Shown here piece by piece: positions 1-38,019 of a DNA stretch of 38,019 nt. Numbering within the stretch: the stretch's first letter is position 1; each line of letters opens with the position of its first letter. The position numbers and the translations under genes are program-made. Source of the stretch: Planctomycetota bacterium (GTDB lineage Bacteria > Planctomycetota > Planctomycetia > Gemmatales > Gemmataceae); NCBI GenBank assembly GCA_016872605.1, contig VGZI01000038.1, forward strand, positions 1 to 38,019, given 5' to 3'. The notes under the pieces are model-generated. The model was not told where the DNA came from, did not search any database, and worked only from the letters and a program-made list of their open reading frames with translations.

Positions 1-545
1 ATTGGATGCTCGAACGCAATGACGACGAGCCGAAACGCCGCGATTTGCAGGCCCTGGCAGTGCGGGTGACGAAAAAAGACTATCACGGCACGCTGCTGGC
101 GAAAAAGGCCATCACCGACTTGACGGAGGTTCGAAAAAAATGCAGCGATGCCGAGCATGACGAATCATCTGAGTTGGAAGTTTGGTTCAGGATGTGCTCA
201 ATCGCTGCCGCCGTGCGAATCAAAGATCAGGCCGGTTTTCTGAGCGAGCTTGTCGCGTCCAACGATGACGCGTGGAGAGCCCTGGCGGTTTATGCGGCCA
301 CGCGCCTCTATGGCTGGACGCGCGGGCAATGTGAGGGACTTCGCAAACAGGTCGGCATCGCCTCCAAGGACCGCGAGCAATTCCCGGACCGACTAAAGCA
401 TGTCTTCGAACTGATCTCTGTGCCCTGCCGAACCGATTTCGCGGCGATGTTCAGCACCAACGATCCCGGCGCCTGGGCGAGGCAGCGTCGTGCCAAAATC
501 GTGCAGATGCGGCGTTTTCCGGTCACGAATCTCGAATACGAGTGA
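1..545 (+). pseudogene. FGE-sulfatase-domain protein, N-terminal part (5' partial, ends at in-frame TGA)
   Basis: The reading frame is open to the window edge; the first ATG is at 6 but the true start is probably upstream. About 165 residues of unrecognised helical sequence precede the start of a formylglycine-generating-enzyme-like (FGE-sulfatase) domain, visible as RRFPVTNLEYE. The frame then meets TGA at 543-545 and continues in the same frame as FDPRH and the rest of the domain (next entry). In this family PVTN-x-x-YE is normally followed by R/L-F-x-P-x-H, so the TGA sits where one residue is expected. It is read here as an interrupted gene: a nonsense mutation (CGA or TTA to TGA) or a sequence error. 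The intact product would be a planctomycete-type fusion of an N-terminal region to a C-terminal FGE-like domain. Whether it modifies sulfatases cannot be judged. Confidence 0.6.
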
Positions 546-560
546 TTTGATCCGAGGCAT

Positions 561-1046
561 GTGCGAGACCCGCATTCCCCGCACGACGACAACCCTGCTG
601 TCAATGTCTCATGGTATCAAGCCTATGCATTCGCCTTCTGGGCCGGCATGTCGCTGCCAACACGACTTGAGTGGCTTTCGGCCGCGGTTCCCGAGAGCTG
701 GGCCCATCCGTATCAGTATTCCGACGAGCTTCCCGATCACGTGAACTATGGCTCACGACGCAGCGGCACAACGCGATGCCCCAGCAGAATCGGCGAGGAT
801 GGATGCTGGGATATGACCGGGAACGTGTGGGAGTGGGTACTCGACTGGTGTGGACCACGCCCAGCCGCGAACGGCACCGAATGCCGAGGCCTCGCGGATT
901 GCCGAATGGCGCTCGGCGGCGGCTGGAAGAGCTCCCGCGCCGAACTCGTATTGACCAGCTTCTGTCCCCTGTCGCCTGCCTCGCGCCTGGACGACGTCGG
1001 TTTCCGCTGCGTGCAACTACCTCGGAGCAACGGTCATGCCCAATGA
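561..1046 (+). CDS. FGE-sulfatase (SUMF1-like) domain, C-terminal part after in-frame TGA
   Basis: This is the continuation, in the same frame, of the interrupted gene at 1-545. Hallmarks of the FGE-sulfatase fold follow in order: NVSWYQAYAFAFWAGM, PTRLEWLSAA, GCWDMTGNVWEWVLDW (the GNVWEW signature), LGGGWKSS and the terminal DDVGFRCV. The internal ATG at 561 lies inside the domain and has no obvious ribosome binding site, so it is unlikely to be a real start; homology resumes at once after the TGA (FDPRH at 546-560). Canonical FGE uses a cysteine pair; only scattered cysteines are visible here, so a catalytic FGE role is not supported, and many planctomycete members of this fold have other or unknown roles. 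The 3' end overlaps the next gene by 11 bp, suggesting translational coupling. Confidence 0.65.
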   Translation: MRDPHSPHDDNPAVNVSWYQAYAFAFWAGMSLPTRLEWLSAAVPESWAHPYQYSDELPDHVNYGSRRSGTTRCPSRIGEDGCWDMTGNVWEWVLDWCGPRPAANGTECRGLADCRMALGGGWKSSRAELVLTSFCPLSPASRLDDVGFRCVQLPRSNGHAQ

Positions 1047-1311
1047 CACATCGAGTTCCGAACCACTCTACATCCGTCTGGCGCGCCTGCTTCCCTCGCC
1101 GCTGCCCCTCTGTTTATTCCTGACACTGCTCGTGCTTGGATATCAGACCTGCCGAAAGGCGGAACCGGCACTCGATGCGGTCGTCCAATCCGCCCGCGAC
1201 GTTCTGGTCACAGGCTGGCTGAGAGGAATGCTTGAGCCCAAATACCTGGCAACCGGTTTCAACGTCTGTCTCATCATCGTGGCCGGCGGCGCGTTGGCGC
1301 GGGCAGCGTGA
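1036..1311 (+). pseudogene. AtoE-type short-chain fatty acid transporter, N-terminal fragment ending at in-frame TGA
   Basis: The ATG at 1036 has GGAG about 8 nt upstream and overlaps the preceding stop codon by 11 bp. The 91 residues match the N-terminus of the short-chain fatty acid transporter family (E. coli AtoE): R-x-L-P-S-P-L-P at the start, hydrophobic LPLCLFLTLLVLGY, then FNVCLIIVAGGALARAA, which corresponds to the AtoE stretch MALIIVTGHALASSA. In AtoE this runs straight into the next helix pair. Here TGA occurs at 1309-1311 and the remaining AtoE homology continues in the same frame from 1312. The fragment alone would hold only the first two membrane segments. The nonsense codon is compatible with CGA (Arg) to TGA. 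Confidence 0.65.
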
Positions 1312-1323
1312 CCGCGCGCACGC

Positions 1324-2454
1324 ATGGATGCCATCGCCGACTGGCTTTGTTGCAGTGATTATCCCAACATCCTTTCCGTGTTCGTCGTGGCGTGGCTGGC
1401 TCTGCTGACCGGATTGATCAACTGGGGATTCTCATTGATTTTCTGCGGCATGCTGGCCGCACGGATCAACGAGCGGTTTCGCCAGAAGGAGGCTCAGGAC
1501 CGAGAGGCCACCTTCAACTATCCGCTCGTCGCCGCGTGCGCGTATTTGGGCATGCTCGTCTGGCATGGAGGGCTCAGCGGTTCGGCCCCGTTAATGGCCC
1601 ACCAGCAGATTCCCCTTGAGAAGACGCTGTTCTCCTCGGAAAACCTGTTCGCAAACGGAACGATGTTCGCGTTGCCTGTCTTCATTTTGTTCTGCGTCGT
1701 GCCGTTTTTTCATGGCAAACACTTCAGCCCGCCGCCGCCGATCGAACCTACTGAGCCAGCGCCGCCGGCGTCCGAGCAATGGCACGACTGGTTGTTCGCA
1801 GGTGTCTGCACCGTTTCCGTTGCGTTCCTTGTTCTCTTGGCCGCATTCATCGGAGTGTGGAGTCCGAATGCCATTGATGCCGTCGGATTGACGGTGATCG
1901 TATTGCTCGCCTTGGGGCTTCTGCTGGCGACCAACGCTTCGAACTACCAGGAGAACCTTCGCGGCGCCACGACGGACTTCGTGCCGATCCTCGTTCAGTT
2001 CCCGTTCTACGCTGGGATTGTCGGCGTGGCGGCAATGGACAATAACCAGATCGTTCGCGACGCGTCCGGCTGGATGGTCGATGCCGAGAGTTTTTTTTCC
2101 GGAAACATGCCTGCATGGTTTCCGGTAATCGTCGACGCGAAGCAGGCGTTCTTGGTTCGGCTTTTCTTCCAAGCGTGCATCGTGAAATTCTTTGTTCCTT
2201 CAGGAGCCATGCATTGGGAGCTTCAAGGGCAAGTAACATTGGATGAGAATGTAAACAACAACCTCGGCGTGGAACCGGCCAAGATTGTTCTGGCAATCGC
2301 CTATGGCCACCAGGTCGGCAATATGTTCCAACCGTTCTGGGTACTCCCAATCGTGTCGTTGACGCGATTGCGCGTCGCCGACATCCTGGCGTTCTCGGCA
2401 TTCTGCGCCATTCCAGCCGCTGCCGTTTTTCTCGGCTGCTTGTTGTGGATCTAA
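1324..2454 (+). CDS. atoE: Short-chain fatty acid transporter (AtoE family), main part
   Basis: A polytopic membrane protein of the AtoE family, which imports short-chain fatty acids such as acetoacetate or butyrate. Conserved landmarks include GLINWGFSLIFCGMLAARI, YPLVAACAYLGMLVWHGGLSGSAPL, DFVPILVQFPFYAGIVG, FFVPSGAMHWELQGQ and AYGHQVGNMFQPFWVLP, all matching the E. coli protein in order. Together with the 1036-1311 fragment it forms one frame of about 470 codons, close to the family length (about 440), broken by TGA at 1309-1311. The ATG at 1324 would give a protein lacking the first two helices and has no clear ribosome binding site, so an interrupted gene or a sequencing error is more likely than a natural short form. 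Its TAA abuts the stop codon of the convergent kinase gene with no intervening base. Confidence 0.75.
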   Translation: MDAIADWLCCSDYPNILSVFVVAWLALLTGLINWGFSLIFCGMLAARINERFRQKEAQDREATFNYPLVAACAYLGMLVWHGGLSGSAPLMAHQQIPLEKTLFSSENLFANGTMFALPVFILFCVVPFFHGKHFSPPPPIEPTEPAPPASEQWHDWLFAGVCTVSVAFLVLLAAFIGVWSPNAIDAVGLTVIVLLALGLLLATNASNYQENLRGATTDFVPILVQFPFYAGIVGVAAMDNNQIVRDASGWMVDAESFFSGNMPAWFPVIVDAKQAFLVRLFFQACIVKFFVPSGAMHWELQGQVTLDENVNNNLGVEPAKIVLAIAYGHQVGNMFQPFWVLPIVSLTRLRVADILAFSAFCAIPAAAVFLGCLLWI

Positions 2455-4134
<1,680 letters not shown>

Positions 4135-4159
4135 GCAGAAATCCACGCATGGGCATATG

Positions 4160-4444
4160 TCATTCAATGATGCTATGGCCAATGTTTGTCACAAAGGGGT
4201 GCTCCGGCGACGTTGTGTCATCCACCACCACAACGAAGACATGCTGGCCACCGCCCTTCCTCTGGACGCTGATTCGGAAGAAGAACTTGCGCACGTCCAC
4301 GGCGCGCCGATGCCGGAACGCCTGGTAGCGTGCTGGGAGGCCGTGGTGCAACTCCCCTAGCAACTGTATCAGTTCCTCTCGTTCGAGGCCGAAAGTCTTA
4401 ATCGCGCGGCTGGTCGTCGCGTAGATTACCACTCTGCGCTTCAC
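4160..4444 (-). CDS. Small basic protein, possible toxin of a coupled toxin-antitoxin-like pair
   Basis: A 94-residue protein with GTG start at 4444. The start is well supported: GAGGAG lies 8 nt upstream, inside the end of the preceding gene, so translation is probably coupled. Its predicted make-up (short beta strand RRVVIYA, helix FGLEREELIQLLGEL, then strands KFFFRISV and QHVFVVVVDD) is compatible with a compact RelE/ParE-like fold, but no diagnostic catalytic residues were recognised, so this assignment is inference. It overlaps the upstream gene by 47 bp, more than typical toxin-antitoxin pairs. The kinase ATG follows 25 bp after its stop. It could equally be a conserved planctomycete small protein of other function. 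Confidence 0.6.
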   Translation of the reverse strand: MKRRVVIYATTSRAIKTFGLEREELIQLLGELHHGLPARYQAFRHRRAVDVRKFFFRISVQRKGGGQHVFVVVVDDTTSPEHPFVTNIGHSIIE

Positions 4445-4913
4445 TCAGCAACTCCTCAATCGTCACGTATTCCCCACGATGGAATGCCGCGATCGCTTCC
4501 TTCGCCTGCTCCTCATCGAACGCTGGCGGAAATATGCTGTTGACCTTGGCGCTGATCTTGTGGATTTCATTCTCGTTTCGTTCAAGCTCCTCCGAGCCGG
4601 CGATGACACATCCTTGGCTGGACGCTCTAGCCACGAGTTCCTCAACGGAATGAAAGACCTCTAGCGTCTTCTCTAACGCCGCCCTCATGGCGTTTCCCGC
4701 TTGATCGACGGTATCGCTATTCGGATCGCGCCGAAAAAGCTGCCAGAATGCAGATGAAGTATGGCGGCACAAGGCGGCGAGATCGACACATTCACGCACC
4801 AGTTCCTCGACGTCCATCGCGACCATCGCTTGATCGTGCTTGTTCTTCCAATCCTCGACAAGGTGTTCCGCTGCCCGCGCCCGGCCGAGGTAGCGGTCGA
4901 TAAAAACATTCAT
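4398..4913 (-). CDS. Hypothetical protein, possible antitoxin-like partner
   Basis: A 171-residue, acidic, largely helical protein. The ATG at 4913 is chosen over an in-frame start at 4961 because GGAG lies about 7 nt upstream (AGGAGTTGGCC before ATG) and the longer form would overlap hemB. The last 30 residues (AFHRGEYVTIEELLSEAQ) resemble the C-terminal tail of many short antitoxin-like proteins, which carry G-E-x(2)-S/T-x-E-E-L. The rest was not recognised. It lies 35 bp after hemB and overlaps the next small gene, whose ribosome binding site is embedded in the EELLSE codons. The gene pair may be an addiction module or a two-subunit protein of unknown role. Confidence 0.6.
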   Translation of the reverse strand: MNVFIDRYLGRARAAEHLVEDWKNKHDQAMVAMDVEELVRECVDLAALCRHTSSAFWQLFRRDPNSDTVDQAGNAMRAALEKTLEVFHSVEELVARASSQGCVIAGSEELERNENEIHKISAKVNSIFPPAFDEEQAKEAIAAFHRGEYVTIEELLSEAQSGNLRDDQPRD

Positions 4914-4948
4914 GGCCAACTCCTTTCTATTTCGAAGGCAGATGCATC

Positions 4949-5929
4949 TTACCTCAACCATCTGGCCGCGTCTAGCGCATGATAGGTCAAGATCATGTCG
5001 GCGCCGGCGCGCTTGATGCTCGTCAGAATCTCCATGGTCACCCGGCGTTCGTCGATCCAGCCTCTCGCGCTGGCCGCTTTGACCATGGCGAACTCACCGC
5101 TGACGTTGTACGCCGCCACGGGAACTCCGAAGCGATCCTTGACCCGGCGAATGATGTCCAAATACGAAAGCGCCGGCTTGACCATGACAATATCAGCGCC
5201 TTCGTCCAGGTCGAGCGCGACCTCGCGCAGCGCTTCATCCGTATTCGCCGGGTCCATCTGATACGAGCTGCGATCGCCGAACTGCGGCGGCGATTCGGCG
5301 GCATCGCGGAATGGCCCGTAGAATCCCGATGCGTACTTGGCGGCATAACTCATGATCGGAATGTCGCTCCGCCCGGCGTCGTCGAGTCCTTTGCGGATCG
5401 CCGACACCATACCGTCCATCATGCCGCTCGGCGCCACCATGTCGGCGCCGGCCTGCACGTGACTCACGCATTGGCGTGCGAGGTTCGGCAGCGTCGCGTC
5501 GTTGTCGACATCGAGCGTCCCCCTCCGCTCTTTGAGAATGCCGCAATGCCCGTGATCGGTGTACTCACAGAAACACTCGTCGGTGATGAGCAGAATGTCC
5601 TTATGCGCTGACCTTAGCGCTCGCAGGGCCTGCTGGACAATTCCGTCGTCGGCCCAGGCAGACGAACCCTGCCCATCCTTGGCCGTCGGAATGCCGAAGA
5701 GGATATACGCCTGAATGCCAAGTTTCTCGGCCGCGCCGACCTCGTCGACGAGCCGATCGACGGAGAGCTGAAAGTTTCCCGGCATCGAGGCGATCTCGTT
5801 CTTTATGTTCATTCCGGGTCGAACGAACAACGGCAAGATGAAATCGCGCGGCGAAAGCGATGTTTCGCGCACGAGATCACGGACGACAGGATGATACCGG
5901 AGACGGCGGAGCCGCGTTTGGGGGAACAT
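4949..5929 (-). CDS. hemB: Delta-aminolevulinic acid dehydratase (porphobilinogen synthase)
   Basis: Condenses two molecules of 5-aminolevulinate to porphobilinogen in tetrapyrrole (heme) synthesis, in the cytoplasm. The 326-residue length matches the family. The two Schiff-base lysines are in [18 protein letters not shown] (K198) and [11 protein letters not shown] (K251). The metal site is of the zinc-cysteine type, [15 protein letters not shown] with C119, C121 and C129, unlike the aspartate (magnesium/potassium) variants of many proteobacteria. [11 protein letters not shown] at the end is a variant of the usual Y-x-(T/A)-x-(E/D)-x-A-x-W-L tail. The ATG at 5929 agrees with homologous N-termini (F-P-x-x-R-x-R-R-L-R), although no strong ribosome binding site is seen. 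Downstream small genes may be co-transcribed. Confidence 0.97.
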
Positions 5930-5954
5930 GTGGGCATTATAGCAGACGCGGACG

Positions 5955-5983
5955 CCCAGGGCTGAGGGCAGCGAAGCCCTGGG
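5955..5983. repeat. 29-bp intergenic palindrome (copy 1)
   Basis: Member of the palindrome family also found at 10937, 11035, 12504, 12550, 17756 and, in divergent form, at 37116. The outer stem is CCCAGGG/CCCTGGG. Compared with the most common copy, a G-C pair at the stem-loop boundary is changed to C-G on both sides, a compensatory change. It lies just 3' of the aminotransferase stop and upstream of hemB. Confidence 0.8.
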
Positions 5984-5997
5984 ATTAAGGAACCAAT

Positions 5998-7173
5998 TTA
6001 CGCCGCATAGACCTTGTTGGCCGCCGCCACGCCGGTGCCGGGCGTGACCTTACAGCCTACGCTCTGCAAGCACTGCTCGAGCGCCCCGAGCACCTGGAAC
6101 ACACAACCAGCGCGGGCGTTGAAGCCCATCAGGCCGATGCGCCAAACCTTGCCTTTGAAGTCACCCAGACCGCCGCCGATCTCGATGCCGAAATCGTTCA
6201 GGAGTTTCTTGCGCACGGCGAGATCATCGACACCCGCGGGGATCTTGACGGCATTCAACTGGGGCAACTGATGCCCTTCGGCAGCCGAGTAATCCAGGCC
6301 AAGGGCGTTGAGCCCCGCCTTGAGTGCGCGATGGTGCGTGAGATGTCGCGCCCAGCGTGCCTCAATTCCTTCTTCGAGCACGAGCCTTAGGCCCTCACGG
6401 ATGGCATATGTCATCGTAATCGGGGCAGTGTGATGGTAAAACCGGTCGGCCTCCCAGTATTTTTGCACCATCGTCAGGTCGAAGTACCAGCTCTGCACTT
6501 TGGTCTTGCGCTTGGCAATCGCCTCACCCGCTCGCGGACTGAACGACACCGGCGACAAACCGGGTGGACATCCGAGCCCCTTCTGCGTGCAACTGTAGAC
6601 GGCGTCGATCTCCCATTCATCCAATTTGACCGGTACACAGCCGAACGACGTGACCGCATCGACCAAAAGCAGCGTGTCGAATTCATGGCACAGCTTGCCG
6701 AGCTGTTCGATTGGCTGCCAGGCGCCGGTAGACGTCTCGGCTTGTACGATCGAGAGCACTTTCGGACGCACCTTGCTCAGCACATCGCGAATGCGGTCAA
6801 GCTCGAACACGGTTCCCCAGGGCGCATCGAGCTGAGTCACGCTCGCGCCGGTTCGGCCGGCAATCTCCGCCTGGCGGCCGCCGAAAAAACCGTTGACGCA
6901 CACGACGATCTTGTCGCCCGGCTCGAGCAGATTGACCATGCACGTCTCCATGCCAGCCATGCCCGTCGCGCTGATCGGAATCGTCAAGCGATTCTTGGTA
7001 AAGAATGCGTGCTGCAGCATCTCCTGCGTCTCGTTCATGAGCACAAGATACTGCGGATCGAGATGGCCCAAGAGCGGCGTGGCCATCGCCGTCAGCACGC
7101 GCGGATGCACGTCGCTGGGACCGGGACCAAGGAGGAGTCGAACGGGCGGGTTGAGTTGTCCAGGAATCGGCAC
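5998..7173 (-). CDS. Class V PLP-dependent aminotransferase (alanine-glyoxylate / serine-pyruvate aminotransferase type)
   Basis: A 391-residue fold-type I aminotransferase of the AGXT/SPT group, which moves amino groups between alanine or serine and glyoxylate or pyruvate. Key features: [14 protein letters not shown] near the N-terminus, [10 protein letters not shown] in the cofactor-binding region, [21 protein letters not shown] with the PLP-binding aspartate, and [15 protein letters not shown] with the PLP lysine K198. The C-terminal [10 protein letters not shown] is also typical. The start is GTG at 7173, supported by GAAGGA about 7 nt upstream. An isochorismatase-fold gene lies 22 bp upstream on the same strand, so the two may be co-transcribed. 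The exact donor and acceptor cannot be told from sequence. Confidence 0.92.
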
Positions 7174-7195
7174 AGTAGGTTCCTTCTTGTAAGAA

Positions 7196-7765
7196 TCATG
7201 CCAGCGCCTTCATGCGTTCTTGCACAAGAGCACTGATCGCCTTGAATTGTGGATGCGATGCGCCCCCCATCCATTCGAAGGTGCAGGTCTCTACCGTCGT
7301 CAGAATAGCTCCCGCTTGCTCCAGCCGGCGCAACGCGATCTCACGATCCATAGCATACCGGCTCGCCAACGCATCGACGGCGAGGTAGACGCGAAAGCCG
7401 GACGCCAACAGGTCGAGCGTCGTGTGCAGCACGCACACATGGGCCTCGATGCCGGTCAGCACAACCTTCGTTCGGCCAAGCCTGGAAAAACGATCCATCA
7501 ACCCAGGGACTGCGCACGAACTGAACGCCAGCTTGTCCGAGCGCGTCGGCAGGCGCTCCGCCAGCGGCGCGACGGTCGGCCCCAGCCCTTTCGGATATTG
7601 CTCGGTGGCGGTAATCTCGACGTCGAGCAACTTCGCGGCGTCAACAAGAAACGCGATGTTGCGCGTCGTGGCGTCGGCGCCGGGAATTTTCGCCATCAGC
7701 TTTTCTTGCACATCGATGACCAAGAGCGCCGATTCACGGGCCGATAGTTGTGTCGGGTGAGGCAT
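7196..7765 (-). CDS. Isochorismatase-family cysteine hydrolase
   Basis: A 189-residue cysteine hydrolase of the isochorismatase fold (YcaC/nicotinamidase-like). The catalytic triad is visible: D18 in ALLVIDVQEKL, K78 in RSDKLAFSSC, and C111 in VVLTGIEAHVCVLHT. The cis-peptide region before the cysteine (G-I-E-A-H-V-C) is the form common in YcaC-like members. The ATG at 7765 is preferred; an in-frame ORF extends to 7861, but that extension is low-complexity and overlaps the terminator hairpin of the gene before it. Substrate unknown; nicotinamidase is less likely because its metal-binding D-x-H motif is not seen. Confidence 0.88.
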   Translation of the reverse strand: MPHPTQLSARESALLVIDVQEKLMAKIPGADATTRNIAFLVDAAKLLDVEITATEQYPKGLGPTVAPLAERLPTRSDKLAFSSCAVPGLMDRFSRLGRTKVVLTGIEAHVCVLHTTLDLLASGFRVYLAVDALASRYAMDREIALRRLEQAGAILTTVETCTFEWMGGASHPQFKAISALVQERMKALA

Positions 7766-7836
7766 GGGGAGCGTTCCGGATTTCGCGGGCGGGTATGTTT
7801 TGTTTAGGATTCGCGGGCGGATGCGACAACGAAAAA

Positions 7837-7858
7837 GCCCAGGACGCGTGTCCTGGGC
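7837..7858 (-). terminator. Intrinsic terminator of the large HEAT-repeat gene
   Basis: On the minus strand a perfect 9-bp stem GCCCAGGAC/GTCCTGGGC with a 4-nt loop is followed directly by TTTTT (AAAAA at 7832-7836 on the plus strand). It lies 48 bp after the stop codon of the HEAT gene. A second 8-bp stem (AGCCGGCG at 7873-7880, CGCCGGCT at 7890-7897) lies between the stop and this terminator. Confidence 0.9.
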
Positions 7859-7905
7859 CATCGGTCTCGTTTAGCCGGCGATCGCAGAACGCCGGCTGAA
7901 CAACG

Positions 7906-10890
7906 CTAATTCTTGACCGCGATCCGATCGATCGCCGTGCGCGCCGCCTGCAATGCCGCCTGGTTGCCCTCCGTGTTGACAAGCTCGCGCAACGCCGGCA
8001 ACGCGGCGGCTGCATCCGGGCCGATGTTGCTCAACACATTGCACGCCATATGCCGCACATTGAAATTGGCGTCCTTTAGGCACTCAACCAAGGCGCCGAC
8101 GCCCGACTTCGATCGATACTGCGAATTCTGCATGCTCTGCAGGATCAACTGTCGTTGCCCCGAATCTTTCGCCGTTGCTAGAGCCTCGGCGAGAGGTCCA
8201 TGGCATTTTTGGCCAAAGTAACTACCGACCTGAATCGCGGTATTGCGAACGACGGCATTGGAGTCCTTCAGCCCCAGCAAGAATACCTGGAACGCTTCCT
8301 TGGAGTCCTGGCCGAAACTGCCGGCAAGACTTATTGCTGTCTGGCGAAGTTGTACCGAATCGTCCTTCATTGCCGGCACAAGCAGTGGCAATGCAAGTTT
8401 ACTTTTGTTGGTCTGCACGAGCGTTTGCAGAATCGTCGCGCGAGCGTTGGCGTCCTTCTCGACGTGGAACCGCTTGGCAACGAATTCCGGCCCATCGCCG
8501 CCTGAGTAGGCCACCAGCCACATGGCATTCCCGCGAATGGTTGGGTGCGTGTCGGCAATAGCGTCGCGCAGGGCCGGCAGCGCCTTGACAGTTTTCTGTG
8601 GGCCAAGGTTACGAAGCACCTGCGACGCTTGAACGCGCACGTTGAGGTCCGCGTCATTAAGCAACTCGGCAAGCTGCGGCACCCCCGCATCTCCGGTGCG
8701 ACTGAGCGTCCAGACCAGTTGATGGCGTAGACCACCCACGTCCTTGTCTCGAAGCAGGTCAATGATCGTCGGCGCCAACTCGGTGAGATCGCCCTGAATA
8801 TTGCTGATAGCGTAGATCGCTTGTTGCCGAACGCTCGTGTTCTTGTCCTTGAGGCCTTCCATAACGAGTTCCTTGCCGCGCACGCCGTAAATATGGGCAA
8901 CCTGGATGATCGCCGCGCGAGCGTTGGCGTCACCCTCTTTGAAGATGGTCCGTAGCATGGGGACCATTTTCTCCGGCGTGCCGCGGACGTTGTGCAAAGC
9001 CCAGATCGCTTGCTGACGAACATTGCCGTCCTTGTCTTTCAGGCCGGTCGTGACGATGTCAAGCGACTTCTCGCCGTAGATAAACGCGATCGAAAGGATG
9101 CTTGTCTTGACGGAACTGTCGCCGTCCTTGAATAGATCGGTCAAAACTGGGACCATCCGCTCGGGCGTGCCTCGCACGTTGCGAATCGCCCAGATGGCTT
9201 GCTGCCGAACCGAGGTGTCTTTGTCCTTCAGACCGTCGATGATGAGGTCCATCGACTTGTCGCCGTAAATGTAAACCATCTGCATGATCGCCCGCTTGGC
9301 TTCGGGCGCACCATCCTTGAATATCCCGTTCAGAATCGGAATGACGGCTTCGGGCGTGCCACGGACGTTCTGCAAAGCGTAGATCGACTGCTGGCGAACA
9401 CTCGAATCGCTGTCCTTGAACATCTTGGCGATGTCGACGGCATAAGCGCTCGCGCCGTTGCCGAACATGCTCACTCCCTGGACCGCCTGGAGCCGCACGC
9501 CGGATGATTTGTGTTTCAGGCCGTCGACAAAAATCGGCAGCACCTTATCCCGCTCAAGTTGCCGCTGCGCGAGCGTAAATGCGGCTTGCATCTTCAGGGC
9601 AAGGTCGTCATGCGCGAGGGCGGCGACCAGGATCGGCTGAGCGGTCGCCGTATCGAGGCCAACTTGGACCATGAGGCTAGCGGTGTTGATGCGAATCTTG
9701 TCGTTCTTGCTTTCAAGTGCTTTGGTGAGCGTCGGGCGCGGGTCCTCGCCAATCTGCGACAGGAACTGATATGCCTGCATGCGGACGTTCGGATTCATGT
9801 CGGTCATTGCATCTTTGACCTTGGGGGCAGCAAGCTTGGCCTGAATCCCGAGCTGCTGCAATGCACTGATCGAGAACTGCTTGACCTGATCGTCTTCATC
9901 GGCCAACGCGAATGCCAGTGCGATGACGACCGATTTGTCACCGACGCGCATCGGCAAAAGCGTCTGGGCGGCCTGCCTTCGCACGTCGACGTTCTTGTCG
10001 CCTAGCGCATCGACCAGGACAGGCACGCCTTCGGCGCCCATTTGCTGGATCGCCTGCGACGCCGACTGGCGTAGGTCCGGTCGAGCGTCCCTAAATCCCG
10101 CTTCGAGAGCCGGCAACCCGGTTTTGCCCAGCTTCGCAAGAATCGGCGCGTAATGATACGGCGCCGGAGACTCTTTGGAGAGATAGAGGTTTTTGAGCGC
10201 CGGGACGGCGTCCTTTGCATCGGAGCCAATCTCGCCGAGCGACGTGGCTGCTTGCATACGCGCTTCGTTCTTTTCCGACTTCAACAGGTCAATCAATGAA
10301 GGAACCGCGGCCGTGCCGAACCTCGCCAATGCCTCGCCCGCGGCCTGACGAACCTCGCCGCTCTCGTCCTTGAATGCGTTGACGAGGACTTCGATCGTCC
10401 TGTCGGGATCGCCCGCCAATCGACCCAGCGCGAACGCCGCCTTGCGACGAATCCCCTCGTTCTTGTCATTCATCAACTTGATGATCGTCGGCGCCGTTTC
10501 CTTGGCGTCGGGGCCGATCCAGCCGATGGTCCAGATCGCGTAGAACCTCGTATCATCGTCCTCGGAATTCAGCAGCTTCGACACCGGCTTGATGGCGCCG
10601 AGTCCAATTTTTGACAGTGTGATAGCCGCGTTAAGACGCAAATCCTCGTTCTTGGTTTGCAAAGCGTCGAGCAAATCGGGCAGCGCAGGCCCCGCTTTCG
10701 GCCCGAAGTCGGCCAGGCCCATGATCGCCTGCACTCGGCTTTCGACGTTGTCCTTTTGCTTGGCGGCCTTGAGCAATTCCGTCAGCGTTTGCTCGGGATC
10801 TTTCGGATCAAGCTTCTGCGCGTGGCCTGCGGTGGGCGAGACACCGAGCGCGAAAACGCTCACAAAAATAACAGCAACGATGTTACGCAT
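7906..10890 (-). CDS. Large secreted HEAT-repeat protein
   Basis: A 994-residue protein with a Sec signal peptide (MRNIVAVIFVSVFALGVSPTAGHA, cleavage near 24) followed entirely by HEAT/PBS-lyase-type helical repeats, each with the pattern D-x(2)-V-R-x(2)-A-x(2)-A-L. Such solenoids serve as binding scaffolds. Residues 498-686 hold three copies of a 63-residue double repeat (V-R-Q-Q-A-I-W-A through G-L-K-D-K-x(2)-S/N), and a fourth begins at 687. Their DNA is spaced by exactly 189 bp, which points to recent internal duplication. No catalytic domain or membrane anchor is seen, so the protein is probably periplasmic or outer-surface. It ends at a strong intrinsic terminator. Partner unknown. Confidence 0.93.
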   Translation of the reverse strand: MRNIVAVIFVSVFALGVSPTAGHAQKLDPKDPEQTLTELLKAAKQKDNVESRVQAIMGLADFGPKAGPALPDLLDALQTKNEDLRLNAAITLSKIGLGAIKPVSKLLNSEDDDTRFYAIWTIGWIGPDAKETAPTIIKLMNDKNEGIRRKAAFALGRLAGDPDRTIEVLVNAFKDESGEVRQAAGEALARFGTAAVPSLIDLLKSEKNEARMQAATSLGEIGSDAKDAVPALKNLYLSKESPAPYHYAPILAKLGKTGLPALEAGFRDARPDLRQSASQAIQQMGAEGVPVLVDALGDKNVDVRRQAAQTLLPMRVGDKSVVIALAFALADEDDQVKQFSISALQQLGIQAKLAAPKVKDAMTDMNPNVRMQAYQFLSQIGEDPRPTLTKALESKNDKIRINTASLMVQVGLDTATAQPILVAALAHDDLALKMQAAFTLAQRQLERDKVLPIFVDGLKHKSSGVRLQAVQGVSMFGNGASAYAVDIAKMFKDSDSSVRQQSIYALQNVRGTPEAVIPILNGIFKDGAPEAKRAIMQMVYIYGDKSMDLIIDGLKDKDTSVRQQAIWAIRNVRGTPERMVPVLTDLFKDGDSSVKTSILSIAFIYGEKSLDIVTTGLKDKDGNVRQQAIWALHNVRGTPEKMVPMLRTIFKEGDANARAAIIQVAHIYGVRGKELVMEGLKDKNTSVRQQAIYAISNIQGDLTELAPTIIDLLRDKDVGGLRHQLVWTLSRTGDAGVPQLAELLNDADLNVRVQASQVLRNLGPQKTVKALPALRDAIADTHPTIRGNAMWLVAYSGGDGPEFVAKRFHVEKDANARATILQTLVQTNKSKLALPLLVPAMKDDSVQLRQTAISLAGSFGQDSKEAFQVFLLGLKDSNAVVRNTAIQVGSYFGQKCHGPLAEALATAKDSGQRQLILQSMQNSQYRSKSGVGALVECLKDANFNVRHMACNVLSNIGPDAAAALPALRELVNTEGNQAALQAARTAIDRIAVKN
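8832..9399 (-). repeat. Three tandem 189-bp coding repeats in the HEAT gene
   Basis: The codons for V-R-Q-Q recur with starts near 9399, 9210, 9021 and 8832, a spacing of 189 bp each time. They encode 63-residue units that share NVRGTPE, the F-K-D/E-G segment, a YG(D/E)KS-type segment and GLKDK. The rest of the solenoid has much lower repeat-to-repeat identity. Confidence 0.9.
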
Positions 10891-10936
10891 GGGTGTGGCA
10901 TCCTGTGATTGGGGCGCACGTAGAATTGATCGAAAG

Positions 10937-10965
10937 CCCTGGGGTGAGCGCAGCGAACCCCTGGG
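10937..10965. repeat. 29-bp intergenic palindrome (copy 2)
   Basis: The core GGGGTGAGCGCAGCGAAC is identical to copies 4 and 5, with one A-to-T change in the outer stem. It lies 47 bp upstream of the HEAT gene start and is paired in opposite orientation with copy 3, about 70 bp away. Confidence 0.85.
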
Positions 10966-10980
10966 GTCACAACTTGCCTC

Positions 10981-11004
10981 CCCTCTCCCCGCCGGGGGAG
11001 AGGG
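10981..11004. repeat. CCCTCTCCCC hairpin between paired palindromes
   Basis: CCCTCTCCCC at 10981-10990 faces GGGGGAGAGGG, forming a near-perfect GC-rich stem with a very short loop. It sits between palindrome copies 2 and 3, so the whole 10937-11063 stretch can fold into three stem-loops. It lies 3' of the first DUF2330 gene and may help end that transcript, though no T-tract follows. Confidence 0.6.
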
Positions 11005-11034
11005 GGCGGGGGTGAGGGGGCGAACGCCTCACAG

Positions 11035-11063
11035 CCCAGAGGTTCGCTGCGCTCACCCCTGGG
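11035..11063. repeat. 29-bp intergenic palindrome (copy 3)
   Basis: Inverted relative to copy 2: the core GGTTCGCTGCGCTCACC is exact and the stem is CCCAGA/CCTGGG with one mismatch. It starts 20 bp from the stop codon of the DUF2330 gene at 11083. Confidence 0.85.
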
Positions 11064-11082
11064 CTTCAACGATTCAACTAGA

Positions 11083-12468
11083 TCATGGCGGAGACGACGG
11101 CAGCATTTCTTCGTACTCCGAGCGATCTTCGGCGCCGTTGTAGCGAGCGGGAATGATCACAAGATCGTCGTTCATTTCATCGCGGGCGAAGATCTTACGG
11201 AACTTGGTGATGAACAGGCTCTCGGTCAGATGGCCGGCGAGCTGTTGCAGGTTCTTGACGTCGTCGGCCGGGGCGTGACGGACGAGATAACCAAACGGGC
11301 GTTCCTGCTGCGCCTTGGCCAGGCGAGCGCGAATGACCTTGTAGATCGCCTCGGCACGAGCCGGGTCCTTGACGTCGGCTTGAGTGAAACCCTCATCGAC
11401 ATTGGGAACCTTCTCGCTGTACGGCGCCTTGCCGGCGAACACATCCACGTCGCCCTTGGTCAACTTGCGGGCCCATTCCATGGTCGTTGGGATGTGGCCC
11501 TTAGCATTGGGCTGCGGGCGCTGACGAGGTTGGAACTGAAAATTGAGCTCACGCGCCTTGGCCATGAGAGCAGGAATCTGCCCCTTCATGTCGTCGAGCC
11601 AGATTTGACCTCGGCCTGGGATACCTCCCTGGCAGCCGCGCGACCAATCCAGCATCGTCAACCAGTTGTATTGGTACGACATGTCGCCCTGCAGGTCGAC
11701 TTTGAACGGCGCCTGGACGTAGAACAAGGCTTCCGTCTTCTCGCGCACCGAAATTTGCGTGATCTTGAGCGGGTAGATCAGGTTCTCGGACTTGAACTGA
11801 AAACGCGTCGGAGAAACTTCGCCGTCGAACGTGCCGTCCTTGTTGCGTTTCATCTGCATCGTGTCGATCTTCATGACGGTGAAAATCCACTTTTTCTGGA
11901 TGTAGTGGTTGAGCGTCGCTTCATCGCCGGAGTAGTTGTACTTGTTGTCCTTGAGCCATTGGAAAAGGTCGTCAGCCCGTTCGGCGGTGATGATCTTGTA
12001 ATCGAGCGAGCCGACGATGCCCGCTTCGAGAACGATCACCTTGGGTTTTTCTGATTCGTCATTTTGGCGGCGATCGGAGTCGGCCGTGGCGCTGGCCTGC
12101 GGTGCGCCGCCAAAGCCTCCTTTGCCTCGGCCAAAACCGTATTGCGGCAGAATCTTCGACACCGGCGACTGGCGTTGCTTCAGGATTGTGTAGACCGCCA
12201 GATGCTTGAAGAAATCGCGCGGCATTTCGTTCAGCTTCGGCTGCGTCGGCGTCGGAATGACCATGCCGAAATCGAGCGCGTTACCTTCGAACTTGGGCTG
12301 CACCGTGAACGTTTCGACCTTCTCGGCCGGGTCCCACGTGATAAACACTTTTTGCGCCGGCTGCAAGATATCGGCGTTCTTGGCCGAGAAGTAGCAACAG
12401 GCGGCTTGCGACGACGCGGGCACAATCGCGGCCAGCGTCAACGCGGAGAGAAGCCAACAAAAACGCAT
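11083..12468 (-). CDS. DUF2330 secreted protein, paralogue 1
   Basis: A 461-residue exported protein of the DUF2330 family, whose function is unknown. A signal peptide (about residues 1-22, ending near SSQA) is followed by ACCYFSA with a double cysteine, the usual start of the mature family member. The start at 12468 is fixed by AAGGAG about 8 nt upstream. The protein ends YNGAEDRSEYEEMLPSSPP. It is closely related to the neighbour at 12595-13989, with near-identical stretches in the first 100 mature residues (for example VFITWDPAEKVETFTVQP) and around QISVREKTEALFYVQAPF, so the pair arose by tandem duplication. Differences concentrate around residues 105-150, where a Gly/Ala-rich linker varies. 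No membrane anchor or known catalytic motif is seen. Confidence 0.9.
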   Translation of the reverse strand: MRFCWLLSALTLAAIVPASSQAACCYFSAKNADILQPAQKVFITWDPAEKVETFTVQPKFEGNALDFGMVIPTPTQPKLNEMPRDFFKHLAVYTILKQRQSPVSKILPQYGFGRGKGGFGGAPQASATADSDRRQNDESEKPKVIVLEAGIVGSLDYKIITAERADDLFQWLKDNKYNYSGDEATLNHYIQKKWIFTVMKIDTMQMKRNKDGTFDGEVSPTRFQFKSENLIYPLKITQISVREKTEALFYVQAPFKVDLQGDMSYQYNWLTMLDWSRGCQGGIPGRGQIWLDDMKGQIPALMAKARELNFQFQPRQRPQPNAKGHIPTTMEWARKLTKGDVDVFAGKAPYSEKVPNVDEGFTQADVKDPARAEAIYKVIRARLAKAQQERPFGYLVRHAPADDVKNLQQLAGHLTESLFITKFRKIFARDEMNDDLVIIPARYNGAEDRSEYEEMLPSSPP

Positions 12469-12503
12469 GCGAGTTCTCCTTGAGATGGCTGATTTTCGGG
12501 AAG

Positions 12504-12532
12504 CCCAGGGGTGAGCGCAGCGAACCCCTGGG
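12504..12532. repeat. 29-bp intergenic palindrome (copy 4)
   Basis: A perfect stem CCCAGGGG/CCCCTGGG around the conserved core. It forms a head-to-head pair with copy 5, 17 bp away, in the short gap between the two DUF2330 genes. Confidence 0.88.
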
Positions 12533-12549
12533 ATGCGAGCGCGACCGAT

Positions 12550-12578
12550 CCCAGGGGTTCGCTGCGCTCACCCCTGGG
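12550..12578. repeat. 29-bp intergenic palindrome (copy 5)
   Basis: Exact reverse complement of copy 4, ending 16 bp from the stop codon of the upstream DUF2330 gene. The two copies could also pair with each other to make one long hairpin spanning 12504-12578. Confidence 0.88.
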
Positions 12579-12594
12579 CTTCACAACAAAAAGA

Positions 12595-13989
12595 TCATGG
12601 CGGCGACGACGGCAGAATCTCTTCGTATTCCGAATTGTCTTCCACGCCGTTGTACCGAGCGGCGACGAGCACGAGGTCGTCGTTCATCTCATCCCGCGCG
12701 AAAATCTTGCGGAACTTCGTAATGAACAAATCGTCGCGCAGGTGACCGAGCAATTGATTGAGGGCCCGAACGTCTTCCGCCGGCGCTTCGCGGACGAGGT
12801 AACCGAACGGACGTTCCTTGTGAGCCTTGGCAAGGCGAGCCTGGATGACTTTGAAGATCGCTTGTGCGCGTTGCGGATCCTTTAGGTCAGCCTGGGTGAA
12901 GCCCTCGTCGACATCGGGAACCTTCTCGCCATAGGGGGCTTCGCCACGCAGAATCTTGACGTTGTCCGCAGACAGCTTGCGGGCCCACTCCATCGTGGTC
13001 GGGATATGGCCCTTGTTATTCGGCTGCGGTCGTTGCCCTGGGACGAAGCGGAAGTTGAGTTGGCCGGCTTTCTGAAGCAGCGCTTGTGTTTGCGGCTGGA
13101 ACGCCGTTAGCCATTCCTGGCCCTTGCCGGGCAACCCGCCAGCACATCCGATCGCGCCTTGCAGCATTGGAACCCATGTGTACTGGTAGGTCATGTCGCC
13201 GGGCAGATCGACTTTGAACGGTGCCTGCACATAGAACAACGCTTCGGTCTTCTCACGCACCGATATTTGCGTGATCTTGAGCGGATAAATCAGCTTCTCG
13301 CTCTTGAACGTGAATCGGGTCGGCGTGACGTCGCCGGCGAAGCTGCCGTCCTTGTTCCGCTTCATCTGCATCGTGTCGATCTTCATGACCGTGAAGTACC
13401 ACTTCTTCTGAACGTAAAAGTTGAGCGTCGCTTCATCGCCGGAGTAGCTGTACTTGTTCTTCTTGAGCCAGTCGTACAGAGCATCCGCCGTGTCGGCCTC
13501 GATGACTTTGAAATCGAGCGATCCGACCAGGCCTTCTTGGAGAATGCGAACCGGCGGACGTTTCGGCGCGAATCCGGCGGCGTCCTTGCCGTCGGCGTTG
13601 GCCGACTGGGCCACTGGACCGCCGCCCGCGCCCGGCGCGTTGAATATCCGATGTTGCGGCAGCAACTTCGAGTGCGGCATCTCGCGATTCTTCAAGATCG
13701 TGTAAACGGCAAGATGCTTGAAGAAGTCACGCGGCATCTCGTGCAGCTTGGGTTCAGTAGGCGTCGGCACCACCATACCGAAATCGAGTGCGTTCCCCTC
13801 GAACTTCGGCTGCACCGTGAACGTCTCGACTTTCTCGGCCGGGTCCCAGGTGATGAACACCTTTTGGGCGGGCTGCAAGATGTCCGCGTTCTTCGCTGAG
13901 AAATAACAACACGCCGCCTGGCTGGCCGACGGTTGCAGGCCGGCAAGCGCGAGCGCCGCCAGCGTGAGTGCACCCAAACGATTCCCCAT
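12595..13989 (-). CDS. DUF2330 secreted protein, paralogue 2
   Basis: The second DUF2330 member, 464 residues. The ATG at 13989 is chosen over an in-frame start at 14019 because AAGGAG lies about 8 nt upstream and the signal peptide begins there (MGNRLGALTLAALALAG, cleavage after SQA). The mature protein opens with ACCYFSAKNADILQPAQK, identical to paralogue 1, and ends YNGVEDNSEYEEILPSSPP. Between them the two genes share order and length throughout, with divergence in the linker around residues 105-160. The family role is unknown; the conserved cysteine pair after the signal peptide suggests an extracytoplasmic disulphide or metal site, which is inference. Confidence 0.9.
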   Translation of the reverse strand: MGNRLGALTLAALALAGLQPSASQAACCYFSAKNADILQPAQKVFITWDPAEKVETFTVQPKFEGNALDFGMVVPTPTEPKLHEMPRDFFKHLAVYTILKNREMPHSKLLPQHRIFNAPGAGGGPVAQSANADGKDAAGFAPKRPPVRILQEGLVGSLDFKVIEADTADALYDWLKKNKYSYSGDEATLNFYVQKKWYFTVMKIDTMQMKRNKDGSFAGDVTPTRFTFKSEKLIYPLKITQISVREKTEALFYVQAPFKVDLPGDMTYQYTWVPMLQGAIGCAGGLPGKGQEWLTAFQPQTQALLQKAGQLNFRFVPGQRPQPNNKGHIPTTMEWARKLSADNVKILRGEAPYGEKVPDVDEGFTQADLKDPQRAQAIFKVIQARLAKAHKERPFGYLVREAPAEDVRALNQLLGHLRDDLFITKFRKIFARDEMNDDLVLVAARYNGVEDNSEYEEILPSSPP

Positions 13990-14199
13990 GTTCTCTCCTT
14001 CAGATGAGCGACGAGTCATTGAAGCTCAGAGCGAGTGCAATGCTTCAATCGCCGTCGCGAATCGACCATCATACTGCACCAATCCAACTAAATTGTAGAC
14101 GAATCGGCACCGGATTTGGATTGCGCAACCGAGGGCCGACATTAGGGATAGAATAGCCGGGAAAGGCATCGTAGTCGATCACGATTTTGGAGGAATACC

Positions 14200-14673
14200 A
14201 TGTCCGCATTGCAAGCGTTAGTTGAGCAATATCTCGCTGGCCCGAAGCAATTACGCGCTGGCGTCGCCGGCATGTCGCGCGAGCAGCTTTTGGCCAGGCC
14301 GATCACCGGGAAATGGAGCACGCTGGAAGTCGTCGCGCATCTGGCCGACTTCGAGCCGATCCTGGCCGACCGGATGAAGCGAGTGATAGCCGAAGACAAG
14401 CCGACGCTGGTCGGCGCTGATGAGCAAAAGTTCACTGCCAATTTATTCTACCACGATCGCGATGTGCAGGAGGAGCTAACGATCATCGAAGCGACACGCA
14501 GCCAGCTGGCGCGCATTCTGCGCAAGCTCCCTGACGCCGCACTTCAGCGCGTCGGCAACCATACGGAGCGCGGTCCCCGCACCCTGGAGCAACTCCTCAA
14601 AGGCGCGATCGACCATCTGCCGCATCACTTGAAGTTCGTGACGGAAAAACGAGCGGCTCTTGGATTGAAGTAA
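14200..14673 (+). CDS. DinB/YfiT-like putative metal-dependent protein
   Basis: A 157-residue four-helix-bundle protein of the DinB superfamily. The family signature is visible: KWSTLEVVAHLADFE, with the first metal-ligand histidine H47, and AIDHLPHHLKFV near the C-terminus with H139 and H143 as likely further ligands. Related proteins bind nickel or zinc, and some act as thiol transferases, but the substrate here cannot be told. The ATG at 14200 has a good ribosome binding site (GGAGGA about 6 nt upstream). The gene stands alone on the plus strand; the MFS gene converges on it 39 bp downstream. Confidence 0.88.
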   Translation: MSALQALVEQYLAGPKQLRAGVAGMSREQLLARPITGKWSTLEVVAHLADFEPILADRMKRVIAEDKPTLVGADEQKFTANLFYHDRDVQEELTIIEATRSQLARILRKLPDAALQRVGNHTERGPRTLEQLLKGAIDHLPHHLKFVTEKRAALGLK

Positions 14674-14712
14674 CCGCTCCCCGTTTAGCGCTCGCATGGT
14701 GCCCCGTGGGCA

Positions 14713-16575
14713 TTAAGTACTCGGCTGTTTCGTCGGCTCTTCTCCGATCACCTTGGTGGCATCGATAAAGAGCGACACGACGCCGATGAACGCGAAGACG
14801 GCGGCGCAAACGAGAAAGAGGGCGTCATAGCCTTCTTTTTTTGTCGAAAATGCGGAGGTCAATGGAACAAGAACGAGGGGGGAGACGAAGCCGCCGAGGT
14901 TGCCCCACATGTTGCCCCAACCGAGGACGACGCCGACATTGCGTTTGCCGACGTCGAGGTTGTAGCCCCAGATGGCGGGCAAGCCCAGATCGTGCACGAA
15001 GGACATCACCGCCAAGAGTATCACGACCGGCCAGGCCCCTTCGATGAACCAACAGCCCAGGAATGCCGCTGCCGTTGCAAATCGCGTCGAAGCAATGGGG
15101 AAGCTGCGACCGAGACGTTGCCCATACGCCGACGTCATCCAATCGGTCCACCAGCCGCCGATAATCAGCGTCGGCAATGCGACCGCGAACGGCAGGCTGA
15201 CCATGATGCTCTTCTCGACACCCTCGGGAATCTGGTGCACTTCAAAGAGGTACAGCGCCAGTTGATTGCCGATGACAATCCAGCCAAAGTTCGTGCCGAA
15301 CTGCACGATCGAGCTGGCCCACAAGCTGCGATCAGTAAGTATGCTCCACCACAGCGTCGATGCCGGGATCGGCGGTTCGCTGTCGCCGGCGGCTTTCTCC
15401 GTCGCCTCGGCGAGCTGCGCCTCGGCTTCGTTGGTCATGAAATGCTCTCGCGGCGTATCGCGATGAAACCAGAAAAACACGACGGCCAGCGCAACGCCGA
15501 TCACACCATAAACCATCAACACCGGCGGCCAACCATCACCGAGCAACTGCCGAACGCGACCTGGAAAAACCACTTCAAACAAGAATCGGTTGAGCCGCGT
15601 CACCTTGTCGGCGTCGGATCGCCGGCTCGAGTCGTCAAGCAGATCGAGCGCCTGCCGCGTGAGTTTGCCCTTGATCGGCTCGAGATCGATCCCGTCAAAC
15701 AGATCGGGTTCGCCGAGCAGGCGATTGATGATGGCCGCCAGACGCTCGCGTTGGTCGCTGGTAGTCTCTTCCTTCTCCGACATGCCTGCAAGAACAAGAA
15801 CGAGTTGCCGTTCCGAATCGGTCAGCTTCGTTCCCAAGCGCGGAGCGGCGTCCTGCAAGATTGGCGGGATCCTCTTGTCGGTGATTCCGGAGAAGTTGGC
15901 CGACGCTGCCAAAACCGGTCCCGCGCTACCCGGCGACACGGCTAGGCCGACGGTGGAGACGGCCGATGCCGGCGCCAGTTTCGGATCCTTGTCGGAAATC
16001 AAGAGAAGATCGCGGGCAAAACCCTTTGCGTCGAGAATGTCGCGGTCGGCGTCAACTACAAGCGATGGCTTCGACACCGGCATGAAAACCAACATCAAGA
16101 ACATCGTGATGGTCGGCGTGACAGCACCGCCGATGCGGCCGCCCAGGGAGACGATTCCACTCGCCAGGCCACGCTGCTCGTAGGGGACCCACCGTCGAAT
16201 TAGGCCCGCGCATGCCGGATACGCGCCAGCCTCAAAGAGCCCGCAGCCGAAGCGCAGAATCAGCAGGAGCACGAAACCGTCGGCAAACCCAATCAATCCG
16301 GTAAGCACCGACCAGATCGCAAGGTAGATCGACAGCATCCAGCGCGTGCCGTAGCGGTCCGCCAGCCAGCCGCCGGGAAGCTGGCCGAACGCGTAGGTGA
16401 GGAAGAACGCGCTGAGCATGAAGCCCGTTTCGCCAGGCGTGAGCTTCATCCCTTCGCGCACGTACGGCGTGATGTACCCTAGGCAATAGCGGTCGAGGTA
16501 AAGCAACACCGCCACGCAGACGGTGAGCGCGAGAACATAATAGCGTACCGATGTCGGCCGTTCGGTTTCGGTCAT
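14713..16575 (-). CDS. MFS transporter with large periplasmic loop insertion
   Basis: A major facilitator protein of the ACS (anion:cation symporter, hexuronate/glucarate-like) type: LYLDRYCLGYITP in helix 1, the loop 2-3 motif GGWLADRYGTRWML, RFGCGLFEAGAYPACAGLIRRWVP in helix 4 and FGTNFGWIVIGNQLALYLFE in the second half. At 620 residues it is about 190 longer than usual. The excess is one hydrophilic stretch, about residues 168-347, between helices 5 and 6, which by standard MFS topology faces the periplasm. The insert is rich in Asp, Ala and Leu with helical stretches (DSERQLVLVLAGM, QRERLAAIINRLL). Substrate unknown. The start ATG at 16575 matches the family N-terminus. Confidence 0.9.
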   Translation of the reverse strand: MTETERPTSVRYYVLALTVCVAVLLYLDRYCLGYITPYVREGMKLTPGETGFMLSAFFLTYAFGQLPGGWLADRYGTRWMLSIYLAIWSVLTGLIGFADGFVLLLILRFGCGLFEAGAYPACAGLIRRWVPYEQRGLASGIVSLGGRIGGAVTPTITMFLMLVFMPVSKPSLVVDADRDILDAKGFARDLLLISDKDPKLAPASAVSTVGLAVSPGSAGPVLAASANFSGITDKRIPPILQDAAPRLGTKLTDSERQLVLVLAGMSEKEETTSDQRERLAAIINRLLGEPDLFDGIDLEPIKGKLTRQALDLLDDSSRRSDADKVTRLNRFLFEVVFPGRVRQLLGDGWPPVLMVYGVIGVALAVVFFWFHRDTPREHFMTNEAEAQLAEATEKAAGDSEPPIPASTLWWSILTDRSLWASSIVQFGTNFGWIVIGNQLALYLFEVHQIPEGVEKSIMVSLPFAVALPTLIIGGWWTDWMTSAYGQRLGRSFPIASTRFATAAAFLGCWFIEGAWPVVILLAVMSFVHDLGLPAIWGYNLDVGKRNVGVVLGWGNMWGNLGGFVSPLVLVPLTSAFSTKKEGYDALFLVCAAVFAFIGVVSLFIDATKVIGEEPTKQPST

Positions 16576-16683
16576 GAAGGGAATTTATGAGAGGCGAGCC
16601 GGAATTGCAAAGGAGGTTCGGGCGCGTGGTTTAGGTATAGCGCTCACATGGCGCGGACCAAGTTCCAGGATAATCGCGGACCC

Positions 16684-17679
16684 TCATAGATTTGCAATCA
16701 ACCGTTCGGTGATCGATTCGGTGTTTCCCGTGCCTCCGAGGTCGCGCGTCAGACCGGCGTTTGCCTCCAGCGTCTTGCGGACCGATCGCTCAATGCGCGT
16801 GGCGGCGTCGCGTTGGCCGATGTGGTCGAGCATCATCGCCGCCGAGCGCAAGAGGGCAATTGGATTCGCCAGCCCCTTTCCTGCGATGTCGGGCGCGCTG
16901 CCGTGGACCGCTTCGAAGACGGCATAGCGCTCACCGATGTTGGCGCCGGGAACAACGCCAAGCCCGCCGACGAGCCCCGCGCACAGATCGCTGACCACGT
17001 CGCCGAACAAGTTCTCCATGACCAGCACATCGTACGGCGAAGGGTCGAGGGCCAGTTCGAGGGACAGGTGGTCGATGGTTTGCTGCTCGTATTCCAGGAA
17101 TGGAAAGTCATCCGCCGTCTGGTCGGCGATCTTCAGGAACATGCCGTCGCTGAGGGGCATGACCGACGCCTTGTGGACAACGGTCACTTTGCGTCGCCCT
17201 TGATGCCGGGCTAGTTCGAATGCGTAGCGCAAGATGCGTTCGGCAGCATCGCGCGTCACGAGCCGCAAGCTCTCAACAACGCCCGGCACGACGACATGCT
17301 CCATGCCGGCGTACAGGCCTTCGGTATTCTCGCGCACGACGATCAGGTCGACTTTCTCGTAAGGAACCTTGATACCCGGAAGCGTCTGCACGGGGCGGAC
17401 GCTGGCAAAAAGTTCGAGTTCCTTGCGCAGGCGAACGTTGATCGAGCGATAGCCTTTGCCGACTGGCGTGGTACAAGGCCCTTTCAGAGCTACGCGGTGC
17501 TTGCGGATGAGATCGAGCGTCTGATCGGGGAGTGGATCGCCAAATTTTTCGACGGCGTCGAGCCCGGCGGGGGCGGGGATCCAGTCGAGGCTAGCGCCGG
17601 CCGCCTGGAGAATCCGCTGCGAGGCCGACATGACCTCTGGACCAATGCCGTCCCCAGCTATCATCACGACGGAAGTCAT
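16684..17679 (-). CDS. Isocitrate/isopropylmalate-type dehydrogenase (NAD-dependent IDH or homologue)
   Basis: A decarboxylating beta-hydroxyacid dehydrogenase of 331 residues. Signatures: IAGDGIGPEV at the N-terminus, SINVRLRKELELFASVRP (the S-x-N-x-x-L-R-K form seen in isocitrate and homoisocitrate enzymes rather than LeuB), VVRENTEGLYAG, the metal-binding aspartates in MENLFGDVVSDLCAGLVGG, and AVFEAVHGSAPDIAGKGLANP. The H-G-S-A-P-D-I-A-G-K loop is typical of NAD-dependent enzymes, so NAD-isocitrate dehydrogenase is the most likely role. The ATG at 17679 has GAGGTG just upstream; a GTG two codons earlier (17685) overlaps that site and is less likely. Confidence 0.9.
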   Translation of the reverse strand: MTSVVMIAGDGIGPEVMSASQRILQAAGASLDWIPAPAGLDAVEKFGDPLPDQTLDLIRKHRVALKGPCTTPVGKGYRSINVRLRKELELFASVRPVQTLPGIKVPYEKVDLIVVRENTEGLYAGMEHVVVPGVVESLRLVTRDAAERILRYAFELARHQGRRKVTVVHKASVMPLSDGMFLKIADQTADDFPFLEYEQQTIDHLSLELALDPSPYDVLVMENLFGDVVSDLCAGLVGGLGVVPGANIGERYAVFEAVHGSAPDIAGKGLANPIALLRSAAMMLDHIGQRDAATRIERSVRKTLEANAGLTRDLGGTGNTESITERLIANL

Positions 17680-17755
17680 GCCCACCTCACTGTCTGCGCT
17701 TCGTTGCGTTCAACGTAAGAATCGTGCGGACGGAAAACAAGACCCGCAGAGCCAT

Positions 17756-17784
17756 CCCGCAGGTTCGTTGCGCTCACCAGCGGG
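17756..17784. repeat. 29-bp intergenic palindrome (copy 6), covarying stem
   Basis: The core GGTTCGTTGCGCTCACC differs by one base from the common form, but the outer stem is CCCGC/GCGGG instead of CCCAGG/CCTGGG. Both sides changed together, keeping the pairing. It lies in the 138-bp gap between two divergent genes, the only copy not located 3' of a gene. Confidence 0.8.
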
Positions 17785-17817
17785 TTTCGAGGACGGCGCG
17801 CGCGTAGAATAGGAATC

Positions 17818-19260
17818 ATGCCGTTTGTTTTCCTGTTGTTGTTCGCCCTCGTCTCGTTGCAACACACGCAATGGCCTGGGCCGCCTGGTTGGCTGACCAA
17901 TGAAGGCTGTGCCTTGCTTGTCCTTGCCTTTCTCATCACGTCGTGGCTCAGCGCATCGCTCATTGCCCGGACCATCGCCTGGCAGCTATGCCGGCAGCCG
18001 GAGAATCGATCGGCTCTCGCGCAATCGTACACGCTCTGGCGCCGCAACCACTTTATCGCGATGATCGTCGGCTACCTCGCCATGGTGTATCTCCTCGGCT
18101 GGGGCAAAGTCCTCCATGACTTTCTCCGCACCTACCTTCCGCCGAGGTGGCAAACCGAGGACAACCTGCCCGGGCTTCAGCTCGGCGTGTTGATGCCGTT
18201 CTTCCTCGCCGTGATCGCGTCATGGGAGCGCTGGCACCTCGTCGAACGCGAAGTTTACGAGGAGACGCACGGGAGCGACACGTACCTTGGGCGCTGGACC
18301 TATGTCGTAATGCAGATACGCCATCAGTACTTCATCGTGCTACCGCCGATGTTCGTCATGACGGCATTGCAAATCATGTATGTGTTCGTTGGCGTCGACG
18401 ATCGCCAAAGTCATTGGCCGATCTTGGCCGTCATCGCCTTCCTGGCGGCGGCGTTCATCGGCATGCCGTGGCTGTTGCGGCTCTTCCTCGGTCTGACGCC
18501 GCTGCCTCCCGGCGAATTGCGCGACCGACTTGAAGGGGCGGCACGCCGGTTGGGGTTCGGCTACAGCGACATCCTGGTGTGGGACACCAACAACCTCGTC
18601 GCCAACGCCATGGTCACCGGGTTCATACCGTGGGTCCGTTACATTATCCTCACCGATCGCATCATTCAGGACCTGAGTCCCGATGAAATAGAGGCCGTTT
18701 TTGGACATGAGGTCGGCCACATCGAACACCATCATTTGACCTTCTACCTGGCGTTTTTCATGACAAGCATCGTACTGTTCAGCCTACTCTGGGACGAGTT
18801 GAGTCGGCGGATTTCCTTCGAGGGCGTCAGAGCATTCTTGACGAGCATTCCATTTGTCGGCGACGACGACTTCGACGATCTCGCCGGCACGCTGAACAGC
18901 TTCGGCAAGTTGGCGTTGCTGGTGCCGTACATGTTCGTCTGCTTCGGCTACCTCTCGCGCCGCTGCGAGCGCCAGGCGGATCTCTTCGGCGCTCAGACGG
19001 TATCAACGGACGTATTCATTCACGCCCTGGAAAAAGTGGCCGACATCAACGGCATCGCGCGCGACAAGTGGTCCTGGCTGCATCCGTCGATCGATCAGCG
19101 CATCGAATTCCTGCGCGAAATGCGCGATGATCCGCGAGAGGCGACCCGCTTTCACCGCAGCCTGCGCTGGATGCAATGGGGACTCTATGCCGGACTGGTG
19201 GTCTTGCTGGTCTCGGCGTGGCGCTACGATCTTCTAGACGTGTGGAAGCTATTGCAGTAA
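17818..19260 (+). CDS. Membrane-bound M48-family zinc metalloprotease
   Basis: A 480-residue integral membrane protease of the M48 (Ste24/HtpX-like) family. The zinc site is H297-E-V-G-H301, followed by C-E-R-Q-A-D with E384 as the third ligand, the usual arrangement. Several hydrophobic segments lie in the first 225 residues (FLLLFALVSL; CALLVLAFLITSWLSASLI; MIVGYLAMVYLLGW; LGVLMPFFLAVIASW; VMTALQIMYVFVGV; ILAVIAFLAAAFIGMPWLL), with more after the active site. The long N-terminal membrane region resembles planctomycete M48 proteins more than E. coli HtpX. AGGA precedes the ATG at 17818 closely. It may act in membrane protein quality control. Confidence 0.92.
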   Translation: MPFVFLLLFALVSLQHTQWPGPPGWLTNEGCALLVLAFLITSWLSASLIARTIAWQLCRQPENRSALAQSYTLWRRNHFIAMIVGYLAMVYLLGWGKVLHDFLRTYLPPRWQTEDNLPGLQLGVLMPFFLAVIASWERWHLVEREVYEETHGSDTYLGRWTYVVMQIRHQYFIVLPPMFVMTALQIMYVFVGVDDRQSHWPILAVIAFLAAAFIGMPWLLRLFLGLTPLPPGELRDRLEGAARRLGFGYSDILVWDTNNLVANAMVTGFIPWVRYIILTDRIIQDLSPDEIEAVFGHEVGHIEHHHLTFYLAFFMTSIVLFSLLWDELSRRISFEGVRAFLTSIPFVGDDDFDDLAGTLNSFGKLALLVPYMFVCFGYLSRRCERQADLFGAQTVSTDVFIHALEKVADINGIARDKWSWLHPSIDQRIEFLREMRDDPREATRFHRSLRWMQWGLYAGLVVLLVSAWRYDLLDVWKLLQ

Positions 19261-19359
19261 CGCGTCCCGATTTTTCGTTCAGCGTTTTTTCGTTCAGCGT
19301 TCGTGCGGCGCCGCGCGAACGCAGAGAGCTTGCGGAACGAGGCTTCAAGAATGTGACGG

Positions 19360-19519
19360 AGGGTGCACGACATCGTTTGCAAACGGCGCGGGAGGGCGAG
19401 GCTCCTGCCGAGCCGCGAGCCCGCGAAATACTCGATTTCGGACGAGTATCCTGGCGCTTCCGGCTCGGCAGGAGCCTCGCCCTCCCGAAGCAGGCCACGC
19501 AGACCATGTCGTGCACCCT
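19360..19519. repeat. 160-bp near-palindromic element
   Basis: A 27-bp perfect inverted repeat, 19389-19415 against 19461-19487 (core GGGCGAGGCTCCTGCCGAG), is nested inside a 14-bp perfect inverted repeat, 19360-19373 against 19506-19519 (AGGGTGCACGACAT). The middle also contains ATACTCG/CGAGTAT. The element can form a long cruciform or RNA stem. A related element lies at 23411-23520. Confidence 0.85.
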
Positions 19520-19725
19520 GTGACGGAGAGAAGCTACTGTGTTTGGTGAAGGATCATCAGTCCAGACTGATGGCGCCGATTTTTCCACACTCCTTCTTGT
19601 ATGTCTTTCCGAAGCAATCTTGTGAGATTGTGTATTCTCAGCAAACTTTTTCATGCTGATACGGCGCAATGCCTGGCTTCTCGGAGCGTTACGGTGGTCG
19701 TCATGACATGCACAAAAATGCGAAA

Positions 19726-20242
19726 CGTCGAGTAGAGAGAGGGAAACCTAGCGCGGTTGAGCCGCAATCACCAAGAACCAACCACGGATCATCTGATCGC
19801 ACGGATAGGCGATACGAGAACGGCCGTGACCAAGCGAGAACGTGGAGATGCTGAACAGTCCAACTCTCTCGTACTTTCCGCACTCCCATACTTGGACAGC
19901 ACCTCTTTCTCAACCTGGCCAACACCCTGCAACGCATTTTTTGTACGTAACTCTTTTAGTAAACAGCACGTACGCGCATTCGTTGCACGCACACACCCAC
20001 ACACCCCCTCGCGAAATGCAACGAAAGCGGAAACCATTGTGAGCAACGGTCGTTCGCCGCACGCAGGGGTAGTAGGGCTTCAAGAGTGGCGCTGTCCAAA
20101 TCGTCTTTTTTCTCTTTATCCGTGCCATTAGTGTGATCGGCGGTTTCAAATAATCTTGTTGTCACAGGAAGAAATTGATTGATAGCGGTATGGGTGAACT
20201 TCGTTACGATGATCCTGCGGTGCGCCCTCTCTCTACTCGACG
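19726..20242. repeat. 18-bp perfect inverted repeat enclosing 481 bp
   Basis: CGTCGAGTAGAGAGAGGG at 19726-19743 recurs as its exact reverse complement at 20225-20242. The enclosed DNA has no recognisable transposase and no clear target-site duplication. A second, imperfect shared segment (GCGCGG-x(2-3)-AGCCGCAA) lies inside the left copy and outside the right copy, so the arms are not collinear. It could be a non-autonomous element remnant. Confidence 0.6.
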
Positions 20243-20317
20243 ACTTAGTTTGGTTGCGGCTGGGCCGCGCCGCGGTCTCCGTGTCCTCAGCGGTGAGCAA
20301 CTCCGTCTGAATGAAAA

Positions 20318-20788
20318 TCACTTGCGCGGCTTCGCGAAGAGTTGCGTGTAATAGGTGACGCCGTCCTTGTCGCGGGCGATGCCGACGCCGATCTCGGCGT
20401 AATCGGGGTTAAGGATGTTCTCGGCGTGGCCTTTGGAATCCATCCACGCCTTCATGACCATGTCGATGGTGCCGCCGTCGGCCGAGCCGATGTTTTCGCC
20501 GGCCTTGAAATACTTGTAACCTGCCTCGCGAAGCCGATCGAACGGCGTTTTGCCGTCGAGGGTGTGATCCTGCTTCTGCTGCTTGGCCATATTTTCCGAG
20601 TGGGCTCGAGCGAGCTTGCTGAGCGCCGGGTTCAGCTTAAGCGGCATTTTGTCCTTGCCCTTGCGTTCTAGATTGGTCAATTCCCAAATCTTGAGTTCGT
20701 CGGGCGTATGCTGGAATTTCTTGTCAGCGCCCTCGCCAACGCCGGCCGTCATGAGAGAGCCAATGAACAGAACGTATCCGAAACGCAT
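20318..20788 (-). CDS. Secreted CAP-domain (SCP/PR-1) protein
   Basis: A 156-residue exported protein: a signal peptide (MRFGYVLFIGSLMTAGVGEGA) and one CAP domain. Family landmarks are L-x-L-N-P-x-L-x-x-L-A-R-A-H-S-E-N-M-A, HTLDGKTPFDRLREAGY, AGENIG, WMDSKGHAENILNPDYAEIGVGIA and YYTQLFA. The two histidines and acidic residues of the CAP cavity are present. Bacterial CAP proteins of this kind are extracytoplasmic with mostly unknown function. The start at 20788 is supported by GGAGG about 6 nt upstream. It ends about 75 bp from the 20242 repeat end. Confidence 0.92.
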   Translation of the reverse strand: MRFGYVLFIGSLMTAGVGEGADKKFQHTPDELKIWELTNLERKGKDKMPLKLNPALSKLARAHSENMAKQQKQDHTLDGKTPFDRLREAGYKYFKAGENIGSADGGTIDMVMKAWMDSKGHAENILNPDYAEIGVGIARDKDGVTYYTQLFAKPRK

Positions 20789-20939
20789 GATTGCCTCCGA
20801 TTTTCGCTTTTTCCCCCTAGTATCGACGCTGTCCTGTGGTAGAGTATTTCAAGGAACTTTCGCAGCTCGACCAGTGTCGAACGTTCGGATTCTCGACACC
20901 AGCCCGCATTGAGGGCATGGGCTTCAGGGAGCAGACTTC

Positions 20940-21467
20940 ATGAAATTTGTGCAATTTCTCGGCTTGACAGTACTGTTGTGCAGCGTCGACTTTGTGATGG
21001 GCGGTGGCGGCGTCGGCATTCCCAAGAAGGAAGACGTTCCGAAATATCTGAAGCAGCTTCAGACTTCCATCAGCGCCGCCGACCGCGCCAAAGCCGCCGA
21101 GATGCTCGGCAAGCGCGGCGGGATTAATGCCGACGATGTCGAAGAAGCCGTCGAGCCGCTCAAGAAAGCCCTGCAAAAAGACAAAGACTCCAAAGTCCGC
21201 GTCGCCGCCGCCCGTGCGCTCGGAAATATCCACTCCAAGGCAAAGGACACGGTCCCGATCCTGATCGATCGCCTCAAGAATGACGACGTCATGGAGGTCA
21301 AGATGGCGACGGTCGTCGCTCTGGGCCAATACGGCGCGGAAGCAAAAGAAGCTCTTCCCGACCTGCGCGAGTTGGCCAAGAAGTTCGACGCCAAGAAATC
21401 CAAAGACGGCCAAACCGTGCTGGCCACCATCAAGCTCATCACCGGCGCGAAGATGAAAAAGACCTGA
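20940..21467 (+). CDS. Small secreted HEAT-repeat protein
   Basis: A 175-residue protein with a signal peptide (MKFVQFLGLTVLLCSVDFVMG) and two to three HEAT-like repeats: DRAKAAEMLGKRG, DSKVRVAAARALGNI and VMEVKMATVVALGQYG. It has a high lysine content and ends in KMKKT. AGGGAG lies about 9 nt upstream of the ATG. It looks like a small cousin of the 994-residue HEAT protein, likely a binding module in the periplasm; the partner is unknown. A GC-rich stem (ACGGGC/GCCCGT) follows the stop. Confidence 0.85.
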   Translation: MKFVQFLGLTVLLCSVDFVMGGGGVGIPKKEDVPKYLKQLQTSISAADRAKAAEMLGKRGGINADDVEEAVEPLKKALQKDKDSKVRVAAARALGNIHSKAKDTVPILIDRLKNDDVMEVKMATVVALGQYGAEAKEALPDLRELAKKFDAKKSKDGQTVLATIKLITGAKMKKT

Positions 21468-21482
21468 CGGATAAGCGCCTCG

Positions 21483-21511
21483 AGCCGAACGGGCAACGGA
21501 CGCCCGTGGCT
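21483..21511 (+). terminator. Possible stem-loop after the small HEAT gene
   Basis: AGCC-GA-ACGGGC, a 7-nt loop and GCCCGT-GGCT can form a bulged 10-bp stem 15 bp after the stop codon. No T-tract follows, so it is a weak terminator candidate or an RNA-stabilising structure. Confidence 0.35.
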
Positions 21512-21550
21512 TGACAACGCCCTCTCACGTGAGATTAAGACGCAGACATC

Positions 21551-22411
21551 ATGAACGCCGCGTTGGCGAGGTCATATCGGTATTGTGAAGAGACCGCGAG
21601 GCGGGAAGCGGGGAACTTTTACCCCGCTTTCTTGCTTTTGCCGGCCCAGCAACGGCAAGCGATGTGTGCCCTCTACACCTTCATGCGGATCGCCGATGAT
21701 CTGAGCGACGAACCGGCTCCGATTCCGACGAAACGGCAGCAGCTAGCCGAGTGGCGCGGCGGCCTGCGTGACGCCCTCCTTGGTCGTTATCGCCATCCCG
21801 TTCATGCAGCGGTGCAGGATACGGTGGCGCACTATCGCATCCCGAGCAAGTATCTCGAAGGACTGATCGACGGCGTCGAGATGGACCTGGAACCGGCCGC
21901 CTATCGCACCTTCGCCGAGCTGCGACGCTATTGCTATCATGTTGCCTCCGTGGTCGGCTTGTCGTGTATTCACATCTGGGGCTTCCATGGCGGCGACGCG
22001 ATTCGTTATGCGGAGTACGCCGGCATTGCATTTCAGTTGACGAACATCCTGCGCGATCTCGGCGAAGATGCCGCTCGCGACCGCGTCTATTTGCCCCAAG
22101 AAGATCTGGACCGGTTCGGCTATCGCGTTGACCAGCTGCGGCGCGGCGAGCGCGACACGGCATTTCGCACGTTGATGCAGTATCAGGTGGAGCGCGCCCG
22201 CGCCTATTATGACGGCGGCTGGCGCTTGCTGCCGCGCCTCTCCGAGGCCGGCCGAGCGGTCTTCCTCATGATGGCCCGCACCTATCGCGGTTTGCTCAGC
22301 GAAATCGAGAACCGCGACTACGACGTGTTCAGCTCCCGTGTGCGCGTTCCGATGTGGAAGAAGTTACTGTTTGCACTCTCGGCTTTGCCGTTGCGGTTCG
22401 GCTGGTTGTGA
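21551..22411 (+). CDS. Squalene/phytoene synthase family protein
   Basis: A 286-residue head-to-head prenyl synthase. The two aspartate-rich motifs are present: RIADDLSDE (D49-D53) and TNILRDLGEDAARDRVYLPQEDL (D169, D173). The FYPAFLLLPAQQRQAMCALYTFMR segment is typical. Such enzymes join two farnesyl or geranylgeranyl diphosphates to presqualene diphosphate or phytoene. The length and motif style fit HpnD-like presqualene diphosphate synthases or CrtB; no hpnC, hpnE or crtI neighbour is present to decide. The end LPLRFGWL is short and basic, without a membrane anchor. It converges on the HAD-like gene 19 bp downstream. Confidence 0.9.
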   Translation: MNAALARSYRYCEETARREAGNFYPAFLLLPAQQRQAMCALYTFMRIADDLSDEPAPIPTKRQQLAEWRGGLRDALLGRYRHPVHAAVQDTVAHYRIPSKYLEGLIDGVEMDLEPAAYRTFAELRRYCYHVASVVGLSCIHIWGFHGGDAIRYAEYAGIAFQLTNILRDLGEDAARDRVYLPQEDLDRFGYRVDQLRRGERDTAFRTLMQYQVERARAYYDGGWRLLPRLSEAGRAVFLMMARTYRGLLSEIENRDYDVFSSRVRVPMWKKLLFALSALPLRFGWL

Positions 22412-22430
22412 GCGCCGGTGAGCGAGGGTG

Positions 22431-23357
22431 CTACTTCGCTTTCGAAAGCACTTCGGCCCATGTAGGCGCGTGCAGGATGCCGGCGGGAGGATCGCCGTTG
22501 CTGATGGAGATCGTTCGCACTCCGGCGCCCTTCATCGCCAGTGCCGTAGCCGCGTTTCTCACGACCACGACCAACGATCCCTTGAAGCGGTCACGTAGCG
22601 TCGCGACCTGAGCGACGCGTACCGACTCCGCCGTGTCGTCCGTGCCGTAGCGTGCTCGGCCGAGAATCGGACCTCTGGGCAGCTTGGCTTGTTTCTCGAT
22701 CCAGCCGCGTGCCTTTCGAAGATCAGAAACGTCAGCGCCAGCGGCACAGAGATAGACGATGCGCCAGCCGTCTGCTTCGGCCTGAATCAGCGCCGCCTCC
22801 GCTTTTGCGTCGAGCTTGTCGCCCACGAGCGTTTCGTCAGCGTCAACCACCAGCAGCGGCGAGTCCTTGGGCCAAACGAAGACTCGACACCGTTCGCGCG
22901 GGCTACCTTTGTTCTGTGCCGGGTCGACGTAGATGGCCAAGAGCTCCATGGACTCTTTGCCGGCCCACTCCGCGGACGCCAGGCCGCGTTCGTCGCTTAT
23001 TGCTGATGCCTCACGAGGCTTGTCGCCGCCAGCCGGTCCGATCCGTGGCGGTTCGTGGAAGATCACCGTCTGCCCCGCCAGTGACCGTGCTGCTTTGTCT
23101 TCCGGCGACGCCAACAACTGGGCTCGCACGATCGGCATATCGTCTGTTGTGCAAATCGAATCTAGCCCGACGATCTGCAACGGGCCCGGCTTCGGCTTCG
23201 GATAGAGCCACCACGCCAGAATGGCCAGCAACAACACGCAACCGGCAAGCGACCCCACAATCAGCTTCCAGGAGTGCGGCCGATCATCCATCAGCGAGTC
23301 CTTGAGCTGATGCGCCATCGCATCTGCCTTGCTGGACCCCTCCTTCGGTTCGGACAT
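22431..23357 (-). CDS. Membrane-anchored HAD-like protein
   Basis: A 308-residue protein with one N-terminal membrane helix (about 31-51), an outer beta-rich region (about 60-165) resembling an Ig-like domain (R-A-Q-L-L-A-S through D-E-R-G-L-A-S-A-E-W), and a C-terminal HAD-like domain. HAD motif I is LLVVDADETLVGD, with D172 and D174 as nucleophile and acid/base. Motif II appears as IVYLCAAGAD, lacking the usual Ser/Thr. R-G-W-I-E-K-Q-A-K-L-P-R-G-P resembles App1/LNS2-type HADs. An outside-facing HAD domain after a single N-terminal helix is unusual, and activity is uncertain. The start at 23357 has TGAGGAA about 6 nt upstream. Confidence 0.75.
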   Translation of the reverse strand: MSEPKEGSSKADAMAHQLKDSLMDDRPHSWKLIVGSLAGCVLLLAILAWWLYPKPKPGPLQIVGLDSICTTDDMPIVRAQLLASPEDKAARSLAGQTVIFHEPPRIGPAGGDKPREASAISDERGLASAEWAGKESMELLAIYVDPAQNKGSPRERCRVFVWPKDSPLLVVDADETLVGDKLDAKAEAALIQAEADGWRIVYLCAAGADVSDLRKARGWIEKQAKLPRGPILGRARYGTDDTAESVRVAQVATLRDRFKGSLVVVVRNAATALAMKGAGVRTISISNGDPPAGILHAPTWAEVLSKAK

Positions 23358-23410
23358 GACAATTCCTCATCGGTGATTGGTACGTCCATAGCGCCGCGTG
23401 TGATTAGAGG

Positions 23411-23520
23411 CCGTCCGGAAAGGGCAATTTCCGGGCGGGCGAGGCCCCAGCCGAGTCGTGAACCCTGAGGAGTACTGATGCTTCACGGCTCGGGAGGAGC
23501 CTCCCCCTCCCGTTTCCGGA
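23411..23520. repeat. Imperfect palindromic element
   Basis: The left arm contains GGGCGGGCGAGGCCCCAGCC (23433-23452) followed by GAGTCGTGA; the right arm TCACGGCTCGGGAGGAGCC, then CTCCCCCTCCCG, ends at 23512. The outer parts CCGGAAAGGG and CGTTTCCGG also pair. It is related to the element at 19360-19519, with several substitutions. Next to it (23526-23575) is a stretch of ACTCGGCACT/CTCAGTCCTCAGCACT-like imperfect direct repeats. Confidence 0.65.
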
Positions 23521-23569
23521 TAGCAGTTCAGGACTCGGCACTAAGAATTCATTACTCAGTCCTCAGCAC

Positions 23570-24196
23570 TTAGCCCTGGCTTCGCATCTGGGTTGACGAA
23601 ATATCCCAGCGATAGCGCGACTCGGGAATCTCCATGAAGATGTCGCGGAAGCCGAACGGGATGGGCAATTCGCTTGCTTTCCAGCACTTTCCTTGTGCGT
23701 CCGTTCGGCAAGCGATGAGGATGCGGCAGCCACGATCGCGCAGGAGCGTCAGTGCTGCGATCATGTGAGATGCGTCGTCATCGTAGTAGCGCGGCTGCAC
23801 GATTCGCAAAGCCGTATCGGCGCCGACGATGAACGTTGCGCCTGGAAACTGGTCCGCTTTGTCGACAAACCTGGCGGCATGGGTGAGCCAAACGGATGCT
23901 TGTCCCTTGAACGGAGCTAGTCTGCGCCGCACATCGGCAACGCAGAGGGCCGGCTTGTCGACATTGACGACACTCAATTCGAATGCCACCGGCGTTCGCA
24001 GAATCTCCGCCGCGACCTTGGCAAGCTCCCAGTGTCCGCGGTGCACCGGGTTGAATGATCCCGGCAGCAGTGCCTTGGGCAACGTGGTGTCGCCTGCCGA
24101 CGCCGGCAACATCCGCCCGTCGGCGGCCACGTGCAGGACGCCGCCCGTGCCGACAAAATGCTCAAGGCGATCAACGAAACTCGCTGCGTCCGACAT
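23570..24196 (-). CDS. Nucleotidylyltransferase-fold protein (NadD/cytidylyltransferase-like)
   Basis: A 208-residue protein of the HxGH nucleotidylyltransferase superfamily. The core motif is LLPGSFNPVHRGHWELA with H52 and H55, and the C-terminal ISSTQMR (199-205) is the I-S-S-T-x-x-R nucleotide-binding motif. FIVGADTALRI is also typical. These enzymes transfer AMP or CMP to a phosphate-bearing substrate; NadD-like (nicotinate mononucleotide) is one option, but the substrate is not certain. Related plant and bacterial proteins carry a CinA-like domain before this core; here only about 40 residues precede it, so that domain is absent or reduced. The HTH-EIIA gene lies 44 bp upstream on the same strand. 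Confidence 0.85.
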   Translation of the reverse strand: MSDAASFVDRLEHFVGTGGVLHVAADGRMLPASAGDTTLPKALLPGSFNPVHRGHWELAKVAAEILRTPVAFELSVVNVDKPALCVADVRRRLAPFKGQASVWLTHAARFVDKADQFPGATFIVGADTALRIVQPRYYDDDASHMIAALTLLRDRGCRILIACRTDAQGKCWKASELPIPFGFRDIFMEIPESRYRWDISSTQMRSQG

Positions 24197-24240
24197 GGAG
24201 TGACTTTACGAATCGGACAAGGTGTCGACAAAAAACTTGG

Positions 24241-24948
24241 CTATTCCAACAAATCACGCTCGGTCCGTTCGAACAGCGCCAGCGCGTCGGCGGGCGTTTC
24301 CGTGGAGCGAAGTTCATCCAGGAATCCGATCCTCAGCATCATGCGCGACAGGCGCGCCAGGACGCGCAAGTGCGTGCGCGAATCGCGGCAACTGACGAGA
24401 AAGAACAAATCCGTCAGTCCGCCATCCGGCGCCCCGAAGGGAATGCCGCCGGCCGTACGAGCGAACACGATGATCGAATCGGCCTGTGCTTTTTCGGAAA
24501 GCGGTCGATGCGGGTGCGGGATGGCCACGCCGGACTCCAACGCCGTCGTGCCCAGCTCTTCGCGATGCTTGACCGCGACGAGCAAAGCGTCGGCGTCGTA
24601 GACTTGCCATGACTGCTCCGCCAGCTTGACGAGCTCGCGCAGCACCGACGCTTTTGTCGACGCACGTAGCGGGATCGCTGTCGTGCCTTCGGAGAGCATG
24701 GAGCAAACAAGCGGTTCCGTCGCCAGACACGTCGCCGTCCCTCGGCGCTCGAGCGCGGTCAGCTCCTCCTCGGTATAGGCGTGCATCTGGGTTTCGATCC
24801 AATGATTGATCTCGGAGGAGGTGAAGCGCCATTCGCCGCCGACTTTCTTGCCGGGCAAATAGCCACGGTTGGCCAGCTTGCTCACCTCGCGAACATCGCG
24901 ATGCAAGTACGCCGCCAACTGCTCCAGGTCCATGACTTCGTTATCCAC
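24241..24948 (-). CDS. HTH (excisionase-type) fused to PTS EIIA domain
   Basis: A 235-residue fusion. Residues 7-55 form a MerR/excisionase-type winged helix (LEQLAAYLHRDVREVSKLANRGYLPGKKVGGEWRF pattern, commonly called HTH_17). Residues about 80-230 are a PTS fructose/mannitol/nitrogen-type EIIA domain, with the phosphorylatable histidine H145 in ALESGVAIPHPH. PtsN-like EIIA domains act mainly in regulation. No EI, HPr or EIIB/C gene lies nearby, so it is probably a sensor or regulator. The start is GTG at 24948 (AGAGG about 6 nt upstream); ATG at 24933 is an alternative that loses five residues. Confidence 0.9.
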   Translation of the reverse strand: MDNEVMDLEQLAAYLHRDVREVSKLANRGYLPGKKVGGEWRFTSSEINHWIETQMHAYTEEELTALERRGTATCLATEPLVCSMLSEGTTAIPLRASTKASVLRELVKLAEQSWQVYDADALLVAVKHREELGTTALESGVAIPHPHRPLSEKAQADSIIVFARTAGGIPFGAPDGGLTDLFFLVSCRDSRTHLRVLARLSRMMLRIGFLDELRSTETPADALALFERTERDLLE

Positions 24949-24966
24949 TGGCGCCTCTCGTCGTTC

Positions 24967-25028
24967 GGATCGTAGGCCTCACGCTCCGCGTGAGCAATGC
25001 CTCACGCGGAGCATGTGGTCTACGATCC
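24967..25028. repeat. 62-bp imperfect palindrome (28-bp arms)
   Basis: The arms 24967-24994 and 25001-25028 match at 25 of 28 positions with a 6-nt loop; the outer ends GGATCGTAG and CTACGATCC pair and the inner ends GCTCCGCGTGAG and CTCACGCGGAGC pair perfectly. It lies in the divergent gap between the EIIA fusion and the JAMM protease genes. Confidence 0.85.
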
Positions 25029-25054
25029 AGTTCGCTGCAGGAATCAACAGAGTC

Positions 25055-25154
25055 TATCCGGGAAGGCCCGTGGGGCACCTTTTCAACGTGCCACGTACCG
25101 TGTTTTCCGGGTTCTGGCACGTTAAAACCGTGCCCCACGTAGCTTGCCGGATAG
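25055..25154. repeat. 100-bp imperfect palindrome (GTGGGGCAC type)
   Basis: CGTGGGGCACCTTTTCAACG-TGCCA (25069-25093) faces TGGCACGTTAAAACCG-TGCCCCACG (25115-25139), and the flanks TATCCGG and CCGGATA also pair. It is unrelated in sequence to the neighbouring palindrome. Both sit upstream of the JAMM gene, so its promoter must lie within or after them. Confidence 0.8.
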
Positions 25155-25240
25155 CCTCTCAGTACACCGAGTACAATCAATACTGTCGGCCCGTGGGAAA
25201 CTGCACAAGACATCCCAATCGGGGAATTTTTTATTGTCGG

Positions 25241-25684
25241 ATGGAGACCCTACCGTTGTCAAGATCAGAACATCTTCTCCTGCCTCTCCCATTTTTCGAG
25301 GCCATGATACGCCATGCACAGGCGGAATTGCCCAACGAATGCTGCGGCTTATTGGCCGGAGTGCGCGACCAAGATGCCTGGCGCGTGTTCGCCATTCATC
25401 CGTTGGTGAACGAACTGGAGAGCGCGACCGTGTACCATTCCGAACCGCGCAGCATGTTTGAGGCGAGCAAAGCGATGCGGGAAGCGGGTCACGAAATCCT
25501 TGCGGTCTACCATTCCCACCCTACCAGCGAGCCGATTCCGAGCCGAACCGACCTGGCCCGGCAGTACATTCCGGGCCTGATGCAGGTCATCATCGGATTG
25601 CACGGCCCGACACCGACGGTCCGTGCCTGGTGGTTGGAAGAGACCACCTTCGCGGAAGCCGCGTGGACGATCGTCGAGTTGTAA
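25241..25684 (+). CDS. JAMM/MPN+ metalloprotease (M67 family)
   Basis: A 147-residue single-domain protein with a complete JAMM zinc motif: E33 in NECCGLLAG, then H91-S-H93-P-x(6)-S101-x-x-D104. Bacterial members remove ubiquitin-like or sulfur-carrier extensions, or act in small-protein conjugation-like pathways. No ThiF/MoeB or sulfur-carrier gene is adjacent here. The ATG at 25241 is chosen because the fold starts a few residues later; the open frame extends upstream to 24869, but that part runs through the palindromic repeats. A clear ribosome binding site was not seen, so the start is uncertain by a few codons. Confidence 0.88.
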   Translation: METLPLSRSEHLLLPLPFFEAMIRHAQAELPNECCGLLAGVRDQDAWRVFAIHPLVNELESATVYHSEPRSMFEASKAMREAGHEILAVYHSHPTSEPIPSRTDLARQYIPGLMQVIIGLHGPTPTVRAWWLEETTFAEAAWTIVEL

Positions 25685-25791
25685 ATCTCGCATTGCCCGG
25701 TGTTTCGCCAGTTTGATACTATGCACGATCAAGTAGCCGCTTGTGCGCGAAGCCGCCGGCGGCAGATCGTCGGGGTTCATGGAGGAACCGC

Positions 25792-28700
25792 ATGCGTGTC
25801 GTTCTCATGTCGGCCAATGCGCCGAGGCACAATGCCGTCGGCAATCAAGTCGCCGAGAAGGTGCGTTTCTTCCAGGACCGGGGCGCTCGGGTACGGCTCT
25901 TGGTGAATGACGCCACGAACCTGCATGCCGAGCTAAATGGCGTGTGCCATCAAGTTTCGAAAGTCGAGAGCGACGGTCCGATCTGGGACGAGTTGCGCCA
26001 GGCCGATCTGATCGTCGCGGTCTATGCTCAGACCTACGAACTCTTGCAATATCTTCCGCGGCTGGCCGGCACGGGGCCCCGCATTGTTTTTGACTACCTC
26101 GGTGTCACGCCGGCGAAGCTCTGGCATACGCCGCACAAGGAATCGCTGATCCAGAGCGCCCGTGATCGCGCCTTCGTGTGGTGTGCCGATCACGCCCTGA
26201 CCACGAGCTTCGCCAATCGAACGGAACTGCTCGACGCGACCGGCTTTCCCAACGTTTCGACCACGACGTTGCCGCTCGTCGTCGACACCCGACGATTTCA
26301 TCCGGGCCCGCATGATCCATTCTTGCACCAACGACTCGGCATCGAGGGCCGAATTCTCCTTTTCGTCGGTCGATTGGCTGGCAACAAACGCGTCTCCGTC
26401 TTGATCGAGGCCCTCGCGCGTCTCGACGACACGAACACACACGCGGTCATTGTCGGCGATTTGGCCGATGTCTACGCGCACGAGGCGGAACGCTGTCGTA
26501 CCTTGGCCCGTCAGCTGGGCGTGGCCGATCGCGTTCACTTCGTCGGTCAGCTCAGCGCCGACGAATTGCCAAGAGCGTATCGCAGCGCGAATGTACTCGT
26601 CGTGCCGTCCTTGCATGAAGGCTTTTGCGTGCCCGTGATCGAAGCGATGGCGAGCGGCTTGCCCGTGGTGGCCGCCCGCAGCACGGCCCTGCCCGAGACG
26701 ATCGGCGACGCGGGGCTGACTTTCACGGCGGACGATTTCGACGACCTGGTCTGTCAACTTCGCCGCGTACTTTCCTCGCAATTTGCGCCGACGGTTCAGC
26801 AGAATCCACGGCGTATCGCAATCGTTAGCTTTCGCTTCGGCAGCGACATCGTCGGCGGAGCGGAAACGTCGGTGCGCACAATGGCGACGCGGTTGCAACA
26901 GGCTGGGCATCATGTCGAGGTTTTCACAACATGCACAACGTCCGAGAGCAACTGGCAAAACGACGTGCCCACCGGGAGCGTAAGGCTCGATGGCTTGACG
27001 GTGCACCGCTTTCCGATCGACGCGCACGATTCCGCATCACATGGCGCCATCGTCCGCCAGATCATCGATGCCGACGGCCGAGTCTCGCCGGATGTCGAAC
27101 GGCGTTATCTTGAGCACAGCATTCATTCGACAGCGCTCATTAACACGTTGCGGCAGCGACGAGGCGAGTTTGACTCCATCATCGCCGGGCCATACCTCTT
27201 CGGCCTGACTGCCGACATAGTCCGCGAGTTCGGCGCGAAGGCGCTGGTCGTGCCCTGTTTTCACGATGAGGCGATCGGACGCTTGGCAGTTTGGCCGACA
27301 CTCTACAGTTACGCGGGCGGCGTCCTTTATCACAGCCCCGAAGAACAAAGCTTCGCTCAGACGCAGCTCGGCGTCAATCATCCCAACGCAACAACGGTCG
27401 GCACGGTGCTAGATGTGCTGCCACGCGAGATCGTTAACCCGTGCCCAGCAAACCCGTATGTCGTGTATTGCGGACGTTACTCCGCGCAAAAGAACTTGCC
27501 GCTCTTGCTGGAGTGGATGGAACGCTATCAGGCTGAGAAACCTGACCGAATCGATGTGGTGTTGATGGGGCGCGGCGAAGTGCCGTTGCCGAGCGCAAGT
27601 TGGCTGCGCGATCTCGGGCGTGTCGATGACGCGCAGAAGCGTGCCGTGCTCGCGGGAGCCGAGGCGCTAGTCCAGTTGTCGCACCAAGAATCGCTGTCGC
27701 TGGTCACGCTGGAGGCCTGGGCCGAAGGGACGCCGGTTATCGTGCACTGCGACTGTGCCGTCCTGGTGGGCCAGGTCGAGCGATCAGGCGGAGGCGTTGC
27801 CGTCGCGGACTACGAGGCGTTCGCCGCCGCCTTGGATGACCTGTGCCAGAACCGTGATGCCTGGCGTCAACGGGGGGCGTCAGGGCGAGCGTATGTGCAC
27901 GCGGGCTATGGTTCCGCTGACGACTATGTCAATCGTCTGGTTGACGCGATCGACCAGGTGCGCTTGCCAATTCACGAGCAAATGCGAAGGCACGGTTTGC
28001 TGCGGGCCGAGGCGTTGTCTCGGCCGAACTGGCAGCGGCGATTCGCCGAATTCATTGAGCAGATTCTGACGCAGCCGGCGCGCGTCTACCGCGAACAACT
28101 AATCGTCGAGCCGTTACGGGATAACTGCAACGCCGTACCCGACGGCGGAACGATGCTGCTCCCGGTTCGATTTTCGAACGGCGGCACGCACACCGCGGCG
28201 CCGGACGGTCCCGGACGAACGATCGTGCGCTGTGCCATCGAGACGAACGATGGGGTGGCTTTTTGGGATGGCGAACTCCCGTTGCCGGCGTTTCTGGTTC
28301 CAGGTCAGAGGCAAGTCGCCGCTTTGCCGATCGCGATTCCCGATGTGCCGGGCCACTACCGAATCCAGTTGAGGCTTGAATCACTCGGTCGGGCAAAGCG
28401 AATGCCTCCGAATTCTGGGATTGTCACACTGACCGTCGGCGGCACGCAGGATAGTCTTCCGGCATCGTGCGCCTCGGCGTTCCTCGACACGGTGCAAGAA
28501 ACGCTGCCCAAAGTACATGATTTGCAGAACCTGCCCGATGATTATGTCGATGTCTCGGAAGGCTTTTTCGCCCCCGCCAAGCGCTGGATCAAACGAACTC
28601 TGCTTAACAACTTTAAGAACGCCTATGTCGACGTGTTGGCGCGACAACAGTCGCAAGTCAACCAGCATGTCGTCTTGATGATTCAGCAACTGGCTGAATG

Positions 28701-28818
28701 TTGTGCCATGCTCGATCACGCAATCTCTGGATTGCATCACCGGCTCGACGGGATCGAGGCAAAAATGAAAGATACCATCGTTGCGCTCGGCGAGACGTCG
28801 GCGGGCCGAGCGGTGTAA
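25792..28818 (+). CDS. Two-domain GT4 glycosyltransferase with C-terminal beta and coiled-coil regions
   Basis: A 1008-residue cytoplasmic protein with two GT-B glycosyltransferase units of family 4. Unit 1 (about 1-345) has EGFCVPVIEAMASGLPVV (E-x7-E motif) after ILLFVGRLAGNKR. Unit 2 (about 350-725) has FGSDIVGGAETSVRTMA at its start, VVYCGRYSAQKNLP and QESLSLVTLEAWAEGTPVIV. A beta-rich domain (about 770-890) with VPGHYRIQLRLES resembles the sugar-binding Wzt C-terminal type. The end has QQSQVNQHVVLMIQQLAEC and HHRLDGIEAKM, a likely coiled coil. The ATG at 25792 has GGAGGA about 6 nt upstream, which decides it over an upstream in-frame ORF start at 25741. It precedes a sugar epimerase by 46 bp; a role in surface polysaccharide assembly is inferred. 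Confidence 0.9.
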   Translation: MRVVLMSANAPRHNAVGNQVAEKVRFFQDRGARVRLLVNDATNLHAELNGVCHQVSKVESDGPIWDELRQADLIVAVYAQTYELLQYLPRLAGTGPRIVFDYLGVTPAKLWHTPHKESLIQSARDRAFVWCADHALTTSFANRTELLDATGFPNVSTTTLPLVVDTRRFHPGPHDPFLHQRLGIEGRILLFVGRLAGNKRVSVLIEALARLDDTNTHAVIVGDLADVYAHEAERCRTLARQLGVADRVHFVGQLSADELPRAYRSANVLVVPSLHEGFCVPVIEAMASGLPVVAARSTALPETIGDAGLTFTADDFDDLVCQLRRVLSSQFAPTVQQNPRRIAIVSFRFGSDIVGGAETSVRTMATRLQQAGHHVEVFTTCTTSESNWQNDVPTGSVRLDGLTVHRFPIDAHDSASHGAIVRQIIDADGRVSPDVERRYLEHSIHSTALINTLRQRRGEFDSIIAGPYLFGLTADIVREFGAKALVVPCFHDEAIGRLAVWPTLYSYAGGVLYHSPEEQSFAQTQLGVNHPNATTVGTVLDVLPREIVNPCPANPYVVYCGRYSAQKNLPLLLEWMERYQAEKPDRIDVVLMGRGEVPLPSASWLRDLGRVDDAQKRAVLAGAEALVQLSHQESLSLVTLEAWAEGTPVIVHCDCAVLVGQVERSGGGVAVADYEAFAAALDDLCQNRDAWRQRGASGRAYVHAGYGSADDYVNRLVDAIDQVRLPIHEQMRRHGLLRAEALSRPNWQRRFAEFIEQILTQPARVYREQLIVEPLRDNCNAVPDGGTMLLPVRFSNGGTHTAAPDGPGRTIVRCAIETNDGVAFWDGELPLPAFLVPGQRQVAALPIAIPDVPGHYRIQLRLESLGRAKRMPPNSGIVTLTVGGTQDSLPASCASAFLDTVQETLPKVHDLQNLPDDYVDVSEGFFAPAKRWIKRTLLNNFKNAYVDVLARQQSQVNQHVVLMIQQLAECCAMLDHAISGLHHRLDGIEAKMKDTIVALGETSAGRAV

Positions 28819-28864
28819 TGTCGAGCGCTGAGCCGCAAGCGGTAAACGATCGGAGACTTCACGG

Positions 28865-29806
28865 ATGAAATGCCTGGTTACGGGATCGGCAGGATTCATC
28901 GGCTCGCACCTTTGCGAACGTCTGGTGCGCGACGGGCACTCCGTTGTCGGCATCGATGCGTTTATTCCTTATTACCCGCGCGCTATCAAGGAAGCCAATC
29001 TCGCGGGGTTGCGCGCCGACAGAACTTACACGCATCACACGCTCGATCTCCGCGCCGACACGCTCGACGCCGCGCTGGACGGCGTCGACGTGGTGTTTCA
29101 TCTGGCGGCGATGGCGGGGCTGGTCAAGAGCTGGACCGATTTCGATCTATACCAGAGCTGCAATCTCACGGCCACACAAAGGCTCCTCGAAGCTGTAAAA
29201 AAAACGCCGAGCGTGCGACGGCTGATCTATGCGTCGACGTCTTCGGTCTATGGCCGCTACAGCACCGGCGACGAGACGATGCCGACGCGCCCGATTTCGC
29301 CCTACGGCGTAACGAAGTTGGCCGCGGAGAATCTGTGCCGATCGTATGACGAGTTCAGCGTTCCGGTCGTCGTACTACGCTACTTCTCGGTCTACGGACC
29401 TCGGCAACGGCCCGACATGGGCTACTATCGCTTCATCGGCGCCTTGCTCGACGGGCAACCGATCAGCGTTTTCGGCGACGGACAGCAGATGCGAGGAAAC
29501 ACCTATATTGACGATTGCATCGACGCCACCGTGCTCGCCCTGCAGGCGCCCCTCGGCGAAACCTACAACCTCGGCGGCGGCGAGACAGCTTCCGTTTGGG
29601 ACATACTGCATAAACTTGAAAGAATCATCGACCGACGCGCCGTCGTCCGACGTGAGCCGAGCCGTCCCGGCGATCAACGCTCCACCGTTGCCGACACGTC
29701 GAAATTGCAGCGTCACCTCGGCTGGCAGCCCAAAACATCGCTCGACGAGGGCCTGGCGCAACAAGTCGCCTGGCAGCGCCAACTCGTTCAGCGCCAGGCG
29801 GCCTGA
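28865..29806 (+). CDS. NAD-dependent sugar-nucleotide epimerase/dehydratase
   Basis: A 313-residue extended short-chain dehydrogenase of the UDP-glucose/UDP-glucuronate 4-epimerase type. The Rossmann motif is GSAGFIGS (G7, G10, G13), the catalytic pair is Y147-x-x-x-K151 in SPYGVTKLAAE, and STSSVYG supplies the active-site serine. RYFSVYGPRQRPDMG and GNTYIDDCIDA are typical of nucleotide-sugar epimerases. It follows the dual glycosyltransferase in the same direction and probably supplies its sugar donor. The exact nucleotide sugar is not determined. It converges with the Nif3-like gene, 5 bp between stops. Confidence 0.92.
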   Translation: MKCLVTGSAGFIGSHLCERLVRDGHSVVGIDAFIPYYPRAIKEANLAGLRADRTYTHHTLDLRADTLDAALDGVDVVFHLAAMAGLVKSWTDFDLYQSCNLTATQRLLEAVKKTPSVRRLIYASTSSVYGRYSTGDETMPTRPISPYGVTKLAAENLCRSYDEFSVPVVVLRYFSVYGPRQRPDMGYYRFIGALLDGQPISVFGDGQQMRGNTYIDDCIDATVLALQAPLGETYNLGGGETASVWDILHKLERIIDRRAVVRREPSRPGDQRSTVADTSKLQRHLGWQPKTSLDEGLAQQVAWQRQLVQRQAA

Positions 29807-29811
29807 GCTTC

Positions 29812-30915
29812 TTACAACGTCGCGAGCGGATCGCTCTCGCGTCGGCTCGCCCAGATTTGCAGATCGGGAAACTGGGTCTGAAGACGTTCGGCCAGCACCT
29901 CCAAACCGACGCGTTCGCTGGCGTAATGGCCGGCGAGAACCATGGCGATTTGCTGGGCGTGAGCAGCGAGGCAATCGTGAAAGCGTGCTTCCCCTGTTAA
30001 GAACACATCAGCCTGCTGTGCCTTGGCATCCGTGAGAAACTCCCCGGCCGCGCCGCACGCGATGGCCACACGTTGCACTGCCTTGCCCTCCGAGCCAACG
30101 ATTTGCACCGTCGACGCCTTCAGGATTTGTTTGACGCGCTCGGCGAACTGGCCCAACGGCAATGGCGCCGACAGGCTGCCGATGCGCCCCTCGCCAACTT
30201 TCGCTCGCTCGGGGCGTAGGGGATACACGTCGTACGCCGGCTCCTCATACGAATGAGCCGAGCGCATGGCCGACACGACGCGATCGACGAGGGCGTCGGG
30301 ACAGAGCACTTCGAGCCGACACTCGGCGACTTCTTCACGCCGGCCTTTTTCGCCGATGGTCGGGTTGCTCCCTTCGCCGCCGTAGAATGTGCCGAGCCCC
30401 GAAAGGCGAAAACTGCATTCGCGATACTGACCGATATGCCCTGCCCCGGCCATGAACATGGCATCGCTGACCTTCGCGAGATCCTTGTCCGGCACGAAGA
30501 CGACGATCTTGCAGGAACGCTCCCCATCGAGCTGGCGCAGCGGGCTGATGCTACTTAGCTCGAGCTTCTGAGCCAGAATGTCGTTGATGCCGCCGGCGCA
30601 GTTGTCGAAGGAAGTGTGCGCGCTGTAGACGGCGATGCCGGCCTGCACCAAGTTGAGCAGCAAGCGTCCTTCCGGCGTCGCCGTGGTCAGCTTCTTGGTG
30701 GAACGAAACAGCACAGGATGATGGCTGACGATGAGCTGAACCTGTGCCTCGACCGCCTCGGCGACCGATTCGGGAGTCACCGTCAGGCAGGTCATGACGC
30801 GCTTCACCGGACCGAGCGGGTCGCCGAGCAACAGACCAACGTTGTCCCACGCGGCCGCCAATGAGAGCGGTGCGATGGATTGCAGCACCGTGATGAGATC
30901 GTTGATCGTATGCAT
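29812..30915 (-). CDS. Nif3-like dinuclear metal centre protein
   Basis: A 367-residue member of the Nif3/YbgI/YqfO family, whose hexameric toroid carries a two-metal site; the biochemical role is debated. Metal ligands: H65-H66 in IVSHHPVLF, H100 and D104 in SAHTSFDN, and the C-terminal LTGEARFHDCLAAHAQ and GHYASE. At this length it includes the PII/CutA-like insert of the YqfO type (about residues 130-235, ending with YEEPAYDVYPL). The ATG at 30915 is preferred to an in-frame start at 30954 because family N-termini start at the M-x-T-I-x-D-L pattern. Confidence 0.9.
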   Translation of the reverse strand: MHTINDLITVLQSIAPLSLAAAWDNVGLLLGDPLGPVKRVMTCLTVTPESVAEAVEAQVQLIVSHHPVLFRSTKKLTTATPEGRLLLNLVQAGIAVYSAHTSFDNCAGGINDILAQKLELSSISPLRQLDGERSCKIVVFVPDKDLAKVSDAMFMAGAGHIGQYRECSFRLSGLGTFYGGEGSNPTIGEKGRREEVAECRLEVLCPDALVDRVVSAMRSAHSYEEPAYDVYPLRPERAKVGEGRIGSLSAPLPLGQFAERVKQILKASTVQIVGSEGKAVQRVAIACGAAGEFLTDAKAQQADVFLTGEARFHDCLAAHAQQIAMVLAGHYASERVGLEVLAERLQTQFPDLQIWASRRESDPLATL

Positions 30916-30975
30916 GTTAGTCAATGCGGCGAATCGTTGCAGAACCGATCGCACACGATATCGCGATTCGTGTGT

Positions 30976-31200
30976 TCATTCGCGCCGTGCCGGCACGCAT
31001 ATGAGAAGCATGATCACGATCGTCACAACCAGCGCGATCGTGTAACTGACGGCAATCGTCGAGCCGTCCGGTTTTCGCAACGTGTCGGCCGGCTTGGCTG
31101 CTTCCGCGGCGGGTGGTGGTTGCTGCGGCTGTCCGGTCGCCGGTCCATTCAGGCTGAACGCCAGGCAAACGGTCGCCAGCAAGATACGCAGACTCGTCAT
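30976..31200 (-). CDS. Small membrane protein with signal peptide
   Basis: A 74-residue protein: N-terminal signal or membrane segment (MTSLRILLATVCLAFSLNG), a short Pro/Ala-rich linker (QPQQPPPAAEAAKPAD) and a C-terminal helix (IAVSYTIALVVTIVIMLLICVP) ending in ARRE. The layout suggests an exported N-terminus with the C-terminal helix anchoring it. No family was recognised. It lies between the GT2 and Nif3-like genes on the same strand. A codon pattern typical of coding DNA and the clear hydrophobic organisation support it; the ribosome binding site is weak. Confidence 0.65.
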   Translation of the reverse strand: MTSLRILLATVCLAFSLNGPATGQPQQPPPAAEAAKPADTLRKPDGSTIAVSYTIALVVTIVIMLLICVPARRE

Positions 31201-31287
31201 GTTGTTTCCAGCCGTTTCGCCACGCCCTTTTTTCGCCCAGGATGGTCACGGCGACATTCCCATCATAGCGAACATGCGTCACAGCGA

Positions 31288-31347
31288 AAGAGCCTCGCAT
31301 GAAGTAAGCTGCGAACGCTCTCGCCGCTTACTTCGTGCGCGGCTCTT
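31288..31347. repeat. 60-bp imperfect palindrome after the GT2 gene
   Basis: The arms 31288-31314 and 31321-31347 match at 24 of 27 positions around a 6-nt loop; GAAGTAAGC and GCTTACTTC pair perfectly. It starts 13 bp after the stop of the GT2 gene, a position suited to transcript end processing. The sequence is unrelated to the 29-bp family. Confidence 0.8.
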
Positions 31348-31359
31348 CGTTACCACACG

Positions 31360-32202
31360 CTAATCCGCCAGCCAGAAGCGGATGATGCAGTACATTGCCT
31401 GGAATGCGTCCTTCAGGCCGATCTTCTTGCCTTCTTCATAGGTTCGGCCCGAGTAACTGATCGGAATCTCGTAGATACGCAGTTTCTTCCTGGCGATCTT
31501 GGCGGTGAACTCCGGCTCGAAGCCGAAGCGATCGGACTTGAGCGTGATGCCGTCGAGCACCTCGCGCCGAAAGACCTTGTAGCATGTCTCCATGTCGGTC
31601 AGGTTGAGGTTCGTGAAGATGTTCGACGCCGTCGTCAGAATCCAGTTGGCAACTGAGTGCCAGTAGTACAAAACGCGATGGGTGTCGCCGATAAAGCGGG
31701 AGCCATAGACGACGTCGGCCTTGCCTTCAAGGATCGGCTGAACAAGCTTGGGATATTCGGCCGGATCGTACTCGAGGTCGGCATCCTGCACGATGATTAC
31801 GTCGCCGGTGGCATGCTGGAAGCCGGTGCGCAGCGCAGCGCCTTTGCCCTGGTTCTTCTCCTGGTAGATCACGCGGCAGCCTTCAGCTTCGAGTTCCTTG
31901 AGTATGTCACGCGTGCCATCCGTCGAACAATCGTCGACGAGGATGATTTCTTTTGGGATCGGCACGGCCTGAACGCGCGAGACGAGTTCGCGCACCCATT
32001 GCTTTTCGTTGTAGACGGGGATCACCACAGAGAGCTTGAAGTTCTCCGGGATCGGATAGATGCCGAGCTGCCTGCACGCTTGTTCGCCCAAAAGCTGGCG
32101 CAGCAGCATTTCGCGCTTCTCCGGAAACGCTGCCATCTGCTGCACGAGATTCTCGACGGTTTGATCGTCGAGCTTGGGATTCAGTTTGAGGATAGCGGTC
32201 AT
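31360..32202 (-). CDS. Family 2 glycosyltransferase (dolichyl-phosphate mannosyltransferase-like)
   Basis: A 280-residue GT-A enzyme. After about 55 helical residues come [63 protein letters not shown] (with the DxD-type metal site) and YGSRFIGD. These match GT2 enzymes that move a sugar to a polyprenyl phosphate; no C-terminal membrane helices are present. It probably forms lipid-linked sugars used by the adjacent membrane glycosyltransferase candidate at 32245-34017, 42 bp upstream. The extra N-terminal helical domain is often seen in planctomycete homologues. Confidence 0.92.
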
Positions 32203-32244
32203 TCGTAGGGTCCTTCCGAAAACGGTTTTGATAGTCGCTGTCGC

Positions 32245-34017
32245 TCAGGGCGAAGCGACGGCGACGATCAGGATACTCCCTTTGCTGAATACTATTCTGC
32301 CACGCGGAATGTCCTGGTCCGGGGCGTGCGATCGATCGACGAGCATATGGGTAGCTTTTCGGCGCGACATTGACGCCTCGACGGCCCGAGCGACGAAGTG
32401 GTGGTGATGCGCTCCCGTACAGCCAACGTGGGCCAGACCGGGAAGAAACGCGCCGGTCGAGCCGTACGGAGCGTGCACGAAGTCGCGTCCGGGTCGCAGG
32501 TTTTGCTTGGCCCAGGCGAGCGCTTCCCAGCGGTCTTCGTTGATGAAATCACTTCGCACGATCCTCTGATAATACTGGTTGTGGCAATAGCCCGCCAAGA
32601 TCAACATGCCGATCGCCAGGGAGATGCCTACAACTTTCGGCGGGTTCACAAAAGTCGGCACGGCGCGCCAGGCAAGCGCCAAGCCGACGGCACTGAGCGG
32701 TCCGACCCAATAAATGGTTCGCTCCGGATAAAGAAGGAATGACGCCGGCAGCACCCACCACTGAGAGTTGGCTACGACGATCGCGAGCGTCAGCCAGGCG
32801 CCTGACACCAGCATGGCCGACAACCACTGCCGCTGAACTGCAAGCATTCCGCAAGCGATCCAGCCTGCGACTACAAGCATGCTCCCAGCGTCTTTGCGAA
32901 CATATTCAAATGCGCCGAGCACGATCGGGTCGCTCAGCGGCGCTGCACGCCGTTGCCAGTCGTGCGTCCAATTCAAGTCGTGCGATGTTACGTCCATGAG
33001 GCCGGCGCTACGATACATCATGAGAATGACGGCGGCAACGACCACCGTGAGGAATAATCCGCGCACCGTGGCCGCCTTGGCACGCGATCGCATCATCGTT
33101 GCTGCCGTGATCCATGGTGCAACACAGTAAAGCCACGTGCCACCGCCGATGCCGTGGACCAGCGGAATAGACATTACAGCTGCCCCGGTCGCCAGCGACA
33201 GCCGCCAATTCGCCCCGTCGGCATGCTTGAACAGCAATCGCCCCGCGAGAAGACCGACGGCAATGCTCAACACAGTCGGGAATCCGCCCCATTCCAGGCT
33301 CGCTTGACTGGCGCGTGCCATCCAAACCGTGGCGACCGACAGCAGTGCCGATGTCGCCCGATCAGTCCAGCAAGTCAGCAAAACGTAGCTCGCCAAGATC
33401 AATGAGGTAAAGGTCAAATGGTGGCACGCGAGCATGGCCGACGCCGGGTCGGCGCCGAGTCGAATGGCCACAGCTGCCACTGTCGGTAGTCCCAGGTTCA
33501 TCGGAGGGAACGGCACATCGTCGGCGAATGGGGCGTGCGTCGTCGGTAAGCCGCCGGCGCGGGCGATCAGCGTTGCCGCCGTCGTGTGCATCGAGCCATC
33601 CATGCCGAACGGAACGTAATGAAACAGAAGCGTGGAGGCATACGGAAGACTACCGAGCAGCAACGTTAGCGTTGTCCATGAGGATTCGTGCCTGCTTGGC
33701 AGACCTTCGATCCAAGTGCCAGCCAAGACGAGTACTATAGAAAGTGCGATGGCGACATCGAGGCCGTTGGCAAACGGGAGAAGATAGAGCGAAACCGTCC
33801 AGTAAACGATGCCCAGGAGCGGCACCGTGGCCCAGCTGACGTTGAGGCGCAAGATGGCCAAGAGAGCGAGGCCGGGTAGCGATACGCACCCCCAGATCAG
33901 CGCGAGCGCTAACCCATGTTCCCCGAGTATCGTCCACGAAACCAAAGCCGACCTCCGTGCCGGACTAGAATTCGCGCCAGTATTAGCAAGGCGGCCCACG
34001 TCACGCAAGGCCAGCAT
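32245..34017 (-). CDS. Polytopic membrane protein, GT-C glycosyltransferase-like
   Basis: A 590-residue protein with roughly 12 or more membrane segments and a soluble C-terminal part. MDGSMHTTAATLIARAGGLPTTHAPF and LTFTSLILASYVLL resemble the first loop and helix region of GT-C enzymes and related DUF6541-like proteins, with an acidic residue pair in the first outer loop. The soluble tail includes WAKQNLRPGRDFVHAPYGSTGAFLPG and HHHHFVARA. With the following GT2 gene it may assemble a glycan on a lipid carrier; this is inference. The ATG at 34017 is preferred to 34047, since the longer start lies inside a palindromic repeat (34026-34061). Confidence 0.7.
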   Translation of the reverse strand: MLALRDVGRLANTGANSSPARRSALVSWTILGEHGLALALIWGCVSLPGLALLAILRLNVSWATVPLLGIVYWTVSLYLLPFANGLDVAIALSIVLVLAGTWIEGLPSRHESSWTTLTLLLGSLPYASTLLFHYVPFGMDGSMHTTAATLIARAGGLPTTHAPFADDVPFPPMNLGLPTVAAVAIRLGADPASAMLACHHLTFTSLILASYVLLTCWTDRATSALLSVATVWMARASQASLEWGGFPTVLSIAVGLLAGRLLFKHADGANWRLSLATGAAVMSIPLVHGIGGGTWLYCVAPWITAATMMRSRAKAATVRGLFLTVVVAAVILMMYRSAGLMDVTSHDLNWTHDWQRRAAPLSDPIVLGAFEYVRKDAGSMLVVAGWIACGMLAVQRQWLSAMLVSGAWLTLAIVVANSQWWVLPASFLLYPERTIYWVGPLSAVGLALAWRAVPTFVNPPKVVGISLAIGMLILAGYCHNQYYQRIVRSDFINEDRWEALAWAKQNLRPGRDFVHAPYGSTGAFLPGLAHVGCTGAHHHHFVARAVEASMSRRKATHMLVDRSHAPDQDIPRGRIVFSKGSILIVAVASP

Positions 34018-34025
34018 CGATCCAA

Positions 34026-34061
34026 GTGGTGAGTGGTGGTCATGCACTACTCACCACTCAC
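34026..34061. repeat. GTGAGTGGT-rich imperfect palindrome
   Basis: GTGGTGAGTGGTGG and CTACTCACCACTCAC face each other around a short middle with CATG. It separates the HIT and GT-C-like genes and lies 7 bp after the HIT stop codon. Confidence 0.6.
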
Positions 34062-34067
34062 TACCAA

Positions 34068-34412
34068 TCACCCCGGCGGCCAATGAAACGCCCGGCCTCC
34101 CATTAGGTGCATGTGCAAGTGCGGCACCGTCTGCCCCCCGCGATCCAGGCAATTGACCACGATACGATACCCGTCATCTAGCCCGAGCTGCTTCGCCAGC
34201 TTCACCGCCACCAGATGCAGATGCCCGAGCAAATCGCGGTCGGCATCGGTCAGTTCGGCGTGCGTCGCAATCACCTTGCGCGGAATGATCAACACGTGCA
34301 CCGGCGCTTGCGGGTTGATGTCGTGAAACGCCAGGCACAGATCGTCCTCATACGCGATTTTGGCCGGTATTTCCTTGTCGATGATTTTTTGAAAGATGTT
34401 GTCTTTGAGCAC
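34068..34412 (-). CDS. HIT-family (HinT-like) nucleotide hydrolase
   Basis: A 114-residue histidine-triad protein like E. coli HinT, which hydrolyses purine nucleoside phosphoramidates. Core motifs: NIFQKIIDKEIPAKIAYED, HVLIIPRKVIATHAEL, and the triad VPHLHMHLMGGR (H-x-H-x-H). GTG at 34412 is taken as start because GGAGG lies about 8 nt upstream and the length then equals the family norm; an ATG nine codons earlier (34439) lies inside an inverted repeat. The gene is followed by the membrane glycosyltransferase candidate. Confidence 0.9.
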   Translation of the reverse strand: MLKDNIFQKIIDKEIPAKIAYEDDLCLAFHDINPQAPVHVLIIPRKVIATHAELTDADRDLLGHLHLVAVKLAKQLGLDDGYRIVVNCLDRGGQTVPHLHMHLMGGRAFHWPPG

Positions 34413-34437
34413 GGCAATCGCCTCCGTAAGAATAGCC

Positions 34438-34605
34438 ATCAGCTTTCAGCCAGTCAGTGTAGTGGCGAGTGACGAGTGGAGAGTGGCGAGAGAAGAAGTC
34501 CAATCTTATTCTCTCCACTCTCCACTCGCACTCGCCACTGCCGGGGTGAATGACCGTGGCAGCACGCCCAGTCCTCTGAGCGGGCGCCTCTGGCTGAAAG
34601 CTGAT
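34438..34605. repeat. Nested inverted repeats upstream of the HIT gene
   Basis: A 16-bp perfect outer repeat (ATCAGCTTTCAGCCAG at 34438-34453 with its complement at 34590-34605) encloses an imperfect 30-nt inner pair (34461-34494 against 34509-34539, AGTGGCGAGTG and TTCTCTCCACTC). The right arm is followed by GCTGACGGCTGATAGC, a partial tandem of the outer arm. It fills most of the divergent gap between the HIT and RNase HII-like genes. Confidence 0.8.
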
Positions 34606-34642
34606 CGCTGACGGCTGATAGCTATTGTACGGAGACACGCAC

Positions 34643-35593
34643 ATGCCCTGGCATATCGGCATCGATGAAGCCGGCTACGGCCCCAATCTCGGCCCGTTCG
34701 TCATGACCCTCGTCGCCTGCAACACGCCCGACGATGGCTGCCTCTGGAATCGGCTCAAGTCGTGCTTTCGCCGATTCGACGATACGGCCGACGACCGCTT
34801 GATCGTCGCCGACTCGAAGCTGGTCTACTCACCAAACAACGGCTGGGCCGATCTCGAACGCACGGCCCTGACGGTGTGTAGCCATTGCTTCGATCAACCC
34901 ACCACGCTGGCAACCTTGCTCGATCACCTGGCGACCGACGACATGCCCATGCTCGCGAACGAAGCTTGGTTCACCGGCGCCAGTGCACTGCCGATGGATA
35001 CCCCTGGCGAGAATCTTGTCGCCGACATTGCCGCACTGAGGCAAGCGAGCAAGGATGAAGCGGTGACGTGGGGCTTCTGCCGGAGCGTGATCGTCCCGGC
35101 CCCGGGGTTCAACGATCTCATTGACCGCTGGGACAGCAAGGCGGCCGTGCTAAGCGTCGCCATCACCCGCCTAATGCAGCAATGCCTGGAGAACACGCGA
35201 GCCGATCCGATGCGATTCACCGTCGACAAGCACGGCGGACGCAATGCATATTACGCCCTCTTGCAACACGTCTTCGCCAATGGACTGGTGTACGTCGAGG
35301 AGGAGAGCCGGCAGCGCAGCGTCTATCGCGTCGACGGGCTGGATCGCCAGATACGAATCACGTTCATGCCGAAAGCCGACGTCGAGCATTTCACGGTTGC
35401 GTTGGCGTCGATGATCAGCAAGTATGTGCGCGAGTTATTGATGGCCGAGTTCAACCGCTTTTGGCAAGCGCAGGTTCCCGGACTTGAACCAACCGCCGGT
35501 TATCCCCAGGATGCGGTGCGCTACATTCAGGCAATCCGCCCGGCCATGCTGCGTCTCGGCATCCCTGAACGCGCAGTCTGGCGGCGGCGGTGA
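34643..35593 (+). CDS. Divergent RNase HII-like protein
   Basis: A 316-residue protein whose start, HIGIDEAGYGPNLGPFV, matches the first catalytic motif of RNase HII (G-x-D-E-A-G-R-G-P-x-x-G-P). Further RNase HII landmarks occur in order: VADSKLVYS (57-59 DSK), RFTVDKHGG (D195, matching the V-x-I/V-D-G aspartate), MPKADVEHFTVALASMISKYVRELLM (D246, then ASMISK) and PGLEPTAGYP near the end (matching H-K-G-Y). The four acidic positions D8, E9, D195 and D246 are thus kept. It is longer than RNase HII (about 200 residues) by an expansion around 60-165, and has GYG for GRG. The ATG at 34643 has GGAG about 8 nt upstream. It is likely a nuclease of the RNase H fold with altered substrate choice; function is inferred. 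Confidence 0.75.
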   Translation: MPWHIGIDEAGYGPNLGPFVMTLVACNTPDDGCLWNRLKSCFRRFDDTADDRLIVADSKLVYSPNNGWADLERTALTVCSHCFDQPTTLATLLDHLATDDMPMLANEAWFTGASALPMDTPGENLVADIAALRQASKDEAVTWGFCRSVIVPAPGFNDLIDRWDSKAAVLSVAITRLMQQCLENTRADPMRFTVDKHGGRNAYYALLQHVFANGLVYVEEESRQRSVYRVDGLDRQIRITFMPKADVEHFTVALASMISKYVRELLMAEFNRFWQAQVPGLEPTAGYPQDAVRYIQAIRPAMLRLGIPERAVWRRR

Positions 35594-35644
35594 GCCAATT
35601 CCTCGCCGCATCATCGCTCCCGCAGAGCGCAGTTCGCACTTCGA

Positions 35645-35952
35645 TCAAACGGAGGCGCCTTTGTCCGTTTCATGTTCGTGTGTTTTCTGTTCTTGGTCTT
35701 TCGAATCCGAATTGCCGAATGTTATCGATGTCAAATGCTCAGCGCCCAACAGAAAATACAGGGCCAATGCGGCCCATCCGGCTCCGTACAAGAGGTAGCC
35801 GACCGGGCTACTATCTTGAAGCGGGGTCGCCGCCCTCAGTTGCGAGAAGCCAATCGAACATCGAGAAAGAAAACGACATTCGTAACCGTCTGAATCATGC
35901 ACCAGACGCCGGCAAAGCGAACGCCGAGGCCGAACCAGTCCTGGGGTTTCAT
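35645..35952 (-). pseudogene. Frameshifted small two-helix membrane protein
   Basis: From the ATG at 35952 (GGAG about 6 nt upstream) the frame codes for MKPQDWFGLGVRFAGVWC and a hydrophobic helix, then stops at TGA 35836-35838. In another minus-strand frame, from about 35850 down to the stop at 35645, the sequence reads as a second helix (VGYLLYGAGWAALALYFLLGAEHL) and a charged tail. Joined by a one-base shift near 35840-35870 they give one protein of about 102 residues of two-helix type. The upstream part of the second frame (to 36022) is Cys/Arg-rich and unlike coding sequence. It is a recent frameshift or a sequence error. Confidence 0.55.
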
Positions 35953-36025
35953 GTTGAACTCCACAAAGGAAAATACACGTGGGCCGTTGCAGTCCAACCT
36001 TTCGTTGCACGCCACCTGGCAACGA

Positions 36026-37084
36026 TCACGGAATCCAGTTCGCGTCGCTGGTAATGCTCAGGCAGAACTCGGCGAGCACCTGGGCGGCGTGGTGGAGGTC
36101 CTTTAGGCTCACCACCTCCACCGGGCTGTGCATGTAGCGATTGGGGATACTGAGCAGCCCGGCGGCGACGCCTTCGCGCGTGAGTTGGATGGCGTTGGCG
36201 TCGGTGCCGGTCGCCTTGGGCACGCCGCGAATCTGCACGGCAATCTCCTTGGCCTTGGCGGCGGCGACCAGGCGGTCGTGCACGTGCGGGTTGATGTTCG
36301 GCCCGCGAAAGATGACCGGGCCGCCGTTGAGCTTCGTCTCGCCGAGTTGCTTCTTCTCGTTGCCAGGCGTGTCGGTGGCATGCGTCACATCGACGGCGAT
36401 GCCGACAGTCGGATGGATGCCATAGGCGCTGGTCGTGGCGCCGCGCAGGCCAATCTCTTCCTGCACGGTGGAGACGCAGAACACCGCCGCCTGAAGTGGC
36501 TTGCCATGCAGGAGCCGCAGCGTCTCCATGACGGTCCATACGCCGACTTTGTCGTCACAGCCAGGCGACGTGAACAGATCGTTGCGCATCTCGGCACACG
36601 ACAGCTCGACGGTGATCGTGTCGCCCAGGGTGACGAGCGATTCGGCCTCGGCTCGGTCCTTGGCGCCGATGTCGATCCAGATGTCGGTGAACTCGGGCAG
36701 CTTCTTGCGCTCCTCCGACGTCATGACATGCGGGGCCTTGCGCGACACGACGGCGGTGACCGGCCCGTTCTTGGTCCAGACCGTGAGCCGTTGGCCGAGC
36801 AGGATCGGTATGTCCCAGCCGCCCATCGGCTGCACGTAGAGGTAGCCGTCCGAGTCGATGTGCTCGATCATCAGTGCGAGCTGATCGCAATGCCCGGCCA
36901 GCATGATGCGCGGCGACCCGCCGGGGTTGAGCGCGGCGATGACGTTGCCGTGTAGATCGGTGCGCAGCTCGTCGGCGAGCGGCCTGGCCCAGGCGCGTAC
37001 AACTTCCTGGATGCGCTGCTCGTAACCCGACGGGCTTGGGGTGGACACGAGCTTTTTGAGGAACTCATACGATGCGTCGTGCAT
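36026..37084 (-). CDS. M42-family metallo-aminopeptidase
   Basis: A 352-residue dinuclear-zinc peptidase of the M42 (FrvX/tetrahedral aminopeptidase, formerly endoglucanase M) family. Ligands and catalytic residues: H65 and D67 in MLAGHCDQLALM, D177 in SPGCDDKVGVW, E209-E210 in STVQEEIGLRGA, D232 in IAVDVTHATD and H319 in NRYMHSPVEVV. The G-T-D-A-N segment is also conserved. It trims peptides in the cytoplasm. The start ATG at 37084 has GGAG about 6 nt upstream and matches the family N-terminus (F-L-K-x-L-V-x-T-P-S-P-S-G-Y-E). Confidence 0.95.
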   Translation of the reverse strand: MHDASYEFLKKLVSTPSPSGYEQRIQEVVRAWARPLADELRTDLHGNVIAALNPGGSPRIMLAGHCDQLALMIEHIDSDGYLYVQPMGGWDIPILLGQRLTVWTKNGPVTAVVSRKAPHVMTSEERKKLPEFTDIWIDIGAKDRAEAESLVTLGDTITVELSCAEMRNDLFTSPGCDDKVGVWTVMETLRLLHGKPLQAAVFCVSTVQEEIGLRGATTSAYGIHPTVGIAVDVTHATDTPGNEKKQLGETKLNGGPVIFRGPNINPHVHDRLVAAAKAKEIAVQIRGVPKATGTDANAIQLTREGVAAGLLSIPNRYMHSPVEVVSLKDLHHAAQVLAEFCLSITSDANWIP

Positions 37085-37115
37085 GGAGTGCTCCAGTGTT
37101 TAGCCACTCGGGAAG

Positions 37116-37145
37116 CCCCGGGGTTCGGAGTACCTCATCCCGGGG
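37116..37145. repeat. Divergent member of the 29-bp palindrome family (copy 7)
   Basis: A perfect CCCCGGG/CCCGGGG stem; on the minus strand the loop reads ATGAGGTACTCCGAAC, which keeps TGAG and CGAAC of the main family but changes the middle. Flanks AAG and CTT extend the stem. It starts 8 bp after the stop of the BNR protein gene and precedes the M42 gene start. Confidence 0.7.
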
Positions 37146-37152
37146 CTTCTTA

Positions 37153-38019
37153 CTAATCGTCCACTTCGACTGAAAACGTGCGTTCCACGGTCGTCTTGCC
37201 GACGCGCACGAGCGCTGTGTATTGGCCCGCCGGCACGGGATTGAAGGTACCCTTCTCGGTGTCGGCCGCATTCAGGTTCCATTGGATCCGCTGCAAGCCG
37301 GCTGTCGCGGCAGCCTTGAACTCGGCGACCTTGGTTCCCTTGGCGTTGACAATCGTCAGCGTCGGCGGTTGGGCCGGATTCAGTCGTAGGTGGAAGTAGA
37401 TGATCGCTCCGTACGGCGCGTTCGCGCCGACGAAGTGCTTGATATTTAGCTCGTGTTTCTTCTGAAAGCGAAACGCCGTCGCGGGGCGGATCGGCAATAG
37501 CTGAACGTCCTTGGCCGGCGCCGCGCCAGCCAGTTCCTGCAATGGCGACGCATCCATGATCCAGATTGCCCGGCCATGCGTGCCGATCACCAACTCGCGT
37601 TCGCGCGGATGGACGACCAGATCGTGCACGGGGACCGTCGGCAGGTGTTTTTGCTTATGCCAGGTCTTGCCTGCGTCGAGCGAGATGAACAGACCGAACT
37701 CCGTGCCAACATAGAGCAAATCGGGATTGACGAGATCCTCTCGAATGACGTGCACATGGCCGACAGCGGGCAGGTCGCCGACAATCGACTTCCAGGTGGC
37801 GCCGAAATCCGTGCTTTTGAACAGGTAGGGCCTGTAGTCATTGTTGCGATGGCGATCGATCGCGAGATATACAGTTCCCTTCGCGAATCGTGAAGTTTCG
37901 AGTCGGCTGATCCAGCGATTCTGCGGCACATCGGGCACGGTGTTCGAAAGGTCGCTCCAGCCTTTGTTTTTCCAGTCTTTGCAGACCCAAATCTTGCCGT
38001 CGTCGGTGCCGGCGTAGAT
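37153..38019 (-). CDS. BNR/sortilin-like (VPS10-type) repeat protein, C-terminal part
   Basis: The gene runs in from beyond the right window edge; the frame stays open to 38019, so an ATG at 37938 is not the true start. About 288 residues are visible. The first half carries beta-propeller repeats with Asp-box motifs: STDFGATWKSI and SLDAGKTWHKQ, plus LYVGTEFGLFIS and LVIGTHGRAIWIMD. The second half (from about L-Q-E-L-A-G) is a beta-sandwich ending YTALVRVGKTTVERTFSVEVDD, like the C-terminal domain of exported planctomycete glycosyl hydrolase/sortilin-like proteins of about 1000 residues. No catalytic function can be assigned from this part. Confidence 0.88.
   Translation of the reverse strand: MYAGTDDGKIWVCKDWKNKGWSDLSNTVPDVPQNRWISRLETSRFAKGTVYLAIDRHRNNDYRPYLFKSTDFGATWKSIVGDLPAVGHVHVIREDLVNPDLLYVGTEFGLFISLDAGKTWHKQKHLPTVPVHDLVVHPRERELVIGTHGRAIWIMDASPLQELAGAAPAKDVQLLPIRPATAFRFQKKHELNIKHFVGANAPYGAIIYFHLRLNPAQPPTLTIVNAKGTKVAEFKAAATAGLQRIQWNLNAADTEKGTFNPVPAGQYTALVRVGKTTVERTFSVEVDD

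Follow-up and report, generated by a model that had tools for sequence, protein, structure and literature searches.

GTAG REPs and REPINs, which in E. coli and Pseudomonas occur together with RAYT, combine a short foot with a hairpin, lie between genes and form inverted doublets. Their RAYT gene is bracketed by the repeats and encodes an HUH-Y1 protein. Recognition experiments have been described for GTAG systems, and a mismatched zone in the stem of E. coli REPs was described as needed for activity (PMC8266576). CGTC REPs are described as tagged hairpins with a CGTC foot, 4-5 nt loops and mostly CCA tails, which form mostly HH dimers; that account gives no associated transposase, and no enzyme was known for them in 2013 (PMC3733652). 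Class 3 TnpA-Y1 has been described as a group of 24 proteins, mostly from Planctomycetes, Acidobacteria and Proteobacteria (PMC6006769). The enzymes of the IS200/IS605 elements ISDra2 and IS608 also have the HUH-Y1 fold.

The palindromes analysed in this study are a large family of probably mobile hairpin repeats in planctomycete bacteria. They share the GTAG-system features listed above, and their GA/GA mismatch resembles the mismatched stem zone of the E. coli repeats. However, the element differs from known REPs in its recognition tag and hairpin build: the foot is [GC]A[AC]G, and a symmetrical GA/GA mismatch lies under a mostly GC-GNA-GC tip. The foot that marks the GTAG superfamily is GTAG or GYRG; as the foot here is not GTAG, this is not a standard REP family. 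Compared with the likewise tagged and mostly dimeric CGTC REPs, the element has a long structured tip, an AT/GT tail and a candidate transposase. Assignment to the CGTC superfamily via the reverse complement (GACG foot) was rejected: the foot is found on the 5' side of the hairpin, and neither loop nor tail agrees. The Y-x-x-x-Q spacing of IS200/IS605 is found in most Gemmataceae members of the candidate transposase family, but the gene is framed here by several dispersed REPs or doublets, and no IS boundaries were seen.

Palindromes of the window

The window, the whole stretch of DNA that was analysed, is contig VGZI01000038.1 with 38,019 nt. A first-pass annotation had placed seven palindromes in it (5955, 10937, 11035, 12504, 12550, 17756 and 37116). 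All were present there, and all were recovered by covariance model R1, which was built from 32 copies of the same genome, six of the seven window copies among them. The copy at 37116, which was outside the building set, was found with E=1.2e-4. The loop said to be common to the seven is exact in four and has one mismatch in two, but is replaced by a different subtype, TGAGGTACTCCGAA, at 37116. Stem mismatches were found in the copies at 10937, 17756 and 37116, and a G-T pair in the stem at 11035. As annotated, six copies are on the 3' side of a minus-strand gene and four form two inverted pairs; the one copy not among the six lies in a divergent gap.

Copy 1 (5951..5985, plus strand) has a GACG foot, the stem CCCAGGGC/GCCCTGGG and an AT tail (R1 54.0 bits, E 5.8e-11). 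Copy 2 (10933..10967, plus strand, one T-T stem mismatch, 53.4 bits) and copy 3 (11033..11067, minus strand, 58.0 bits) are the left and right halves of a foot-out doublet. The unusual 65-nt spacer of this doublet would be explained by a palindrome of another repeat family (CCCCTCTCCCC..GGGGAGAGGGG) that lies inside it at 10980..11005, and this pattern has 14 copies in the 544,852 bp of own-genome DNA searched. Two consensus elements of 64.1 bits each, copy 4 (12500..12534, plus strand) and copy 5 (12548..12582, minus strand), are the left and right halves of a second foot-out doublet with a 13-nt spacer. The single strand of copy 4 has a predicted fold of -11.2 kcal/mol (z -4.8), and the whole doublet at 12500-12582, for which one hairpin is possible, a predicted fold of -51.7 (z -14.1). 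Copy 6 (17754..17788, minus strand, 49.4 bits) has the variant stem CCCGC..GCGGG and lies in the divergent gap. Copy 7 (37114..37149, minus strand, 27.2 bits) has the tip subtype GG-TACT-CC. The same tip subtype is found in the copies that bracket the transposase gene at L074/L082.

Size, structure and placement of the family

The exact loop TTCGCTGCGCTCA was counted 82 times in the 6.70 Mb of the genome, whereas a reversed-pattern control gave 0. R1 matches in this genome numbered at least 150 at E<=1 and at least 140 at E<=1e-3. The palindromes are not confined to the window; as a family they are dispersed over the genome, with at least 140 copies. Alignment A3 comprises the 150 best of 166 matches. 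The element set (n=156) leaves out clusters on C137, C211, C275, C289 and C314, and foot and tip counts refer to 154 elements, with two shorter than 33 nt omitted. In alignment A2 (32 rows, 30 of them selected by exact loop), 96.9% of the stem cells were paired compared to 84.9% after shuffling, with 31 and 7.5 double-change cells, respectively. In 142 distinct rows, from a model-fitted alignment with a bias towards the structure, the corresponding values were 93.8% and 85.4%, with 97 and 17 double-change cells. The stem covariation supports the earlier proposal of selection on the folded form.

The layout of the element is GAAG - stem - GA - tip hairpin - GA - stem - AT. In the notation used for this genome it reads GAAG-CCCAGGGG. 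The foot is GAAG in 112 of the 156 elements and [G/C]A[A/C]G in 131 of 154, and a GTAG or GTGG foot was found in 0 of 154. In 138 of 154 elements the tip has GA on either side, and in 116 of these 138 it is paired (shuffled mean 94.6, maximum 105 in 2000). The tip is mostly GC-GNA-GC or GG-TACT-CC. Of 33 pairs of close neighbours (within 150 bp), 31 point their feet outwards, and the spacer measures 7-15 nt in 30 of the 31; a spacer of 10-13 nt is typical of this REPIN form. The elements thus show the REP features of a short palindrome with many copies, a mainly extragenic position and a conserved 5' foot tetranucleotide, and the REPIN features of an inverted doublet foldable into one hairpin and a narrow spacer length. 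Tight doublets hold 60 of the 156 elements, and the other 96 lie outside them. Identity is 0.847 for doublet members and 0.827 for singlets, a slight difference given without a significance test. A decayed partner was found at the tail side in 12 of 92 tested singlets and at the foot side in 1 of 92. Such low counts lend little support to a decay origin of the singlets.

Outside predicted genes lie 122 of 150 elements (6 edge cases omitted), whereas 86.5% of random positions are genic; 28 of the 156 copies lie inside predicted genes. A preference for 3' ends, as suggested by the window, was not seen genome-wide. Of the 122 intergenic elements, 70 have a 3' end and 52 a 5' end as their nearest gene end, and elements in convergent gaps (13) do not outnumber those in divergent gaps (18).

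A candidate transposase gene family bracketed by the elements

In agreement with the first-pass annotation, no RAYT was noted in the window, and a whole-genome Y1_Tnp search had no match on its contig. A transposase gene flanked by the same palindrome was found in sister species and in other genera, but not in the own genome. The candidate transposase belongs to a Y1-type HUH protein family of about 176 aa, in which HxH, K, W and Y are invariant and which, according to record titles, occurs in two classes of one phylum. The predicted structure (AlphaFold) of a family member has a mean pLDDT of 85. Its first PDB match, a weak one (E 2e-4, TM 0.47), is E. coli TnpA-REP (4er8_A, PDB 4ER8); ISDra2 matches at the same E, and there are further matches to viral Rep domains with the HUH fold. 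With HxH and a single tyrosine on a Y1 fold, as judged from this weak structural match, the family has the marks of an HUH-Y1 enzyme. The tyrosine motif is YILKQ and the like, without the NP of RAYT class 2 (Y-I-x-x-N-P). With the RAYT family model NF047646, the two members scored reached 22.9 bits (L074) and 27.4 bits (C51) against a cut-off of 80. L074 was just below the cut-off of the Y1_Tnp model PF01797 (21.3 vs 23), and three homologues passed it (27.1, 27.3 and 23.9 bits).

R1 matches lie close on both sides of the gene in five of the eight strong homologues of the genus (L074/L082, L083, L084, L085 and L087). Outside the genus, 171 kb gave 21 R1 matches, of which 19 lie at most 122 nt from the gene (18 of 20 if a duplicated locus is counted only once), and 8 of 29 distinct loci have a match near the gene. 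At 28 of 34 loci the two gene flanks have a repeat in common, which was seen in 0 of the 90 control pairs. The flanks (13.7 kb) contain 44 hairpins that combine the foot [GCT]A[AC]G with an [AG]T tail, and the control DNA (50.8 kb) contains 6; GTRG-footed and CGTC-footed hairpins in these flanks numbered 0 and 0. The pattern G[CA]A[GCA] (23 against 8) was set aside as a foot control, since it includes GAAG. By search pattern, a footed hairpin is present at 16 of 33 loci (12 on both sides) and 17 are without one. L086 and L089 have short-loop elements and L088 has a different palindrome, so the hairpins served by one gene family are quite unlike one another. The one close homologue found in the own genome (C51) is bracketed by a different, short-loop REP; the copies there are therefore orphans, unless the draft assembly lacks their transposase. 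No transposase bracketed by exactly the commonest element of the own genome was found in that genome or in G001, which also has the exact consensus element. G010 has 41 copies and no strong homologue. Each genome has one or two close homologues, compared to up to 100 and more repeats.

Copy number, intergenic placement, covariation and the bracketed transposase in relatives support the REP/BIME-type system proposed at first pass. We consider it very likely that the palindromes are non-autonomous single-strand hairpin elements (REPs/REPINs) from a planctomycete of the Gemmataceae type, and that a cognate Y1-type HUH transposase disperses them. The transposase would recognise the 5' foot [G/C]A[A/C]G and the adjoining hairpin. 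The foot strand would fold into a basal stem, a conserved GA/GA mismatch and a small hairpin at the tip, mostly d(GC-GNA-GC) or GG-TACT-CC; the sequence of the basal stem may drift while pairing is kept. The candidate protein would bind, cut and copy the elements, with the foot perhaps guiding the cleavage site, as proposed for GTAG. The doublet may be the moving unit and most singlets its remnants, and the paired GA may distinguish the two strands.

Tandem GA mismatches are expected to be sheared from work on DNA structure. We lean slightly towards one more lineage of REPs and transposases in Planctomycetota, next to GTAG and CGTC, namely a separate HUH-Y1 family with the foot code [G/C]A[A/C]G and a DNA-specific hairpin of tandem GA under a GNA mini-hairpin. 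If this is true, strand discrimination would be built in, because sheared GA pairs can form in the foot strand but only TC/TC in its complement. The elements provide one more foot code, together with a candidate enzyme family, in genomes that gain and lose whole doublets.

Alternative origins and presence/absence in sister species

The system is a variant of the REP/RAYT kind and is possibly related to the rare class 3 TnpA-Y1. That it is a subgroup of class 3 with atypical flanking structures, and hence already known, seems unlikely. Class 3 resembles the candidate family, as described, in length (178 aa), planctomycete bias, extended N-terminal conservation and REP-like flanks in high copy number (PMC6006769), and the weak hits L093/L094/L096 have a WLPGD.RG stretch in common with the candidate family. 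However, the marks published for class 3 are NHVH, Y----Q and the foot CnGA (PMC6006769), whereas the candidate family has mostly [TM]HxH and mostly Y-I-x-x-[Q/H], with a [GC]A[AC]G foot. In the tree, from which four of 30 A5 rows (L253, L255, L257 and L259) were omitted, class-3-like rows, assigned by motif only, stand apart from the candidate family (split 96/95).

CCCAGGG stems are likewise present at the ends of class-1-like TnpA genes in the genus, but it is improbable that the enzymes of these genes moved the elements instead. CCCAGGG[C/T] hairpins flank L058, L060, L063, L070 and L075, the last with the loop agagcgcagcgcc, but the feet at class-1-like loci differ (such as AATCAG, TTAAAG and ACAG) and there is no AT tail. 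R1 scored at most 25.8 bits on class-1-like hairpins compared to 23-44 bits beside the HSSGDYK-type gene (16 of 20 at 28 or more), although the ranges touch. Outside the genus, where loci of the HSSGDYK-type gene were searched, R1 matches fall at that gene.

RNA roles have been hypothesised for REPs, as described in PMC3733652, and the strong hairpins lie near gene ends, with six predicted gene stops formed by TGA within an element, but a family kept as terminator or 3'-end stabiliser and spread by selection rather than a transposase is highly improbable, because the element is without a T tract, convergent gaps are not preferred, strand bias is small (53 elements on the same strand, 38 opposite) and copies are missing from the same gaps in sister species. 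Intrinsic terminators were rejected for want of T tracts, and a terminator-like match overlaps only 17754 of the six copies in 5000-18000. Known RNA families gave no match at the gathering score.

UvrA was rejected as a clean insertion and is ambiguous: a REP-like stretch is common to G000 and G001, G006 and G004 have an 18-nt alignment gap, and G003 and G005 are without a motif match there. At one syntenic gap, a whole doublet is present or absent among sister species. The 22-bp gap at 7174..7195 of the window is without an element, whereas the sister genomes L212, L215 and L216 have a REP doublet there and L213 a single element.

Structure and copy number of the repeat

The window corresponds to contig 38 in a draft genome of 6.70 Mb and 372 contigs. 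The first-pass annotation had reported seven palindromes with covarying stems here. Checking of their positions (starts at 5951, 10933, 11033, 12500, 12548, 17754, and 37114) and matches to R1, a covariance model built from 32 own-genome copies (A2), demonstrated that all seven are real. The exact 13-nt loop occurred 82 times in the genome versus 0 times for the reversed control, and R1 found at least 140 own-genome copies at E ≤ 1e-3. The 35-nt consensus reads GAAG CCCAGGGG TGAGCGCAGCGAA CCCCTGGG AT on the foot strand, the foot being the 5' tetranucleotide beside the hairpin.

In alignment tests, the basal stem covaried, as had been claimed. DNA folding showed that the "loop" is itself structured, as T, GA, a tip hairpin, GA, and A. 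GA flanked the tip on both sides in 138 of 154 measured elements and was kept in 65 of the 81 elements with a non-consensus loop. The tip was GC-GCA-GC in 85 of the 138; GC-GAA-GC, GC-GTA-GC, GG-TACT-CC, and GGG..CCC were also found. A paired tip was present in 116/138, compared to 94.6 on average and at most 105 in shuffles. GA..GA was also seen in 14 of 17 elements from other genomes, a list picked by eye in which seven rows are a repeated locus or the same genus; tips there include GCC-TT-GGC and ATCAC-AAC-GTGAT. In the context T-GA-G / C-GA-A, tandem GA is expected to adopt sheared pairing; among DNA mini-hairpins, d(GC-GNA-GC) is unusually stable. Since folding gave both strands of the consensus copy similar energies (-11.2 and -10.7 kcal/mol), a GA-based difference between strands is suggested by chemistry rather than by the folding program.

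No description of a GAAG-footed REP family was recognised among the open-access papers listed on REP/RAYT and planctomycete REPs. R. baltica is a planctomycete. According to PMC3733652, different REP families coexist in R. baltica; the string GAAG occurs twice in that paper, the one instance examined being in another context. The R. baltica families may overlap with the window family. PMC8266576 contains no word starting with GAAG. The nearest description is class 3 TnpA-Y1 (PMC6006769), whose foot is CnGA.

At 24967-25028 lies another inverted doublet, distinct from the window family, whose feet are GTAG and point outward (GTAG..CTCACGC TCC GCGTGAG); it is apparently a canonical GTAG-type REPIN. 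Two more nested or long inverted repeats were observed at 19360-19519 and 34434-34609; parts of the former recur at two loci on contigs C60 (L205) and C12 (L006) of G000.

Placement and variation between sister species

Placement was examined for 156 elements (the best 150 of 166 matches in 100 regions, plus the seven in the window, minus one overlap) using a simple codon-usage gene finder written for this analysis. Elements lay in co-directional (91), divergent (18), and convergent (13) gaps, with 28 inside predicted genes and 6 at edges; of random control positions, 86.5% were genic. Among 33 neighbouring pairs no more than 150 bp apart, 31 were foot-out doublets, that is, inverted pairs with feet outward (the REPIN form), and the other two were tandem. 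Foot-out spacers were 7-15 nt, with a single exception of 65 nt in the window pair 10933/11033, whose spacer contains a palindrome from another repeat family. No common sequence was seen by eye among 30 listed doublet spacers.

A frame reading GAA GCC CAG GGG TGA (E-A-Q-G-stop) in the element ends six predicted own-genome genes. In-frame copies within long conserved-looking genes, including UvrA-like and NuoG-like ones (named by eye), were observed at L145, L121, L123, L134, and L099, and often encode a peptide like K-P-x-G-E-R-S-E-P.

Four window gaps showed no copy of the element in those sister genomes with a readable gap. This was the case for gaps 12469-12594 and 10891-11082 in G002, G003, G005, and G006, for gap 5930-5997 in six genomes (far neighbour confirmed in three), and for gap 37085-37152 in five genomes (two confirmed). 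One of these gaps gave a weak R1 match (L200, 17.6 bits), and sister-genome gaps often carried other palindromes instead. In G006 (C100), the gap of copy 37114 (L222, about 1410-1490) holds a GTAG-footed palindrome doublet with the same tip, GGTGGGTC GAGCGCAGCGA GACCCACC, with two weak R1 matches of 16.8 bits each. The genes at 11083-12468 and 12595-13989 are paralogues in tandem; their protein family has 2 to 13 matches in each genome of the genus, and in four sister species their spacers carry other palindromes.

A cleaner case runs the other way: in the window, the genes at 5998-7173 and 7196-7861 are separated by 22 bp that carry no element. The same gap, with both neighbours confirmed in G001, G002, G003, G005, and G006, holds a full foot-out doublet in G001, G003, and G005, one element in G006, and another repeat in G002. 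Because this gap has a doublet in some species and none in the window, doublets vary between species as units; any single site may reflect either gain or loss.

A Y1 transposase family framed by the repeat

PF01797 found 8 Y1 genes in the own genome and 46 in seven genus genomes. R1 was applied to 33 of these loci and picked out L074, a 176-aa gene with complete foot-out doublets of the window family on either side; the TGA within the downstream element serves as its stop codon (L074 1798-1812). Homologues of the L074 protein are present in six of the seven genus genomes. R1 matches lay close on both sides in five of eight strong homologues (L082, L083, L084, L085, and L087), being weakest at L084 (23-30 bits). 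The own-genome homologue L086 (49% identical) and L089, read from record L233 taken to equal it, have a different frame, a short-loop element that reads [T/C]ACG-CCCGCAGCC-NNNN-GGCTGCGGG-AT, and L088 is framed by another palindrome. CCCAGGG-stem hairpins with other feet frame class-1-like TnpA genes (L058, L060, L063, L070, and L075; motifs, where read, DHVH or DHIH and YIxxQ..HH), so this stem is common to two transposase types.

H98, H100, K120, W136, and Y157 are among the residues invariant in 30 members. The L074 protein itself was under the cut-offs of PF01797 and NF047646; three homologues passed the former. Its model had a mean pLDDT of 85, with residues 20-37 poor, and the first structure match was 4er8_A (E 2e-4, TM 0.47), the E. 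coli REP transposase in complex with its hairpin. ISDra2 had an equal E, with IS608 and viral Rep domains ranking below. A 49-row tree placed the family apart from YIxxNP-type and class-3-like proteins (96/95), with class-1-like rows joining it on a long branch; only 26% of bootstrap trees put the whole family on one side of a branch, which makes its exact place tentative.

If it works like TnpA-REP and IS200/IS605 (PMC8266576, PMC3116915), the protein would bind the foot strand of the folded, single-stranded doublet and cut next to the foot; the strand, excised or copied, would then be rejoined elsewhere. Candidate cleavage and guide sequences are the conserved tail (AT/GT) and foot ([GC]A[AC]G).

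Gene and repeat beyond the genus

A GTDB genome scan with an eight-protein alignment of the family gave 36 loci. The titles of 35 name Planctomycetota or one of its subgroups, and the remaining one says only "bacterium"; several are probably genus genomes again. The nearest named relatives were Gemmataceae and other Planctomycetota, mostly metagenome genomes. A repeat common to both gene flanks was found in 28 of 34 testable loci versus 0 of 90 control pairs further out, and in 21 of 27 without seven loci taken as genus genomes. Next to the gene, 16 of 33 loci had hairpins with a [GCT]A[AC]G foot and an [AG]T tail, 12 of them on both flanks; there were 44 such hairpins in 13.7 kb of flanks versus 6 in 50.8 kb of control.

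Applied to 30 loci (171 kb) outside the genus, R1 gave 21 matches (E ≤ 0.1; best 53 bits). Of these, 19 lay no more than 122 nt from the gene, or 18 of 20 when L230 and L269, the same locus, are counted once. The matches come from 8 of the 29 distinct loci; R1 matched nothing at the remaining 21, many of which have a common flank repeat of different sequence.

Under stricter filters, R1 copies were found in 9 of 41 relatives. A strong transposase homologue (E ≤ 1e-38) was present in seven of these nine, being absent from G010 and the 74%-complete G004, versus 0 of the 32 others, some of which have weak matches. Since seven of the nine R1-positive genomes belong to one genus, this co-occurrence largely reflects a single lineage; G020 supports the gene-repeat link independently.

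At L031 (G000:C143, 394-498), two GTAG-CCACGGGT-GGAGCGCAGCGAA-ACCCGTGG-like elements come after a Y1 gene that is truncated at the end of the contig; they have a GTAG foot and a tip near-identical to that of the window family. At L080 (G001, 913-1179), another Y1 gene adjoins eight arrayed GTCAGGCT-NNNN-AGCCTGAC hairpins, most of them spaced at 30 bp.
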